Source: Aureibaculum luteum
GTDB taxonomy: Bacteria; Bacteroidota; Bacteroidia; Flavobacteriales; Flavobacteriaceae
Length of the DNA stretch: 64,000 bases
Direction of reading: 5' to 3'
Assembly: GCF_003449015.1 (NCBI RefSeq)
Contig: NZ_QRGD01000006.1
Location: 1 to 64,000 of the forward strand
Part shown: piece by piece, positions 1 through 64,000 of the stretch
Position numbering within the stretch: position 1 is the stretch's first letter
Layout: every line of letters starts with the position of its first letter
Translations under genes and position numbers: made by a program
Notes under the pieces: model-generated
Told to the model about the DNA's origin: nothing
Database searches by the model: none
Seen by the model: the letters and a program-made list of their open reading frames with translations, nothing else

Positions 1-258
1 TTAGCAACCTTGCAGCTTACTAATGGTTCAGGGCGTTACCCATGCCCATAAGGGACTTGCACCCTCTAGATTAATTCTTTACTTTCGTAAGGAAAAGATG
101 CCCATGCTGGGCACACACAACGTATAACCAAAATTGCTAAATTGAGGAATATAGAATGATTCTAACAGCAAATAATATTAATTTTAACCAACAAATAAAT
201 GCGTTTATCAAAACGCAACTTTAGTTATACAAACCGTTAGCAAAAATTGAATCAACCT
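1..258. other. Noncoding leader with hairpins and degenerate repeat
   Basis: No convincing gene lies before the S41 peptidase. The stretch contains a short hairpin, GCCCA-tgc-TGGGC near 100-112, followed by a motif (about 112-145) that resembles sequences found again near 1964-1995 and 3511-3630. Just before the first gene is GTTAGCAAAA (236-245), whose perfect inverse lies just after that gene. From memory, blocks of this kind recur between accessory genes in Bacteroidota genomes. That statement was not checked, and no transcript or RNA family can be assigned. Confidence 0.5.
112..145 (+). repeat. Degenerate intergenic repeat, copy R1
   Basis: The core reads ...CAACGTATAACC then AAAATTGCTAAATTGAG. 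It aligns with R2 (about 1964-1995) and R3 (about 3511-3544) around a shared TATAA/TATTT run, ATTGCTA and a trailing (G/T)AG. All three copies lie outside genes in the accessory zone. Confidence 0.5.
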
Positions 259-1923
259 ATGAAATATATTTTATTATTCTGTCTATGCTTTCATTTTGCA
301 AACACATTTAGTCAAGTAAACGAAATAGAAAAAAATGAGAGCTTCATTAAAATTTGGGGCTTATTAAAATATTATCACCCAGAAATAAGTGATGGAAAAT
401 TTAATTTCAATAAAGAGTTTATTAAGGAATATCAAAAGTTAGAATTAATTGAGACAAAGGAAGCTTTTGATAAGGAAATGATTGATTGGATAGAAAGTTA
501 TGGGATAGATAAACTTGTAGCAAAAGAAAATATTTCACAGGATAAGCTTTTTACCAAAAATTATAATTTCGAATGGATTAATGAATCAAATTATAATTCC
601 AAACTTTTTGGTTTGCTAAATCGGTTGAGAAAAAATACCAATTACAAAAACTACTATGCAAAGGTTAAAAAATTAAGTAGTTCAGTAGATTTTAGTAATG
701 AAATTCCATTAGCAAATTTTGATTATTCTAAAAAAGAGCATCGACTATTATTTCTTGCTTCATTTTGGAATGCAATGAAATATTGGAATGTAAATATTTA
801 CTTGACTGACACACCTTGGGAAAAGGTATTAAATCAATTAATATCAGACTTCACTTCAAGCGGAAAGGAAAATTTTGAAAAAGCTAAAGAGAATTTGTTC
901 AGTAAATTAAATGATTCACATTCAGATTATGGATACAGTTACACACTTAATTTATTAAACAAGTTTCCAAATTTCGGAGGGAAAATAATAAATGATTCGT
1001 TAGTAATAACTTCCGTTTATAACAAAAAAGTGTTTCAAGAGGATTCTTTATCTAAAGGAGATATTGTTTACGCAATAAATGGTGTAACATTAAATGAATA
1101 TTATCAAAGTAAATTTTCTGATGTAATAAGCGTTTCAAATCAAAATTATTTAAAAAGAGCTATTGAAAAAACATATTTATTAGCCTCGACTAAAGATTCA
1201 ATTCTTGTTAATATATTAAAAACAAACGGTCAAAACATAAAGCAATACATCCAATTAAGTCCTCTAAAATATCCCGCCGAAAAATATATGCGTTTACGAC
1301 CTTCAAAAACTGAAAACTGGAAGGAGTTAAATACAGAAATTGGATATATAAATTTAAACTACATTGACAAGAAGCAATTAAAGCAAGCATTCAACCATTT
1401 TAACCTTTTTAAAGGCGTAATTATAGATTTGAGAAACTATCCAAGAAATATTGGCGCATCAGATATAGCGAAACACCTTTATCCAGAAAAAACCACATTT
1501 TTAAAAGCACTTACATCAATAAAACCGTCTTATGGCGATTATGGTTCAAACACAGCTTTGAGTTTCATAAACAATCCTTTTGAAGCTGGAACGAGGAATA
1601 AAGCCTATTTTAAAGGGAAAATAATCCTATTAGTCGATAGAACAACAGCAAGTAAAGCAGAGTGGATGGGAATGGCAATTCAAGCATCACCAAACTGTAC
1701 AACTATTGGAGAACAAACTTTTGGTGCAGTGATGAATAGAAATCAAATACCGCTCATCGATAGTACCACAATTGACTATACAGGAGTTGGAGCATTTTAT
1801 CCAAATGATGAAAGCGTACAACGAAAAGGATTAAAATTAGATTATGAAATAAAAGAGAGTGCATTGCAATATGACAATAATTTATATATTGAGAAAGCGA
1901 TGAAATTAATTAACCAAAAATAA
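259..1923 (+). CDS. Exported S41-family (C-terminal processing type) peptidase
   Basis: Predicted secreted or periplasmic serine peptidase of the tail-specific protease/tricorn-core family S41. I start at the ATG at 259 rather than the TTG at 247, because the ATG leads straight into a signal peptide (about 20 residues ending NTFSQ). A helical N-terminal half is followed by a PDZ-like stretch around residues 240-330 and an S41 core. The likely nucleophile is Ser465 in TASKAE, and the GEQTFG and FYPNDESVQRKG motifs follow. The usual GEKTFGKG lysine is absent (FGAV here), so the general base must differ from the Ser/Lys dyad of classical Tsp, or the enzyme is weak. The gene stands alone and is bracketed by a 10-bp inverted repeat. 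The substrate is unknown. Confidence 0.85.
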   Translation: MKYILLFCLCFHFANTFSQVNEIEKNESFIKIWGLLKYYHPEISDGKFNFNKEFIKEYQKLELIETKEAFDKEMIDWIESYGIDKLVAKENISQDKLFTKNYNFEWINESNYNSKLFGLLNRLRKNTNYKNYYAKVKKLSSSVDFSNEIPLANFDYSKKEHRLLFLASFWNAMKYWNVNIYLTDTPWEKVLNQLISDFTSSGKENFEKAKENLFSKLNDSHSDYGYSYTLNLLNKFPNFGGKIINDSLVITSVYNKKVFQEDSLSKGDIVYAINGVTLNEYYQSKFSDVISVSNQNYLKRAIEKTYLLASTKDSILVNILKTNGQNIKQYIQLSPLKYPAEKYMRLRPSKTENWKELNTEIGYINLNYIDKKQLKQAFNHFNLFKGVIIDLRNYPRNIGASDIAKHLYPEKTTFLKALTSIKPSYGDYGSNTALSFINNPFEAGTRNKAYFKGKIILLVDRTTASKAEWMGMAIQASPNCTTIGEQTFGAVMNRNQIPLIDSTTIDYTGVGAFYPNDESVQRKGLKLDYEIKESALQYDNNLYIEKAMKLINQK

Positions 1924-1963
1924 AAAACTTTTGCTAACAAAGAACTGAGTTAAAAAACAAACT

Positions 1964-1995
1964 TAAGATGTGTATAATTAATTGCTAGTGCGAGT
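1964..1995 (+). repeat. Degenerate intergenic repeat, copy R2
   Basis: Contains GTGTATAATTAATTGCTAGT followed by GCGAG, matching R1 and R3 in order and spacing. It lies about 40 bases downstream of the S41 peptidase stop, in a 267-base gap where no other gene or terminator was recognised. Confidence 0.5.
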
Positions 1996-2190
1996 CTAAT
2001 GACAAATCCCGAACCGAACTGACAAATCAAACCGTATAAAACAACACAACAAATTAAAAAGCTAAAACCTAACTTTACAATAAACGAAATTGGAAAACTC
2101 CAATTTTATAGTGGCATTTTGCAAGCTATTTCGGTTTGTATTTGCTGAATTAGTTGTTAAAATAATTGTAGAGACCAAATAAATAACAAA

Positions 2191-2634
2191 ATGACTCTTT
2201 CCGAAGTATACTTTTATTTGATAATTCTTATTTTCCTACTCTTTAGTTTGTTGATTGTAACATTCTCAGAAGACATAAAAGAAAATAAATATTACAATAG
2301 ATATTTTAAAATCACATTCGGAATTGGATTTATTGGAGCAATTATGGAAATACTAAATTGGAATTACTTCTGTAAGTTTAATTGTATTCTTATAACCTTT
2401 TCCCCTTTCTTGACATTATTAATTACAAAAGGAATTATTAAGTTTTATAAAGAAGTATTTAAAAGAGAAGCTTTTCAAATGCATCGTGGAGAATTATCGG
2501 ACGGAATTTGGGTTAAAAACCAGGGAGATGTAAAAAATAAGTGGTATAATGGTTGGTATACCGTAAATATTTTCAGCTTTCCTTTCTTTATTATTACTAC
2601 TATATTTTTTATATTTGAGAAAAACGTATGTTAA
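2191..2634 (+). CDS. Small membrane protein of unknown function
   Basis: A 147-residue protein not recognised as a known family. It has a hydrophobic helix near residues 6-25, two more around 43-60 and 64-83, and a last one around 125-142. Between the third and fourth is a soluble stretch, including RGELSDGIWVKNQGDVKN, that probably faces one side of the membrane. The start is an ATG preceded by an A-rich stretch (aataacaaaATG). Low GC and isolation between long noncoding gaps fit an accessory gene. No function is proposed. Confidence 0.6.
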   Translation: MTLSEVYFYLIILIFLLFSLLIVTFSEDIKENKYYNRYFKITFGIGFIGAIMEILNWNYFCKFNCILITFSPFLTLLITKGIIKFYKEVFKREAFQMHRGELSDGIWVKNQGDVKNKWYNGWYTVNIFSFPFFIITTIFFIFEKNVC

Positions 2635-2800
2635 CTATTACCTGTAAAAAGTATTAAACAAGAACTTCAAAATTAATGTTTTATTCTTGCAAACAAGTTA
2701 GTTTTTTATTGCCTAAATCAGATTCTTAAAACATGTAACACACGAGCAAAGTCAACTGGAGAAGCAAACCAAACACCAATTAAAAAAGCAACCATACTAT

Positions 2801-3496
2801 ATGACAGAAATTATTGATTTGAGTCAAGAAATTTACGAAGGGATGCCTGTTTATAAAGACCTTCCACAGGTTAAAATGACTATTCATAATACTCACGAAG
2901 AGTGGAATGGTATAAAAAACCCAAAGACAAAAACACCTGCTGTCCATAAATTAGAATTAGGTGAACATACCGGGACTCATGTTGACGCTATAAACCATAT
3001 GGAAATTCAGCATAAAGGAAAATCAATTGACAAAATGCCTTTATCAATGTTTTATACAGAAGGTATCTGTTTAGATTTCTCGCATAAAGGGTTAAAAGAA
3101 TTAATTGAACCAAAAGAAATTGAAAAGGCTTGTAAAAAAGCTGGTTTAAAAATAAAAAAAGGAGATACCGTTTTATTTTATACAGACCATTATCGAAAAA
3201 ATTTTAATAGTGAAAATTGGAGTAATGGTCCCGGAATTACAACTGATTCAGCCAGATGGCTTGGAGAAAAGAAAATATCCGCTTTTGGAGTTGAAACGAT
3301 GTCACCTGGAGTTCCTGGAATATCAAATAAGGAAGTTCATCATATTTGTGGAGAACTAAATTTTACACATTATGAAAATATGATAAACCTTCATTTACTA
3401 ATTGACAAAGGAAGGTTTAGATTTATAGGCTTACCTTTAAAAATAAAAGGAGGAACAGGTTCTCCTGTTAGAGCAGTCGCCATTTTTGAAAAATAA
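2801..3496 (+). CDS. Cyclase-family metal-dependent hydrolase (kynurenine formamidase-like)
   Basis: A 231-residue soluble protein of the cyclase/kynurenine formamidase fold. The metal-binding signature is clear: HTGTHVDAINH at residues 56-66 (His56, His60, Asp62, His66). The opening IIDLSQEIYEGMPVY (strand 1) and the closing region IGLPLKIKGGTGSPVRAVA are also typical. Family members hydrolyse amides or lactones, such as N-formylkynurenine and isatin, using a divalent metal. No tryptophan-degradation gene lies nearby, so the substrate cannot be named. Length matches the family. The ATG start is preceded by an A-rich leader. Confidence 0.88.
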   Translation: MTEIIDLSQEIYEGMPVYKDLPQVKMTIHNTHEEWNGIKNPKTKTPAVHKLELGEHTGTHVDAINHMEIQHKGKSIDKMPLSMFYTEGICLDFSHKGLKELIEPKEIEKACKKAGLKIKKGDTVLFYTDHYRKNFNSENWSNGPGITTDSARWLGEKKISAFGVETMSPGVPGISNKEVHHICGELNFTHYENMINLHLLIDKGRFRFIGLPLKIKGGTGSPVRAVAIFEK

Positions 3497-3510
3497 ACTC
3501 ATAAACTATT

Positions 3511-3630
3511 GGCAACAGCATATTTAATTTATTGCTAGGTGTAGTTTACTTACGAATATAGGTTTCCTATCCTGTATTTATTTACTAAATTAAAAGTTTG
3601 AAATAGGCACCTAATAGCAACCTAACACGA
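3511..3630. repeat. Degenerate repeat R3 with long-range inverted ends
   Basis: The left part (CAACAGCATATTTAATTTAT then TGCTAGGTGTAG, 3514-3544) matches R1 and R2. The right end, CACCTAATAGCAA (about 3609-3621), is an imperfect inverse of TTGCTAGGTG at about 3532-3541, so the whole block could fold into an extended imperfect hairpin. It fills the gap between the cyclase gene and the next gene. Confidence 0.45.
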
Positions 3631-3644
3631 AAGGCACAACAATA

Positions 3645-4031
3645 ATGAGCCAATTAATTACTAAATCTGAGAAATCAATTCAAACTCTAAATAAATTAAT
3701 TGCTTCAGGTTATTATAAAGGAGAAATTCAAGAAAACCGATTTGATTTAACACGGTCTGATTTTATCGTAAACCACAAAATTGTAGGAGTTCTAAATTCT
3801 CACAGTAAGTTTGAGACAAAATCTATTAACAAAAACCCTTTATTATATAAGTTTTTTCTATTAATTTATTCTATAATATGTTTTCTTTCTTTATTAAAAG
3901 GTAACTGGATTCTTTCATTCATTTTGATACTATTTCTTACTCTAATTTTAGGAATTGATTATTATAAAAAAAGGAAAGAAATGAAATTATTTACAAAGAA
4001 GTTTCTATCATATAGTGTTAAAAAAGAATGA
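3645..4031 (+). CDS. Small membrane protein of unknown function
   Basis: A 128-residue protein of no recognised family. A soluble N-terminal half of about 68 residues is followed by two closely spaced hydrophobic helices (about 70-88 and 90-108) and a Lys-rich tail (YYKKRKEMK), so both ends are probably cytoplasmic. Its stop overlaps the next start in an ATGA arrangement, pointing to translational coupling with the DUF6984-like gene. It begins a compact run of small genes. Confidence 0.6.
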   Translation: MSQLITKSEKSIQTLNKLIASGYYKGEIQENRFDLTRSDFIVNHKIVGVLNSHSKFETKSINKNPLLYKFFLLIYSIICFLSLLKGNWILSFILILFLTLILGIDYYKKRKEMKLFTKKFLSYSVKKE

Positions 4032-4357
4032 ACTCAAGAAGAAATTTAACTCAAGAAGAACTTAAACTGACAAGGTATTTGTTAAGTTTAATACCTGACA
4101 TTAAAAAAGAAATTCCTAAAAAAGCTTGGACTATGCAAGATGGTCAAATGGGTTCATTCTCTTTTAATCTTGACGGTGAAGCAGAATTTGGGCAAGTTAT
4201 CGTCGAAGCTGAATTTAGCGACTCGGATGGAGTTCATGTTTTAATTACATTAACGGAAGACAAAAACGGAAATTTATTTGAACTTGATTTTTGGAAAACA
4301 GACTTCACTAAATTGGCTGAGTTTCCGAAGCCTGAAAAAATAAATTTAGTAAATTAG
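4028..4357 (+). CDS. DUF6984-like small soluble protein
   Basis: A 109-residue cytoplasmic protein. The pattern RxLTxEE near the start, WTMQDGQMGSFSF at about 42-54, the acidic EFSDSDGVHV, and the ending ELDFWKTDF resemble the DUF6984 family, whose function is unknown. The family match is from memory of its motifs and is moderately sure. The start overlaps the stop of the upstream membrane protein by four bases, so the two are probably co-translated. Confidence 0.65.
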   Translation: MNSRRNLTQEELKLTRYLLSLIPDIKKEIPKKAWTMQDGQMGSFSFNLDGEAEFGQVIVEAEFSDSDGVHVLITLTEDKNGNLFELDFWKTDFTKLAEFPKPEKINLVN

Positions 4358-4394
4358 TAAATCCGGTATCATTTAAATTAATTCAATACTAAAA

Positions 4395-4628
4395 ATGACA
4401 AAACTTTATAAAACCGTATTATTGATTTCATTTTCTATCATTGGCCTTAATTGTTCGTCTGACGATAATAATTGTCCTGACCACATGACGGTTGACATAG
4501 ATGACCCTGAAAGCATGAGACGAGCCGAAGAACGTGGTTTGAGTCCTGCTGGACCATTAGGTGAACTTTGGGTTTCTGAAAGTTATCGACTACATAATCC
4601 TCAAATTGTAAAAACAACTGAAGAATGA
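4395..4628 (+). CDS. Small putative lipoprotein
   Basis: A 77-residue protein with a lipoprotein signal: MTKLYK, a hydrophobic core, then the lipobox IGLNC followed by SSDDNN. An acidic residue run after the Cys is common in Bacteroidota surface lipoproteins. The mature part is short (about 57 residues), with no recognised domain. Its stop overlaps the next start (ATGA at 4625), so it is coupled to the receiver-domain protein. Confidence 0.6.
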   Translation: MTKLYKTVLLISFSIIGLNCSSDDNNCPDHMTVDIDDPESMRRAEERGLSPAGPLGELWVSESYRLHNPQIVKTTEE

Positions 4629-4969
4629 AAAAATTATTTTTAGATGATGTTCGTATTATCGAAATGGTTTATGACAAATCAATGGAAGCTGAATTTGATA
4701 TTGTTAGAACTTATGAGGCGTTTGTGAAATACATCAAGAAAAACGGTCTACCAAATTACATAAGTTTTGATAACGATCTTGGGCTTGGTACAGATGGGAA
4801 AGTAGCACCTGATGGATTGGCTGCAGCTAAATGGTTAGTATATGATTCTGGTCTAGATTTAAGAAATTTACAATTTAAAGTACATTCAGCAAATCCCGTA
4901 GCAGCCGAACAAATAAGAGGTCTTTTGAATAACTATATCAAACATTTGAAAACACAAACAAATTTGTAA
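4625..4969 (+). CDS. Cyclic-phosphate processing receiver-domain protein
   Basis: A 114-residue single-domain protein resembling the cyclic-phosphate processing receiver family (cREC-type). The supporting motifs are KKLFLDDVR at the start, ISFDNDLGLG near residues 46-55 and KVHSANPVAAEQI near 84-96; the conserved acidic and His residues fit a phosphoesterase-like receiver fold. This family was predicted by comparative genomics to act on RNA or nucleotide cyclic phosphates. That role is family knowledge and is not shown here. It overlaps the upstream lipoprotein gene by four bases, an unusual pairing of an exported and a cytoplasmic protein. Confidence 0.75.
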   Translation: MKKLFLDDVRIIEMVYDKSMEAEFDIVRTYEAFVKYIKKNGLPNYISFDNDLGLGTDGKVAPDGLAAAKWLVYDSGLDLRNLQFKVHSANPVAAEQIRGLLNNYIKHLKTQTNL

Positions 4970-4991
4970 ATTAGCCTAAAACAAACCCAAT

Positions 4992-5492
4992 ATGAATAAA
5001 TACCTCTTTGTAATGTGTGTTGCATTATTCTTTTCTTGCAACAACGAAAAAACACCAGCTTCAGAAAATGTAAAAGAAACCCTTAAAACCTTGGTAGAAG
5101 GAGAAACTTATGCCTATATGGAGAAAGATTATCAGAAATGGGCATCGTACTGGGACCATACTAATGATGTATTACGCTTAAATGTAAATGATACAGGTTT
5201 TTCTCAAGATAGAGGTTGGGCTAACAATGGTGGAAAATTAGAATCCTTTTTTAAGGAGCATCCTGAGCCCATAACAGCTACTTTTGAAAACACCAATTAT
5301 GATATTTATTATGATACAAATTTAGCTTGGGTGGCATTTGACCAAATTTGGACCAGCCCTTCTGGAGAAAAAAGTGTTGCAAAAGCAACCATTACCCTAA
5401 TTAAAAAAGATAATGCTTGGAAAATCATATCGTATACCGCCATTCGCTATAAAGCCGAAGATGAACAAGTAAATATATTGGAAAGGAAGTAA
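4992..5492 (+). CDS. NTF2-like/DUF4440-type lipoprotein
   Basis: A 166-residue protein with a signal peptide ending ALFFSC (lipid-modified Cys16). The mature domain (about 30-155) has the layout of an NTF2-like/SnoaL fold: an initial helix with YMEKDYQKWASYWD, a middle stretch, and ending strands LAWVAFDQIW, KATITLIKKDNAWKIISY. Such domains bind small ligands or act as enzymes, and no specific role can be assigned. The next start codon follows this stop directly (TAAATG), suggesting co-translation with the frameshifted gene behind it. Confidence 0.75.
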   Translation: MNKYLFVMCVALFFSCNNEKTPASENVKETLKTLVEGETYAYMEKDYQKWASYWDHTNDVLRLNVNDTGFSQDRGWANNGGKLESFFKEHPEPITATFENTNYDIYYDTNLAWVAFDQIWTSPSGEKSVAKATITLIKKDNAWKIISYTAIRYKAEDEQVNILERK

Positions 5493-6232
5493 ATGAAAGA
5501 AGATTACTCCAAATATTTAAGAACCCTAACAAATCAAGAACTTATTGAAATCACTCTTGATCCCGGCATTTACGAAATTGAATCTGTCAAAAAAGCTCAT
5601 GAAATTATTAGTGAAAGAAACATAAGTAAAGAAGATATAAATTATGCCACGCTACATTTTAATAAAGCTCAAGACAAACAAACAGATACGCTAAATTACA
5701 TTTCTTCATTTCAGGAAAAAGCAATAGATTTTTTTAAACCAATTTTTCTAATGGTGAAGATATAACACCAAAAAAATGGATAAACTCTTTTTTGTTTCTT
5801 GTGGGCATCCAAGTTGTTTGGGTTTTTATTGAAATCTTAACATCATTAAACGCATATCTAGATTCTGTTACAATTATTTATTACGGTTTAGGACTCATTT
5901 ATTTAGTTGTAATAGTATTTCTTTTATACAATAAAAAAAAGTGGGGATGGATATTATTATTTTCCAATTATCTAATTTCTGGAGTGACTTCAGTTATATC
6001 TATACTTTTATTTATAACATTTTATGAGTATGCAGATCAAAGTGATATGGGCGAGTTCATAATTGGGATAATTATTAATACCGTTTTTATTACATTTTTA
6101 ATCAAGAGCGAAATCTATTCTTATTTTAGTATTACAACTGAAGAAATGATAAAATATATCAAGAGGATTTCAATTTTTACGGTTAGTTTGGCTTTCATTA
6201 TAATAGTCTTATTTTATTTTGATTCGATATAA
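5493..6232 (+). pseudogene. Frameshifted multi-pass membrane protein gene
   Basis: Two open frames appear to be one gene split by a single-base shift. Frame one (5493-5765) gives a soluble N-terminal part, MKEDYSKYLRTLTNQEL and onward, ending KPIF. Moving to the -1 frame within the T-run at 5743-5747 continues with SNGEDITPKKWINSFLFLVG and an uninterrupted sequence to 6232. That part carries four hydrophobic helices. Without the shift, the first frame ends 18 bases later. One extra T in this run would restore a protein of about 246 residues. The cause may be a real mutation, a sequencing error or slippage during expression. The family is not recognised. Confidence 0.7.
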
Positions 6233-6405
6233 AAATTTAAAACAAACAAGAAAATAAACATGTAAATGTGTTATTGCATATCCTTACACTTCACTTGAAT
6301 AATTGATTGGACTTTTATTCAAGTTAAATTTAATGGAGTAAAAAATATATTCATAAAAGCAACCATTTTTGGTTAACAACATCTTAAGACTAAACACGCA
6401 TAACT

Positions 6406-6831
6406 ATGAAAATTTCGTATTTTTTATTCTAAATTTTAGCATTGTTTATTGCTTGTGATAATACCACAGATGAACCCATTACAGCCAATGAAACGTTACT
6501 AGAGGGAAAATGGAAACAAAATGAAGCTTATATTAGTGCAGGCGGACCCCAATACTGGGTTGATTTAGAAAATGGTGAAGAAATTGAATTTTATAATGAT
6601 GGCACATTTTCTTCGAACAACTTTACAGAATGTAGTACTGGAAGTTTTTCGATTGATGATAATAAATTATTTTTAGAATATGACTGTGACGGATTTGAAA
6701 CTCCATCAGAAAATGAAAATGGAATAATTACCTACGATATCGAAATGTACTCCAAATACTTTATCCTTACCCCAACGAGCGGCCCCATTTGTATTGAAGG
6801 TTGTAGCTATAAATATCAGCGTGAAAAATAA
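6406..6831 (+). pseudogene. Lipocalin-like lipoprotein with nonsense codon in signal peptide
   Basis: From the ATG at 6406 the frame reads MKISYFLF, then TAA at 6430-6432, then ILALFIACDN and an intact downstream sequence to 6831. Without the stop this would be a typical lipoprotein (lipobox FIAC) of 141 residues. Its beta-rich domain (GKWKQNEAYISAG, SSNNFTECSTGSFSIDDN, EYDCDGF, CIEGCSYKY) resembles lipocalin-like lipoproteins of Bacteroidota. The downstream part could only start at a TTG (6442) inside the signal peptide, giving a poor export signal. A point mutation of a Leu, Gln or similar codon explains the stop. The function is probably lost. Confidence 0.7.
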
Positions 6832-6893
6832 CGTAGTTCAACAAACTAATTTCATTAGGTAATATATTTTACGGGAAATTCGCACCAATATAT

Positions 6894-6901
6894 TAACTTT
6901 G
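6894..6901 (+). promoter_or_regulatory. Candidate -7 box TAACTTTG
   Basis: TAACTTTG fits the Bacteroidota sigma-A -7 pattern TAnnTTTG and lies 68 bases before the ATG at 6970. No good TTG element is visible at the expected distance, so this is weak. Confidence 0.25.
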
Positions 6902-6969
6902 GACGAACACCAAGGTTGACGGCTTAATTAAGCTGCACAACAAGTCTCTAAAATGTTATTCCCTATACC

Positions 6970-7377
6970 ATGAAAAATTTAAAATTTACAGTTTTATTAT
7001 TGCCATTTATACTTCTAATCACTTCCTGTTCCAGCTCTAAATGGTTAGTAGGAAAATGGGAAGGAACAGGCAATCAAGTTAGTGGTGAAACTTGGGAAGT
7101 CAACTTAATTTATACTGACAAAGAACATATTAGCATTAAATATCCCGATTTAGCTTGCGGAGGCGTTTGGACGTTATTAAAAGAGAACAAAAAAGAAATC
7201 GTGTTTAAAGAAAATATCGCCTATGGTATTTCAAACTGTGACCAAGGTGTTGAAGCCTTTGTAAGTAAAATTAATGAAAACACTATTAAAGTGGAATATT
7301 ACTCTAGAGCATATGATTCTATAAACCCTTTAGCAGAAGCCACCCTTTACAAATCAACAAAAAAGGTAAAGCAATAA
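6970..7377 (+). CDS. Small lipoprotein, lipocalin-like
   Basis: A 135-residue protein with a signal peptide ending LLITSC (Cys20), then SSSKWLVGKWEGTGNQ. The mature part of about 115 residues is made of predicted beta strands, and its GKWEG opening is common to lipocalin-like lipoproteins. Cys62 and Cys89 could pair after export. The 20 bases around the start (TTCCCTATACCATGAAAAAT) are identical to those around the start of the serine hydrolase gene further on. Confidence 0.7.
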   Translation: MKNLKFTVLLLPFILLITSCSSSKWLVGKWEGTGNQVSGETWEVNLIYTDKEHISIKYPDLACGGVWTLLKENKKEIVFKENIAYGISNCDQGVEAFVSKINENTIKVEYYSRAYDSINPLAEATLYKSTKKVKQ

Positions 7378-7557
7378 AACCTGTACTATCTATATTGTTG
7401 ACAAAACCTTATGCATCGTTTTCAATACGATACTTCTTGCATTTGTAAAAAACACGCTAAAAAAATTAAGAACACACTGCATTAATTGAATAATGGTCTA
7501 TTTATTGTTGTAAAAAGAATAACCGTTTTATAATTAAAATAATTGGTTCCCTATACC

Positions 7558-8649
7558 ATGAAAAATATAACATTATTTACAATTTTCATCTTATGTATAA
7601 GTCCGCTTTGCCATGGACAACATACATATATGTATACTCAACCCAAAAGTCTTGATGATGGATGGAAAACAGCGAATCTGCTTTCACAACAGGTGGACAC
7701 CACATTAGTTTATAAGATGTTTAACCAAATAAAAACGAGGCAAAACGAAATTCACAGTGTGCTATTGGTGAAAAACAACCAACTAATTATTGAAGAATAC
7801 TTTAAAGGAAACTCTGTAAACAAACCTCACGATCTTCGTTCCGTAACAAAAAGCATTCGATCATTATTAACGGGTATTGCGATTGATAATGGATTTATCG
7901 AAAGTATTGACGACCCAATATCAAAGTATCTCCAAGTAGTGCCAAATAAAAATAGTGACCAACGAAAAGATAGCATTACAATCCGACATTTGCTAACAAT
8001 GTCAACAGGGCTCGATTGCAATGATTGGGATAAGAAATCAAAAGGACAAGAAGATAAAGTTCATAAAAAAAAGGATTGGATTCAATACACACTTAACCTT
8101 CCCATGTTGAATAAGCCAGGAACCGTTTCAAATTATTGTTCTATGGGCACGATATTATTAGCAGAAATAGTGAGTAAGGCTTCAGGGATGACAATTGATA
8201 AGTTTGCTGAGCAGTATTTATTCACCCCTCTAGGTATTACCAATGTACGTTGGGGCCATACTTCCAATAAAGAGATTATTCCTTCAGGTCAGAGATTATA
8301 TATGACTTCACGTGATTTGGCAAAAATTGGACAATTGTTACTTAATAAGGGTAAGTGGAACGAAAAACAATTGGTATCGAAAAAATGGATAGAAGAATCA
8401 ACCCTTCCAAAAACTAAAATTACAGCAATTGATTATGGTTATTTATGGTGGAATATTCCGTTTACCGTAAACGAGAAAGTATTTGTTTCTAAAACCGCAA
8501 CAGGTAATGGAGGGCAATATATTATCGTGCTACCCGAATTAGATATGGTTGCTATTTTTACAGGTGGTGCCTATAATTCAGATGAACAGATGTTACCATT
8601 TGCTGTAGTTAATGATATTTTTATCCCTACATTTATAAATCAAAAATAG
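7558..8649 (+). CDS. Secreted serine hydrolase, beta-lactamase/class C family
   Basis: A 363-residue exported enzyme of the serine beta-lactamase-like family (Pfam Beta-lactamase). I chose the ATG at 7558 over the TTG at 7543 because it leads directly into a signal peptide ending PLCHGQ. The nucleophile motif is Ser95-Val-Thr-Lys98 (SVTKSIRSLLTGIA). The second-motif Tyr is probably Tyr193 in NYCSMG. The third motif is replaced by GNGGQ near 316-320, as in many esterase-like members. Relatives act as D-Ala-D-Ala carboxypeptidases, esterases or amidases, and the substrate cannot be told here. It is monocistronic. Confidence 0.88.
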   Translation: MKNITLFTIFILCISPLCHGQHTYMYTQPKSLDDGWKTANLLSQQVDTTLVYKMFNQIKTRQNEIHSVLLVKNNQLIIEEYFKGNSVNKPHDLRSVTKSIRSLLTGIAIDNGFIESIDDPISKYLQVVPNKNSDQRKDSITIRHLLTMSTGLDCNDWDKKSKGQEDKVHKKKDWIQYTLNLPMLNKPGTVSNYCSMGTILLAEIVSKASGMTIDKFAEQYLFTPLGITNVRWGHTSNKEIIPSGQRLYMTSRDLAKIGQLLLNKGKWNEKQLVSKKWIEESTLPKTKITAIDYGYLWWNIPFTVNEKVFVSKTATGNGGQYIIVLPELDMVAIFTGGAYNSDEQMLPFAVVNDIFIPTFINQK

Positions 8650-8724
8650 CAATGGATACTCATAAATAGTGGTCATTTAGCGGATAGTGTTGGATCGGAG
8701 GTAGTGATTTTAAAACATTTTGCT

Positions 8725-8738
8725 ATGTTATATAACAT
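8725..8738. promoter_or_regulatory. 14-bp perfect palindrome, possible operator
   Basis: ATGTTATATAACAT is a perfect palindrome about 100 bases before the alpha/beta hydrolase gene, in an otherwise featureless 188-base gap. It could be a repressor site, but AT-rich palindromes also arise by chance. Confidence 0.2.
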
Positions 8739-8837
8739 GTATACCCTTCTCAATAGGTAAAATGCATACAAATAACATTATAATTGTGTACTATTACCCA
8801 AAATTACAGTTAGATTTTTATAAGTAAAATCCATTTT

Positions 8838-9776
8838 ATGAGACTATTTTTCGTACTTATTTTTTTTCTTTTGTTTATGAGTTGTACTGATAAATACGAT
8901 ACCTATAAAAAAACACCAGACTATATTACAAAAGCATCTGCTTCAAATTCAGCTTATTTTGAAGCCTATGACGAAACTTTAAAATTATGGAATGTCTCTT
9001 TTGAAGAATTATATATTGCTACAACAAATGGTATTGCACATGTTATTGTAAGTGGCCCTAAAGATGGAGAACCGGTTGTATTACTTCACGGAATGAATGC
9101 TAGTTCCACGATGTGGTATCCAAATATTGAAGCACTTAGCAAAAACCATCGTGTGTTTGCCATTGACTTTATTTTAGAACTAGGAAAATCTCATTTGTAT
9201 AATGATATTGAAAGTGTAGAACAAGTTACTGATTGGTATAAAGAAGTTTTATTTGTTTTAGAGTTAGAAAGCTTTCATGTAATTGGTGCTTCTCGAGGTG
9301 GCTGGTTGGCCGTTAACCTTGCCTTAAACAATCAGAAAAACATAAAAAGCTTAATCTTATTAAGTCCCGCTCAGACGTTTACATGGATTAAACCAAGTGC
9401 CGATTTATTTAAAAATATTGTTACGTTACTTTCTTCAAAGGAAAAACAAATTGCACAGAGCCTAGAAAGCATGTCTAGCAATGTTGCAAATATTAATGAA
9501 GCCTACTTAAAGCAATATAAGTTAGCTACAGAAAAAGATTCTAAAAACAAATTTATAACGAGCATGAAACCTTTTTCTAATGACGAATTAAAATCATTGC
9601 AAATGCCTGTTTTAGTTTTAATTGGTGATGACGATATGATTAATGAAAAAAGAACAGTTGCCATTGCAAATATGCTACCCAAAGGGAAAGGTGAAGTGAT
9701 ACAAAATGCAGGGCATTTTTTATCTATTGATCAAGCAGCAATAGTGAATGAAAAAATGCTAGCCTTTTTAAAATAA
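8838..9776 (+). CDS. Alpha/beta hydrolase lipoprotein
   Basis: A 312-residue alpha/beta hydrolase carried on a lipoprotein signal (MRLFFVLIFFLLFMSC, Cys16), so probably anchored in the outer or inner membrane. The catalytic triad is visible: the nucleophile elbow GASRGG (Ser152), an acid in IGDDDMIN (Asp264-266) and His293 in NAGHFLS. The oxyanion strand is VVLLHGMNASSTMWYPN near residues 74-90. The layout is that of esterases, haloperoxidases and MhpC-like C-C hydrolases. The substrate is unknown. The gene stands alone, with a 14-bp palindrome in its upstream gap. Confidence 0.87.
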   Translation: MRLFFVLIFFLLFMSCTDKYDTYKKTPDYITKASASNSAYFEAYDETLKLWNVSFEELYIATTNGIAHVIVSGPKDGEPVVLLHGMNASSTMWYPNIEALSKNHRVFAIDFILELGKSHLYNDIESVEQVTDWYKEVLFVLELESFHVIGASRGGWLAVNLALNNQKNIKSLILLSPAQTFTWIKPSADLFKNIVTLLSSKEKQIAQSLESMSSNVANINEAYLKQYKLATEKDSKNKFITSMKPFSNDELKSLQMPVLVLIGDDDMINEKRTVAIANMLPKGKGEVIQNAGHFLSIDQAAIVNEKMLAFLK

Positions 9777-9972
9777 TACTATCTTTTTAGGCGTAACAGA
9801 TAAAAACACAACTATAAACGCATCGCCCACATCCTAGTCAGCACGTCTCTCAACATTCAGAAATACGCATCCCAACCAACTGATGCATATCATTGCAGAC
9901 AACAGTAAGTCTCAATACATTTAAAGGGTTAATCAGAAGGGTGCACATTCCTTTCTTCCTAAATATATCGCC

Positions 9973-10464
9973 ATGAAAACGTTCACCTATCTCTTTTTAA
10001 TCGCGTTAATCTCCCTTAATTTTTCTTGTAGTTCAGATGATGACGATACCATAGACAAGCAACTTACCAAAGATGGACCGTTCCAGATCAGCGAACTCAC
10101 AGGAAACTGGGATGCTACCAAAGCCCAATTTAGTGTAGGCACCGTTTCCGTAGACGTCGTTGAAAAAGGCGGAACCGTCAGTATGTCTGTGCAATCAGAT
10201 GGTCGCTTTACCATGACAATAGATCCTATAGATCGGAATGCTTATACCATAACTGGTGAAATGTTTTGGGAGGAGTGGCAAAAAACATACTATTTTGCCA
10301 TTGTCTGGGATTCTGATTCTGATGATTGGGATACCTACGGTCACACTTTTGACGGCACCACTCTATCCTTAAATGGGGGAACTGATAGTGGGGAATATGA
10401 CTTTAACAATGACGGCGATATGACATCGTGTACGGTTCATTTTATCTTTGACCTTTCTAATTAA
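9973..10464 (+). CDS. Lipocalin-like lipoprotein
   Basis: A 163-residue protein with a lipoprotein signal (MKTFTYLFLIALISLNFSC, Cys19) followed by SSDDDDT, the acidic tether typical of Bacteroidota lipoproteins. From residue 40, ISELTGNWDATKAQFSV and later alternating strands resemble lipocalin-like domains. The C-terminal part is rich in Gly, Asp and Asn (GGTDSGEYDFNNDGDMTSC). The function is unknown. Base composition is less AT-biased than in the genes before 9 kb. Confidence 0.7.
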   Translation: MKTFTYLFLIALISLNFSCSSDDDDTIDKQLTKDGPFQISELTGNWDATKAQFSVGTVSVDVVEKGGTVSMSVQSDGRFTMTIDPIDRNAYTITGEMFWEEWQKTYYFAIVWDSDSDDWDTYGHTFDGTTLSLNGGTDSGEYDFNNDGDMTSCTVHFIFDLSN

Positions 10465-10546
10465 TTATTATATTTATTGAATTATACGCTTAAGAAGTAC
10501 TGAAAAAAACAAGTTTTTATGATAAGCAGTAGTTGTTGTTGGTATT

Positions 10547-10577
10547 TTGGTTAACCATTGTTTTAAAACTATATTTG
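10547..10577 (+). promoter_or_regulatory. Bacteroidota-type promoter, TTG-N20-TATATTTG
   Basis: TTG at 10547-10549 and TATATTTG at 10570-10577, separated by 20 bases, match the known -33/-7 pattern of Flavobacteriia (TTG...TAnnTTTG). It lies 26 bases before the start of the membrane protein gene at 10604. Confidence 0.55.
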
Positions 10578-10603
10578 CCGCTTACTTTTTTCAGTAAGAA
10601 TAA

Positions 10604-11266
10604 ATGAACAAATTCGACACCAAATACCTCCCCTATTTTCCAATCTTCGGTTTGGGGCTCTACCTCATCGTATTTTACTTTGCTGCGTCTGCCTATCCTG
10701 GAGGATCTTATAATTACCCAAATGCCAATAATGGGTATAGTTTTGCTAACAACTTCTTGTGCGATGCCATGAACCCTATCACAGAAAGCGGTGCTATAAA
10801 CAATGCTCGTCCCATTGCAGTCATTTCACATTTGATTCTCAGTTTAACCATGATTTCTTTTTTCTATATTTTACCGAAGGTATTCAATGAAAAAAATCGG
10901 AATACACAAATGATTACCTATTTCGGAATAGCATCAATGACGGCACTTCTTTTTATGTTTACACCCTATCATGATTTAATGGTAACTTTTACTGGAGTAT
11001 TAGGTACAATGGCAATGATTCCATTATTTATAGAGTTGCGACGTTTCAAAAATAAAGGCTTAAAACGACTGATGTACTTTTGCTTTACATTGAGCATTAT
11101 CGTATTTTTAAGCTTTCAGACTAAAATTGGGTTTTATTACCTACCTTTTTTACAGAAAATTACTTTTGCAATAGATACTTGGTGGGTGGTTTCATCTTGT
11201 CTTTTTGTGATTAATAAAAATAGAGCCGCATTAAAACTCGTTCCTCAAAAAGTAAACAACAGATAA
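10604..11266 (+). CDS. Multi-pass membrane protein, DUF998-like
   Basis: A 220-residue integral membrane protein with about six hydrophobic helices (near 12-28, 67-88, 101-118, 123-140, 150-167, 188-203). A long loop after helix one contains YPGGSYNYPNANNGYSFANNFLCD. The helix pattern and this loop resemble DUF998-type membrane proteins, whose function is unknown, but the match is loose. A good promoter lies directly upstream. Confidence 0.7.
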   Translation: MNKFDTKYLPYFPIFGLGLYLIVFYFAASAYPGGSYNYPNANNGYSFANNFLCDAMNPITESGAINNARPIAVISHLILSLTMISFFYILPKVFNEKNRNTQMITYFGIASMTALLFMFTPYHDLMVTFTGVLGTMAMIPLFIELRRFKNKGLKRLMYFCFTLSIIVFLSFQTKIGFYYLPFLQKITFAIDTWWVVSSCLFVINKNRAALKLVPQKVNNR

Positions 11267-11323
11267 AAAATAGACAAGCGTTGACTTTACCCTGAAACAA
11301 GTTTTGACAAAAAATTAATAGTT

Positions 11324-11794
11324 ATGAAAAAGCACAATTACAAAGTAAACGTAACATGGACAGGTAATGAAGGTGAAGGCACCTTAAATTACAAAGCTTT
11401 TAACCGTAACCATACCATTTCGGCTGAAGGAAAATACGCCAACATCAAAGGTTCCTCTGACCCTTCTTTTTTAGGAGATGCCACGCGTTATAATCCTGAA
11501 GACCTCTTTTTATCTTCCTTGTCTGCTTGTCATATGCTTTGGTATTTGCATTTATGCTCTGTACATCACATAGTAGTTACAAAATATGAAGATAATGCTA
11601 CGGGAATAATGGAAGAAACAAAAAACGGAAGTGGACGATTTACGGAGGTTACCCTCAACCCTTCTGTAACCATAACAGATGCGAGTCAAATTGCAAAAGC
11701 CAATGCCTTACACAAAGAAGCCAACACCATGTGTTTTATAGCCAACTCTTGTAATTTCAAAATTAAACACAACCCGAATACGATGGCGGAGTAA
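11324..11794 (+). CDS. OsmC family protein
   Basis: A 156-residue OsmC/Ohr-like protein. The redox-active pair of the family is present: Cys69 in SLSACHMLWYL and Cys137 in EANTMCFIANS, with an extra Cys143. Family members reduce organic hydroperoxides with thiols, though several of this subtype (with the SACHM motif and N-terminal WTGNEGEGT) have unproven activity. Length and layout match the family from end to end. A bidirectional terminator hairpin follows. Confidence 0.88.
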   Translation: MKKHNYKVNVTWTGNEGEGTLNYKAFNRNHTISAEGKYANIKGSSDPSFLGDATRYNPEDLFLSSLSACHMLWYLHLCSVHHIVVTKYEDNATGIMEETKNGSGRFTEVTLNPSVTITDASQIAKANALHKEANTMCFIANSCNFKIKHNPNTMAE

Positions 11795-11831
11795 AAACGA
11801 TTTACACCAATTCGGTCCGTAAATCGCTTTT
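11794..11831. terminator. Bidirectional terminator between convergent genes
   Basis: CGATTTAC (11798-11805) pairs with GTAAATCG (11819-11826). The stem is preceded by A-rich and followed by T-rich sequence. It sits between the plus-strand OsmC gene and the minus-strand methyltransferase gene. Confidence 0.65.
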
Positions 11832-11873
11832 CCCTATATCCTTTTGTTCTGTTTTCTCTAAAACCTCAACAAT

Positions 11874-12941
11874 TTATTTTTTTGCCAACTCCCACAGCTC
11901 AACTTCTTCAGTAGAACGCCAATATTGGTCTCGTTTTGTTTTATCAGAAGACAATTTTACATTTTTCTTAAGACAGTTCACCAATTTAAATCGCCCCCCT
12001 TTATCAAGTTCCTTTTGTATGGGATGGTCTTTAGTAACCTCTGTTATTTGAGCTAAATTAGAGAATAAGATCACAATCTTTCCTTCAGGTAACAACATTT
12101 TTTCAGCAGCTTTAAAAAATTCAGGGAAAAGTTTTTTATCGTAATACATAGCTTCGTCCTGGTTTTCTAACACTTCAGATACGGGTAACCATGGTGGATT
12201 AAAAACAATCAATTCGGTTTGTTTTTCCCATTTCCCAAAAAGATGTCCAAGGTTTAATTCTACCTTTCTAGACAACTTGGTGTCTTTCATAAATTCGGTG
12301 AGTCCCACAATTGCATTCGGATTGGTATCTGTACCAAAAACTTTTTGAAAACCATGCTTTACCATTTGAAAAGCCAGTACTCCACTGCCAATTCCAATAT
12401 CTATTGCTGTTTTCTTAACTCCTTTATAACGTTTTAACCAATTGTCAAAAAGTATTAAATGATCAAAACGTGTTGGATAATACGTACCATAATAAGGATG
12501 AATCTTATTCCGCAATACAGGAATTGAAATCCCATTTTGGTAGGACTGCCAAGAGCTATTTAGGCCTTGAACCTGAGGAAAAGTTAATATAAAGTCGCTC
12601 GTTTCCGGATACAACTCTGCCAACCAACCAATAGACGGTGCTTTTTTTACATTCAATTTATGAGCAACAATTTCTATGAGCATCAGGTTGGACATTTTAC
12701 GATAAGCCGCCCGAAACTCACGTTGCTCTTTAAACGTTTTGTTAGGCATCCTTCTTTTTAAATACAACTGTATCTCCTTCAAAAGAACCATTCCGTTACT
12801 ATAAAACGCTGTAATTAATACAGGCTTACCTGCTTCAAGTGCTCTCACAGTACTTTTAATATCTGAATTGCGATTAAACGCCTCTAATTGTTTTCCAGAT
12901 ACCATCGGTTCTGGTTTATGTAAAGCTATATCTGTATTCAT
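11874..12941 (-). CDS. Class I SAM-dependent methyltransferase with NPPW motif
   Basis: A 355-residue protein with a Rossmann methyltransferase domain in its second half: motif I AIDIGIGSGVLAF (179-191), the acidic motif II end GTDTNPNA (203-210) and motif IV VFNPPW (246-251). An (N/D)PP(Y/W) motif IV is used by enzymes methylating the planar nitrogen of bases, or glutamine as in PrmC. The N-terminal 170 residues are helical and may position the substrate (HPYYGTYYPTRFDHL). The target is unknown. A hairpin lies between it and the upstream minus-strand gene, so it may have its own transcript. Confidence 0.8.
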   Translation of the reverse strand: MNTDIALHKPEPMVSGKQLEAFNRNSDIKSTVRALEAGKPVLITAFYSNGMVLLKEIQLYLKRRMPNKTFKEQREFRAAYRKMSNLMLIEIVAHKLNVKKAPSIGWLAELYPETSDFILTFPQVQGLNSSWQSYQNGISIPVLRNKIHPYYGTYYPTRFDHLILFDNWLKRYKGVKKTAIDIGIGSGVLAFQMVKHGFQKVFGTDTNPNAIVGLTEFMKDTKLSRKVELNLGHLFGKWEKQTELIVFNPPWLPVSEVLENQDEAMYYDKKLFPEFFKAAEKMLLPEGKIVILFSNLAQITEVTKDHPIQKELDKGGRFKLVNCLKKNVKLSSDKTKRDQYWRSTEEVELWELAKK

Positions 12942-12965
12942 AAATTGGTTTTGTATTCGTGTTAT

Positions 12966-12991
12966 GGAGTCGTGTTTTATTTACGAACTCC
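12966..12991. terminator. Hairpin between the minus-strand dehydrogenase and methyltransferase genes
   Basis: GGAGTCGT and ACGAACTCC pair with a single bulged A around a T-rich loop. It could be a weak terminator or attenuator for the dehydrogenase transcript. The T-tract after the stem is short. Confidence 0.35.
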
Positions 12992-13050
12992 TTCAATTAA
13001 TAGGGCTTATAAAAAATAAAATGCAATGCAACTCTTTAGTTTTCGCTTTG

Positions 13051-14205
13051 CTATACAATGCTCAGTTGTATTCGGTGCGGATATTCTTTTTGCCGATTCT
13101 GAAATCTAAGGATGGTATCTTTTACAATAACTCCTTGATCAATATTTATGGCATTTTTAATGGTCATATTTTCATTCCAACTGTCACGACCAGATATTAC
13201 CATAGGTACGTACACCATTAATGCAGCAGAAATAGATCTGGAGGCACTTTCCCAATAATAACTTGGGGTATGGTCTACAGCGTAATAATCAATATTATCA
13301 ATTTCAATCATTGGGTTTTTAAAAGTAGTTGGTTTGGCAAAATAAAAACCCATCCCTTCATCACAACTTACATCGATAATAAGTGTACCCGGTTTCAAGC
13401 TAGATTTTTCATCGACTTTTATATAATCAATCGGATTATCCGTATCTTGATAAGTTCCATTAATTATAATTTCAGATTCATTAATTAGGTCTAATAACGA
13501 GCGTTCTGCACCATCATGTTCCACCACAATTAATCTTGGCTCGTTTTCGTTACCTTTTTTAATACGGACATAATGTACATTTAAAACTTCTTCTCTTACT
13601 TCAAACTCAGGTCTTTGAATACAGATGGTAATATCTCTAAACCCATGTGCTTTTAAAGCGTAAATAGCACCTCTACTTACCGCACCAAAACTGAAAATAA
13701 TTACTTTTCGTTGGTTGCCATAATGACCATCTATTCCCTTCAACTGCAGTGCGTGGATAACGGCACTATAGCCGGCCATTTCATTATTTTTATAAAATGT
13801 ATGTCTCCCCATTTGTCCATTAGGACCCCACACATACATATCTTCAAAAGCAATCAATGTTAATTTTTTATCGATGGCTATTTGTGTAATATCCTTTTGT
13901 TGTGCACAATGCGGATAGCCCCAAATAATACCGCCCTCTACTAATTCTTCTAAATCAGATAAAATAGGTTTGGCAATAATGGCTGCACCAATATCTGAGA
14001 GTATTTCGCTTCTAGAGGCTATACCTCCTGTTAAATCGCTAATTTCTTTATCCGTAAAATTGAAGGGCTTGCCATAACCTTTTTCAAAGATGAGTTGTTT
14101 ACGAATCTGCTCAGGTAGTCTTTTAAGATGTTCTGGATGAATAGGCACACGCCTTTCATCTTCTTTTTTTGAGGTACCAATTACCCCCATTTTTAATAGA
14201 GCCAT
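13051..14205 (-). CDS. Alanine dehydrogenase/N5-(carboxyethyl)ornithine synthase-like oxidoreductase
   Basis: An NAD(P)-linked dehydrogenase of the alanine dehydrogenase/PNT superfamily. I start at MALLKMGVIG (14205); an ATG further out would only add a non-conserved extension. The N-terminal domain opens GVIGTSKKEDERRVPIHPEHL, the typical substrate-binding start. The Rossmann region holds KVIIFSFGAVSRGAIYALKAHGF. The ending AVDHTPSYYWESASRSIS resembles N5-(carboxyethyl)ornithine synthases and saccharopine-type enzymes more than alanine dehydrogenase. Such enzymes reductively join or split an amino acid and a 2-oxo acid. The exact substrate cannot be read from sequence. Confidence 0.75.
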   Translation of the reverse strand: MALLKMGVIGTSKKEDERRVPIHPEHLKRLPEQIRKQLIFEKGYGKPFNFTDKEISDLTGGIASRSEILSDIGAAIIAKPILSDLEELVEGGIIWGYPHCAQQKDITQIAIDKKLTLIAFEDMYVWGPNGQMGRHTFYKNNEMAGYSAVIHALQLKGIDGHYGNQRKVIIFSFGAVSRGAIYALKAHGFRDITICIQRPEFEVREEVLNVHYVRIKKGNENEPRLIVVEHDGAERSLLDLINESEIIINGTYQDTDNPIDYIKVDEKSSLKPGTLIIDVSCDEGMGFYFAKPTTFKNPMIEIDNIDYYAVDHTPSYYWESASRSISAALMVYVPMVISGRDSWNENMTIKNAINIDQGVIVKDTILRFQNRQKEYPHRIQLSIV

Positions 14206-14510
14206 GTTTTTATTGAATAGAAACGGATTGCAGAGTAATGAGATGAGCAAGGCGTCAGATTAAAATCACTATTAGATAGTTATTTACTAGCAATCAGGCA
14301 TTAAGTTGGCCACCAGAGTTCCGTTAATCAAAGAAGAGCTTAAGAAATAAAGCCTTATAAGTTCGCCGAAGTTGTGCGAATGAGAATTAATATTAACAGA
14401 AAAATAATATAATGCAAAGATACTTTATTAAAACACATTTTCGGGATAATAGTAAAGTATTGTCTATCAGCGTAGAAAGACAGCCGTTTTTTGATCCAAA
14501 AGGGCATGGT

Positions 14511-14552
14511 AATATTTTCTTTGGTGAGTGCTTTTTTGAATTCAATTAAAGC
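14511..14552 (-). pseudogene. Short fragment of the C45 acyltransferase 3' end
   Basis: On the minus strand this reads ALIEFKKALTKEN, nearly identical in bases and residues to the C-terminal AALIEFKKALTKEITTV of the intact gene ending at 17673. About 42 bases are recognisable. The flanks are unrelated, so this is a duplicated scrap and not a gene. Confidence 0.65.
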
Positions 14553-14703
14553 TTTTTTCGCAATACTACTTACCACCAAAAGCAGTAAAAATATTGACCA
14601 CTTCTTTTTAAAAAGAAAAGCATTTTAAATAAAACAGCATTTTGTTTCAGGACTTTTTGCCATACGGTTGTTTTATACTAAAGCTGCAATAAAGCAGCCA
14701 TTA

Positions 14704-14745
14704 AATAAAATAACTATTCAATAAAATAACTATTCAATAAAATAA
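14704..14745 (+). repeat. 16-bp tandem repeat, 2.6 copies
   Basis: AATAAAATAACTATTC occurs twice in full and once in part, ending four bases before the ATG at 14750. It replaces the normal leader of the barrel protein, and its copy number could affect spacing between promoter and start. Confidence 0.7.
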
Positions 14746-14749
14746 GAAT

Positions 14750-15346
14750 ATGGAATTGATAAGGAAAAGAATAATTATAATAGGTTTTATGGGCTTTATT
14801 TTAAGCCTAAGCGGACAAAATCAAAAACAAGGCACTTCAACTACTGGTATTAAAGGAGGTTATAACCTCGCTGCCGTTACTTATGATGGTGAAACAGAAA
14901 CAGGGCAACGCCATGGTTTTCATTTAGGTGTATATGGTAATTCCTCCATTAATAGTTTGATGGCCATTCAAGTGGAAGCCATGTACTCGCAACAAGGATA
15001 TCAATTAAAAAATGATTCAGGCACCTACACTCAAAAACTGAATTATATTAATGTACCGGTAATGTTACAACTATATCCCATTAAGCAAGTCTTTTTGGAA
15101 GGTGGTGCTCAAGTAGGTTATGCCATATCTCATAAAGAAACGTACGATAGTAGCTTTAATCTTTTTGATGCGGAATCTGATATAACACCTGATCGATTTG
15201 ATTGGGGATTTAATGTTGGTAGTGGTATCAAAATGCACTCCGGATTTAGTTTAGGGATTCGCTACCATATAGGTATGGGAGAGATTTATGATGAAGGTGA
15301 ACCTAAAAATAGAATGTGGCAATTTTCGGTGGGGATCGATTTTTAA
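14750..15346 (+). CDS. Outer-membrane beta-barrel protein (PorT/OMP_b-brl_2 type)
   Basis: A 198-residue protein with a signal peptide ending LSLSGQ. A small barrel made of alternating strands follows: TGIKGGYNLAAVTY, RHGFHLGVYGNSS, MAIQVEAMYSQQGYQL, LNYINVPVMLQLYP, VFLEGGAQVGYA, WGFNVGSGIKM, FSLGIRYHIGMG and the terminal strand MWQFSVGIDF. The aromatic last residue (Phe) is the usual BAM recognition end. Eight-stranded barrels of this type are abundant in Bacteroidota and mostly of unknown role. A tandem repeat sits at its start. Confidence 0.8.
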   Translation: MELIRKRIIIIGFMGFILSLSGQNQKQGTSTTGIKGGYNLAAVTYDGETETGQRHGFHLGVYGNSSINSLMAIQVEAMYSQQGYQLKNDSGTYTQKLNYINVPVMLQLYPIKQVFLEGGAQVGYAISHKETYDSSFNLFDAESDITPDRFDWGFNVGSGIKMHSGFSLGIRYHIGMGEIYDEGEPKNRMWQFSVGIDF

Positions 15347-15451
15347 AAATATATACGAAGTGGAGTAATTAGGGAAGGTGGTGCTTTATTTTTATAAAGT
15401 GCTTTCTTCTTTTTTATACAATGTATCGTTAAAATTTTGCAGTTTTATTAG

Positions 15452-15508
15452 GGTTCTCGATACAATTGTCTTCCCGAAACTTCGGGAGAAAATCACTCGA
15501 ACGGACGT
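15452..15508 (+). repeat. Dispersed palindromic (REP-like) element
   Basis: The boundaries are GGTTCTCGATACA and AATCACTCGAACGGACG, with the hairpin TCCCGAA-ac-TTCGGGA between them. Two further copies with the same boundaries lie near 26587-26664 (same orientation) and 26679-26731 (inverted). Only the ends are conserved; the hairpin sequence differs. Confidence 0.65.
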
Positions 15509-15542
15509 ATAGATACAAATGCTGTATAAATAAAGGGCACTA

Positions 15543-15701
15543 TTAGTTTACTTTTTTAATATACTTTTCAATCCGTTCTCTATCTGGTACCGTAGTAATT
15601 TCTTTGGTGAGTACTTTTTTGAATTCAATTAAAGCGGCAGCATTATAGCCTTTTTTGAAATAGTACTTGCCTACCAATTCATAGACTTCCCAATACTTAG
15701 G
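15543..15701 (-). pseudogene. Fragment of the C45 acyltransferase C-terminus
   Basis: Minus-strand reading gives YWEVYELVGKYYFKKGYN, then AAALIEFKKVLTKEITTVPD and RERIEKYIKKVN with a stop. It is closely similar to the last 52 residues of the intact lipoprotein gene that ends at 17673, including the TPR-like helix and the stop position. A stop codon (15702-15704) and unrelated sequence precede it. It is therefore a truncated duplicate of the 3' end, about 2.1 kb from the parent and in the same orientation. Confidence 0.85.
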
Positions 15702-15824
15702 TTAGATGTTTTTACCTCATTTATAATTGTCTTTTTCTAAAATAATTTTGAATTAAAGCCTTACCTTTTCACTCGCAAATCAAAACTGCAATTAGCAGCT
15801 TATTGTACGCTATAAAAAGAATAA

Positions 15825-17516
15825 ATGCTAAAAATATTTTCAGTTTGTTGTTTCTTCCTAATTATTACCAATGGTTTTTCTCAAAACCTAATGCCCTATG
15901 ATTGGGAGCTTACTTTAAACAAAGATTCAATTAAAAATAAGAAACAATCAATTAACTTATTATTATCTTGGGAAAGACAAGGGCTTTCTTACTTAAGCCC
16001 ATCTGGAGAACTCTCTAATGTTTTTCATATTCTAAAAACACAAACACCAATTGATTATACACTTGAGGTTAATCTATTATCAAAAGTTGATGATATATAT
16101 ATTAACGGAAACTATATTGACGGAAATTTTACTACCAAATTTATTTGGTCTGCAACTCCTGATTATCAATCAAAAAAAATAAAGATACCAAAGGAGTACC
16201 TTAATTTCGGGCAAAATAACACCATAACTATTGGTTGTTCTAACTACTCTTATACTGGAGGAAAAAGTCAAAATAAGGTATTATTGAATCCTGAAAATTC
16301 AATTCCTAAATCAAAAATAGAATTACTTTTTAATGCCAATCAGCATCTTTTTAATGATTCTCAAGAAGTATCATTTAAGTTTAATACAACTGCCAATTCA
16401 GACGGAAATATAAACCTATTAATTCGCAACGATTATCTTGATACATTACTCATAAAAAAAATACCAGTAAAAAAAGGAAAGCAAGTACAAACTATTGATT
16501 TAAAACAGGAAAAATTTCCTGCAGGTTTTTATGAAATAATAGCAACTCTAAAAGATCAAGGTTATACAGGTACTATGGGTTGGTTTACAATATCTCCTAC
16601 TAAAATCAAAAAATCATCTACAGCTCCTTCAGGGTTCTACGAGTATTGGAATAAAGCTCTAAATGAATTACATGCAGTAGAGCCACAATACAAAATAACG
16701 AAGGTAGATAGTCTATGTACTGAGAAAAGAAATGGTTTTGTGGTAGAAATGAAATCAATTGGTAACATTACTATTAGCGGTTATTACTTCGTACCAAAAG
16801 AAAAGAAAAAATATGCAGCTATTCTAAATTTACCAGGATATGGCTATGGTTTTGAATATTTAAATGAATTTTTAAAAGCTGAAGATGATGTAATAGAACT
16901 GGCCATCTGTGTAAGAGGTCATGGACTGAGTAAAACGGGTTTTACAACGGATTTTCCCGTTCCTGGATTTATAGGTTATAATATTTGTGATGTAAATAAT
17001 ATTGCTTACCGACAAATATACATGGACGGCATACGAGCTTTAGAATTTTTATCATCTAGAGATGAAGTTGACCAATCAAAGATTGGAGTTATTGGTGGTA
17101 GCCAAGGAGGTGGGTTATCATTGATGGTCGCAGGTTTAGCACCTGAACTTGTAAGTGCTTGTGCATATTTTGACCCTTTTCCTGCCGATTTAAAGAATCA
17201 CATAAAAATTCGAACTTTAATAGAAGATGAACTCAAAAGTTATCTAAAATATTATAATTATGCTTGTGATTTTGAAACCGCAGTAAATACTTTTGACTTT
17301 TTGGATACCAAATACTTTGCAAAAAACATAAATTGCCCAACCTTTTATGCAACAGGATTGATGGATGATGATTGTCCTCCTAGATTAGGGTTCTCTACGT
17401 TTAATGAAATAAATGCTCCAAAAGAGTTTAAAATATTCCCAAATGATAGTCATATTGGGGAATCAAATTGGAAAAAAGATGCCATGTCCTTTTTCAAAAA
17501 ACAGTTCGATTTTTGA
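15825..17516 (+). CDS. Secreted acetylxylan-esterase-like alpha/beta hydrolase
   Basis: A 563-residue exported protein. It has a signal peptide ending TNGFSQ, an N-terminal beta-rich half (about 25-255, accessory domains), then an alpha/beta hydrolase of the acetylxylan esterase (AXE1) type. The catalytic residues are Ser426 in IGGSQGGGLS, an acid in MDDDCPP (Asp514-516) and His543 in NDSHIGE. The preceding RGHGLS and GYGYGFEY loops fit the family. AXE1-type enzymes deacetylate sugars and antibiotics. No polysaccharide-use locus surrounds it, so the substrate is open. It converges on the C45 gene, with a terminator between. Confidence 0.83.
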   Translation: MLKIFSVCCFFLIITNGFSQNLMPYDWELTLNKDSIKNKKQSINLLLSWERQGLSYLSPSGELSNVFHILKTQTPIDYTLEVNLLSKVDDIYINGNYIDGNFTTKFIWSATPDYQSKKIKIPKEYLNFGQNNTITIGCSNYSYTGGKSQNKVLLNPENSIPKSKIELLFNANQHLFNDSQEVSFKFNTTANSDGNINLLIRNDYLDTLLIKKIPVKKGKQVQTIDLKQEKFPAGFYEIIATLKDQGYTGTMGWFTISPTKIKKSSTAPSGFYEYWNKALNELHAVEPQYKITKVDSLCTEKRNGFVVEMKSIGNITISGYYFVPKEKKKYAAILNLPGYGYGFEYLNEFLKAEDDVIELAICVRGHGLSKTGFTTDFPVPGFIGYNICDVNNIAYRQIYMDGIRALEFLSSRDEVDQSKIGVIGGSQGGGLSLMVAGLAPELVSACAYFDPFPADLKNHIKIRTLIEDELKSYLKYYNYACDFETAVNTFDFLDTKYFAKNINCPTFYATGLMDDDCPPRLGFSTFNEINAPKEFKIFPNDSHIGESNWKKDAMSFFKKQFDF

Positions 17517-17583
17517 TAATTGTAACGTATGATAGAGATGAATGAAAACAATTATGCAGTTTTGAGCTTAACAATATTTAATT

Positions 17584-17602
17584 ACAAGTGTACTACACTT
17601 GT
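17584..17602. terminator. Bidirectional terminator between convergent genes
   Basis: ACAAGTGT-act-ACACTTGT is a perfect 8-bp stem with a 3-base loop, followed by a T-rich stretch. It separates the plus-strand esterase from the minus-strand C45 gene and marks the end of the lipid-cluster transcript. Confidence 0.65.
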
Positions 17603-17672
17603 ATTTATTTCTAAAATTCATTGCCTCTAAACCGTTAATAAACCGCCCGTTTTTATTGTAAACATCTTATTA

Positions 17673-19382
17673 TCAGTTCCCAATTTTCCTGATATACTTT
17701 TCAATCCTTTCTCTATCTGGTACGGTAGTAATTTCTTTGGTGAGTGCTTTTTTGAATTCAATCAATGCGGCGGCGTCATAGCCTTTATCATAATAGTATC
17801 TACCTACTAATTCATAGGCTTCCCAATATTCAGGATTAGCCGTTTTTAAGGCAGTTAACAACGTTGATTTAGCCTTGCCTTTAGTATCAATTACAGCCAT
17901 TAATTCATGTCTTAATTGGCGATAACGTTCATAGTTTTTATAGGCTTTGGTTTTGATAAAATCATCCGCAGGAATGTCTAATTGCTCATCTGAAATAGTT
18001 TCTTTAAAATTCTGTTTGTCTGACCTGACGTTTGGCGGGTCAAACTTTTCAAACACGTTATTTAAATCATAACTCACAAATTCACCCAACTGATATGGAT
18101 TGGTAGAAATCCACACTTTTAATTGATCTGGTTGAAATACAATACCGTGATGTGCCAATAATTGGTTCAAGGCTTTTTCGTTTCCGTAACCGATATCTTT
18201 ATCGTGTAAGCCTTTGGTATTTCTGAGAATAGACACGGCTTTTTTAGGATCAATTTTTTCATTTTCAGTAAGTAATTCCTCCATCCGGTCGTAACGGTAT
18301 TGTGAATGACTTTCTGCTTTCTGCTTGATATTATTTTCGTCATTGGCATAAGCATCACTTTGAAAATGATTAGAACATAATAGCTGGCTGGTATTGGCAA
18401 CTTCATACACTCCAAAATTATTGGGTGAGACCTCAATGGTAACCGCGTTATGATCCTTAGCACTTCCTACCAATATCGCTTCAGAAACAAATACTTTGCG
18501 TTTTTTAGCAATAGCAATGGCCTCCTCAATTGTAGAAGCATATTGTAAAATTTCTCGTGTTAATAAGGATATTGGTGTTTTTGCTACCAATGGAATATCC
18601 GATTTTCCGGCGTTAATGGTCACTGTTAGCCCTTGATCGTTCATACCTGATACTACGCCAATCATTCCTCCCCAAGTAACGGACATGTATTTGTACCCAG
18701 TATCAGGAGCCACAAAAGCAATAATTTTTTGTTTGGCAAATTCGTCACCCGCATAAAAATCGAAGTTTCGACCAATGAGCAAACCTCCATCTACAGATTT
18801 ATCATCCCATACTGCAAAAGAAGAACAGCCTACCAAGGCCAAATCTTTTAACGCGTGCCCAATATCATGAGCTCCATGTAAATATAGGCTTCGCATATAA
18901 TCATCCGCTACATAGTCATAAGCATCGCCCGAATAACGAGACACCCCATAAATTTCGGTTTTATATTCATCAACGATGTTCAAGTAGAGCTTTCTATTGT
19001 ACCAAGCCAAAAACTTCCGCAATAGCATTTGCTTAAACTTAGAAGGTACCATCTCCTCTATTTTAGAGAAAAATATACTTTCTTGTTTTTGAAGTAATTC
19101 TCGTGTTAAGCTACCGTTTGCGAGTCCGCGTTCTAACGGATCTCCTTTAATATATAGCTCCCAGAGTCCGTGTTTATTTTTGCGGAGTTGGTTTTTACCC
19201 ACTGTAAATGTAGAATCGTTGATTTGTATTCTTTCTGGGATATTGTTGTTGTAGCCGGCTAGCTTCGGTTGGTCTCTGAGTGATTTTTTCACACCACAAG
19301 AGGATATTAGGAGGGTTAGTCCTAATAAAATTAGTAGTTTGTAATTTAAACCCCTCCGTCCATGATGTTTAATAAAAAACAT
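17673..19382 (-). CDS. C45-family Ntn acyltransferase/hydrolase lipoprotein
   Basis: A 569-residue lipoprotein (lipobox LLISSC, Cys29) with a linear-amide-cleaving Ntn fold of the acyl-CoA:6-aminopenicillanic acid acyltransferase (C45) type. The nucleophile is the Cys of LALVGCSSFAVWD near residue 187. This family normally frees that Cys by self-cleavage at the preceding Gly. IGRNFDFY, SVTWGGMIGVVSGMNDQGL and SEAILVGSAKDHN are further family motifs. The last 60 residues form a TPR-like hairpin (AYELVGRYYYDKGYDAAALI). A C45 gene is a regular member of flexirubin-type clusters and may transfer or remove the acyl chain. Two fragments of its 3' end lie near 14.5 and 15.6 kb. Confidence 0.82.
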   Translation of the reverse strand: MFFIKHHGRRGLNYKLLILLGLTLLISSCGVKKSLRDQPKLAGYNNNIPERIQINDSTFTVGKNQLRKNKHGLWELYIKGDPLERGLANGSLTRELLQKQESIFFSKIEEMVPSKFKQMLLRKFLAWYNRKLYLNIVDEYKTEIYGVSRYSGDAYDYVADDYMRSLYLHGAHDIGHALKDLALVGCSSFAVWDDKSVDGGLLIGRNFDFYAGDEFAKQKIIAFVAPDTGYKYMSVTWGGMIGVVSGMNDQGLTVTINAGKSDIPLVAKTPISLLTREILQYASTIEEAIAIAKKRKVFVSEAILVGSAKDHNAVTIEVSPNNFGVYEVANTSQLLCSNHFQSDAYANDENNIKQKAESHSQYRYDRMEELLTENEKIDPKKAVSILRNTKGLHDKDIGYGNEKALNQLLAHHGIVFQPDQLKVWISTNPYQLGEFVSYDLNNVFEKFDPPNVRSDKQNFKETISDEQLDIPADDFIKTKAYKNYERYRQLRHELMAVIDTKGKAKSTLLTALKTANPEYWEAYELVGRYYYDKGYDAAALIEFKKALTKEITTVPDRERIEKYIRKIGN

Positions 19383-19447
19383 AATAATTGGTTTTATGTA
19401 TCAATTTTACTTTGTGAACACCCCTATGAGCTTCGCTCGGTAGTTAC

Positions 19448-19469
19448 AAAACAAAATACATTTTGTTTT
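19448..19469. terminator. 10-bp inverted repeat, terminator-like
   Basis: Perfect arms AAAACAAAAT and ATTTTGTTTT with a 2-base centre, downstream of the oxidoreductase gene in its direction of transcription. The stem is AT-only, so its termination strength is uncertain. Confidence 0.35.
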
Positions 19470-19564
19470 TCACTAATCCTCAAGGGTACAATTGACATCG
19501 ATTATATTTAGTTTAACCACCCCCACCCATAATAATTCTTCTATTCAAAACCATCAGATGGGCA

Positions 19565-19585
19565 CCCCTCCTTAAAAAGGAGGGG
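19565..19585. repeat. C-rich palindrome, dispersed type
   Basis: CCCCTCCTT-aaa-AAGGAGGGG, preceded by CA and followed by AATTTTT. A related palindrome with the same outer sequence is at 41847-41863. Read on the plus strand it looks like a rho-independent terminator, but no plus-strand gene precedes it. Confidence 0.6.
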
Positions 19586-19607
19586 AATTTTTGCATCTTG
19601 ATTCATA

Positions 19608-21131
19608 CTATTCGTTTGCTTTAACAATCTTTGCTAATAATTTATCTCTTCCTACAATTTCAGAGCAGGTTAACACAGCACTGATGGTTACCCCTAAAAT
19701 ACCATGCATATTTAAGCTTTGCCCTGTAAATAACAAATTTTTTAGTCGGGTTTTTGGTGATAAAAACGATTTCATAGGACTGTCAGCATCTTTTACATAA
19801 CCATACATTGAACCACGGTTAACCCCAATATAATCACGATACGAAAGTGGTGTTGATGCATATACCGACAATATACAATCTCTAATGTTTGGGAATTTCT
19901 TTTCTAGCTCCACCAACATTAATTCAATTTTATCTGCTTTAAATTGTTCATAGGTTTGCCCCCGCTCCCCTTTTTCGGCAACGGTATTAAAAGTATCTTC
20001 CCACTGCTCCACTTCATCGTAATGCATATAAGTAATGGCCGTCATATTCTCTGCCCACTCGTTTTTATTTTGCTTTACACTCATAGAAACCATATAACCT
20101 TCTGGCCAGCTCTCCGCATCATAATCAGCGGCAGTCCACACTTTTTTATAATTTTTAAAATGATAATAGTTGTAATTCATGTATTTGAACGTTTTAGGCT
20201 TAAAAACGATGTAAATACTAAAAGCAGAAATTACACTTTCTATATTTGAAATCCGATTGGTATATGATTTTCGAAGACGATCATCTCCTAACATTTTTAC
20301 AGTGTGTTTAGGTTCAATATTTGAGATAAACATATCTCCTTTGATTTCGTTACCCGCTTTTGTATGTACTGAAACTAATTTTTTATTTTCAAAACCAAAT
20401 GAAGCTACTTCACTACGTTTATAGGCTTCACCACCAAATTCCTTCAATTTTTTAATTAATAATTTCGCAATTTGACTCCCTCCATTTACACATCTATACG
20501 AACTTTGTATATAGGAATTTACCGATAAGGCATGTACATAAAATGGCGTTTTATCTTTGTCACCGGCATATAAAAAATTAGAACCTGCCAACACCGACTT
20601 TAGTTTTTCATTATCAGTAATGCTATCTAAAAAATCACTAATTTTTAGACTAAGCAGCGTAGTGTTGTCATAATAGGTATCCCCAGGTTTTAAATTGTAC
20701 AATGGAAAACTATTACAAGTTGCTCTAATCTTATCGCAATACGCTTGAATAGCATCGGTATCTTCAGGGAATTTTTGACTCAATTGGGTAATAAAATTAT
20801 CATAACCTTGTGCGTGTGGATATTCAACCGTGTCATTATCAAAAGAGATAACATCGTATTGATTTTCATCCATTTTCTTCAATTTTAGTCCATCCATGAT
20901 GCCTAAATAATTGAAATAACGATAAAGGTTTTGACCTTTATCTAAGCCACCAATGTAATGTACACCGGTATCAAAAACACTTTTATCTCTAGAAAATATC
21001 TGTAAATTACCGCCGTATTGATTGTTTTTTTCGAGCACACAAACACTTTTGCCTTCACGAGCCAAAATATTTGCAGATACGAGTCCACCCAAACCACTTC
21101 CAATAATTACTACGTCGTATTTTTCTTTCAT
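19608..21131 (-). CDS. Phytoene-desaturase-like FAD oxidoreductase
   Basis: A 507-residue flavoenzyme of the phytoene desaturase/carotenoid isomerase/retinol saturase superfamily. I place the start at the ATG at 21131 (MKEKYDVVIIGSGLGG), five bases after the stop of the upstream gene. The FAD-binding dinucleotide motif VVIIGSGLGGLVSA with a terminal acidic LEKN spans residues 7-37. The C-terminal NLLFTGQSLNMHGILGVTISA is the second flavin-contacting stretch. Members of this family lie in aryl-polyene/flexirubin clusters, where a role in desaturating or isomerising the polyene is assumed but not proven. Confidence 0.87.
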   Translation of the reverse strand: MKEKYDVVIIGSGLGGLVSANILAREGKSVCVLEKNNQYGGNLQIFSRDKSVFDTGVHYIGGLDKGQNLYRYFNYLGIMDGLKLKKMDENQYDVISFDNDTVEYPHAQGYDNFITQLSQKFPEDTDAIQAYCDKIRATCNSFPLYNLKPGDTYYDNTTLLSLKISDFLDSITDNEKLKSVLAGSNFLYAGDKDKTPFYVHALSVNSYIQSSYRCVNGGSQIAKLLIKKLKEFGGEAYKRSEVASFGFENKKLVSVHTKAGNEIKGDMFISNIEPKHTVKMLGDDRLRKSYTNRISNIESVISAFSIYIVFKPKTFKYMNYNYYHFKNYKKVWTAADYDAESWPEGYMVSMSVKQNKNEWAENMTAITYMHYDEVEQWEDTFNTVAEKGERGQTYEQFKADKIELMLVELEKKFPNIRDCILSVYASTPLSYRDYIGVNRGSMYGYVKDADSPMKSFLSPKTRLKNLLFTGQSLNMHGILGVTISAVLTCSEIVGRDKLLAKIVKANE

Positions 21132-21135
21132 TACA

Positions 21136-24100
21136 CTACTTGTATTGTAAAACAAGATCAATAATAGATTGGTCTTGATACTGTATTTGATAACCTTTAT
21201 CTACAAACGCAGCTACTAAAGCATCATTTTGGACCAAAAGTACATTTTGTGTCTGCATTTCTAACAGGGTCTTAATATCTGAAATATCGCTAATTTTAGT
21301 TGAAATCACCAAAATATCAGCCTTTTTTGATGAAATCTGACCAAAATCGTTCAAATAATCAACATTTCGACGCTGATTTGTATGGCAGTTTTTGGCGATT
21401 GTACGTTTTTCTTTATCTGAGATAAAACTTGTTATTTTTCTATCTAAAAATCGAGATACTAACAAGATATCTAATTGCCCATAGTCATTGGCTATATGTA
21501 CAATAGTTGCTTTTGCTGGTAGACGATCAGAAATCTTTTGATAAAGCATCTTATTTTCCTTAAAATCATTTTTAACAGCATTGAAAAGAGTTGCCCCTTT
21601 ATAGCGATAATTACTAAATAAGATGTCCTTATAATAATCAGCATCTTCAATACCATCTCTAACTTTCTGAAACTCTTGTTTATAAAACGCTCCTATTTTC
21701 TTGGTTCGTTCACGGTCAGTGCTTCCAAATGCAGTATCATCATAGGCAATCCGTTTACCAACAACCACGGTCAGACTACCATCATAAATGATAAAATCCC
21801 GTTTGGGTAGCACTTCTGAGTTTCCATGTAAGTATAATGGTAAAATATCCAATTCTAATTGCTGAGCCAAGAAGAATGCCCCTTTATGAAACCGTCCAAT
21901 TTTATTGATAAAGGAGCGTCTCGCTTCTGGAAAGACCACCAAACAATACCCTTGACGGATTTTCTCCTTTAAATGTTCTAAACTACCATCTACACCACTT
22001 GACACCGGATAAAACCCAGCAACCTTAGCTAGTAAACCGAATACAGGTGATTTATATACCCAATCATTTACCAAGTAAATAACATTTGGTGTGGTCATTC
22101 CAATCGTTAACGTATCTAAAAATGAGGCGTGATTGGAAATAATTATCGCAGGTTTGTTAAATTTTTCTTGATGTAGATTTATTACTTTCTTTTTCACAAA
22201 AGGATTGCCATACAACGTTGCAGTTACCATTTTTGACATGATATTGTGCAACCATTTCATCTTCTTTTTCTTAGAAATAGGAATGATTGGTAAAATGGTA
22301 ATACTTATTATTGATAAAATCATCCCGCCAAGGCCATAAAAAGTAAACAGCAACATGGCGTGTAGAAAAGTCCGCAATCGTAATGGAGCAACTCCCTTTT
22401 TAGTCCGCCAACCAATAACAAAATTAAACAGTACCGGCTGAATGGTAAAAGCAATGAGTACAGCAGATAAAATGCCAATAATAGAAACCACAGAAATGGA
22501 TTTTAATGCTGGATGCTTAGCGACAATCAACACCCCTACCCCCAAAATAGTGGTAATTACCGATAATAAAATAGACGTTTTATATGTCGGTAATTCCTTT
22601 ACACCATAAATATGTTTTTTTAACAAGCCATTGGTAATAAAAATACTATAATCGACTCCGAGTCCAAAAATAAAGGTAGAAATGATAATATTAAAAACAT
22701 TAAAATGAATACCGAACAAGCCCATGACACCAATAGTAACCAACCAAGTTAATGCTATGGGAATAATAGTAATCAACGTCAGCTCTATACTTCTATAAAA
22801 AAGCAATAAAATAAGTACGACCGCCAATAATGAATATCCGATAAGCTTATTGAAATCATCTTTTAAATTACCTAAAAACGTTTCATTAATATGTTGACGA
22901 TCAATAACCACCGTTTGTGGTAATTTATCAAAGGTAGACACCACCTCCTTTACATTTTCTGGACGTACTTTCACCATAGAAACTACCGTTGCAAAAGAAG
23001 TGTCGTTTGAAATAAATTCATCTAAAAAAAGCGACTTCAATTGACGATAGTCTTGATAAGAAATTACAGAAAAATCACTTTCCAACTGCTTATAAAAACC
23101 ATTAAAAGTAGTTGGTTTAAATCCGATAGCAGTTCCACTTTCAATAAGGTTTTCTTTTACAGATCGCTTTTTATCGGCCGTCCAAAATTGACGCCATTGT
23201 TGTATTTTCTGGTTTTGTAACTGCTCTGAAAGCACTAAAGAACCTACAGAACTAAAACTCAATATAGAATCTTTTAACTTATAATCTACCAGGTCTTTAT
23301 AAATAGCATCGTTAGCCAATAAGGCTTCATCTACAGAATTTCCATAAGCCGTAACGTATATTGATTTAGATGCCATATTCAATAAGGTATCTAACTTCTT
23401 TTCTGTCTTTTTTAAGGCTTCCGTTTGATAATTCATTTTTGAAATATCCTGATCAAAAATCACATTACGATAGGTAAAAAGACTGATTACAAAAACAATT
23501 AGCAATCCGAAAACCAACACCTTGTTATGTTGAAATTTATACCTTGCCACCTTATCAACAAGTGTTGCTTTTGAATGCCTTTTTTCTGTTTTAAAACGAT
23601 ACAAATGTGGAATGAGCAACAACGCAAAAACAGAGGCACTTAAAACACTAACCGAAGCAAATATTCCTAATTCTTTAAGAGCTTCTGACTTTAGAAATAA
23701 TAAGCATAAAAATGCCATGGCTGTGGTAATACTACTCATTAAAATGGGCTTGGCAACATCTTTATACAATTGCTTTACATCATTATTATTTCTAAAATGA
23801 GTGAGTATATGCAAGGCATAATCTAATGTGATACCTAATAAAACAGAACCTATACCTAACGAAATGGCAGAAATCTGACCTTTTACTACATATAAAACAG
23901 CTACCGTCAATAAGGCTCCGAAAATAGTGGGAATAAAGAGAATAATGGGAATTAACAACTTTCTATAAAAGAAAATTAGTATCAATACCAATACCGATAG
24001 TGCAATACTTATGGTAAATTGAATGTCATTTTTAATTTGTGAGGCGTTAGCTACCGCAATTACTGTAGAACCATAATATTCACTAGAAACGGACGCACGG

Positions 24101-24828
24101 TACTTGGCATTCAATGCCTCTTGAATACGGTACAATTGCTCTACAAACTCTGTGTTATTCGCGGTTTCATTGGCTGCCAATTCTGGCACAATAAACAGTA
24201 AAAGGTTTTTATGGTCTTTACTGACTAAAAACCCGTTGTGTATTTCAAAATTGTCGTCTACTTTTAATTGTTCTAACTTTTTTAAGCCTAGAAAAGTAAT
24301 GCCTAATGGATCTTTTAAAATGGTTTTTTTTGCAATGATTCCGGTTGGAGAAATGAGCGTTTTGTAGTTTGCTTTGGTAATAGCATCAATACTATCTTTT
24401 TGCAACCGACCTTCAATCTGTTCATAATCAGCATCAGTTAAGAACAATGGTAGGTTCTGATTGATAAAACCAAGGGTTTTATCAATGGCGTCATCTCCTA
24501 TTCTACCCTGTACTTCTTTGATAAATTCGCTGCTTTGTTTTTGAATGCTATCTATATATTCACTGGCATAAGCAGTTAATTCATTAACATCAGCTTTATT
24601 TTTAGCTTCAAGATAAACAATGATTTTATCGGCAAATTTTACATTATGCAGGACTTTATTAGTGATGTCAGATTTTTCAGAATTGGGTATTAATTTGGTT
24701 ATATCTTCTTCAAATTGCAGTTTAGAAGCTAAAAACCCTAGTAAAAATAGTAACAACAAGAAGATACTGGCAAAGAGAATCTTTTGTTTTTGCAATACAC
24801 GATACGTCTTATAAAAGAAATTATCCAT
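21136..24828 (-). CDS. MMPL-type exporter fused to lysophospholipid acyltransferase
   Basis: A 1230-residue fusion. Residues 1-850 form an RND/MMPL transporter: one N-terminal helix, an extracytoplasmic domain, a helix bundle (about 265-410), a second extracytoplasmic domain, then a second bundle (about 665-850). Residues 870-1080 are a PlsC-like acyltransferase with NHASFLD (HX4D, near 896-903) and FPEARRS (near 966). The last 140 residues look Rossmann-like (ATIVHIANDYGQLDILLVSR) and may be a decayed methyltransferase domain. Exporter and acyltransferase are separate or fused in known aryl-polyene clusters; the pair should move and esterify the pigment lipid. The end overlaps the GT2 gene by eight bases. 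Confidence 0.87.
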   Translation of the reverse strand: MDNFFYKTYRVLQKQKILFASIFLLLLFLLGFLASKLQFEEDITKLIPNSEKSDITNKVLHNVKFADKIIVYLEAKNKADVNELTAYASEYIDSIQKQSSEFIKEVQGRIGDDAIDKTLGFINQNLPLFLTDADYEQIEGRLQKDSIDAITKANYKTLISPTGIIAKKTILKDPLGITFLGLKKLEQLKVDDNFEIHNGFLVSKDHKNLLLFIVPELAANETANNTEFVEQLYRIQEALNAKYRASVSSEYYGSTVIAVANASQIKNDIQFTISIALSVLVLILIFFYRKLLIPIILFIPTIFGALLTVAVLYVVKGQISAISLGIGSVLLGITLDYALHILTHFRNNNDVKQLYKDVAKPILMSSITTAMAFLCLLFLKSEALKELGIFASVSVLSASVFALLLIPHLYRFKTEKRHSKATLVDKVARYKFQHNKVLVFGLLIVFVISLFTYRNVIFDQDISKMNYQTEALKKTEKKLDTLLNMASKSIYVTAYGNSVDEALLANDAIYKDLVDYKLKDSILSFSSVGSLVLSEQLQNQKIQQWRQFWTADKKRSVKENLIESGTAIGFKPTTFNGFYKQLESDFSVISYQDYRQLKSLFLDEFISNDTSFATVVSMVKVRPENVKEVVSTFDKLPQTVVIDRQHINETFLGNLKDDFNKLIGYSLLAVVLILLLFYRSIELTLITIIPIALTWLVTIGVMGLFGIHFNVFNIIISTFIFGLGVDYSIFITNGLLKKHIYGVKELPTYKTSILLSVITTILGVGVLIVAKHPALKSISVVSIIGILSAVLIAFTIQPVLFNFVIGWRTKKGVAPLRLRTFLHAMLLFTFYGLGGMILSIISITILPIIPISKKKKMKWLHNIMSKMVTATLYGNPFVKKKVINLHQEKFNKPAIIISNHASFLDTLTIGMTTPNVIYLVNDWVYKSPVFGLLAKVAGFYPVSSGVDGSLEHLKEKIRQGYCLVVFPEARRSFINKIGRFHKGAFFLAQQLELDILPLYLHGNSEVLPKRDFIIYDGSLTVVVGKRIAYDDTAFGSTDRERTKKIGAFYKQEFQKVRDGIEDADYYKDILFSNYRYKGATLFNAVKNDFKENKMLYQKISDRLPAKATIVHIANDYGQLDILLVSRFLDRKITSFISDKEKRTIAKNCHTNQRRNVDYLNDFGQISSKKADILVISTKISDISDIKTLLEMQTQNVLLVQNDALVAAFVDKGYQIQYQDQSIIDLVLQYK

Positions 24829-26017
24829 GTTTTACTTTCTTTTTGTTACCCGTTTTAATCTGTAAATAAATAAAGCCCGCTAATCCGAAAAGCACAGCCA
24901 TAATAAAAGCTAAGGCAAAACTCCCCACAATGTATTGGAAAAGATAAACCCCAATTTTAAAATTTTCATCAATTTGATGTAAATCTAAGCTTCTTCTTCC
25001 CAACATAAAACCACCCAACTTTAAACTTCCATAAAGAATGAAAGGAATAAAAATAGGGAAACTAACATTTGAAAAGGCAAAACTAATGACCTTATTTAAT
25101 TTTAAGGCTGCTGCTACTACAATGGATAAAATAGAATGGAATCCCCAAAAAGGTGAAATTCCAATAAAAGTACCGAGAGCAATGGAAAGTGATTTTTTTA
25201 TATTAGAATCTTCGCTCCCAATTAAATCTTCTTTAAAGAATCGTTTGAATCCCTTTTCTTTGAATTTTCTATAAAAATCGCGTGGTTTAATATACACAAT
25301 AGCGATTGTAAACAACCATGTATTCATAGCACTAATACGTACAAAGTCCTTGAAGGGTCTGTAATGTGAGACACGCTCATCAGGATCGTATAACACACGA
25401 ATGGGTATGTTTTTAACTTCAATACCATTCCACGATGCTTTTACAATCACCTCTACTTCAAACTCGAATTTAGTACTTAAAAATTTTATTTTGTTGATCT
25501 CCTTAACGGGATACAATCGAAATCCCGATTGTGTGTCTTGTAGCGTAAAACCTGTTTCTGCCCAATACCAAAAGTTAGAAAACTTATTGGCAAAGCTGTT
25601 TTTTCTGGGCATGCCTTTGGCGTTCAAATTCCGAGCACCAATTAATAGTAAATCTTTTGTTTCAGAATTTTCTAGCTCTTCAAGAAATAGTGGAATATCA
25701 TCTGGATAATGCTGTCCATCAGAATCAATAGAAATGGCATAATCAAAACCTAAGGCTTCTGCTTTATGCAACCCCAAACGTAAGGCGTTGCCTTTTCCTT
25801 TATTTTTTTCTAAATGTATTTGGGTGAGTTTCGGATAATGAGTTAGAATCCTTTTAGTTGAATCCGTTGCACCATCATTTATGATAATAATTTGATTGGT
25901 GTAATATAAAACACCTTGAATAACACGATCTAACGTAGCTTGGTTGTTGTAGGTCGGAATTAGGACACAACAATTAAAATCGGTTATTTTTTGAGTTATT
26001 TTCTCGGGATTTTGCAC
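24821..26017 (-). CDS. GT2 glycosyltransferase fused to DUF2062
   Basis: A 398-residue protein. Residues 15-235 are a family 2 glycosyltransferase of the dolichol-phosphate-mannose-synthase-like type (CVLIPTYNNQATLDRVI, nucleotide-binding Asp98-Ser-Asp100 in SIDSDGQHYPDD, and DTQSGFRLYP). Residues 270-390 are a DUF2062 membrane domain with helices around 280-300, 315-335 and 360-385 and the motif GTFIGISPFWGFHS. In aryl-polyene/flexirubin clusters a GT2-DUF2062 protein probably attaches a sugar or related head group at the inner membrane. It overlaps the exporter gene, so the two are co-translated. Confidence 0.87.
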   Translation of the reverse strand: MQNPEKITQKITDFNCCVLIPTYNNQATLDRVIQGVLYYTNQIIIINDGATDSTKRILTHYPKLTQIHLEKNKGKGNALRLGLHKAEALGFDYAISIDSDGQHYPDDIPLFLEELENSETKDLLLIGARNLNAKGMPRKNSFANKFSNFWYWAETGFTLQDTQSGFRLYPVKEINKIKFLSTKFEFEVEVIVKASWNGIEVKNIPIRVLYDPDERVSHYRPFKDFVRISAMNTWLFTIAIVYIKPRDFYRKFKEKGFKRFFKEDLIGSEDSNIKKSLSIALGTFIGISPFWGFHSILSIVVAAALKLNKVISFAFSNVSFPIFIPFILYGSLKLGGFMLGRRSLDLHQIDENFKIGVYLFQYIVGSFALAFIMAVLFGLAGFIYLQIKTGNKKKVKHG

Positions 26018-26035
26018 GAAACGTTAAGGACTACA

Positions 26036-26533
26036 TTAAAGCTTCGAAATTACAGTTTTTTCTTCGGTTGAAAAAGCATTGGATTGTGAAACATAGCCTC
26101 TAATATGTTTCTTTAATGCGGCATTCCTTATATGTGGCAATTGACTATAAATAAAGGTTTTATCTTCATCTATATTGGTTTTGTATTTTAATATTTTTGG
26201 TGAGTTCTCTTGAACACTTAAACGAATGAGTCTCAATTCAATGTTATTTGTATTATTTGCAATCACCGTTTCTAACATTGCCGCTCCCTTTTTAAAATAC
26301 TCTTTTTTGTCTTTTATTTTAGATTCAAATTTTGCTTTTACCGTTAAAGAAGCTGCTTTATAACCCACCAGTGTTGCATCATCGGTAACCTTAACACTTT
26401 CTAATTTTTGATAGAAGTCCTTAGCGACTTCCTCAGAATTTGCAGATTTTATATAGAGCTCGCGAATTTCTGCAACCGTAGGTTTAATTGTGATTGCTAT
26501 AAAAAATGATAAGTATAGTATTAATTTTGTCAT
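26036..26533 (-). CDS. Exported protein of unknown function in lipid cluster
   Basis: A 165-residue protein with a cleavable signal peptide (MTKLILYLSFFIAITIKPTVAE). The rest is mainly helical with no recognised catalytic motif. Phrases such as LIRLSVQENSPKILKYKTN and IRNAALKKHIRGYVSQS suggest a helical repeat. A protein of this size and position commonly accompanies flexirubin-type clusters, as far as I remember. A periplasmic accessory role in moving the lipid is a guess. Confidence 0.6.
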   Translation of the reverse strand: MTKLILYLSFFIAITIKPTVAEIRELYIKSANSEEVAKDFYQKLESVKVTDDATLVGYKAASLTVKAKFESKIKDKKEYFKKGAAMLETVIANNTNNIELRLIRLSVQENSPKILKYKTNIDEDKTFIYSQLPHIRNAALKKHIRGYVSQSNAFSTEEKTVISKL

Positions 26534-26586
26534 GTTTTTACTTGTTGTTTTTTACTACCCCTTAATAGACATTAAACTTTTACTAG

Positions 26587-26664
26587 CATCACTCGGTTCT
26601 CGATACGATGCTTTGTCTTCTCAGGAGCCCGAATATTTCCATTTGCATCACTCGAACGGACGAG
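26587..26664 (+). repeat. REP-like element, forward copy
   Basis: GGTTCTCGATACGATG at the left and CATCACTCGAACGGACGAG at the right match the ends of the element at 15452-15508. The interior has diverged and is longer. Confidence 0.6.
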
Positions 26665-26678
26665 AAATGTACTAACGT

Positions 26679-26731
26679 CACTTCGAGTGTTTTCTTCAAT
26701 GCGATAGCGTTGAAGAAAATGTATCGAGAAA
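26679..26731 (-). repeat. REP-like element, inverted copy with strong hairpin
   Basis: ACTTCGAGTG...TGTATCGAGAAA is the inverted form of the same element. Its interior stem TTTTCTTCAATGC-gata-GCGTTGAAGAAAA has one mismatch (a G-T pair in RNA). It could stabilise or end the fabZ-side message. Confidence 0.6.
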
Positions 26732-26740
26732 TCGCTATTA

Positions 26741-27106
26741 TTAAACTTCTCTATAAAGACCATTAAATTTTAAAGCTACTGTGTCGCCCATTTTAGTAAT
26801 GTTCTTTACTTTAAATTTACCTTCCTCTTCAGTGATATTCAAATTTAATACCAAAGTGTTATTTTCTTCAGGATTAATCAACGCCATAAATTTAATATTG
26901 CTCGATTTTTCCATAAACAACTTTTTCTCCAACGCTTTTTCCGTCAATTCTTTGATGATTTGAATCATGCAAACACCAGGCATTACTGGATTACCAGGAA
27001 AATGACCATTAAAAATATCATGATCTTTATTTATGAAAATTTCAGAAACCAATTGACCTTCTGTAAATTCAAAAGACTGTATTGTATATAAATTTTTGAG
27101 TAACAT
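26741..27106 (-). CDS. FabZ-like 3-hydroxyacyl-ACP dehydratase
   Basis: A 121-residue hot-dog fold dehydratase. The catalytic His35 lies in GHFPGNPVMPGVCMIQ, the FabZ/FabA signature; the usual Glu/Asp on the central helix is probably Glu53 (IKELTEKAL). It would remove water from 3-hydroxyacyl-ACP to build the double bonds of the polyene. It is shorter than FabZ of primary metabolism (about 145 residues), as expected for aryl-polyene dehydratases. No ketoreductase to supply its substrate is encoded in this cluster. Confidence 0.82.
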   Translation of the reverse strand: MLLKNLYTIQSFEFTEGQLVSEIFINKDHDIFNGHFPGNPVMPGVCMIQIIKELTEKALEKKLFMEKSSNIKFMALINPEENNTLVLNLNITEEEGKFKVKNITKMGDTVALKFNGLYREV

Positions 27107-27221
27107 TTTATAACGTATTAATAGTTGGTAAAAATAGAATTTCTTTTTGAATAGAGATTGGTTTGTTGATTTTTAAGAGCCCTTACTCCTACAAAACTTC
27201 AATCTTAATTGTATCAGTTCA

Positions 27222-27839
27222 CTAATCAATACGCTTCAATTTAATTTTTAGCTTCATATTTTTATGGTCTATTAAAATGTTTTCAGCTATTTTACCTTTC
27301 TTACTCTCAAAGGTGAAAATAATTTTTTCTTTGGATTTAGAAGCATGTAAAATGCGTACCAACTGTTGGTTTTTCTTACTGATATAATAGTAACTAAATC
27401 TTTTATTATCAACTAATTGAAAAATAGTAGCTGCTGTGGTTCGATAGGCTTTATCAACTCGAATTTCTTCTTGGAGTAAAATTTTAAAATCCTTTTTTAA
27501 GGTATTGATGAGTATTTTCTTATTAAGATCATCCGCGATAAAGTTAATGGTAAACACATCATTTTTAAGTTCCATATCCATCATTTTAGAACCAAATTCT
27601 GTGGCAAAAACGACTCTATGATGCTCAGTTGCTAATTTTTTAATGATTAAAAGACCACCAAAAGTACGTCCATACACTTCAAAATTTGCCTTATAAACAT
27701 AATCTTTAGAATAATCTGCGAAATAAGGATTTTTATACTTTTCTACTGAATTTTCCACAAGCACAAAATCTTTTGTAGAGGCTACAGTACAAGAAGTGAA
27801 CAGTAAAATTACGATAAAACTAATTCCTAAAAACCTCAT
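27222..27839 (-). CDS. Lipoprotein of unknown function in lipid cluster
   Basis: A 205-residue lipoprotein (MRFLGISFIVILLFTSC, Cys17) with a predicted beta-rich mature part (VYKANFEVYGRTFGGLLIIKK, HRVVFATEFGSKMMDMELKN). A plate of strands next to a LolA gene suggests a lipid-binding LolB-like role, which is inference from size, topology and position only. Its start overlaps the lolA-like gene by 20 bases, so the two are probably made together. Confidence 0.6.
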   Translation of the reverse strand: MRFLGISFIVILLFTSCTVASTKDFVLVENSVEKYKNPYFADYSKDYVYKANFEVYGRTFGGLLIIKKLATEHHRVVFATEFGSKMMDMELKNDVFTINFIADDLNKKILINTLKKDFKILLQEEIRVDKAYRTTAATIFQLVDNKRFSYYYISKKNQQLVRILHASKSKEKIIFTFESKKGKIAENILIDHKNMKLKIKLKRID

Positions 27840-28443
27840 CTTTTATCACTTGATTTTCTTTTCGGTTTTTAAATACAATTTGTGTGTAATCATCAGAAGG
27901 TTCTATCATTCGCACCTCAACCACCGTATGTTTTTGAGTATCGAAATGCAACACAAATTGTTTGATGTATTTTTTAAGTTCCTCATCTTTAGAATCAAAC
28001 GTAACAATATACGTTTCAGCGTTTTTGGAGAAATTCATAGTAAATTCAGCAGCATCAAACATATCACCACTAATACTTTTTACAATGAGCTGATTCAATT
28101 TTTTAAACAATTGGTTAGAGCCGATATTGACATCGCTCTTTTTCCCCTCGTCATTAATTAACAGCTTGTCTTCCTTGAAAATAACGCTGTACTGAAAAGG
28201 ACTTGTATATGACCATTTTACCAAATTTGGCGACTTAAATAGCATTTTTCCTGAAGTTTTAATGTCATTTGACAAAAACTCCATGTGTTTGTATTGATCA
28301 AAATCGCTACCGATTGTCTTTGTTTTTTGGGCAACTGCTTTTACACGTTGTTTAAAGTTTGTAATTTCTTGAGCAGTCATCGCATTTTGTGCGAAGCTTG
28401 CTGTTCCAAGACATAAGAAAAGGATAAGTATTAATTTAGGCAT
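27820..28443 (-). CDS. LolA-like outer-membrane lipoprotein carrier
   Basis: A 207-residue periplasmic protein starting at MPKLILILF (28443), with a signal peptide ending TASFAQ. I prefer this to the outer ATG because it gives a normal signal peptide. It overlaps the end of the deacetylase gene by eight bases. The LolA pattern is visible: SDFDQYKHMEFLSNDIKTSGKMLFKSPNLVKWSY, then KLLINDEGKK and the terminal VVEVRMIEPSDDYTQIVFKNRK. LolA proteins carry lipid cargo in a half-barrel. Within aryl-polyene clusters the copy is thought to carry the pigment lipid across the periplasm. Confidence 0.85.
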   Translation of the reverse strand: MPKLILILFLCLGTASFAQNAMTAQEITNFKQRVKAVAQKTKTIGSDFDQYKHMEFLSNDIKTSGKMLFKSPNLVKWSYTSPFQYSVIFKEDKLLINDEGKKSDVNIGSNQLFKKLNQLIVKSISGDMFDAAEFTMNFSKNAETYIVTFDSKDEELKKYIKQFVLHFDTQKHTVVEVRMIEPSDDYTQIVFKNRKENQVIKDEVFRN

Positions 28444-29200
28444 ATGCTTCAATTTCAAATAATTCATCTACCGTTACGGTTTCATAGTGATGTTCTTGTA
28501 AAAATAACAATAATTGTTCCAAAACCACAACGGTTCGTTTACTAGAATCATGTAATAAAATAACATCACCAGCTTTTAGGTTCTTTGTAATTCTATTTAG
28601 AATCTTTTTGGGTTCTTTTATTTTTGTATCGAAAGACCTCACATTCCATCCCACAACTTGAAGATTCGTTTGTTTAATTGCGTTTTTTATGGCAGGATTA
28701 GTAACTCCAAAAGGGGGTCTAAACAACTTGCTATTCACTTTTAATAAATTGTAAATCAATTTATTAGTGCTAATTATTTCTTCAACAATTTTGTTCTTTG
28801 AAAAAAAATCAAAAGTATTAGAATGACTGTAAGAATGATTACCAACGACATGTCCTTCAGCAACTATTTGTTGCACTAATTTGGGGTGTTTTTCTATGTG
28901 ATTTCCAATACAAAAAAAAGAAGCTTTGCTATTGTATTTCTTTAAAACAGTAAGGACTTGAGGTGTAAATTCTGAATTCGGCCCATCATCAAAAGTAATG
29001 GCCACTTGTTTTTTACTAGTCTTCGGATTTGAATTTAGAGCATTGACATGATAGTTCCATCGCATATGAAATGAACCTATACAAGTTACAATCAACCAAC
29101 ATATAAAAAGAACAACATATAAAAATTTAGGAAGTTCAAATGACAAAACAAGCAACACCAGTATAAAAAAAAAGCTATTTACTCTGCCAAATTTTAACAT
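28436..29200 (-). CDS. Membrane-anchored polysaccharide deacetylase family protein
   Basis: A 254-residue NodB-homology protein. Two hydrophobic helices at residues 8-24 and 27-44 anchor it. The catalytic domain follows with motif 1 TFDDGPN (Asp71, Asp72), motif 2 GNHSYSHS (His122, His126), motif 3 RPPFG (161-165) and motif 5 LLHDSS near 216-221. All metal ligands and the base are present, so it should be active on an N- or O-acetyl group. In flexirubin-type clusters its target is unknown. The gene overlaps both neighbours by a few bases. Confidence 0.87.
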   Translation of the reverse strand: MLKFGRVNSFFFILVLLVLSFELPKFLYVVLFICWLIVTCIGSFHMRWNYHVNALNSNPKTSKKQVAITFDDGPNSEFTPQVLTVLKKYNSKASFFCIGNHIEKHPKLVQQIVAEGHVVGNHSYSHSNTFDFFSKNKIVEEIISTNKLIYNLLKVNSKLFRPPFGVTNPAIKNAIKQTNLQVVGWNVRSFDTKIKEPKKILNRITKNLKAGDVILLHDSSKRTVVVLEQLLLFLQEHHYETVTVDELFEIEAYA

Positions 29201-30255
29201 GACTGTAATACTACTAAACTGTGGTTTTCGCCTCTATATTGATTATAAAGAAGTACATTTTTGTAGGTCTTTTTAGGTTGGTCATTTATTTTAACCAAAG
29301 TAGGAATCTCTTGTTCCTTAATTATTTTGGAAGCCAGCCAAAATCCAAATGCAGAGGCTGTATTAAATTCTCCAGACAAATGTTTATAATAAACTTGCTG
29401 TGTTTTCTTAAAGAGACCTTCTTCTATCGTTTTGTAATACGAATCGAAAGTAACATCGCCATTATTACCCAAAACAACAAGGTCTATATCATCAATAGAC
29501 AATTTATTTGCTTCTAAAAATGTTTTAATTCTAGATTCTAAATTCTCTTCACTAAGTTGACTATATATTTCAACATCCACTAATTTTGCATAGCTATGCT
29601 CCGTTTTTTCATCTGACAATGTACAAAATATGGCTCCTTCTCCGAAGATAGAACCGTCTGTATTCGAATGAATTAAATCTGCACTACCTACTTCTTCTTT
29701 TTTAATGTGACCAATCAAACGATGCAAATCATTGGTATGTTTACCATGTTCATCTACACCACCAACCAAAATAGTTGATGCCTCATCTTCATTAAACTTC
29801 ATCTGAGCATCAATAAGACAAGATTCAAAAGAAATTGCGGAATGTACATAGGTAAAGTTATAGGCTTTGCATTGTAAGCCTAAGGCTATTTGAGCACCAA
29901 CTGTATTATGTGTAGATTGAATAAAAGAAGTAGGGGTTAAAAATTCTTCATCATTATCTATTATGGCACTTACAAATTTTTCAGAATCTTGTAAACAGCC
30001 CATTCCCGTGCCTGTAATTATAGCATCAGGAACTTCTACATGAGCATCTTTTAACGCTAAACTTGAAGCCACAACACCCATTTTCACACCTTTTGCCATT
30101 CTTCTCGCTGCTGCAGGTGGAATATACTCTTTATAATTAGGGTTAATAACCGGTAAAATATTAGTGTCATAAAAGACAATATCATCTAAGAATCCACTCT
30201 CAGTAGTTTTTTGTGCAGAAACACACCCCAATCCATTGATATAACAATTTTTCAT
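29194..30255 (-). CDS. Chain-length-factor-like ketosynthase (inactive KS)
   Basis: A 353-residue thiolase-fold protein related to beta-ketoacyl-ACP synthases. At the place of the active-site Cys it reads YVHSAISFESC, without the TACSSS motif, and the two catalytic His motifs (HGTAT, GHT) are also lost. This is the pattern of chain length factors, which pair with a catalytic KS and set the size of the product pocket. The neighbouring KS at 30256-31452, whose stop lies directly before this start, is the obvious partner. Confidence 0.82.
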   Translation of the reverse strand: MKNCYINGLGCVSAQKTTESGFLDDIVFYDTNILPVINPNYKEYIPPAAARRMAKGVKMGVVASSLALKDAHVEVPDAIITGTGMGCLQDSEKFVSAIIDNDEEFLTPTSFIQSTHNTVGAQIALGLQCKAYNFTYVHSAISFESCLIDAQMKFNEDEASTILVGGVDEHGKHTNDLHRLIGHIKKEEVGSADLIHSNTDGSIFGEGAIFCTLSDEKTEHSYAKLVDVEIYSQLSEENLESRIKTFLEANKLSIDDIDLVVLGNNGDVTFDSYYKTIEEGLFKKTQQVYYKHLSGEFNTASAFGFWLASKIIKEQEIPTLVKINDQPKKTYKNVLLYNQYRGENHSLVVLQSC

Positions 30256-31452
30256 TTAGTTTTTTGAAAAAATTAAGGTTGAGCAATTTCCACCAAAACC
30301 AAAAGAATTAGAAAGCACATAATTGATAGGCTTCTCTTTTACTTCGGTAACGGGTACAATGCCTGTTTCAGCAATCGCTGTATTGAAGTTTAAATTCGGA
30401 AAAATAAGATTGTGTTGAATAGCTAATATAGAATACACCGCTTCTATTGCTGCCGCAGCAGCCAATGTATGCCCAGTAAATCCTTTTGTTGAACTTAAAT
30501 CAGGAATTTTACTTCCAAAAACACGTTGTATAGCAATACTTTCCGATAAATCGTTATTGGGTGTTGCTGTGCCATGGGCATTTATATAATCTATTTGTTC
30601 CGGTAAAATTCCCGAAACTTTAAAAGCTTTTTGCATGGCCAATGTAGCTCCTTCACCATTATCAGATGAAGCCGTTTGATGAAAAGCGTCATTCGCATTT
30701 CCATAACCGGAAACATAAGCCAGAACTTTTTTATTTTCTTTTGCAACTATTTCATCAGACTCTAAGACTAAAAATGCAGCCGCTTCACCTAAGTTCAAAC
30801 CTGTTCTATCATTATCAAAAGGTTTACAGTAGGTATCTGACAAAATCATCAAGGTTTTAAATCCGTTGATGGTAAATTTCGATAAGCAATCTGCACCGCC
30901 TACCACTACTCTATCCAATTTACCGGCTTTTATCATTCGAGCACCTAGCATTATCGCATTTGCAGATGAAGAACATGCCGTACTAATTGTCGTTACAAAA
31001 TCGGTAATTCCTAATTGTTCTGCAATTTTATGGGTAGAATCACCCGCATGATGACCACCAATATATTTGTGATTGGTTTCATCTTCTAAATATTGGTAAT
31101 AATACTTTTCGGTCATGTCCATACCTCCTACACTGGTAGCAGATATTAAACCTGTACGACAATCATTAATATCAGAAATCCCAGCATTCTCAACGGCTTG
31201 TTTGGCTGCAACTACCCCCAACAGAGCTGTTCTGGAATAATTTTGAGATTCAGGTAAACGCAATTGCTTTATCAATTCTTCGTTTGACAAATCAATTTCA
31301 CCGACCATAATTTCGTCAATATGACGTGTTTTTATGCTAGAAATTTTAGAGATACCGTGCTTACTTTGCAATAAAGCATTCAAATTCTCTTCAACTGAAT
31401 TACCAATTGAAGAAACAATACCCATTCCAGTAATGGCAACTCGTTTAGACAT
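30256..31452 (-). CDS. Beta-ketoacyl-ACP synthase, FabF type
   Basis: A 398-residue condensing enzyme with the full Cys-His-His triad: Cys160 in TISTACSSS, His293 in NAHGTAT and His328 in KGFTGHTL. Length and motifs match KAS II. It should elongate the ACP-bound chain with malonyl-ACP, paired with the chain-length-factor-like protein encoded directly after it. It follows the acyl carrier protein gene with no spacing. Confidence 0.9.
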   Translation of the reverse strand: MSKRVAITGMGIVSSIGNSVEENLNALLQSKHGISKISSIKTRHIDEIMVGEIDLSNEELIKQLRLPESQNYSRTALLGVVAAKQAVENAGISDINDCRTGLISATSVGGMDMTEKYYYQYLEDETNHKYIGGHHAGDSTHKIAEQLGITDFVTTISTACSSSANAIMLGARMIKAGKLDRVVVGGADCLSKFTINGFKTLMILSDTYCKPFDNDRTGLNLGEAAAFLVLESDEIVAKENKKVLAYVSGYGNANDAFHQTASSDNGEGATLAMQKAFKVSGILPEQIDYINAHGTATPNNDLSESIAIQRVFGSKIPDLSSTKGFTGHTLAAAAAIEAVYSILAIQHNLIFPNLNFNTAIAETGIVPVTEVKEKPINYVLSNSFGFGGNCSTLIFSKN

Positions 31453-31710
31453 TTATTTTGTTCTATTTGCAGTAATATAAGTTGCCATAATAGCAACTGA
31501 TTCAAAAATTTTCTTTCCCTCTTTAGGATCGGTTAATTTAATACCGTAATCCTTATCTAACATTACAATTAACTCTAAAGCATCAATAGAATCTAATCCC
31601 AATCCGTCTCCAAAAAGAGGATCATCATCTCCTATTTCTTCGATTGAAACATCCTCTAAATTCAATTGCTCTATAATTTTTTCTTTTAATTCTAATTTTA
31701 ATCCTTCCAT
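31453..31710 (-). CDS. Acyl carrier protein
   Basis: An 85-residue carrier protein. The phosphopantetheine attachment site is Ser41 in GLGLDSIDALE, within the typical four-helix length and acidic charge. It holds the growing polyene chain for the ketosynthases and dehydratase of this cluster. Its stop abuts the next start and its own start abuts the preceding gene, so it lies inside a tight operon. Confidence 0.92.
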   Translation of the reverse strand: MEGLKLELKEKIIEQLNLEDVSIEEIGDDDPLFGDGLGLDSIDALELIVMLDKDYGIKLTDPKEGKKIFESVAIMATYITANRTK

Positions 31711-32331
31711 CTAATCTTTATTTTTATAAAGGTTTTTTAATTCGTTAGTTGTATGCTTCCTCTGTCCTTTCTGGGATACCATATACATAAAGCAATCATA
31801 AGCTTCTCCATCATAATCTACCCATCCGCAAAGCACACTTTCTGCTTTCTCTTTTTCTAATAAGCTACTTGCATATGCATGCAAAAAATCAGCATTAAAG
31901 GCGTCAAAGATAAAAAAAGCATTCTCACTTTTTAACTGATGTTTAATACTTATTTCGCCAATAGTAATATTAGGGAGCGTATATACAAATACAGCGGGAC
32001 TCGGATAATAACTTTCCTTGTCTTGAATACTCCCTTGATGTTTCCTATCTGTATCTAAGCTTGAAGCCCTGTTTGTCAGTACAATAGCAACATTATCATC
32101 AGCGTCAATTTTAGTTGCATTTAACACATATTCAGCTCCCAAAAAGGCTAATTTACTTAAGTTATCCATTTTAAAAAATTTTGAATAACTTAAATTCAAT
32201 TGTTTATACCCTTTTTTAGAAAAATCAGCAAATTCACTATTGGAATCCTCTTTAAATATGAGTTCTCCATTCACCGAAACTGTGTTATTCCTTATATGGC
32301 AATAGTTTGATATGTAATTTTCTATTTTCAA
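31711..32331 (-). CDS. Truncated ketosynthase-like protein
   Basis: A 206-residue protein between a ketosynthase and the ACP gene. Phrases such as NVAIVLTNRASSLDTDRKHQ, AFFIFDAFNADFLHAYASSLL and AESVLCGWVDYDGEAYDCF follow the N-terminal half of the ketosynthase fold, but catalytic Cys and His are absent and the C-terminal half is missing. Similar short KS-like proteins occur in aryl-polyene/flexirubin clusters and may be scaffolding subunits. The single-base gap to the upstream gene argues for co-expression. Confidence 0.65.
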   Translation of the reverse strand: MKIENYISNYCHIRNNTVSVNGELIFKEDSNSEFADFSKKGYKQLNLSYSKFFKMDNLSKLAFLGAEYVLNATKIDADDNVAIVLTNRASSLDTDRKHQGSIQDKESYYPSPAVFVYTLPNITIGEISIKHQLKSENAFFIFDAFNADFLHAYASSLLEKEKAESVLCGWVDYDGEAYDCFMYMVSQKGQRKHTTNELKNLYKNKD

Positions 32332-32332
32332 A

Positions 32333-33478
32333 TTAATGCACTTTTTTAAAAATTACGGCTGTATTACATCCGCCAAAACCAGATGCTGTTTTCAAAAAAG
32401 TTTGCAATGGCTTTTTTATATTTTCTTTTATTACATTTATAGATTGAGAAACGCCAAGTTCATCAAAACCATAAGAAGCATATAAGGTATTATTAAATAC
32501 CGATTGCATTCCGACTATGGCTTCTAGCAAACCAGATGCTCCCAGCGTGTGGCCATAATATCCTTTTAAACTATTGACGGGCACATCACTTAATTCCATT
32601 CTATTAATAGCAATGGCCTCCATTTCATCATTATAATTAGTAGCTGTACCGTGTGCCGAAATATAATCTATGGTGCTCGTTTCTATCGTTGCTTCTTTCA
32701 GAGCAGATTGTATGCTTCTGTATAATCCTTCTCCAGTTCTTGATGGTCCAGAAATATGATTGGCATCATTACAAGAGCCATCTCCTAATATTTCTACTGC
32801 GTCTGGTGATAGGTTTTCCTTTTTGGAGGTTACCAAAACCGAAGCAGCAGCTTCTCCAATATTAATTCCTGTTCTATTTTTAGAAAAAGGTCTACAAGGA
32901 GCGTCGCTTATAGCTTGAAACGATTGAAATCCTGATAAAATAAATTCAGAAACAATATCTCCACTAGCAATAAGTACATTATCATACACACCAGACTCAA
33001 TCATTCGTTTTGCCACTGAGACTGCTAAAATTCCGGATACACAAGCGTTAGAGACTACTATCGCTTCGTTTTTAAATTCGAAAAATTGTTGTATTTGCTT
33101 CCCTAATTCAGCCAAATATGCACGTTTTTTTGGGAATTGAGAATGGGTATCTAAGACATCTACATTTCCTTTTGTCGTTGAAATGATAAGTCCCGTTTTA
33201 GCTGTGATTTCTAAGTTAGACTGCTCTAAAACATCATTTAAGGATAAGAACATCATTTTTTCTAAACGCGTAAAATCAATACTACTCCCTAATTTTTGAA
33301 AAGCAGCATCTAATTGATCTGTTTTTATCAAAGAGGAATAAAAGGGTGTTTGTAACACCTTTTTGTCATCTATTTTTTCAATACCAGAATTCCCTAATGA
33401 GATATTCTCAATATTCTGAGCCGTAGTAAAACCAAGACTTGAGATGATATTATTGTATGAAAGATAGGTTTGAGACAC
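32333..33478 (-). CDS. Beta-ketoacyl-ACP synthase, first gene of lipid cluster
   Basis: A 381-residue condensing enzyme with the catalytic triad intact: Cys146 in VVSNACVSG, His276 in SAHGTAT and His310 in KGYYGHTL. The N-terminal domain is more divergent than in the FabF-like paralogue at 30256, so it may use another substrate, for example the starter or a different chain length. It is the first gene of a minus-strand run that extends to 17.7 kb. A -7 box precedes it. Confidence 0.88.
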   Translation of the reverse strand: MSQTYLSYNNIISSLGFTTAQNIENISLGNSGIEKIDDKKVLQTPFYSSLIKTDQLDAAFQKLGSSIDFTRLEKMMFLSLNDVLEQSNLEITAKTGLIISTTKGNVDVLDTHSQFPKKRAYLAELGKQIQQFFEFKNEAIVVSNACVSGILAVSVAKRMIESGVYDNVLIASGDIVSEFILSGFQSFQAISDAPCRPFSKNRTGINIGEAAASVLVTSKKENLSPDAVEILGDGSCNDANHISGPSRTGEGLYRSIQSALKEATIETSTIDYISAHGTATNYNDEMEAIAINRMELSDVPVNSLKGYYGHTLGASGLLEAIVGMQSVFNNTLYASYGFDELGVSQSINVIKENIKKPLQTFLKTASGFGGCNTAVIFKKVH

Positions 33479-33502
33479 GCTTTATCGCTAAATTATTCGT
33501 TG

Positions 33503-33510
33503 CAAAAGTA
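33503..33510 (-). promoter_or_regulatory. Candidate -7 box for the lipid cluster
   Basis: On the minus strand TACTTTTG fits TAnnTTTG and lies 24 bases before the first ketosynthase start. No clear TTG was found at the usual -33 distance, so only half of the promoter is convincing. Confidence 0.4.
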
Positions 33511-33561
33511 ATTAAAAGTATTTTGTTGAAACACACAGTTAAAATTGAATTCTAATTTATT

Positions 33562-34911
33562 TTAAAAAGTCAAGACAAAGGTGGTATTCTTATCTGGAAC
33601 AGAATGCACCATAAGGCTACCACCATGCAGCTGCATAATTTGTTTAGAAAGGCTTAAACCGATTCCCGTTCCTGAATTTTTCGTTGTAAAAAATGGAACA
33701 AAAATTTCTTCTATAAGTTCTGGAGCTATACCAGATCCGTTGTCAGTAACAGTAATGTATTTTTTGTTTGCGTTGTTAATTCCTGCTGACATTTTAATAA
33801 TGCCGTTTTCCTTATTCTTTAAAGACTGTAAGGCATTTTTAGCTAAATTTATCATTACTTGTGTAATTTGCTTACTGTCAACAAACAATTCTAAATTATC
33901 AGGACTAATGTCTAATTTTATTTCTACCTTATTATTGACACCATCTTGCTGCATTAAAACCAATACCTTACTTAGTAACTTCTTCGCCTCAACAATTTCC
34001 TTATCAGGTTCTGGAACGCTCAATAATGTTCTATACGACTGTACAAAACTCATTAAATCGTTACCTTGCTCTTTGATAACCTCCAGTCCTTTTATTGTAT
34101 TTTCAATATGCTTTACCTCAAAGGTATCTGCATTAACCATTTTATCGTCTTTTTTAAAATACCTTAAAATTGACTCTGAAATTGAGGTTATGGGCGTAAT
34201 GGTATTCATAATCTCATGAGTTAGTACGCGTATCAATTTTACCCAAGAATCCGTTTCCTTTTCGTCCAACTCCTTATTAATATCTTGAATTACTACCAAC
34301 AAAAGCTCTTGTTTGTTAATATTTATTGAAGTCGATTTTATAGCTAATTGGGTTTTCTCTCTTTCATTTGTGAGCTGATATAATTTTTGATCAAACGGTT
34401 TTAAATCCTCAAATAACGCATACAATCCTTTATCAACTTGAGCCAATTGTTTTATATGATTCAGAGGTTTATAATTTAATAATTTTTCAACGGTAGGATT
34501 AGAAAAAATAATATGTCCTTTCTCATTAAAAGTTAAGATTCCAATATTTGAATGCTTTAAAATTTCTTGATAATATTGTTCTTGTTCTTGTTTTTTTAGA
34601 TGCACGTCTTGTATCAAAGCATTAACTCTATTCAAACTCTGATTTAAGCTCTGAAAAGACTCAATAAGGTCTTTTTCTGGAAAATGTAATGTAAAATCTT
34701 CATTTTTAATGGCATCAAAAAAGTAGGCCAATTTCCTATTGATATTATTAATATAATAGACCAATTGCCATGCTTGAAAGCATAAGAATCCAAGCATAAA
34801 AAAACAAACTACATAATACCCTTTTGTAAATAAGAAAGCGAGACCTAAAGCGGTAAGGGTTATAAAAGTTACCCTTAAAATAATGTGTATATAAAAATTT
34901 CTACTCGCCAT
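33562..34911 (-). CDS. NtrY/AtoS-like sensor histidine kinase
   Basis: A 449-residue membrane sensor. Two hydrophobic helices at about 9-28 and 31-51 leave almost no periplasmic loop, so it probably senses the membrane or a cytoplasmic signal. A HAMP/PAS-like stretch (110-210) precedes the H-box with His232 (LTHEIMNTITP), the N-box INLAKNALQSL and the ATP-lid motifs DNGSGIAP, FFTTKNSGTGIGLSLSK. Its start abuts the stop of the sigma-54 activator gene, so the two form a pair. The expected target is the divergent exporter array, inferred from position. Confidence 0.9.
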   Translation of the reverse strand: MASRNFYIHIILRVTFITLTALGLAFLFTKGYYVVCFFMLGFLCFQAWQLVYYINNINRKLAYFFDAIKNEDFTLHFPEKDLIESFQSLNQSLNRVNALIQDVHLKKQEQEQYYQEILKHSNIGILTFNEKGHIIFSNPTVEKLLNYKPLNHIKQLAQVDKGLYALFEDLKPFDQKLYQLTNEREKTQLAIKSTSININKQELLLVVIQDINKELDEKETDSWVKLIRVLTHEIMNTITPITSISESILRYFKKDDKMVNADTFEVKHIENTIKGLEVIKEQGNDLMSFVQSYRTLLSVPEPDKEIVEAKKLLSKVLVLMQQDGVNNKVEIKLDISPDNLELFVDSKQITQVMINLAKNALQSLKNKENGIIKMSAGINNANKKYITVTDNGSGIAPELIEEIFVPFFTTKNSGTGIGLSLSKQIMQLHGGSLMVHSVPDKNTTFVLTF

Positions 34912-36275
34912 TAGTTGTCCATTTTCTTAATCTTGTTGTACAATGTTTGTCTAGATACCCCTAATTGATTTGCGGCTGCACTATAATTACCATCATGCTT
35001 ATTTAAAGCATTAGAAATCATCACTTTCTCCATTTCTTCTAGGGTAGCTGTAGTCGTTTCGTTAGATGGTATCGTTTTATTTGACCAAGAAAAATCTGTT
35101 GGCTTTAACACATTGCCATCACATAAAATAACAGCTCTTTCCATGGCATGTCGTAATTCGCGAACATTACCAGGCCAACCATAGTCTTTAAATTTATCTT
35201 GGACCATGGCATTTAATCTCAATCCTTGCTTTCCATATTTAGCCGCAAATTTATTTAAATAAAAATCAGCCAATAACAACACATCATCATCGCGTTCTCG
35301 CAAAGGAGGCACTTCCACATGGATTGTATTAATTCTGTACAACAAATCTTCACGAAATATGCCATCTTTCACCATTTGTTCCAAATTGCAATTGGTAGCA
35401 CAAACTAAGCGAATATCAACTGAGATTGGTTTATTAGACCCTACACGTACGATTATTCTATTTTGAATGGCCGATAATAATTTAGCCTGTGTTTGTAGCG
35501 ATAGATTTCCTATCTCATCTAAAAATAATGTTCCACCATTTGCAGCTTCAAATTTACCTATCCTATCCTCTTTAGCATCTGTAAATGATCCCTTGGCATG
35601 CCCAAATAATTCACTTTCAAATAAAGTTTCAGATATTGACCCCATGTCTACATTAATAAACACTTCATTTTTACGAGGCGACATTCGATGTAATTCTCTA
35701 GCTATTAACTCTTTTCCTGTACCGTTCTCTCCAGTTATCAATACATTAATATCTGTAGTAGCCACTTTTCGAGTAAGATTTAAAACGGACGTAAGAGCCT
35801 TTGAATTACCAATAATATAATTTTTATCTTGATTGATAAGTTGTTTTAAACTACTCTCTTTTTCTTTTAATTGATGGACTTCCTTTTGCGATTTACGTAA
35901 TAAAAAAGCCGATTTTACAGTGGCTAATAATTTATCATTATTCCATGGTTTTAACACAAAGTCAGCGGCACCTTCTTTCAAGGCTTTAACTGCTAAATCT
36001 ATCGCTCCATAGGCTGTCATCATGATTACTGAAACCGCAGGTGATTTCTTTTTAATTTCTTTTAGCCAGTACAAACCTTCATTACCAGAATTAATACCTG
36101 CAGAAAAATTCATATCTAATAAAACAATATCAAAGTCCGTAAGATTCTTAAGCGATGAAATCTGATTCGGGTTTGAAAGTATTTCAATACTTTTATATTC
36201 AAATTGCAACAATATTTCTAAAGCACTTAGCACGCTTTTATTATCATCTATTATTAAAATTTTTCCATCAGTCAT
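34911..36275 (-). CDS. NtrC-family sigma-54 activator (response regulator)
   Basis: A 454-residue response regulator. The ATG at 36275 (MTDGKILIIDDN) is preferred over a TTG that adds 12 residues. A receiver domain (5-115, phospho-acceptor Asp54 in VLLDMN) is followed by an AAA+ domain with Walker A GENGTGKE (182-189), the sigma-54 contact loop as GSFTDA (229-234, normally GAFTGA) and Walker B GGTLFLDE. The Fis-type helix-turn-helix at the end reads NYSAAANQLGVSRQTLYNKI. It should bind paired upstream sites and activate sigma-54 promoters. Matching sites lie directly upstream of tolC and before the seventh permease. Confidence 0.92.
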   Translation of the reverse strand: MTDGKILIIDDNKSVLSALEILLQFEYKSIEILSNPNQISSLKNLTDFDIVLLDMNFSAGINSGNEGLYWLKEIKKKSPAVSVIMMTAYGAIDLAVKALKEGAADFVLKPWNNDKLLATVKSAFLLRKSQKEVHQLKEKESSLKQLINQDKNYIIGNSKALTSVLNLTRKVATTDINVLITGENGTGKELIARELHRMSPRKNEVFINVDMGSISETLFESELFGHAKGSFTDAKEDRIGKFEAANGGTLFLDEIGNLSLQTQAKLLSAIQNRIIVRVGSNKPISVDIRLVCATNCNLEQMVKDGIFREDLLYRINTIHVEVPPLRERDDDVLLLADFYLNKFAAKYGKQGLRLNAMVQDKFKDYGWPGNVRELRHAMERAVILCDGNVLKPTDFSWSNKTIPSNETTTATLEEMEKVMISNALNKHDGNYSAAANQLGVSRQTLYNKIKKMDN

Positions 36276-36326
36276 CTTTATTAGTTTAATATTTTTTAAA
36301 TGTACAAACAAAGATTTAAGTTTTTA

Positions 36327-36371
36327 AATAAGTGTAAAATTTTTTTACACTTATTGTCAAAATATTTTACA
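36327..36371. promoter_or_regulatory. Paired 17-bp dyads upstream of tolC (UAS-A)
   Basis: Two sites, TGTAAAATTTTTTTACA (36333-36349) and TGTCAAAATATTTTACA (36355-36371), start 22 bases apart, which puts them on the same face of the helix. The left one extends to a perfect palindrome with 13-base arms (36327-36355). They lie between the divergent activator and tolC genes, 62 bases before TGGCAC. The same pair with the same distances is found at 55930-55968. Binding by the adjacent NtrC-like regulator is inferred. Confidence 0.75.
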
Positions 36372-36433
36372 AATAAATTACAACACAAATCATAAAAAAT
36401 CATAACACACTGATTTACATTTAAATAAAAACA

Positions 36434-36450
36434 TGGCACAACATTAGTAT
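36434..36450 (+). promoter_or_regulatory. Candidate sigma-54 promoter of tolC
   Basis: TGGCACAACATTAGTAT holds a perfect -24 element (TGGCAC). The -12 element at the right distance is TAGT and not TTGC, sharing only the central G and the leading T. Transcription would begin about 47 bases before the ATG. The twin at 56031 has the same -24 element and a similarly weak -12. Confidence 0.55.
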
Positions 36451-36506
36451 ACCTTTTGGCATCATATAAATAAAAGTAGTTTTCTAAACTTGAATATTAA
36501 TTAAAC

Positions 36507-37865
36507 ATGACCCTTAAAAAACATATATTTTTTTTACTTTTCGTTTTAATAGCCAACACTATTAGTGCACAAAAAACTTGGACATTAGATGAATGCGTAG
36601 CCTATGCCGTTGAGCACAACTTAGCATTGAATAACATTAAATACAACAGTGATTCTAACAAAGAAACGTACAAGCAGTCTATTCGTAATTTACTACCTAA
36701 TTTAATTGGGTCATCAGATTACAACATACGTTATGGACGCTCGGTTAATGGTTTTACCAATGACATTATTAATACCGACTTTTTCTCTAATAATTATTCT
36801 TTAAGCTCTTCAGTAGATATATTTCAAGGGTTTCAAAAACTAAATTCCATAAAAGCTTCTAAATTTCTCTACAAGGCTGCAAAGGAAGATGTATTACAAG
36901 AAAAATATTTATTGGCTTTTAGGGTAATGTCTGCCTTTTATGACATTCGCTTTTATGAAGGATTATTACTTATTTCTGAAGATCAGGTAAAAGTCTCTGA
37001 AACCAATTACAATTTAGTAAAGCGTAAGGTAGAATTAGGTTTAAAGGCTGGTGCTGATTTATACGAAGCAGAATCTGTATTATTAACAGATCAATTGGCG
37101 GCAACACAAAGTAAAAATAGTTTAGAGACTGCCCAATTAAAACTGATTCAAGAAATGAATTTAGAAGGTCAAACATCTATCACTATCAATACAGCATTGG
37201 ACGAAATAACAGCAACAGAAAGCAATTCTCCAGTTACAGACTTAGATACTATTTATAACACAGCAACTAGTTTTATTCCTTTTATTAAGGCTGAAAAGTT
37301 AAGAACAGAGGCTGCTAAAAAAGAAGTTGCTATTGCACGAGGTAACTTATACCCTTCCATATCTTTATTTGCAGGATATGGAACCGGCTATTACGAAACT
37401 AATGTTGATGATACCGACCATATTATTCCATTCAATACTCAATTTAAAGATAATGCTTCGAGGTATGTCGGGATCTCTGTAACTGTTCCTATTTTTAACC
37501 GTTGGTCTGGTCGTTCAAATATAAAACAACAAAAAATTGAACTTCAACGTGCCCATAATAATTTAGATATACAAAAACAAGAATTGTACAAGCTGATTCA
37601 ACAATTAGTACAAGATCAAAAATCATTTACTGTAGAGTCTGAGCAAAGTACTAAAAAAATGAAAGCCCAAGAGTTGACATTTGCCATTGCACAAAAGAAA
37701 TATGAAAAGGGGATGATAAATGCCATAGAATTATATCAAGCGAAAAACTTATATACGACTTCTCAAAATGAAAACTTACAAGTAAAATTACAATTGAAAG
37801 TCACTGAAAAAACGCTTGATTTCTATAAAGGATTACCAGTTTTTGATAGTATTGATAAAAATTAA
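36507..37865 (+). CDS. TolC-family outer-membrane efflux protein
   Basis: A 452-residue outer-membrane channel. A signal peptide (MTLKKHIFFLLFVLIANTISAQ) precedes two repeats of the TolC fold, each starting with a long helix (WTLDECVAYAVEHNLAL and SFIPFIKAEKLRTEAAKKEV) and containing barrel strands (VNGFTNDIINTDFFSNNYSL; SRYVGISVTVPIF). The duct-forming coiled-coil helices are rich in Gln, Lys and Glu (LYKLIQQLVQDQKSFTV). It should form the outer exit of the adaptor-ABC machine encoded next. It is the first gene after the paired regulator sites. Confidence 0.92.
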   Translation: MTLKKHIFFLLFVLIANTISAQKTWTLDECVAYAVEHNLALNNIKYNSDSNKETYKQSIRNLLPNLIGSSDYNIRYGRSVNGFTNDIINTDFFSNNYSLSSSVDIFQGFQKLNSIKASKFLYKAAKEDVLQEKYLLAFRVMSAFYDIRFYEGLLLISEDQVKVSETNYNLVKRKVELGLKAGADLYEAESVLLTDQLAATQSKNSLETAQLKLIQEMNLEGQTSITINTALDEITATESNSPVTDLDTIYNTATSFIPFIKAEKLRTEAAKKEVAIARGNLYPSISLFAGYGTGYYETNVDDTDHIIPFNTQFKDNASRYVGISVTVPIFNRWSGRSNIKQQKIELQRAHNNLDIQKQELYKLIQQLVQDQKSFTVESEQSTKKMKAQELTFAIAQKKYEKGMINAIELYQAKNLYTTSQNENLQVKLQLKVTEKTLDFYKGLPVFDSIDKN

Positions 37866-38106
37866 AAAAGTTATGAGTTCAGAGTTAAAGAAGGTACGAG
37901 GTACGAAGAAAAAAGTTTGAAGTCTTAAGACTGGAGATGGAAATAAAAAAAATTAACGAGTAACGATTGATGATTAACGATTTTTGAATTTAAAAATAAA
38001 ATATAATTGTGAACGATTGGACCTTAAGATGTCCACGTATTGAAATAAAGATTAAGCCAAAAGAAACAAGACTAAAAATTAGAGAAATAACGATTAAACA
38101 ATAATA
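37866..38106. other. 241-base linker with low-complexity repeats
   Basis: Between tolC and the adaptor gene the sequence is built from short near-repeats: GGTACGAGGTACGA, then AACGAGTAACGATTGATGAT and TAACGAT. No open gene, promoter or terminator is convincing. Such repeats are unusual in an operon gap. Confidence 0.55.
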
Positions 38107-39354
38107 ATGGATATAAAACTTGAAAAGAAAAAAGGATTAAGACCAAAGCATTACGGATATATCGCTTTAGGATTACTCATAGCATTTGCAGCATGGAAAC
38201 TGATTTTTAGTAGCTCAATGTCTACTTTTAGAACAGAGAAAGATAAATTATCTATTGCGGAAGTTATGCAAGGTAAATTTGATGACTATATTACTATTAA
38301 TGGTACTGTAGCTCCAATTTCTACGATATATATGGATGCTTATGAAGGTGGCCGTGTAAGTGAAAAATTGATTGAAGAAGGTACCATGGTTAAAAAAGGA
38401 GACATTATTCTGAAGCTAGAAAACATGAACTTATATGAGCAAATTTTAGCAAGTGAAAGTAATATGGCTTTAAAGGAAAATAATTTACGATCTACAAAAT
38501 TAGAATTTGATTCACGTCAAGTAAGTGGTAAAAAATCGTTAGCTACAACGGATTATGACCTTACCAAAACAAAACGAAATTTTGAACAAAACGAAGCCTT
38601 GTACAAAGATGAACTAATATCAAAAGAAGAGTATTTACAAACTAAAGAGAACTATGAACTTGCGATAAAACAACAAAAAATTGTAAAACTACAAACGGAG
38701 CAAGATGATAAAATGCGGATCACTTCATTATCTGGTTTAGATACCGATTTAAAACGTATGCGTAAAACCTTATCTATGGTATATGAACGTCTAGATCATT
38801 TGAATGTACGTGCTCCTGCTGATGGACAACTCGGATTTTTAGATGCTGAAATTGGACAAAATATTGGACAAGGAGAACGTATTGGACAAATAAACGTATT
38901 GACTGATTTTAAAATTGAAGCTACCATTGACGAACACTATATTGATCGTGTAAAACGTGACTTATCAGCTAGTTTAGAACGAAATGGTAAAGAATTTCCA
39001 TTGCGTCTTAGAAAAGTATATCCTGAAGTTAGAAATGGGAAATTTAAGGTAGATCTTGTTTTTACCAACGAAAAACCAGAAACGATTCGTGCAGGTCAAA
39101 CTTATAATATCAAATTGCAATTAGGAGCCTCAAGTGACGCACTTCTCTTACCGAAAGGTAGCTTTTTTCAAAGCACAGGTGGGCAATGGATCTTTGTTGT
39201 AAATGATAACGACGAAGCCATTAAACGTACCATTCGCATAGGAAAACAGAACTCAAAATATTACGAAGTGTTAGAAGGATTAGAACCTGGTGAAAAAGTA
39301 ATCACTTCTAATTATGATAGTTTTGGGGAAGCAGAGCGAATTGTTCTTAAATAG
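38107..39354 (+). CDS. HlyD/MacA-type periplasmic adaptor protein
   Basis: A 415-residue membrane fusion protein. It has an N-terminal membrane anchor (about 17-34), a split lipoyl domain (GGRVSEKLIEEGTMVKKGDIILKL and LNVRAPADGQLGFLDAEIGQNI), a helical hairpin between them (about 105-225) that meets TolC, a beta-barrel domain (TDFKIEATIDEHYIDRV) and a membrane-proximal domain at the end (GEKVITSNYDSFGEAERI). It links the inner-membrane permeases to TolC. It is the only adaptor gene in the run, so all downstream permeases may share it. Confidence 0.9.
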   Translation: MDIKLEKKKGLRPKHYGYIALGLLIAFAAWKLIFSSSMSTFRTEKDKLSIAEVMQGKFDDYITINGTVAPISTIYMDAYEGGRVSEKLIEEGTMVKKGDIILKLENMNLYEQILASESNMALKENNLRSTKLEFDSRQVSGKKSLATTDYDLTKTKRNFEQNEALYKDELISKEEYLQTKENYELAIKQQKIVKLQTEQDDKMRITSLSGLDTDLKRMRKTLSMVYERLDHLNVRAPADGQLGFLDAEIGQNIGQGERIGQINVLTDFKIEATIDEHYIDRVKRDLSASLERNGKEFPLRLRKVYPEVRNGKFKVDLVFTNEKPETIRAGQTYNIKLQLGASSDALLLPKGSFFQSTGGQWIFVVNDNDEAIKRTIRIGKQNSKYYEVLEGLEPGEKVITSNYDSFGEAERIVLK

Positions 39355-39375
39355 AATAGAGAAAATATAAATACA

Positions 39376-41799
39376 ATGCTTAAAAATTATTTAAAAATCG
39401 CGTGGAGAAACCTTGCTAAAAACAAGATGCATTCATTTATAAATATCATCGGGCTTACCATTGGTTTATATGCAAGTATGCTGGTGATAACCGTGGTTAT
39501 TGACGATCTTTCTTATGATATACAATGGAACAAGGCTGATCGGTTGTATCGTGTGCTAACTAAGTTTGATGGTGGTGGTGAAAATGACAAATTCCCACAA
39601 GCAATGACTGCTTTGAATCCTGCAATGAAGGAAAATTTTCCAGAAATTGAAGCGGTTTCAAGTGTTTATATTTCTGATCTTGAATTAAAAAAAGAAAAGA
39701 TATCATCAGAAACTATAAAAGTGACCAGTATTGAAACCGACCCTGAAATATGGAAATTATTCGACTTTAACATTTTATTTGGAACACCGAAAGAGTTTAA
39801 AGAGGGAAAGGATAATTTGGTCATTTCCGAAAGTTTTCAAAAAAAGTATTTCCCTGGAGAAAATCCTGTAGGAAAAATTATCTATCATTTACCTCCTTAT
39901 CGGAATGAGCCAATAGAATATGAAATTACAGGGGTTATCAAAGATATTCCATCAAACACGCACTTAAGAGCCGATGTAATTCTCATAAAACCATCAAGAA
40001 TAGAATCTTTTGATCAGAATTGGCATACTTTTTCATTCTATTATACGATTTTGAAGCCAGGTACTGACGTAAATAAACTTACGACCAAAGTGGACAAATG
40101 GTATGCTGGTCTTGTAAAAGAAGAAAAACCTTCTACATTCGAATTTCAACCTATTAAAGATGTTTATCTACATTCTCAGTTTGCCGATTATCAGCCTGTT
40201 AAAGGGGACTATAGCACTATTTTTATACTAAGTGGAATTGCTCTTTTATTATTGATTATTGCTTGCATCAACTTTATAAACCTTACAACGGCTAGAACAG
40301 TATACCGAATGCGTGAAATTGGGGTTCGAAAAATTTTGGGTGCTGGCAAACGCAATGTGGTTTTCCAATTTTTAACGGAATCTTTACTTTTTTTTATGAT
40401 TTCCACAGTTTTTGGAGTATTATTTTATTTCGGTTCGCTTCCATATATTGAGCGTTTCTTAGGCAATAATTTAACAATAACATTCGTAACCGTAAAATAT
40501 TTATTTGTCATTGTTTTTTTGATCATAGTTGCTATAAGTCTTTTAATTGGTTTATACCCAGCATTTGTCATTTCGGGTTTTAAACCTATATCTGCTTTAA
40601 AAGGAACTCTTGGTTCGGGCAATAAAAGCAGTGGTAATTTTGTGCTTAAAAGTTTAGTAACTGTGCAGTTTTCTATATCTATTGCGGTACTTATCGGATT
40701 GATAATCGTGCAACAACAAGTAAACTTTATAAATACTAGAGATATCGGTTATGATAAGGACAACCTTATCGCTATTGATTTTGTATCTTGGAATGGAAAA
40801 GGAGAAAGTTTTAAAGTTGAATTATTAAAACTACCTTTTGTTAAAAACGTAAGCATCACTGATTGGATTCCAAGCCGTGGTGCTGGATCTATGGGTTTAA
40901 ACATCAAGGATCCAATTAATGAAAATAAGCAAATAGCTATAAATGTTATACAAGGTGATGCCGATTTGCCTACAACATTAAAGCTGCATTTAAAAAAAGG
41001 AAGATTGTTCGATAATTCTTTTCAATCTGATAAAATGTCGTGGGAAGGTTATTCTCTCAATGCTAAAGAAAAAGATTCTGCCAAAGCTCTTCGTTCTTCT
41101 TTAGTTACGGCATATACTGCAAAAATACTCCAAGTTAACGATTTAGATATTGAGTTAAAGGGAACTCAAACTAGCCCGGTAGGATTAATTGATAATTTCC
41201 ATAATGAATCCCTAAAAAACAAATTGAAACCAACCATAATTTTTGCCACTGCACCTTCAAAATATTCAGGTATGTTAATACGTGTAAATCCTAAAAATGA
41301 AAGAGAGACACTATCAGCAATCCACAACGTTTGGAAGCAATTTTTTCCAAATAGAGTATTGGGTATCAATTGGGTGAACGATTTACTTGAACAACAATAC
41401 AGCAAAGAAGCCAAATTTAGAAAATTGTTTGTATTCTTTAGTTTGATAAGTATGTTTCTAGCCTTATTGGGTATTTTTGGATTGATTGAACATGCTGTTG
41501 CAAGAAGAATTAAAGAAGTTGGGATACGAAAAGTACTAGGAGCTTCGATTAGTTCTATCATAATTTTATTTTCAAAAAGCTTCTTAAAACTGGTGGTCTT
41601 GGCGGTATTAATAGCCACCCCTTTTGCCTGGTACGGTGCCAGTACATGGCTTCAGGAATTTGCATATAAAATAGATATAAAGTGGTGGGTTTTCGCCATT
41701 GCAGGAATTATTACAATAACAATTGTGCTTCTAACATTGATTTTTCAGACAACAAAAGCGGCTATTGTAAATCCTGTAAAAAGTTTGCGTAGTGAGTAA
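39376..41799 (+). CDS. MacB/FtsX-type ABC permease 1
   Basis: An 807-residue permease without its own ATPase domain, in the long double-FtsX layout: helix 1 (about 21-42), extracytoplasmic MacB_PCD domain (45-275), helices at about 281-302, 335-356, 380-400 and 425-447, a second extracytoplasmic domain (450-685), then three helices to the end. Cytoplasmic coupling motifs occur twice: REIGVRKILGAG and KEVGIRKVLGAS. It opens MLKNYLKIAWRNLAKNK and ends NPVKSLRSE, as do its paralogues. Mechanotransmission permeases of this type couple ATP use to periplasmic movement and export through TolC. It directly follows the adaptor and precedes the ATPase gene. Confidence 0.9.
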   Translation: MLKNYLKIAWRNLAKNKMHSFINIIGLTIGLYASMLVITVVIDDLSYDIQWNKADRLYRVLTKFDGGGENDKFPQAMTALNPAMKENFPEIEAVSSVYISDLELKKEKISSETIKVTSIETDPEIWKLFDFNILFGTPKEFKEGKDNLVISESFQKKYFPGENPVGKIIYHLPPYRNEPIEYEITGVIKDIPSNTHLRADVILIKPSRIESFDQNWHTFSFYYTILKPGTDVNKLTTKVDKWYAGLVKEEKPSTFEFQPIKDVYLHSQFADYQPVKGDYSTIFILSGIALLLLIIACINFINLTTARTVYRMREIGVRKILGAGKRNVVFQFLTESLLFFMISTVFGVLFYFGSLPYIERFLGNNLTITFVTVKYLFVIVFLIIVAISLLIGLYPAFVISGFKPISALKGTLGSGNKSSGNFVLKSLVTVQFSISIAVLIGLIIVQQQVNFINTRDIGYDKDNLIAIDFVSWNGKGESFKVELLKLPFVKNVSITDWIPSRGAGSMGLNIKDPINENKQIAINVIQGDADLPTTLKLHLKKGRLFDNSFQSDKMSWEGYSLNAKEKDSAKALRSSLVTAYTAKILQVNDLDIELKGTQTSPVGLIDNFHNESLKNKLKPTIIFATAPSKYSGMLIRVNPKNERETLSAIHNVWKQFFPNRVLGINWVNDLLEQQYSKEAKFRKLFVFFSLISMFLALLGIFGLIEHAVARRIKEVGIRKVLGASISSIIILFSKSFLKLVVLAVLIATPFAWYGASTWLQEFAYKIDIKWWVFAIAGIITITIVLLTLIFQTTKAAIVNPVKSLRSE

Positions 41800-41846
41800 A
41801 TAATTATAAATAACAAAAAATACACCCCGCCCTGCTTTGCGGTACA

Positions 41847-41863
41847 CCCCTCTAGGAGAGGGG
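41847..41863. repeat. C-rich palindrome before the ATPase gene
   Basis: CCCCTCT-agg-AGAGGGG, preceded by CA and followed by AATTAAAAC, is related to the palindrome at 19565-19585. It lies 19 bases before the ATPase start and may dampen read-through from permease 1. Confidence 0.6.
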
Positions 41864-41881
41864 AATTAAAACAAAAATAAA

Positions 41882-42577
41882 ATGATAAAAATCCAAAATT
41901 TAAAAAAGAGTTTCAGAACCGAAGAAGTTGAAACATTAGCATTGAATGACGTCAACTTGAACGTAGCTTCTGGAGAATTTGTTGCCATTATGGGACCATC
42001 TGGTTGTGGTAAATCTACCTTGTTAAACATCATTGGTATGCTCGACAACCCTACCGAAGGTAGCTACAAATTCAGCGACCATGAAGTTGGAGGCTTAAAA
42101 GAGCGTCAAAGAACTGAATTACGTAAAGGTAATTTAGGATTCGTTTTTCAAAGTTTTAACTTAATTGATGAACTTACTGTTTATGAAAATGTGGAGTTGC
42201 CTTTAATTTATTTAAAAATGAATAAAAGTGAACGCAAGCAAAAAGTAATGGCCGTGTTAGAACGTATGAAAATAGCACATCGTGAAAAGCATTTTCCACA
42301 ACAACTTTCCGGTGGTCAGCAGCAACGTGTGGCCATTTCAAGAGCGGTAGTTACCAACCCTAAATTGATTCTTGCCGATGAGCCTACAGGTAATTTAGAT
42401 TCTAAAAACGGGATTGAAGTAATGAATTTACTAACGGAATTAAACCAAGAAGGAACTACAATTGTAATGGTAACTCACTCTGACAGAGATTCTCATTATG
42501 CACACCGAATTGTAAATCTTTTTGACGGTCAAATTGTAACAGAAAGTCAGAATAGAGCTATGGAAGCTAGAGTTTAA
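41882..42577 (+). CDS. ABC transporter ATPase, LolD/MacB type
   Basis: A 231-residue ATPase with Walker A GPSGCGKST (38-46), Q-loop FQSFNLIDELTVYENVELP (89-107), signature LSGGQQQR (142-149), Walker B LILADEP (162-168) and switch His199 in VMVTHS. The segment after the Q-loop is that of MacB/LolD/FtsE-type ATPases, which drive FtsX-fold permeases. It is the only ATPase gene in the window and is flanked by permeases 1 and 2, so it must serve several permeases, or other ATPases must be encoded elsewhere. Confidence 0.94.
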   Translation: MIKIQNLKKSFRTEEVETLALNDVNLNVASGEFVAIMGPSGCGKSTLLNIIGMLDNPTEGSYKFSDHEVGGLKERQRTELRKGNLGFVFQSFNLIDELTVYENVELPLIYLKMNKSERKQKVMAVLERMKIAHREKHFPQQLSGGQQQRVAISRAVVTNPKLILADEPTGNLDSKNGIEVMNLLTELNQEGTTIVMVTHSDRDSHYAHRIVNLFDGQIVTESQNRAMEARV

Positions 42578-42627
42578 ACATTATTAATCAATTTTCAGCT
42601 GTTTCATCAATACAAAAAAGAACAATC

Positions 42628-45060
42628 ATGTATAAAAATTATCTAAAAATAGCTTGGCGGAATTTAAAGAAACAACCTTTCTTTACCTTTCTAAATGTCT
42701 TTGGTTTGGCTATTGGGATGACAGGTGCGATTCTTATTTCACTCTTTGTACATGACGAACTGAGTTTCGATAAAATGTTTGCAGATTCCGATCGAATCTA
42801 TCGTATAGATACAGATATAAAATTTGGCGGGGCCGAAATGGAGTCCGCACAGGCTGCGGCACCAATGGCCAACGCATTGCAAAATGACTTTGCACAGGTT
42901 AAAAACACGGTTAGATTCAGAACTAAAGGAAGTATGTTGCTTCGAAAAAGTGAAACCAATGACAATTCAAAAGAGCTTCAAACCACATTTGTCGATTCCA
43001 CTTTCTTTGATATGTTTGGTATTCAACTACTTTCGGGTGACAGAAAGACTGCCTTGACTCAGCCTAATACATTAGTTTTAACAAAAACTGCTGCTGAAAA
43101 ACATTTTGGTATAAAAAATGCTATTGGCCAAAACCTCCTGTTGAATAATACCGACACCTATACCATAACTGGAGTTATAGATGATTTACCAACGAATTCT
43201 TTTTTGAAAGATTATTCTGTTTTTATGGCAATGGCAGGTCATGTTGCCTCAAGAGAGAATAATTGGGGCGGTAACAACTTTTATACCTTTATAAAACTGA
43301 TACCGAGTGCAAATGCCGACGATATAAAAATACCTTTAGCAAGCATGCTCGAAAAATATATGCTGCCGTGGGCACAAAAATATTTTCCAGGCATGACTGG
43401 AGAATCGTTTGCCGCAGCGGGCAATTCAATCAGATACCATACTATGCCATTAACGGATATTCATCTGTATTCTGCACGTGAATCTGAGATGAGTTCCAAT
43501 AGTAGTATGCAAAACGTATATATCCTATCATTTATAGGATTGTTCCTTATTATTTTGGCGTGTGTAAACTTTATGAACCTTTCCACTGCTCATTCCTTAA
43601 AAAGAGCCAAAGAAGTAGGCGTAAGAAAAACGTTGGGGTCTAATAAAACAGAACTGATTCAACAATTTTTAATTGAATCTGGACTAATTGCTCTAATATC
43701 GTTATTATTGGCCGTTGCCTTATCTATTACTGTACTCCCTCTTTTTAATGAACTTTCAGGTAGAGCGATTTCATTACCATTTACAAATCCGATTTTCTGG
43801 TTAATACTCTTCGTGGCAACTATTATTCTAGGACTATTTTCAGGAAGCTACCCTGCCTTTTTCATGTCTCGATTGATGCCCGTAAAAACCCTTAAAGGAG
43901 GGAGTCATACCAGCGTTGGAGGAGGAAATATTCGGAATGCTTTGGTTGTATTCCAATTTGCCATTTCCGTTTTTCTAATTGTAAGTACCTTGGTCGTATT
44001 TCAACAACTTAAATTTATACAAAGTAAAGATCTTGGTTTTACCAAAGATCAAGTTTTATTGATCAATGACACGTATGCAGCAGGTAAACAGGTAAAAGCT
44101 TTTAAAGAAGAAGTGGGTCGATTAGGCCAAGTACAAAGTTCTACTTTTAGTAGTTTTTTACCAGTACCTTCATCTCGTTCCAGTAGTTCGTTTTTTGAAG
44201 AAGGAGCCATCGAGCAAGATAAAGCCATTCAAATGGGCACCTGGTATGTGGATGAGGATTATATACCTACCTTAAGTATGAAGCTTATTGCCGGTCGTAA
44301 TTTTGACAAACAGCACCTCACGGATTCAACCGCAGTTATTATTAATGAATCTACTTTAAAAAGATTAGGTGTAAACCCCGAGGCGGCACTTGGGATGCGT
44401 ATCTCAGAAGAAATTGAAATTGAAAAATCCAAATTCTTTACTGTAATAGGTGTCGTTAAAAATTTTCATTTTGAATCTTTAAGAGAAAATATTAATGCTC
44501 TTGGCCTTTTTCTAGACAAATCAACAGGAACTTTAGCCATAAAATTAAAAGCTGGAGATTTTAAACAAACCATTTCAAGCATTGAAAGTATCTGGACTAA
44601 ATTAGCACCAGGTCAACCTTTTAGTTATCGTTTTATGGATGATGCTTTCAATACTAGCTATGATGCTGAACAACGATTAGGTCGAATTTTTATGGTATTT
44701 ACTATATTATCCATCTTTATTGCCTGTCTTGGTCTATTTGGTCTTGCAGCATTTAATGCTCAAAAACGCACAAAAGAAATTGGTATTCGAAAAGTATTAG
44801 GGGCTAGTATTAGTCAAATAACCTATCGCCTTACTACTGACTTTCTAAAAATGGTAGGTCTTGGTATATTAATTTCACTTCCATTGGGCTGGTATACTAT
44901 GAATAAATGGTTAGAAGACTTCTCGTATAGAATAGAAATTAGTTGGTGGATATTGGCATTGGCTGCCTTTTTGGCGATAGCAGTAGCTATACTAACAGTA
45001 AGTTATCAAAGTATAAAAGCCGCAATTACTAATCCCGTAAAAAGTTTAAAAACGGAATAG
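42628..45060 (+). CDS. MacB/FtsX-type ABC permease 2
   Basis: An 810-residue permease. The coupling motifs are KEVGVRKTLGSN and KEIGIRKVLGAS, the helix-2 boundary is ACVNFMNLSTAH and the end is NPVKSLKTE. It starts MYKNYLKIAWRNLKKQ. The two extracytoplasmic domains (about 45-285 and 455-690) are the variable parts and differ clearly from permease 1, for example SSFLPVPSSRSSSSFFEEGA in the second. It lies 50 bases after the ATPase and ends just before a terminator-like hairpin. Confidence 0.9.
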   Translation: MYKNYLKIAWRNLKKQPFFTFLNVFGLAIGMTGAILISLFVHDELSFDKMFADSDRIYRIDTDIKFGGAEMESAQAAAPMANALQNDFAQVKNTVRFRTKGSMLLRKSETNDNSKELQTTFVDSTFFDMFGIQLLSGDRKTALTQPNTLVLTKTAAEKHFGIKNAIGQNLLLNNTDTYTITGVIDDLPTNSFLKDYSVFMAMAGHVASRENNWGGNNFYTFIKLIPSANADDIKIPLASMLEKYMLPWAQKYFPGMTGESFAAAGNSIRYHTMPLTDIHLYSARESEMSSNSSMQNVYILSFIGLFLIILACVNFMNLSTAHSLKRAKEVGVRKTLGSNKTELIQQFLIESGLIALISLLLAVALSITVLPLFNELSGRAISLPFTNPIFWLILFVATIILGLFSGSYPAFFMSRLMPVKTLKGGSHTSVGGGNIRNALVVFQFAISVFLIVSTLVVFQQLKFIQSKDLGFTKDQVLLINDTYAAGKQVKAFKEEVGRLGQVQSSTFSSFLPVPSSRSSSSFFEEGAIEQDKAIQMGTWYVDEDYIPTLSMKLIAGRNFDKQHLTDSTAVIINESTLKRLGVNPEAALGMRISEEIEIEKSKFFTVIGVVKNFHFESLRENINALGLFLDKSTGTLAIKLKAGDFKQTISSIESIWTKLAPGQPFSYRFMDDAFNTSYDAEQRLGRIFMVFTILSIFIACLGLFGLAAFNAQKRTKEIGIRKVLGASISQITYRLTTDFLKMVGLGILISLPLGWYTMNKWLEDFSYRIEISWWILALAAFLAIAVAILTVSYQSIKAAITNPVKSLKTE

Positions 45061-45068
45061 GATTGAAC

Positions 45069-45109
45069 GTATAAAAAAGGTCTAGTAGACCTTTTTAGTG
45101 AAGGAGCCT
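45069..45109 (+). terminator. Hairpin of a 41-bp direct repeat, copy 1
   Basis: AAAAAGGTC-tagta-GACCTTTTT forms a perfect stem with a T-tract, eight bases after permease 2. All 41 bases are repeated exactly at 48362-48402, after permease 3. It should act as a full or partial rho-independent terminator in either direction. Confidence 0.7.
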
Positions 45110-45155
45110 GCAAGCATAGGGCAGTTTAAAAACAATTTTAAAATTTAATAAAATT

Positions 45156-45914
45156 ATGAAAAATAAGAATCTTAAAACCATCCTAGTTTTAACCGTTCTA
45201 TTTCTAGGTTTGAGCAATGCAAATGCTCAATCAGAAACAAGAACTGTCAAACCATTTGATAAGATAGTTGTGAGTCCACATATATCAGTAACTTTTATTC
45301 AAGGTGATACTGAAAGTTTACAAATAGAAACCATTTCAGTGGACAAAAATAAACTGAACATTGAAGTCAAAGGCAAAACTTTACGTATTTATTTGGAGGG
45401 AGCGAAAGAAGTTACTGAAAACGAAAAATATTATAAAAACGGCAAAAAACGTACACGTTCGTTGTACAATGGAACGATAGTTACGGCAACTGTTACCTAT
45501 AAACATATTGACGAATTGTCATTACGTGGCGAAGAAAAATTCACATGTATAAGCCCTATTGATCAAAAAGATTTTACCTTAAAAGTTTACGGAGAATCTG
45601 AAATCACAATCAATAAAGTAAATCTAAAAACATTGCAAACAACAATGTACGGAGAAAGTTATATCGTTATCAATGAAGGATCTATTGACCGACAAAAAAT
45701 AACAGGCTATGGTGAAGCAAAAATAAACACCTTAGGTGTCGTAAGCAATAGTACTAAAATTACAGCTTACGGAGAAGGTAGTTACCGAGTGAATGTATCT
45801 AAAGAATTAAAGGTAACCGCATATGGTGAAACCGTTGTAGCCTATAAAGGAAACCCTAATGTAAATAAAGGAATTGTAATTGGTGAAGCTACTATTCAGA
45901 AAATAGCTGAGTAA
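45156..45914 (+). CDS. Exported GIN-domain (DUF2807) protein
   Basis: A 252-residue secreted protein with a signal peptide ending NANAQ. It is of the head-GIN/DUF2807 putative adhesin type, a parallel beta-solenoid. Its repeat is striking: YGE at residues 145, 165, 185, 205 and 223, preceded by RGE at 124, giving coils of about 20 residues (KVYGESEI, TMYGESYI, TGYGEAKI, TAYGEGSY, TAYGETVV). A polar NEKYYKNGKKRTR insert lies at 89-101. It is embedded among permeases and might be a surface component, a cargo or a periplasmic sensor of the system; the last two are guesses. Confidence 0.82.
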   Translation: MKNKNLKTILVLTVLFLGLSNANAQSETRTVKPFDKIVVSPHISVTFIQGDTESLQIETISVDKNKLNIEVKGKTLRIYLEGAKEVTENEKYYKNGKKRTRSLYNGTIVTATVTYKHIDELSLRGEEKFTCISPIDQKDFTLKVYGESEITINKVNLKTLQTTMYGESYIVINEGSIDRQKITGYGEAKINTLGVVSNSTKITAYGEGSYRVNVSKELKVTAYGETVVAYKGNPNVNKGIVIGEATIQKIAE

Positions 45915-45963
45915 CCCTAAAAACCGAAGAAAATTAAAAAAAAATAGAGATTCAATTGAACAA

Positions 45964-45986
45964 ATTCCCTTTTTCACGGGAATGAT
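45964..45986. repeat. GGGAATGA-type palindrome before permease 3
   Basis: TTCCC...GGGAATGATATAAA, an imperfect hairpin 12 bases before the start. Related sequences precede permeases 8 and 9. Confidence 0.45.
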
Positions 45987-45998
45987 ATAAAACTAAGC

Positions 45999-48353
45999 AT
46001 GTTAAAAAACTACATAAAAATAGCTTGGAGAAATCTTTGGAAGAGTAAGGGCTATAGCTTTCTCAATATTTTCGGATTGGCCATAGGTATCACCTGTGCT
46101 AGTTTGATATTATTATGGGTTGAAGACGAATTAAGTTTCAATACTAATTTTCAAAACCAAGACCTTATTTACTATTTGCCTACTAATCAGCAATATGAAG
46201 GAGAGTGGCGTACCTTCTATCAATCTACACCTGGACCTCTGGCCGAAGCCATGAAAAAAGAGATTCCGGGTATTATAGGTAGCTCTAGATCGATGGGCAA
46301 TCAACTCCTATTCACTATCGATGAAAAAGCAATAGGTCGATATGGAAGGTTCGCTGATCCAGATTTTTTAAGCATTTTCGACCTCTCTTTTATTGAAGGA
46401 AATACTAAAGATGCCTTTAAGGAAGTCGATGCCATCGTCATTTCTAAAAAAACCGCAACTGCCCTATATGGCCAAGGCACATCCGTTTTAGGTAAAGTTA
46501 TTCGTGTAAACAATGATACCAATTACACAATTTCAGGCGTTTTTAAAGATTTGCCGAATAATGTTAGTTATGGTTTTGATTGGGTTGCCCCTTTTGAAAG
46601 ATTTGCTGCCGATAAAGATTGGATGAAAGAATATGGGAATAATTTTTCCGACACTTTTGTGGAGCTTTCTGCTGAAGCCGATTTTCAAGTAGTAGATGCT
46701 AAAGTACGCAAAATGCTTCCTGAAAAAACAGAACATGAAGAAACCTATGCTTTTTTACATGCAATGAAAGACTGGCACCTGAGGTCTAATTTTGAAGGTG
46801 GAAAAAATGTAGGAGGTCAAATTACGTATGTACGGTTATTTACCCTTATCGCTATTATCATATTGGTAATTGCCTGTATCAACTTTATGAATCTTTCCAC
46901 CGCAAGGAGCGAAAGAAGAGCAAATGAGGTTGGAGTACGAAAAGTACTAGGTTCTGATAAAAGAAAACTTATTTCCCAATTCATGACAGAGGCTATAATA
47001 ACGGCAACCTTGGCAACCTTAGTCAGTATAATTTTACTTTGGATATTAGTACCACAGTTCAATATTCTCGTAGACAAACAATTAGTTCTTAGACTTTTCA
47101 ATAGAGAACACCTAGTTCCATTAATGGCAATTACTATCGTTTGTGGTCTTCTTGCTGGTTGGTATCCCGCTTTTTATCTATCCTCATTTAAACCTGTTGA
47201 TGTACTTAAAGGTACGAGTGTAAAACAAGGGGGAGCTTCGCTAATTCGAAAAGGTTTGGTGATTACCCAGTTTACGGTTTCCATAGTTTTCATTATAAGT
47301 ACCATTATAGTTTACCAACAGATAAAGCATGTAAAAGACAGGGATATGGGCTATAGTCGTGAACTTCTAGTCAGAATGCCAGTAAATGGTGATGTAATCA
47401 AAAATTTTGTACCCATAAAACAAGATATGATTGCCTCTGGGGCGATCGAAAATGTTGCATTGAACAATTCTCGAATTTTGTCGGGAGGTAATAATGGCTC
47501 TGGTCTTCAATGGCAAGGAGGCACCGATACGGAAGATGTGCTTATCTCATTTCGATTCGTAAGTTCCAATTTTTTGGAAACGGCAGGTATGGAAATTGTC
47601 GAAGGAAGAGGTTTTAGCAACAGCATAGCAAAAGACAGTACCAATACAATTATTACGGAATCTTTTGCCAAATTAATGGGACAAGGGAGTGCAGTTGGCA
47701 AGACGATAACACGAGGTGAAATTTATACCGTCATTGGGGTAGTCAAAGACTTTCTTTATGGAGATATGTATGGTACCAGCGACCCTGTAATGTTTTTCAA
47801 TTATAACGATTATGCACGATATATGTACGTAAAAATGAAGTCTGATGTGGCAATTGACAAAACACTTGCAGCTATGGAGAATGTAATGAAAACACATAAC
47901 CCAGCATTTCCATTTGAATTTGAATTCGTTGATGATGCCTTTAATGCAAGGTTCAAGAGTGAAAAACTAGTGGGGAACCTTTCATGGATTTTTGCACTGC
48001 TTACCATAATTATTTCCTGTTTAGGACTGTTCGGACTTGCGGCATATACCGCCGAGCAACGTCGTAAGGAGATTGGTGTACGCAAAGTTCTAGGATCAAG
48101 TGTCCTTGGAATTGTAACGTTATTGTCTAAAGATTTTGTACGCTTAGTATTGATTGCCTTGATGCTTGCCGGACCTCTTGCCTGGTGGGTGATGCGAAAC
48201 TGGTTACAAAGCTTTGCTTATCGCATAGAAATTAATTGGTGGGTTTTCGCAATTGCAGGTATGGTCGCGATTTGTATTGCTTTATTGACGGTAAGCTTTC
48301 AAGCCGTAAAGGCTGCTCTTTCTAATCCTGTAAAAAGTTTAAGAACAGAATAG
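45999..48353 (+). CDS. MacB/FtsX-type ABC permease 3
   Basis: A 784-residue permease, the shortest complete one here. The coupling motifs are NEVGVRKVLGSD and KEIGVRKVLGSS, the boundary motif is ACINFMNLSTAR and the end is NPVKSLRTE. The first extracytoplasmic domain carries YLPTNQQYEGEWRTFYQS, and the second carries MGQGSAVGKTITRGE. Its first 36 bases are almost identical to those of permeases 4, 5 and 6, beyond what the protein requires. It is followed by the second copy of the 41-bp terminator repeat. Confidence 0.9.
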   Translation: MLKNYIKIAWRNLWKSKGYSFLNIFGLAIGITCASLILLWVEDELSFNTNFQNQDLIYYLPTNQQYEGEWRTFYQSTPGPLAEAMKKEIPGIIGSSRSMGNQLLFTIDEKAIGRYGRFADPDFLSIFDLSFIEGNTKDAFKEVDAIVISKKTATALYGQGTSVLGKVIRVNNDTNYTISGVFKDLPNNVSYGFDWVAPFERFAADKDWMKEYGNNFSDTFVELSAEADFQVVDAKVRKMLPEKTEHEETYAFLHAMKDWHLRSNFEGGKNVGGQITYVRLFTLIAIIILVIACINFMNLSTARSERRANEVGVRKVLGSDKRKLISQFMTEAIITATLATLVSIILLWILVPQFNILVDKQLVLRLFNREHLVPLMAITIVCGLLAGWYPAFYLSSFKPVDVLKGTSVKQGGASLIRKGLVITQFTVSIVFIISTIIVYQQIKHVKDRDMGYSRELLVRMPVNGDVIKNFVPIKQDMIASGAIENVALNNSRILSGGNNGSGLQWQGGTDTEDVLISFRFVSSNFLETAGMEIVEGRGFSNSIAKDSTNTIITESFAKLMGQGSAVGKTITRGEIYTVIGVVKDFLYGDMYGTSDPVMFFNYNDYARYMYVKMKSDVAIDKTLAAMENVMKTHNPAFPFEFEFVDDAFNARFKSEKLVGNLSWIFALLTIIISCLGLFGLAAYTAEQRRKEIGVRKVLGSSVLGIVTLLSKDFVRLVLIALMLAGPLAWWVMRNWLQSFAYRIEINWWVFAIAGMVAICIALLTVSFQAVKAALSNPVKSLRTE

Positions 48354-48361
48354 GACCGCAG

Positions 48362-48402
48362 GTATAAAAAAGGTCTAGTAGACCTTTTTAGTGAAGGAGC
48401 CT
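48362..48402 (+). terminator. Hairpin of a 41-bp direct repeat, copy 2
   Basis: Identical to 45069-45109 and placed eight bases after the stop of permease 3. It is followed by a second palindrome, CCGATAGCTATTGG (near 48409-48422). The flanks on both sides are also related to those of copy 1, so the whole gap seems duplicated. Confidence 0.7.
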
Positions 48403-48470
48403 CCAGATCCCGATAGCTATTGGAATGATGCAAGGCGAGTTTAAGAAACACTTTAAAATATAAAAAAATC

Positions 48471-50900
48471 ATGTTAAAAAACTACATAAAAATAGGTTGG
48501 AGAAACCTTGTAAAAAACAAGCAACAGACCATTATCAACTTGTTGGGTCTTACCTTAGGCACAGTAAGCTGCTTGACCATTTTACTTTATGTTTTTGCCC
48601 AACTTGGCTTTGATGAAGACTTTACGAATGCTGAATCTATTTATCGCGTGGAGACCATAATAGAGAGAGATGGTAAGGAAAGTTTTGACACTGCAGCAGC
48701 TTCTCCACCGATAGCCTTTGCTCTAAAAGAAGATTTTGGCGAAGTTGAAGAAGTTACACGGGTAGTACTAACAGATGTTTTTTATAGTAATTTAATCCGT
48801 GCCGCAGAAAATAAAGAGTCCTATTATGAGCCAAGAAGCTATATGGCCGACTCTACTTTTTTTAAAATATTCGATTTCAAATTTTTACAAGGTGATATTG
48901 AGACCGCTCTAAATGAACCTAACTCGATAGTACTTTCCTCAAATTTGGCCAATAAAATGTTTGGTAATCAAAATAGCATTGGCAAGGCTGTTATTTGGGG
49001 TAGCGGTGAAGATGCTCAAACACTTACAGTGAAAGGCGTATTCGATGAGCATTTTTACAAATCGCATCTCAACCCTAATTACATTGTGAGTATGAGTACG
49101 CCTGGAATGGGTACATTTGTTCAGACTTTTGAAGATTTTGCCACCAATAATTTTGTGTATAGTTATGCAAAACTTGTCCCTAATGCTGACGCTAACCTAT
49201 TACAAAAAAAACTACCTGCTTTTATCGATCGTAGAGGATCTAAAAACTTATCAGATGCAGGAATGGATAATAAACAGTTATTGTTAAAAAAGGTAACCGA
49301 TATTCATTTGTATTCTGAAGGCCGCAAAAATCAAATTGGTAGAATTTCAAATATAACATATCTTTATTTTTTATTGACGTTAGCCTTTTTCATCCAATTG
49401 GTAGCCTGTATTAATTTTATAAACCTCAGTACGGCTAGGGCAAGTAAACGTGCAAAGGAAATTGGGGTACGTAAAGTTGTAGGTGCAGGAAAAAAAGCAT
49501 TAATGCGACAATTTTTAGGAGAATCTCTACTCTTGTCAGTATTTGCAATGCTGATAAGTATTCCTATTACTATTTTCCTATTGCCTTTTGTAAATGAACT
49601 TACTCAAGAAGTATTGACTTATTTAAATATTTTTAATTGGAAAATCACAGCTTTATTGTTCGGTTTAGGGATTTTTACAGGATTAGTAGCTGGTATTTAT
49701 CCGGCAGTAATTTTATCCTCGATAAACCCTATAAAAGCCCTGAAAAGTGCGACTATATTACAATCTGGAAACGGTAACTTCAGAAAAGCATTAGTAGTTT
49801 TTCAGTTTGTGGTCTCTATAAGTCTAGTAGCCACGGTTATAGTAGTAACTCAACAGTTTAGATTTACCCAGAACAAAGACCTTGGTTTTAATAAAGAAAA
49901 TCTATTGGCCTTACGAATAGGTACCAACGAAGCATCAAGTAAGTTTGAATCTATCAAGACTGCATTTTTGAATATACCTGGTGTACTTGAAGTATCCAGC
50001 GGTAATTACACACCGTCCGAAATAGTTTTGTCTGATAACGGTTTATACTTGCCTGGTGGAAGTAGAGAAAAGAATACCATCGTAAAACGAAATGGCGTCA
50101 GTGACGGTTACTTTAAGACAATGGACATTCCAATCTTAGAAGGAAGAGATTTTCGCGAAGCAGATACTACTAATCAGATAATTGTAAATGAGGCCACACT
50201 TAAGGCCTTCAATATAAAACGTGAGGAGGCTCTGAGTTCAAAACTTGTTCAAAGTTTTGGAGATGAAACCTATGAAATGGAAATCATTGGTGTGGTAGCC
50301 GATTTTCATTACGCTTCTTTAAAAGATGAAATAGCTCCATTATTTTTGCACAAAGAAAGCGAACCTAATTGGCTGTTCCTTCGCACTGAAACAAAGAATT
50401 ACGAGCTATTACTTAGCAATTTAGAGAAACAATGGAAAACGACAGTAAACAATGTCCCATTTGATTATAGGTTTGTTGACAAAGAGGTTGAAAAGCTATA
50501 TGATGAAGAAAAACGACTTGGTGAAATTTCGTTTGTCTTCACTATTCTAGCCATTCTAATTAGTTGTTTAGGCCTCTTTGGGTTGATTTCATATGTAGCC
50601 GAACAAAAGAAGAAAGAAATTGGAATTCGCAAAGTGTTAGGTGCTAGTATAAAATCTGTAGTGCAATTATTGACCAAAGATTTTGTAAAATTGGTAGGAA
50701 TCGCCTTTTTGATTGCCTCCCCAATTACTTATTATTTTATGGAACGATGGCTTGAAGATTTTACATATCGAATTGACATCCAATGGTGGGTATTTGCTCT
50801 CGCTGGTGGTTTTGCATTGATCATAACATTAATAACTGTTGGATTTCAATCATTAAAATCGGCCGTAGCCAATCCTGTAAAAAGTTTAAGAACAGAATAA
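48471..50900 (+). CDS. MacB/FtsX-type ABC permease 4
   Basis: An 809-residue permease. The coupling motifs are KEIGVRKVVGAG and KEIGIRKVLGAS, the boundary motif is ACINFINLSTAR and the end is NPVKSLRTE. The first extracytoplasmic domain includes VVLTDVFYSNLIRAAENKES, and the second includes LSDNGLYLPGGSREKNT. The gene opening is nearly identical in bases to those of permeases 3, 5 and 6. The 94-base gap to permease 5 shows no clear hairpin. Confidence 0.9.
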   Translation: MLKNYIKIGWRNLVKNKQQTIINLLGLTLGTVSCLTILLYVFAQLGFDEDFTNAESIYRVETIIERDGKESFDTAAASPPIAFALKEDFGEVEEVTRVVLTDVFYSNLIRAAENKESYYEPRSYMADSTFFKIFDFKFLQGDIETALNEPNSIVLSSNLANKMFGNQNSIGKAVIWGSGEDAQTLTVKGVFDEHFYKSHLNPNYIVSMSTPGMGTFVQTFEDFATNNFVYSYAKLVPNADANLLQKKLPAFIDRRGSKNLSDAGMDNKQLLLKKVTDIHLYSEGRKNQIGRISNITYLYFLLTLAFFIQLVACINFINLSTARASKRAKEIGVRKVVGAGKKALMRQFLGESLLLSVFAMLISIPITIFLLPFVNELTQEVLTYLNIFNWKITALLFGLGIFTGLVAGIYPAVILSSINPIKALKSATILQSGNGNFRKALVVFQFVVSISLVATVIVVTQQFRFTQNKDLGFNKENLLALRIGTNEASSKFESIKTAFLNIPGVLEVSSGNYTPSEIVLSDNGLYLPGGSREKNTIVKRNGVSDGYFKTMDIPILEGRDFREADTTNQIIVNEATLKAFNIKREEALSSKLVQSFGDETYEMEIIGVVADFHYASLKDEIAPLFLHKESEPNWLFLRTETKNYELLLSNLEKQWKTTVNNVPFDYRFVDKEVEKLYDEEKRLGEISFVFTILAILISCLGLFGLISYVAEQKKKEIGIRKVLGASIKSVVQLLTKDFVKLVGIAFLIASPITYYFMERWLEDFTYRIDIQWWVFALAGGFALIITLITVGFQSLKSAVANPVKSLRTE

Positions 50901-50994
50901 AACTAGATAAATAGACTTATTTAGTCCAACGAACTCAGAAAGTAATCATCATGTGCAGGGCGTATAGAATATAAATAGTAAAAACTTTAATATC

Positions 50995-53385
50995 ATGTTA
51001 AAAAACTACATAAAAATAGGTTGGAGAAATTTGAAAACAAACCGAATGTTTTCAATAATTAATATTTTAGGACTGGCATTAGGTTTATCTATAACCATTC
51101 TACTTTTTCTTTCTATTACCTATGAGCGGAGTTATAATACCATGTATTCTAATAAAGCAAATATATATCGCGTTCTTGTAAATACTAATGAAAGTTATGA
51201 CAAGCAAATTTTATGTACGGCTCCTGCTGCTTTAACTCCAGCCATTAAAAATGACATACCCGATGTTAAATATGCCGCCAGAATATTGAAACATGGTTTT
51301 GGTGAAACAGCATTCGTCAAAGTGGGCAATACTACTTTTCTTGAAAAGGAATTATACTGGTGTGACCCTGAATTATTTGAGATATTTAATATTAAATTCC
51401 TACAAGGAGAAGCTTCTTCTGCCATAACGAGACCAAATACTATTACAATTTCAAAAAGCACTGCCAAAAAATATTTTGGAGATGCTGATCCAATGGGAAA
51501 ACTTATCGTAGTTGATAGCGATGAAAAATTGGAAGTTACTGGCGTGTTTGAAGACTTTCCTGAAAACAGTTCCTTACACTGTAATGCAATAGCTTCTTTT
51601 AGCTCCACATTCGCTTTTAAGAATCCAAGTTGGGGAAATTCTAGTTTTGAAACCTACTTACAATTAAATGAAAACATTTTACAAGCAAATACAGAAAGTC
51701 AATTACAGTCGCTTTTAGATAAGAATGTAGATAAAGAAGGGCAATGGTTTCACTTTACGTTACAGCCCTTAGAAAAAGTTCACCTTTACTCTGCTGACTT
51801 TTCAAATTCTTACAGTAAAAGAGTCGGAGATATTGACGAAATAAACAACCTCTCTTTTTTAGGAATACTCATATTATTGATTGCCTGTGTTAATTACATG
51901 AACTTAATGACGGCAAAGTCTGCAAAAAGATCCAAAGATGTTGGAATTAATAAAACGTTAGGAGCCTCCTTTAAAAGCTTAATAGCTCGGTTTTATGCTG
52001 AAACAGGAATTATAACCTTATTAGCATTAGTAATTGGTGTTTTTATAACTGTAGTATTCATTCCACTTTTTAATCAATTAACGGCTCAACAATTAGAGGT
52101 TTCATTGCTATTTAAGCCGCAAGTCCTAATAGGTATACTATTATTTTGGGTAATTGTCACTTTAGTTGCAGGATCTTACCCCGCATTTTATCTTTCAAGT
52201 ATTTCTCCAAACTCAGCTTTAACCTCAACAAAAAAGGACGGTTCAAGTATTATTAATATTAGAAAAGGTTTGGTGGTATTACAATTTGCAGCCTCTATAA
52301 TTCTAATTGTTGGGGTACTCGTAATATATCAGCAATTACAATTTATGCAAAATCAAAAATTAGGTTTTGATTCAGATAATGTGGTCGCTATTTCTACAAC
52401 AGCAGTTAACGGTAATGACAAAAAAGAAGCTCTAGTTCAAGAATATGAATCGCTGAGCATGGTTTCTAATATTGCCATGGCACAGGGTTTTCCTGGTGTT
52501 ACCGTAAGTGGTAGAATGTTATTTAAAACTGAAAATGATGAAAGTGGTTTAAAAATTCAAACCAATCGTGCAGATGCTCAAATTATCGATTTATTAAAAC
52601 TAAAATTAATAGCAGGTAAAACGTTACCGCTGATAAAACAACAAGGTGATACAATATCAGAAGTGGTTCTCAATAAGAAAGCATTGGATTATTTAGGATA
52701 TACTCCCGAAGAATCGATTGGAAAAAAAGTAATAATCCAAGGTTTTAGAGGTAATGTATCTATTGTAGGTATCGTAGATGATTTTAATTTCGAATCACTG
52801 CATCAACCCATTGGAGCGTATGCTTTTCACAACCGAAAAACTGAAGCCAAAAATTTTGCATTGGTACGCTTCAATAGTAATTCTTTGACCAACACCATGG
52901 ATCAATTAGAATCTAAATTTCTAAAAATAAATCCGGATTCCGCCTTTGAATATATCTTTTTAGATAAAAACATTGAACAATTATATGCACAAGAACGGAA
53001 GACAGCAATATTAGGATTCACTTTTAGCATTTTAGCCATTTTCGTTGCCTGTTTAGGTCTATTTGGTTTAGCGGCGTTCACTGCTGAACAACGCAAAAAG
53101 GAAATTGGAATTCGAAAAGTATTGGGAGCTACTATCATGGGAATTACACAAATGCTCTCTATGGATTTTCTAAAACTGGTTGTAGTAGCCATTGTAATCG
53201 CTTTCCCTATCGCTTATTGGCTGATGCATGAATGGTTACAAAATTTTGCCTATAGAATAGATTTTAGTTGGTATATTTTTGCCATTTCAGGAATTTTGGC
53301 AATTGTAATTGCATTAATAACCGTTAGTTTTCAAGCGGTAAAAGCTGCACTTTCTAATCCCGTTAAAAGTTTAAGAACAGAGTAA
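50995..53385 (+). CDS. MacB/FtsX-type ABC permease 5
   Basis: A 796-residue permease. The first coupling motif is altered (KDVGINKTLGAS, with the Arg of IRK replaced by Asn), while the second is standard (KEIGIRKVLGAT). The boundary motif is ACVNYMNLMTAK and the end is NPVKSLRTE. The first extracytoplasmic domain has a Cys pair (LCTAPAALTP and YWCDPELFE) that could form a disulfide. The last 60 bases are very similar to those of permease 3. Only 14 bases separate it from permease 6. Confidence 0.9.
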   Translation: MLKNYIKIGWRNLKTNRMFSIINILGLALGLSITILLFLSITYERSYNTMYSNKANIYRVLVNTNESYDKQILCTAPAALTPAIKNDIPDVKYAARILKHGFGETAFVKVGNTTFLEKELYWCDPELFEIFNIKFLQGEASSAITRPNTITISKSTAKKYFGDADPMGKLIVVDSDEKLEVTGVFEDFPENSSLHCNAIASFSSTFAFKNPSWGNSSFETYLQLNENILQANTESQLQSLLDKNVDKEGQWFHFTLQPLEKVHLYSADFSNSYSKRVGDIDEINNLSFLGILILLIACVNYMNLMTAKSAKRSKDVGINKTLGASFKSLIARFYAETGIITLLALVIGVFITVVFIPLFNQLTAQQLEVSLLFKPQVLIGILLFWVIVTLVAGSYPAFYLSSISPNSALTSTKKDGSSIINIRKGLVVLQFAASIILIVGVLVIYQQLQFMQNQKLGFDSDNVVAISTTAVNGNDKKEALVQEYESLSMVSNIAMAQGFPGVTVSGRMLFKTENDESGLKIQTNRADAQIIDLLKLKLIAGKTLPLIKQQGDTISEVVLNKKALDYLGYTPEESIGKKVIIQGFRGNVSIVGIVDDFNFESLHQPIGAYAFHNRKTEAKNFALVRFNSNSLTNTMDQLESKFLKINPDSAFEYIFLDKNIEQLYAQERKTAILGFTFSILAIFVACLGLFGLAAFTAEQRKKEIGIRKVLGATIMGITQMLSMDFLKLVVVAIVIAFPIAYWLMHEWLQNFAYRIDFSWYIFAISGILAIVIALITVSFQAVKAALSNPVKSLRTE

Positions 53386-53399
53386 AACCTTTAAATATC

Positions 53400-55814
53400 A
53401 TGTTAAAAAACTACATAAAAATAGCTTGGAGAAATTTGAAAAAGGACAAAACATTTACCCTTTTAAATATTATAGGTTTATCGGTTGCTTTCGGTGTTGC
53501 TATTTTACTTTCAATGGCGGCTTTTTTCGAATTATCGTATGATAAATTTCACACCAATGGTGATAACATTTATAAGGTTTATAATGAGATACAAACTCCT
53601 AGAGGTCCAGAAGCTGGTACAAGTCAACCTGCTCCATTTGCAAATGCTCTTAAAAAAGAAGTTCCAGGCATTTCAAAAGTTACACGTTATCTACAAGATG
53701 GTGCTTTAGTTATTTATAAGGATAAAGAAATTAATATGAGTACCGTATGGGTTGATACTGATTTCTTTACTATGTTTTCTTTTCCTGAGTTTGCAGAAAA
53801 TGCTGATAATCCTCTTAAAGAACTATCAAGTGTCGCACTTTCTAAAAAAATGGCAACAGCATTATTTGGAGATGAAAATGCAATAGACAAGACCATAAAT
53901 ATCCTTATAAATGGAAAAGAAACTCCATTCACAGTGGCTTCGGTTGTTGAAAACACAAAATCGAATAGCTCTCTAGAATTTGGTTTAGCCATTCGTTTTG
54001 AAAACCATCAAAGTTATACTAAGAATAAAGAGGAATGGGATTCTCAATATCACGATGTTTATGTACAATTGCAAAATGAGGTAAATGCACAACAGTTTGA
54101 AGACCGTACCAACCCTTTTGTTGATTTGCACTATAAAGAGTCCGTTGAAAACCTTAAACGAGATGGAGCACAACCTGACGCCAATGGTCGCTATTTTACT
54201 ATTAACCTACTGCCTTTAAAGGACATACATTATACCAACTTTCAAAATGGCTATGCTAAAATAAGTAGAACAATACCCTATTTAGTGCTCAGTGTTGCTT
54301 TTTTAATTCTTTTTATTGCTTGTGTAAATTTTATCAACATGAGCATCGCCAAGAGTACACAACGTTTGCGAGAAATTGGAATGAGAAAAACATTAGGAGC
54401 ACAAAAAAAGCAACTATTTTTTCAGTTTTGGAGCGAAAGCTTAATGCTATTTATTGTATCGTTATTTATTGGTATTGGATTAAGCATTGTCTTTTTAAAG
54501 GATTTTCAAGAAATTTTCCGAACCAATGTTACCTTTAGTATGTTTACCAACCCCGTAAACATTGTTCTATTTATAGTTGTAATAGTACTGGTAACGCTAT
54601 TAGTGGGAGGCTATCCGGCAATACTTATGAGTAAATTAAGTACTATTCAATCCCTTAAAGGCAAAGTGGAAACTAACGGAAAAAATATAGTTAGAAATGT
54701 ACTCATGGTAGTACAATTTTCAATTGCTATTTTATTAATTAGCGGCACATTGGTTTTATGGAGTCAGTTAGAATTTATGAGGAATAAAAACCTTGGCTTC
54801 GATAAATCGCAAGTTGTAGCTTTTCCTATTGAAGGAAAAATGGACAGCCGGAGAGCAGTTAATTTATTACGTGATCAACTTAAAGACAATCCTAATATAA
54901 TAAGCGTCACTGCCTCAGATAATATTTTAGGATTGGGTAAAGACGGCAGTCAATTCAGTAGTCGTTTAGGCTTTGAATATAAAGGAAGAGTTGTAAAAAC
55001 AAATATGCTCGTAGTTGATTATGATTATATAGAAACTTTAGGGTTAGAACTTATACAAGGACGAAGTTTTGATAGGCAATATCCTGGTGATGCACTCGGA
55101 ATGGTAATTAATGAAAGTATGGCTCGCGAACTTGATGAAGAAGATCCATTGAATGCGACCATTATGATGAGTGACAGCACTAAATATCAAGTATTAGGCA
55201 TCGTTAAAGATTATCACTTTGAATCATTAACCAAGTCTATAGAACCGTTAACATTCTTTATGAATACAGATTGGGATCTGTATTATGCCTATGTAAAAGT
55301 TGCTCCAGAAAATTTATCAAAATCTTACGACGCTATTGAACAAACTTGGAAAACGTTAGAGCCCAATGCCAAATTTTTAGGCTCTTTTTTAAATGATAAT
55401 ATTGATCGTACTTTTAGAAGTGAAAAAATTATGGCAACGATGATTACTAGTGGCTCCATTATAGCCATTGTTCTTAGTTGTATTGGTCTATTTGCCATTT
55501 CATTATTGGTGGTCGCACAACGCACTAAAGAAATTGGCGTGCGAAAAGTTGTGGGTGCCAGCATCTCTTCAATAACTTATTTATTGACCAAAGACTTTCT
55601 TAAGTTAGTGGCAATTGCTTTTGTTATTGCTGCACCTGTCGCCTATTGGTTAATGAATCAATGGCTTCAAGATTATGTATATCGAATTGATTTAAGTATT
55701 TGGATTTTTGCCCTTGCGGGATTATTAACAGTATTAATTGCATTATTTACGGTTGGCGTTAAAACTTTAAAAGCAGCAATGCAAAACCCTGTTAAAAGCT
55801 TAAAAACTGAATAA
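53400..55814 (+). CDS. MacB/FtsX-type ABC permease 6
   Basis: An 804-residue permease. The coupling motifs are REIGMRKTLGAQ and KEIGVRKVVGAS, the boundary motif is ACVNFINMSIAK and the end is NPVKSLKTE. The first extracytoplasmic domain is rich in charged residues (NLKRDGAQPDANGRYFTINL). It follows permease 5 by 14 bases, the tightest junction of the array. A 321-base gap with a second regulatory module follows, so it is probably the last gene of the first transcript. Confidence 0.9.
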   Translation: MLKNYIKIAWRNLKKDKTFTLLNIIGLSVAFGVAILLSMAAFFELSYDKFHTNGDNIYKVYNEIQTPRGPEAGTSQPAPFANALKKEVPGISKVTRYLQDGALVIYKDKEINMSTVWVDTDFFTMFSFPEFAENADNPLKELSSVALSKKMATALFGDENAIDKTINILINGKETPFTVASVVENTKSNSSLEFGLAIRFENHQSYTKNKEEWDSQYHDVYVQLQNEVNAQQFEDRTNPFVDLHYKESVENLKRDGAQPDANGRYFTINLLPLKDIHYTNFQNGYAKISRTIPYLVLSVAFLILFIACVNFINMSIAKSTQRLREIGMRKTLGAQKKQLFFQFWSESLMLFIVSLFIGIGLSIVFLKDFQEIFRTNVTFSMFTNPVNIVLFIVVIVLVTLLVGGYPAILMSKLSTIQSLKGKVETNGKNIVRNVLMVVQFSIAILLISGTLVLWSQLEFMRNKNLGFDKSQVVAFPIEGKMDSRRAVNLLRDQLKDNPNIISVTASDNILGLGKDGSQFSSRLGFEYKGRVVKTNMLVVDYDYIETLGLELIQGRSFDRQYPGDALGMVINESMARELDEEDPLNATIMMSDSTKYQVLGIVKDYHFESLTKSIEPLTFFMNTDWDLYYAYVKVAPENLSKSYDAIEQTWKTLEPNAKFLGSFLNDNIDRTFRSEKIMATMITSGSIIAIVLSCIGLFAISLLVVAQRTKEIGVRKVVGASISSITYLLTKDFLKLVAIAFVIAAPVAYWLMNQWLQDYVYRIDLSIWIFALAGLLTVLIALFTVGVKTLKAAMQNPVKSLKTE

Positions 55815-55929
55815 AAAGCGAACAGGTAGCCTAAGGCGTTCTTTAATCAGATGATTGTTTTAAGCAATCTTTACTAAAATTGGATTCTATGTTTTAGTAA
55901 ACGTTTCTATTGAAATATTTCAAAAGAAC

Positions 55930-55968
55930 TGTAAAAATATTGGACACTTTCTGTCAAATTATTTTACA
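55930..55968. promoter_or_regulatory. Paired 17-bp dyads before permease 7 (UAS-B)
   Basis: TGTAAAAATATTGGACA (55930-55946) and TGTCAAATTATTTTACA (55952-55968) start 22 bases apart and match UAS-A at 32 of 39 positions over the whole block. The distance to TGGCAC is 62 bases, exactly as upstream of tolC. The four sites together give TGT(A/C)AAAwTwTTkkACA. Confidence 0.75.
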
Positions 55969-56030
55969 TATTAAAAAAAAATTAAAAATTAATTTCTTAT
56001 AAAAACCTAACAAACAATCGATTAAATATT

Positions 56031-56047
56031 TGGCACAACTATAGGTA
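56031..56047 (+). promoter_or_regulatory. Candidate sigma-54 promoter of permease 7
   Basis: TGGCACAACTATAGGTA shares TGGCACAAC with the tolC promoter. The -12 position reads TAGG. Transcription would start about 79 bases before the ATG at 56136. Confidence 0.55.
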
Positions 56048-56135
56048 TAACAAATTCAGAATACTTAAAGCGACAATATGACAATTGCATACTCTTTTAA
56101 AAAAAATTCTATTGTCATTAATAAAACAATTAACC

Positions 56136-58538
56136 ATGTTTAAAAACTATCTAAAAATTGCCTGGAGAAATTTAGCTAAAAATAAAGGATATTCTGCTAT
56201 AAATATTGGCGGACTAGCCTTAGGCATAGCGGTAACCATAATTATTGGGTTATGGGTTCAGAGCGAGCTTTCCTATGATAATCATTTTGAAAATAAAGAT
56301 AAAATAGCCATTGTATTCCAATCCCAAACATTTAATGGTAATACGGGCACTGGCCCTGCAATTCCAAGACCTTTAGAAAAAGCATTAAGAACAGATTATG
56401 GAAGTAGTTTTAAATATTTAATAATGTCGTCATGGACGAATAAAGTGTATCTAAAATATAAAGAAACCAGTCTTTATAAGTCTGGAAATTATATGCAAAG
56501 AGACGCTCCTGAATTATTAAATTTAGAAATTATAAAAGGAGAAAAAGATGGTCTAAGAGAAATAAATTCCATCATGCTATCTGAATCAATTGCAAACGCC
56601 CTTTTTGGAACTGAAGATCCTATTGGTAAAGTTGTAAAAGTTAGAAATCAGGACGATTTAGTGGTTTCCAGTGTCTACAAAGACATTCCTCTTAATACTA
56701 CTTTTAACGACACCTACTATATCATTCCATGGGAACAATATGTGGCTACAAGAGAATGGGTACAAAATTCAGAAGACCAATGGGGCAATAACTCTTTTCA
56801 GATGTTTGTGCAAGTGGCTGACAACGTTGATATGGATAAAGTATCTACTACTATTAAAGATGTAAAGAAAACATTAAACGAAGACACTGCAGCGTTCAAT
56901 CCACAATTGTTTCTATTTCCTATGAAAGATTGGTATTTAAGAAACAGCTTTAAAAATGGTAAAAACGATGGAGGTGGACGTATAAAATATGTTTGGTTAT
57001 TTGCTATTATTGGTGCTTTTGTACTATTATTAGCATGTATTAATTTTATGAACCTAAGCACTGCTCGTTCAGAAAAAAGAGCTAAAGAAGTAGGTATCAG
57101 AAAATCAATTGGCTCTCAAAAAGGACAGTTGATATACCAATTTTTAAGTGAGTCTTTTTTGGTGGTAGTTCTGGCTTTTTTGGTATCATTATTAATAATT
57201 TTATTCTCTTTGAACGGATTTAATGACCTAGCAAAAAAAGAGATACTATTTCCGTGGAGCAATGTTAACTTTTGGCTAATATCTTTAGCTTTTATACTAT
57301 TTACAACATTATTGGCAGGTAGTTATCCCGCACTTTACCTATCTTCTTTCAAGCCTATTGATGTTTTAAAAGGAACTTTTAAAACTGGCAAACATGCAGG
57401 TTTACCCAGAAAAATTTTGGTAGTAGTTCAATTTACGGTTTCTGTTGCCTTTATTATAGGGACAGTAATTGTTATGCAACAGATAAATTATGCTAAAAAC
57501 AGACCTGTAGGTTACGACAAAGAAGGATTGGTTCAAATTCCGACATACAGTCAAGACTTTCAAGGTAAATATGATTTAATGCGAAGCGAATTTTTAAATT
57601 CTGGTGCAGTGATTGAAATGTCAGCCTCCAGTAGTCCTACTACACAAATATGGTCAAACAGAAGTGGATATACTTGGGATGGCAAACCTGAGGGGTTTCA
57701 AGAAGATCTTGCTTACACAGAAGTTACCTATGAATATGCTAAATCGATTAATCTAAAAATTATAGAGGGACGTGATTTTGCACGTGAGTTTGCTACCGAT
57801 TCTAATGCTGTTTTGATTAATCAAACCGCTGTAAAATATTTGGGACTTACAAATCCGGTAGGTAAATTTCTCAGAGATGATAGTGACGAAAACCCAAATC
57901 CACCATTGAAAATAATCGGTGTGGTAGAAGACATGATTACACAGTCGCCTTATGAACCTGTTAAGCAAGGTGTATATGTTTTTGACAAGCACGGTAATTC
58001 TAGTTATTACAATTTAAGATTAAACCCGAAACAAAGTGCCAGTAAAAATTTAGTCACAATAGAAAAAGTCTTCAAAGCACATTTTCCTGACATTCCTTTT
58101 CAATATGATTTTGTAGATGCAGAATATGGTGAAAAATTTGCTTCTGAAGAACGTATTGGCACGTTATCAGGAGTCTTTACAGGGCTAGCTATTCTTATCA
58201 GTTGTTTGGGACTTTTCGGTTTAACATCATTTGTGGCGGAACAACGCACTAAAGAAATAGGTGTTCGTAAAGTATTGGGTGCAACCATATTTAATGTTTG
58301 GAATATGCTGTCTAAAGACTTTTTAAAGTTGGTTATAATTTCCTGTTTTATTGCAATACCCATAGCATATTATGTAATGAACGGATGGTTAGAAGCCTAT
58401 CCGTACCGTGTAGCTTTAAAATGGTGGATTTTCGTATTGGCAATACTAGGTGCATTATTGGTTACTATACTAACGGTAAGTTTTCAAGCTATAAAAGCAG
58501 CAAAAGCGAATCCTGTTAAAAGTTTACGAACGGAATAG
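56136..58538 (+). CDS. MacB/FtsX-type ABC permease 7
   Basis: An 800-residue permease. I start at the ATG at 56136 (MFKNYLKIAWRNLAKNK) because all paralogues begin with this motif; a TTG 51 bases upstream would add unrelated residues. The coupling motifs are KEVGIRKSIGSQ and KEIGVRKVLGAT, the boundary motif is ACINFMNLSTAR and the end is NPVKSLRTE. The first domain carries IPWEQYVATREWVQNSEDQW, resembling permease 3 in layout. It opens the second block of the array and has its own regulator sites. Confidence 0.9.
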   Translation: MFKNYLKIAWRNLAKNKGYSAINIGGLALGIAVTIIIGLWVQSELSYDNHFENKDKIAIVFQSQTFNGNTGTGPAIPRPLEKALRTDYGSSFKYLIMSSWTNKVYLKYKETSLYKSGNYMQRDAPELLNLEIIKGEKDGLREINSIMLSESIANALFGTEDPIGKVVKVRNQDDLVVSSVYKDIPLNTTFNDTYYIIPWEQYVATREWVQNSEDQWGNNSFQMFVQVADNVDMDKVSTTIKDVKKTLNEDTAAFNPQLFLFPMKDWYLRNSFKNGKNDGGGRIKYVWLFAIIGAFVLLLACINFMNLSTARSEKRAKEVGIRKSIGSQKGQLIYQFLSESFLVVVLAFLVSLLIILFSLNGFNDLAKKEILFPWSNVNFWLISLAFILFTTLLAGSYPALYLSSFKPIDVLKGTFKTGKHAGLPRKILVVVQFTVSVAFIIGTVIVMQQINYAKNRPVGYDKEGLVQIPTYSQDFQGKYDLMRSEFLNSGAVIEMSASSSPTTQIWSNRSGYTWDGKPEGFQEDLAYTEVTYEYAKSINLKIIEGRDFAREFATDSNAVLINQTAVKYLGLTNPVGKFLRDDSDENPNPPLKIIGVVEDMITQSPYEPVKQGVYVFDKHGNSSYYNLRLNPKQSASKNLVTIEKVFKAHFPDIPFQYDFVDAEYGEKFASEERIGTLSGVFTGLAILISCLGLFGLTSFVAEQRTKEIGVRKVLGATIFNVWNMLSKDFLKLVIISCFIAIPIAYYVMNGWLEAYPYRVALKWWIFVLAILGALLVTILTVSFQAIKAAKANPVKSLRTE

Positions 58539-58582
58539 AGAAGTCAATTCGAGAAAAAAAAATGATTATAAAATTGAAAAAA

Positions 58583-58611
58583 ATCCACTTTCTCAGAAAT
58601 GGCATAAAGAC
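58583..58611. repeat. Degenerate palindrome before permease 8
   Basis: AATCCACTTTCTCAGAAATG followed by GCATAAA looks like a decayed version of the GGGAATGACATAAA element before permease 9. The match is weak on its own. Confidence 0.3.
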
Positions 58612-58619
58612 TAAAAAAA

Positions 58620-61031
58620 ATGTTTAAAAATTATTTAAAAATAGCATGGAGAGGTATTAAAAAAGACAAACTTTTTGCCTCTATAAAAATAGGAGGTTTT
58701 GCAGTTGGGATTGCTGCCTGTTTGCTTATTTCACTCTTTATAATAGATGAGCAAAGCTATGATAAACATTATAAAAGTAAAGATCAAATATATAGAGTAC
58801 TCGTAGCGTTTCCTCACGAAGGAGAGCTACTAAAAAGTGTTCATTTTCAATTACCATTTGCAGAACAATTACAAAGTGATTATCCTGAAATAGAACTTGC
58901 CGGAAAATACAATGCAGGAGAACTATTTGGTGCTGGTAAAAAAACCATACAACTACAAGATGAATCTCAAAATTATAATGATGACGGTTTTATTTTCGCA
59001 AGTCAAGGGTTATTAGAAGTATTAGAAATAGCTTTTTCACAAGGAGAAGTAAAAGATGCCTTAACACAACCTAGTAGTTTGGTAATTTCTAATGAAAAGG
59101 CCTTAAAGTACTTTCCAAATGGAAATGCTCTTGGTCAAACAATTATATTAGACGGTAACACTAAAAATCCATACAAAATTACTGGTGTAATGGCCAAGCG
59201 TAGTTTTAAATCACATTTTCATTACGATTTTCTAATGACTATTGATGATAACCAGATGAATTGGATCAATAACAATTATCTCACTTACATCAAAACTTCA
59301 AAAAATACGGATATAACTACCCTTGAGAATAAAATGTATTCCATAATAACCAATCATATGGTACCTGCATTAAAAAAACGAGGGTATAATACTCATTTGG
59401 AATCATTAGAAAAAGCCAAGTTTTTATTACAACCCGTAGCAGACATCCATTTAAAAACTGATTCTGAATTATTTGATCATCTTAGTCATGGTGATATAAG
59501 ATTTGTATGGTTGTTTGCTGCTATTGCAGGATTTATATTACTATTAGCATGTATCAATTTTATCAATTTATCAACGGCTAAATCAGCCAATAGAGCTAAG
59601 GAAGTTGGTTTACGTAAAACCGTTGGTGCTTTCAGAAATAGTTTGGTATCCCAATTTCTATCAGAATCAATTTTATTTAGTTTAATATCATTTGTAATCG
59701 GTGTGTTTCTCGCCTGGTTATTATTACCCATATTCAATTCAATAGCTGTTAAAACTATAGAAATGCCTTGGAATGCTTGGTGGTTTATCCCAACAATACT
59801 GACTTCTGCCCTATTAGTAGGATTAATCGCAGGACTCTATCCTGCCTTTTATTTATCTTCATTTAAACCTGCTTTAGTTTTAAAAGGAAATATGAGTATT
59901 GGCGGTAAAAGCGTGAGACTACGCAGCAGTCTAGTCGTATTTCAGTTTGCTACTTCTGTAATTTTGATCATTGGAACACTTGTTATTTACAAACAAATGG
60001 ATTTTGTATTAACCAAAGAATTAGGCTATGAAAAAGAACAAGTTTTAGTAATAGAAGGTACTTCTGTACTAGATAGTAAAGCGGAAAATTTTAAAGAACA
60101 GCTTTTGCAATTACCATCGGTAAAATTAGTAACTAAAAGTAACTATTTACCAATTGCAGGAACCAAAAGAAATGGTAATTCATTTAGAAAATCTGGAGTA
60201 GGTAATGAACAACAGGGAGTCCCTTCGCAAATTTGGCGGGTAGATTATGACTATATTAAAACACTAGGAATTAAAGTTATTGATGGGCGTGATTTTTCAA
60301 AAGAATTTTCTTCAGATTCAATAAACTCAATTATTATAAATAAAAAGATGGCGAGTGCACTTGGTTTAGATACCCCACTTGGAAAACAAATTTCTAATGG
60401 TTCAGATTGGACTATTGTAGGAGTAGTGGACGACTTTCATTTTAGATCTTTGAAGGATAACATTGAACCTTTAGCTCTTGTTATTGGCAATGACATCGGT
60501 GCATTTTCAGTTAAATTGAATTCAGGAAATATTTCTGAAGCCATAAGTTCTATTAGTTCTGTTTGGACCAAAAATGTACCTAACCAAACCTTTAACTATA
60601 GTTTTTTAGATCAAAAATTCGCACAGATGCATGAAGACGTTAAGCGTATGGGGAAAATATTTAACAGTTTTGCTCTATTTGCTATTTTAGTAGCCTGTCT
60701 AGGATTGTTCGGACTCTCTGCTTTTATGATTGAACAACGTAAAAAAGAAATCAGTATCAGATTGGTCTTGGGTGCACCTTTTAAAAGTATATATAAACTT
60801 TTAACATTAGATTTTTTAAAATTGATTTTCATTGCCATACTTATTGCTATACCCATTGGATGGTATATGATGAGTAAATGGCTTGAAGATTTTGTATATA
60901 AAATAGATATTGGTTGGGAACTATTTTTAGGAGCAGGTGTTATTGCCTTACTCATTGCAATTTTGACTATTAGTTATCAATCCATCGGAGCCGCTCTGAT
61001 AAAACCCTTAAAAAGTTTAAAAACAGAATAA
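58620..61031 (+). CDS. MacB/FtsX-type ABC permease 8, divergent
   Basis: An 803-residue permease that departs from its siblings at the conserved places. The second coupling motif is KEISIRLVLGAP (standard: KEIGIRKVLGAS) and the end is KPLKSLKTE in place of NPVKSLKTE. The N-terminal helix reads MFKNYLKIAWRGIKKDK. The first coupling motif, KEVGLRKTVGAF, is near normal. Changes at the ATPase-contacting loop could alter ATPase choice or activity. Its first 29 bases match those of permease 9. Confidence 0.9.
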   Translation: MFKNYLKIAWRGIKKDKLFASIKIGGFAVGIAACLLISLFIIDEQSYDKHYKSKDQIYRVLVAFPHEGELLKSVHFQLPFAEQLQSDYPEIELAGKYNAGELFGAGKKTIQLQDESQNYNDDGFIFASQGLLEVLEIAFSQGEVKDALTQPSSLVISNEKALKYFPNGNALGQTIILDGNTKNPYKITGVMAKRSFKSHFHYDFLMTIDDNQMNWINNNYLTYIKTSKNTDITTLENKMYSIITNHMVPALKKRGYNTHLESLEKAKFLLQPVADIHLKTDSELFDHLSHGDIRFVWLFAAIAGFILLLACINFINLSTAKSANRAKEVGLRKTVGAFRNSLVSQFLSESILFSLISFVIGVFLAWLLLPIFNSIAVKTIEMPWNAWWFIPTILTSALLVGLIAGLYPAFYLSSFKPALVLKGNMSIGGKSVRLRSSLVVFQFATSVILIIGTLVIYKQMDFVLTKELGYEKEQVLVIEGTSVLDSKAENFKEQLLQLPSVKLVTKSNYLPIAGTKRNGNSFRKSGVGNEQQGVPSQIWRVDYDYIKTLGIKVIDGRDFSKEFSSDSINSIIINKKMASALGLDTPLGKQISNGSDWTIVGVVDDFHFRSLKDNIEPLALVIGNDIGAFSVKLNSGNISEAISSISSVWTKNVPNQTFNYSFLDQKFAQMHEDVKRMGKIFNSFALFAILVACLGLFGLSAFMIEQRKKEISIRLVLGAPFKSIYKLLTLDFLKLIFIAILIAIPIGWYMMSKWLEDFVYKIDIGWELFLGAGVIALLIAILTISYQSIGAALIKPLKSLKTE

Positions 61032-61075
61032 AATAAAGCCCGATAAAGTTAAAAATGTAGTACTAAATTTAAACA

Positions 61076-61104
61076 GATTCCCGCCTTCGCGGAAATGACA
61101 TAAA
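61076..61104. repeat. GGAAATGACATAAA palindrome before permease 9
   Basis: CCCGC-cttc-GCGG with flanking TT and AAATGACATAAA, ten bases before the start. From memory, TTCCCGC/GCGGGAATGACA palindromes are widespread in Flavobacteriia intergenic DNA. Confidence 0.55.
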
Positions 61105-61113
61105 AAAACAATT

Positions 61114-63549
61114 ATGTTTAAAAATTATTTAAAAATAGCATGGAGGAGTTTGCAAAAACACAAGCTCTTTGCGGCAATTAACATTGTTGGATTGGCTATT
61201 GGCCTAAGTGCTTCTTTTGTAATTGGAGCCATCATTTTTTACGATTTCACTTTTGATAAATTTCATGTAGATGGCGATCGTATTTATCGCATTACAAGCG
61301 ACTTTTCTTCCTCTGATGGAGTGTTTTACAATCCAGGTGTAGCGGTTCCATTAGGTACCACTTTAAATGAAAACACACCCGGTTTAGATGTTGTTGCTCC
61401 AATCTTTACAACCTATCCTCTTCACATTAAAAACAGCAGTGCAGATAAATTATTTAAAAATCCAAAATTTGTAATATACACTGATGGCAGTTATTTTAAA
61501 TTATTCAACTATAAGTGGCTCGCAGGTTCTCAAGTTAGTGTATTAGAAAACCCAAATGAAGTAGTGTTGACGGAAAATAGGGCAAGAAAATATTTTCCGA
61601 ATACAGAATTGAATGAAATTATAGGTAAAGACCTTATCTATAATGATACTATTCCCGTTAAATTAACAGGCATAGTTGCTAATTTTGAGGAACGTACCGA
61701 TATCGTTTTTGAAGAATTTATTTCTCTGAAAACAGCGAATCAATCTGACATGACCAGTTCAATAAAAGATAGTAACTGGAACAACACAAACTCCGCATCG
61801 CAATTGTTTATAAAACTATCAAAAAACACTAAACTTAGCAATGTCCAATTAGTATTAAACCAACTTGCAGTTGAACATAAAGATCCAGATGAAGCTGCTT
61901 TTGGACAAGAAAGAACATTTCATTTACAACCGTTAAGCGACTTGCATTTTAATTCAAATTATTACACTTTTGATTTTAGTGAAGGACAAGCAAGTAAGTC
62001 TGTTTTGATAAATTTAGCTTACATCGCTTTATTTTTACTTTTACTAGCTTGTATTAATTTTATCAATTTAAATACTGCCCAAGCAACACAACGGGCAAAG
62101 GAAATTGGAATACGAAAAACCTTAGGGAGTTCTAAAAAACAATTAATAATTCAATTTTTAAGTGAGACTTTTTTACTTACAATTTTTGCGGCTTTGGTTT
62201 CATTATTCCTATCATTTTGGCTGTTACAAGTATTTTCTGACTTTATACCCAAAGGGATCAGTTTTGAATTATTTTCAGACCCATTGGTAATAACTTTTAT
62301 GCTACTACTACTAGTTGTAATCACTATTTTATCGGGCTTCTACCCTGCTTTAGTCCTATCACAATTCAAACCTATAGCCGTTTTAAAAAGTCAAATTTCA
62401 CATAAAGGTGATAATGCTTCACTACGAAAATACTTAACTGTATTTCAGTTTGTTATTGCACAAATTTTCATTATTGCTACCCTCCTCGTAAGTAAACAAA
62501 TTCACTTTTTAGCATCAAAAGATATGGGTTTTAAAACAGAAGCAGTTGCTTCTATCAGAACTCCATGGGAAAGTCCTGAGATAGAAAAACGCATGTTGTT
62601 AACGAGTAAAATTAAGGCTCTACCAATCATACAAGCTGTAAGTTTAAGTGGTAATACACCGGCTTCATTCAGCACAAGTTCAACCAATGCCACATTTACT
62701 AATGGAGACAATGAAATTAGAACACCCTTGCAATTATTATATGGCGATCAAAATTATTTAAAATTATATGACATTGAAATTTTAGCTGGTAGAAACCAAT
62801 TAAATGACAGTATAAGTGAGTATGTAATTAATGAAGCGTATATGAAAAAGTTGGGATTTGAGAATCCACAAGACGCTTTAAATAAATCTGTAAAAACTGG
62901 AGATGAATCGCATCTGATTGTTGGCGTAATGAAAGATTTTAATCAACGATCATTAAAAACGGGAATAGAACCAATGGCATTTTTAGGAGCAAATGTGTCA
63001 CGTTTTAACACCATTCATTTTTCCTTTCTGACTAAAAATTCTGATAAATGGTCACGAAGTATTTCACAAATAGAAAGTGCTTGGAAATCCATATATCCCG
63101 ATTCGGAATTCAAATTGACTTTTATGGATGAAACCATAAAGCGTTTTTACAAACAAGAACAGAAAACATCCGTTTTACTTAACTGGGCAACCGGATTATC
63201 TATTTTAATAAGTTGTCTAGGTTTATTAGGTTTAGTAATTCATACTACACAACGAAGAACCAAAGAAATAGGTATAAGAAAAGTATTGGGAGCATCACTA
63301 ACCCAATTGAACTTTTTATTATGTAAAGAATTTATACTCCTTGTAATTATAGCATTTGCAATTGCTGCACCGGTTGCCTGGTATGGTTTACACAACTGGC
63401 TAGAAGGCTTTACTTATAAAACAAGTATGAGTTGGTGGGTATTTTTAATAAGTGGATTCATTATGATTTTAGTTGCTATCCTCATCATGAGTATTAAAAC
63501 CTTATCAGCTGCTAATAGTAATCCTGTAGAAAGTTTAAAAACAGAATAA
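61114..63549 (+). CDS. MacB/FtsX-type ABC permease 9
   Basis: An 811-residue permease. The coupling motifs are KEIGIRKTLGSS and KEIGIRKVLGAS, the boundary motif is ACINFINLNTAQ and the end is NPVESLKTE. The first domain is distinct (SDFSSSDGVFYNPGVAVPLG) and the second carries SFSTSSTNATFTNGDNE, a Ser/Thr-rich segment. Nine bases separate its stop from the start of permease 10, so these two are almost certainly co-transcribed. Confidence 0.9.
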   Translation: MFKNYLKIAWRSLQKHKLFAAINIVGLAIGLSASFVIGAIIFYDFTFDKFHVDGDRIYRITSDFSSSDGVFYNPGVAVPLGTTLNENTPGLDVVAPIFTTYPLHIKNSSADKLFKNPKFVIYTDGSYFKLFNYKWLAGSQVSVLENPNEVVLTENRARKYFPNTELNEIIGKDLIYNDTIPVKLTGIVANFEERTDIVFEEFISLKTANQSDMTSSIKDSNWNNTNSASQLFIKLSKNTKLSNVQLVLNQLAVEHKDPDEAAFGQERTFHLQPLSDLHFNSNYYTFDFSEGQASKSVLINLAYIALFLLLLACINFINLNTAQATQRAKEIGIRKTLGSSKKQLIIQFLSETFLLTIFAALVSLFLSFWLLQVFSDFIPKGISFELFSDPLVITFMLLLLVVITILSGFYPALVLSQFKPIAVLKSQISHKGDNASLRKYLTVFQFVIAQIFIIATLLVSKQIHFLASKDMGFKTEAVASIRTPWESPEIEKRMLLTSKIKALPIIQAVSLSGNTPASFSTSSTNATFTNGDNEIRTPLQLLYGDQNYLKLYDIEILAGRNQLNDSISEYVINEAYMKKLGFENPQDALNKSVKTGDESHLIVGVMKDFNQRSLKTGIEPMAFLGANVSRFNTIHFSFLTKNSDKWSRSISQIESAWKSIYPDSEFKLTFMDETIKRFYKQEQKTSVLLNWATGLSILISCLGLLGLVIHTTQRRTKEIGIRKVLGASLTQLNFLLCKEFILLVIIAFAIAAPVAWYGLHNWLEGFTYKTSMSWWVFLISGFIMILVAILIMSIKTLSAANSNPVESLKTE

Positions 63550-63558
63550 AAAAATATT

Positions 63559-64000
63559 ATGTACAAACTATACTTTAAAATTGCACTAAGATATTTACTT
63601 AAAAATAAGCTCTATTCGTTTATAAACATTACTGGCTTAGCTATTGGTATTGCCTCTTTTATTCTGATTATGCTTTACGTAAATTACGAAATGAGTTATG
63701 ATAAGTTTGAGGGGTCAGAGAATGTATATCGTGTCTTTATGGATGCCAAAGAAGGTGAGACCTTCGAGCCTTCAGATGCTCAAACTGCAAATCTTATTGG
63801 CCCAACTTTAAAACGGGAATTCCCTGAAGTTAAAGAGCAAGTTCGATTGTATCGTTTTGAAAAGATTACTTTTAAAAGAGATGAAAAAGTATTTGAATCG
63901 AACAAAGGAGCATTGGCAGATGCTACCTATTTTAAAATCTTTAACTATCCTTTATTAAAAGGGGCAAAAGAAACTGCCTTAGCAACTCCCAATACGATCG
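63559..64000 (+). CDS. MacB/FtsX-type ABC permease 10, cut by window end
   Basis: The first 147 codons of a further permease. It starts MYKLYFKIALRYLLKNKLYS, then the first membrane helix (NITGLAIGIASFILIMLYV) and the start of the extracytoplasmic domain (YRVFMDAKEGETFEPSDAQT, FNYPLLKGAKETALATPNTI). The opening KIAWRNL motif of its siblings is changed to KIALRYL. The rest lies outside the window, so completeness cannot be judged. Confidence 0.85.
   Translation, partial: MYKLYFKIALRYLLKNKLYSFINITGLAIGIASFILIMLYVNYEMSYDKFEGSENVYRVFMDAKEGETFEPSDAQTANLIGPTLKREFPEVKEQVRLYRFEKITFKRDEKVFESNKGALADATYFKIFNYPLLKGAKETALATPNTI

Follow-up and report, generated by a model that had tools for sequence, protein, structure and literature searches.

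One two-component activator of the NtrC type very probably drives two promoters of a single export array through sigma-54, probably with the assistance of an IHF/HU-like DNA-bending protein. The two promoters lie on the same strand, 19.6 kb apart, within the 64-kb stretch analyzed here (the window), which belongs to the 5.1-Mb genome of a marine bacterium. Each consists of the same parts in the same order: two dyads, a palindrome in the spacer, and predicted -24 and -12 elements.

The export array and its two promoter modules

The genes for a histidine kinase and a response regulator (33562-36275, minus strand) are divergent from an array that runs in the order tolC, HlyD-type adaptor, permease, ABC ATPase, permease, DUF2807 protein and seven more permeases. 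The array does not end with the window: a tenth permease follows, as does a second ATPase that shares 59% identity with the first. The features are the following:

33562-34911, minus strand: histidine kinase (HATPase_c; two hydrophobic N-terminal segments; H-box LTHEIMNTITP in the translation)
34911-36275, minus strand: response regulator and sigma-54 activator (Response_reg, Sigma54_activat, HTH_8)
36333-36349, plus strand: module 1, dyad a
36355-36371, plus strand: module 1, dyad b, 22 bp from dyad a
36403-36427, plus strand: module 1, IHF-like palindrome (11 of 14 positions)
36434-36449, plus strand: module 1, predicted sigma-54 promoter (-24 TGGCAC, -12 TAG; start expected near 36460)
36457-36461, plus strand: second TGGCA, exactly 23 bp downstream of the first, over the expected start
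36507-37865, plus strand: TolC-type outer membrane channel, first gene of the array (domain and profile scan)
38107-39354, plus strand: periplasmic adaptor, HlyD/RND_mfp, DarC-like (domain and profile scan)
39376-41799, plus strand: permease 1, MacB_PCD and FtsX, ADOP/DarB-like (domain and profile scan)
41882-42577, plus strand: ABC ATPase, DarD/MacB-like (domain and profile scan)
42628-45060, plus strand: permease 2 (by open reading frame, position and matching frames of relatives, without a family scan of its own)
45156-45914, plus strand: DUF2807 protein within the array (domain scan)
45999-48353, 48471-50900, 50995-53385 and 53400-55814, plus strand: open reading frames of permeases 3 to 6 (3 and 6 assigned by family scan, 4 and 5 only by reading frame and the matches of relatives)
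55930-55946, plus strand: module 2, dyad a
55952-55968, plus strand: module 2, dyad b, 22 bp from dyad a
56000-56024, plus strand: module 2, IHF-like palindrome (11 of 14 positions), without a perfect IHF consensus
56031-56046, plus strand: module 2, predicted sigma-54 promoter (-24 TGGCAC, -12 TAG; start expected near 56057)
56136-63549, plus strand: permeases 7 to 9, second half of the array (7 by family scan, 8 and 9 by reading frame and the matches of relatives)

The start of permease 7 is most likely the ATG at 56136 rather than the TTG at 56085 given by the ORF tool. The best profile matches were DarD for the ATPase (293.6 against an NCBIfam cut-off of 375), DarC for the adaptor (204.7 against 450) and, for the four permeases scanned, ADOP followed by DarB (at most 178 against a DarB cut-off of 700). 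The likeness to MacAB-TolC/DarBCD and to the duplicated permeases of ADOP is one of best profile matches, all below the cut-offs, and the array differs from DarBCD/ADOP in that at least ten permeases follow one another, accompanied by one or two ATPases.

The divergent gene had been taken for a sigma-54 activator in an earlier note on this DNA, and this was confirmed at 34911-36275 (minus strand), where all three domains (receiver, Sigma54_activat AAA+ and Fis-type HTH) exceeded the Pfam cut-off. The phospho-acceptor aspartate is conserved (D10, D11 and D54 in 85/85 aligned activators), and the kinase gene adjoins. The recognition helix reads SRQTLYNKIKK. Among named genomes, the closest activator (98% identical) is that of Aureibaculum flavum. 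One copy of rpoN was found in the genome.

Module 1, before tolC, contains the block TGTAAAATTTTTTTACA-N5-TGTCAAAATATTTTACA (36333-36371), and module 2, before permease 7, the block TGTAAAAATATTGGACA-N5-TGTCAAATTATTTTACA (55930-55968); TGGCACAAC begins at 36434 and 56031, in each case exactly 62 bases past its block. All four 17-bp dyads fit TGTMAAAWTWTTKKACA without mismatch, and their arms pair at 7, 6, 5 and 7 of 8 positions. When the coordinates were rechecked, the layout described in the earlier note was found to be exact in its dyad length, its 22-bp pairing, its 62-bp distance and the identity of the two 39-bp blocks at 32 positions. The whole-genome scan for the dyad pair that it had suggested was also run and, at three mismatches or fewer, only the two window sites matched in 5.1 Mb; the reversed pattern gave no match.

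With this anatomy, the two-component pair would control the MacAB/Dar-like array from two sigma-54 promoters built alike. Phosphorylated dimers of the regulator would fill the two dyads, two helical turns (22 bp) apart, and form an AAA+ hexamer. At the palindrome near -45, a protein of the IHF/HU type would probably introduce a bend that lets the hexamer touch the RNA polymerase-sigma-54 held at -24/-12 and open the promoter by ATP hydrolysis. With the inner promoter, one signal may induce the distal permeases no less strongly than the proximal genes, which would offset the loss of transcription along approximately 20 kb.

Conservation in the family and change of the operator word

The earlier note had made its proposal depend on the recurrence of the dyads and their spacing in related genomes, and both were found to be conserved. 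The dyad pair (two mismatches or fewer) was detected in 45/397 genomes of the family, the reversed control in 0/397. An orthologue of the activator at least 61% identical was present in 61/397 genomes, the next best protein reaching 52%; activators above this gap are referred to as clade A, and those beyond it, from 52%, as clade B. Forty-four of the 45 operator genomes carry a clade A activator (Fisher p = 3.3e-43), and among the 336 genomes without clade A the pair matched in one (G241).

The DNA adjoining the activators, mostly about 20 kb each, was read in 65 clade A genomes, comprising 61 of the sample and four members of the host genus from outside it. A module before tolC was observed in 59 of them, in one case with tolC itself unannotated. 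The remaining six were two identical duplicates of G167 (G060 and G286), one with CGGCAT in place of TGGCA (G017), one with a degenerate first dyad (G096), and two in which contig ends cut the locus (G053 and G404). At the named loci, 76 of 80 were scored and 75/80 showed the module at six mismatches or fewer, the other scored locus (L362, nine mismatches) being a misread CGGCA promoter. L362 and L332, the two Zobellia loci, have the operator pair and CGGCA instead of TGGCA, whereas the pair is imperfect and displaced in L353 and L355, and L323 is cut. These observations, with the dyads, the 22-bp pairing, a spacing of whole turns and the -24 element kept along with an orthologous activator at nearly all readable loci, support the NtrC-type control that had been proposed from the window.

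Modules away from tolC were found in at least 26/65 clade A genomes, a lower bound because the arrays were read only in part; in the partly read arrays of the other 39, none was seen. Among the first 21 of the 26, 20 had the module before permeases and one (G218) before a DUF2807 gene, and five more had it before permeases (G120, G144, G233, G242 and G391). Of the 28 modules that stand before permeases in the larger set described below, 10 precede a relative of permease 7, and the shorter spacing is found in some of these. At least one such module lies on a contig other than that of the activator in G120, G135, G144 and G237, and modules far from the activator occur in G242 and G391; therefore, the regulon probably extends beyond one array, the contigs being those of draft assemblies. 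That the likeness of the two window modules is due to recent copying, which would leave the second functionless, might be suggested by their position in one genome, on one strand and 19.6 kb apart. This is hardly credible given the frequency of modules away from tolC and their recurrence before relatives of permease 7; moreover, the two spacers are little alike in ungapped comparison outside the shared elements, and the second promoter in clade B, described next, has another word.

The two clades differ in the recognition helix, which reads [ST]RQTLYNK in 62/62 clade A proteins and TRxALYRR in 23/23 clade B proteins. The operator words of clade B differ as well, for example TGTATCAAAACCGAACA or TGTTCGAAAACGAACA. 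Five of 40 clade B loci lack a -24-like string and were set aside; in 28 of the remaining 35 promoters, a scan blind to the word detected a pair at a spacing of 21-22 bp, compared with 2 to 9 when the bases were shuffled ten times; the same scan returned 22 bp in 87/88 of the clade A modules assembled below. The distance from operator to -24 was 52-53 bp in 9/35 clade B promoters and 60-64 bp in 17/35. In two clade B genomes of the same genus (G014 and G015), a second promoter lies about 14.3 kb further on, between two permeases, with the pair TGTTCGAATACGAACA / TGTATCAAAACCGAACA, the palindrome and TGGCAT, and the first promoter has TGTATC words. Since the words differ at both promoters, both have followed the change of the activator, which is the strongest indirect evidence that the regulator reads these sites.

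These data also bear on whether the dyads are bound by some other transcription factor, the divergent NtrC-type gene being a mere neighbor. Module 1 occupies the space between two divergent genes, a position open to any regulator, but the confinement of the operator to genomes with this activator clade, with a single exception, and the presence of the same word at sites distant from the regulator gene speak against it. In clade B, a different helix goes with different words in the same geometry, at both promoters of G014 and G015. Binding by another factor is thus very unlikely, and the two-component activator is preferred as the protein that would occupy the dyads.

Spacing, core elements and spacer palindrome

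The spacing was analyzed at 61 distinct sites picked by the dyads alone and then checked for TGGCA, which was found within 50-66 bp behind 57 of them. The distance was 52-54 bp in seven and 61-65 bp in 50, with none at 50-51, 55-60 or 66 bp, so that the short class is one helical turn nearer than the long one. That the distance changes by one turn, with no site at intermediate values, would fit a complex that is looped or bent and occupies one face of the DNA. T[ACG]G was present at -15 to -13 in 56/57; the exception, a site in G232, has TGGCA without T[ACG]G or a recognized gene. The four sites without TGGCA were those of G017 (CGGCAT), G355 (a TGGTAC-like string), and G034 and G241 (neither).

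A larger set, chosen by the dyads plus TGGCA, retained 88/104 raw matches. Duplicates with identical operator and core, matches with more than five mismatches, distances over 70 bp (four of 74-76 bp were extra TGGCA strings in promoters already counted) and matches without a gene or with the gene more than 1000 bp off were dropped; L161, where the gene is unannotated at a contig end, was kept and counted with tolC. The distance was 61-65 bp in 76 of these modules and 51-54 bp in 12, all of which precede permeases. With the T of TGGCA as position 1, positions 12, 13 and 14 correspond to -15, -14 and -13. At sigma-54 spacing, T(-15) is present in 88/88 modules and G(-13) in 87/88; position -14 is A in 50, C in 21, G in 16 and T in one, and C(-12) occurs in 20/88. 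All 75 named loci read TAG, TGG or TCG at -12. The earlier note had seen its weak point in the -12 strings TAGT and TAGG, poor matches to TTGC. The strings are as it gave them, and the poor match is a trait of the whole family, since T(-15) and G(-13) are kept and -14 is almost always other than T across the modules.

In the host genus, T[AC]G occupies this register at 12/15 groES loci, and grpE promoters have TTG, mostly TTGC. The groES and grpE starts of F. psychrophilum belong to the sigma-54 motif SM4 in the available text of PMC9723704. A canonical -12 was rejected as a genome-wide rule: TTGGCAYN5TTGC gave eight matches against two in the control, and TTGGCAYN5TMGC two against three. Both scans were uninformative, and the argument on the -12 therefore rests on the aligned promoters.

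The L1 loop of the activator is GSFTDA, and the strict GAFTGA is absent from this protein. The loop G[AS]FTD[AS] was found in 62/62 clade A proteins and G[AS]FTDA in 19/23 of clade B, the other 4/23 having FTGA; the two other activators of this genome carry GSFTGA. A strict coupling of the FTDA loop with a base other than T at -14 was discarded, given those four clade B proteins and the T[AC]G of groES promoters despite the GSFTGA of the other activators. GAFTGA is called invariant in a passage of PMC12316311, and GAFTDA is among the variants listed as retaining activity in one of PMC4641369. For Dickeya VfmH, with the loop GAFTDA, sigma-54 was not pulled down (PMC10714721).

Sigma-54 dependence of both promoters is likely. 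A competing interpretation assigns TTGGCA to a sigma-A promoter, as its -33-like element, and takes the dyads for the operator of a conventional activator or repressor. The absence of TTGC at -12, the FTDA variant of the loop, and the strings TAnnTTTG (7/59) or TAnnnTTTG (16/59), which overlap a conserved TTTGGCA near the start in tolC modules, could be read in this way. However, neither string occurs in the inner modules (0/29), where a looser form is found in 2/29 compared with 32/59, and the inner modules retain TGGCA, T(-15) and G(-13). The distance between the -24 and the G of the -12 is that of sigma-54 promoters, the regulator has the domains of a sigma-54 activator, and T[AC]G is shared with the groES promoters of the host genus, whose F. 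psychrophilum counterpart has the SM4 start mentioned above. A sigma-A promoter is accordingly quite improbable, and the sigma-54 promoter remains the preferred assignment.

The second TGGCA is conserved in tolC promoters only. It was rejected as a second -24, as no -12 lies behind it and transcription from it would begin at or within the start of tolC. An irregular sigma-A -7 box near it is possible.

The spacer contains the 25-bp palindrome TAAN5TGATWATCAN5TTA, 31 to 7 bp ahead of TGGCA and near -45. This third element, present in both modules, was not listed in the earlier note. Its mean score was 10.9/14 in 59 tolC modules and 11.0/14 in 29 inner modules, in register, and none of the other offsets within 20 bp exceeded 6.8; these scores are inflated, because the pattern was defined on the same 88 modules. 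The IHF consensus WATCARNNNNTTR, quoted in the available text of PMC7962754 and PMC3897727, provides an outside standard, and a full match to it between dyads and -24 was found in 43/59 tolC spacers and 14/29 inner spacers (means of 1.4 and 0.5 and maxima of 6 and 3 in 200 dinucleotide shuffles). In the window, the full match is confined to module 1, in reverse form. In the 12 modules with short spacing the palindrome is in register with the -24 (mean 10.3); it is therefore the operator that has moved. The palindrome with TGGCAY alone (three mismatches or fewer) was unspecific, with 69 matches in 17 genomes against 10 in the control, most of them without an intact TGGCA. Two DNABII genes are present in the genome.

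A further specific regulator, instead of an IHF/HU-like bender, may bind at -45. This is a real though minority possibility, as the palindrome is symmetric, made of two back-to-back IHF-like halves that share one base, and the IHF consensus is asymmetric; additionally, no full IHF match was detected upstream of groES (0/12) or grpE (0/18) promoters, the check being made at the 12/15 groES and 18/25 grpE loci with a recognizable -24. On the other side, the halves fit WATCARNNNNTTR far above the shuffle mean in tolC spacers, the position resembles that of the orp2 IHF site of Desulfovibrio vulgaris at -43 (PMC3897727, in its available part), and the palindrome occurs in promoters of both activator clades, in clade B at two registers 10 bp apart and with a full IHF match in 19/35. 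An IHF/HU-like bender is retained as the probable ligand.

Relation to known systems and meaning

Sigma-54 promoters of the NtrC family have paired palindromic sites upstream of -24/-12. The activator shares with AtoC, ZraR and NtrC1 the order receiver, AAA+, Fis HTH and a kinase partner, the 25 best NCBIfam matches listed being all under their cut-offs. It differs from them in the loop, G[AS]FTDA instead of GAFTGA, in the base other than T at -14, and in sites about 62 or 52 bp from the -24 that are repeated along one array.

Of the systems found that have been studied by experiment, DVU2106/orp of D. vulgaris is the nearest parallel. In it, according to the parts of PMC4641369 and PMC3897727 available, one activator with the loop GAFTDA and palindromic sites serves two sigma-54 operons, with an activator site at -88 of orp2 besides the IHF site. 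The targets there are divergent cell-division operons and here an export array, and the -45 element, unlike the orp IHF site, is a symmetric palindrome that keeps one register across many genera. IHF was needed in the E. coli reconstruction of orp, whereas a D. vulgaris ihf-alpha mutant was unchanged, as stated in the same part of PMC3897727.

Sigma-54 control of FtsX-like permeases (COG0577) in Bacteroidia and other classes is predicted in PMC12316311, which in its available text claims the first evidence for it; therefore, the link between sigma-54 and permeases is not new as such. Neither an operator nor an activator is named in the same text, which likewise gives no spacing, no inner promoter and no IHF-like element; its activator filter requires GAFTGA, so that it would drop a family with the FTDA loop. 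The F. johnsoniae tolC in the available text of PMC10197871 belongs to a different operon. Searches of open-access full text turned up no account of the operator code, of the two clades of activator, of inner promoters that recur, of the palindrome at its fixed place or of the pairing of FTDA with a base other than T at -14; the parts are known, and their combination and the operator code would be new as far as that literature goes.

More tentatively, and with rather less than even confidence, Flavobacteriaceae may possess a private class of sigma-54 promoters for ADOP/Dar-like arrays. In such a class, an FTDA activator, a base other than T at -14 and a palindrome read by a homodimeric IHF/HU protein would be co-adapted, the unit would be repeated to re-fire transcription, and the operator word would be rewritten at all copies together with the helix.

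The results suggest that strict filters (TTGC, GAFTGA) would miss this promoter class. The promoters form a natural data set that spans many genera and several words, with between one and three promoters in each genome and two classes of spacing that differ by one turn; it could be used to test the co-evolution of activator, bender and sigma-54 contacts at the -12. Moreover, an operator code and a promoter anatomy become readable for a large export family of the Bacteroidota, and each array is tied to its sensor kinase.

A second TGGC(A) downstream of the tolC -24 element

Another copy of the -24 string was found behind the predicted sigma-54 promoter of tolC:

36457-36461, + strand, second TGGCA, lying over the expected tolC transcript start, exactly 23 bp past the first TGGCA

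This repeat of TGGC(A) 23 bp downstream was observed in 45 of the 59 modules located before tolC in the relatives, but in none of the 29 inner modules, and it was present in 49/75 of the named loci. No -12 element was found behind the second TGGC(A) in the tolC modules. The string TAnnTTTG or TAnnnTTTG overlapped it in 23 of the 59.

Other module-like sites and the permease array

A further module-like site was detected outside the array in a member of the genus (L403, G013:C1:1441916), consisting of two operator-like dyads, the palindrome and TGGCACATAATTAG. At L387 (G012:C187:7622), the palindrome and TGGCAC with one mismatch were divergent from a gene weakly similar to the activator, and no dyads were visible at this site.

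One or two ATPases and one DUF2807 protein are common to about ten ADOP-like permeases (39376-63549 and locus L376), and the array includes permeases without their own ATPase.

Promoter geometry and -12 types

In part of the loci of clade B activators, which have a different recognition helix (loci such as L213, L233, and L242), the palindrome was located about 10 bp further upstream, and the spacing between the -24 element and the -12-like string is apparently shorter by one base. Within one genus, the groES promoters (L104-L117) carried TTGGCAYN2TTTT[AC]G or a near variant, whereas the grpE promoters (the same-genus members among L253-L270) mostly carried TTGGCAGTACTTTTGC. Therefore, two -12 types stand side by side in the sigma-54 regulon of this genus.
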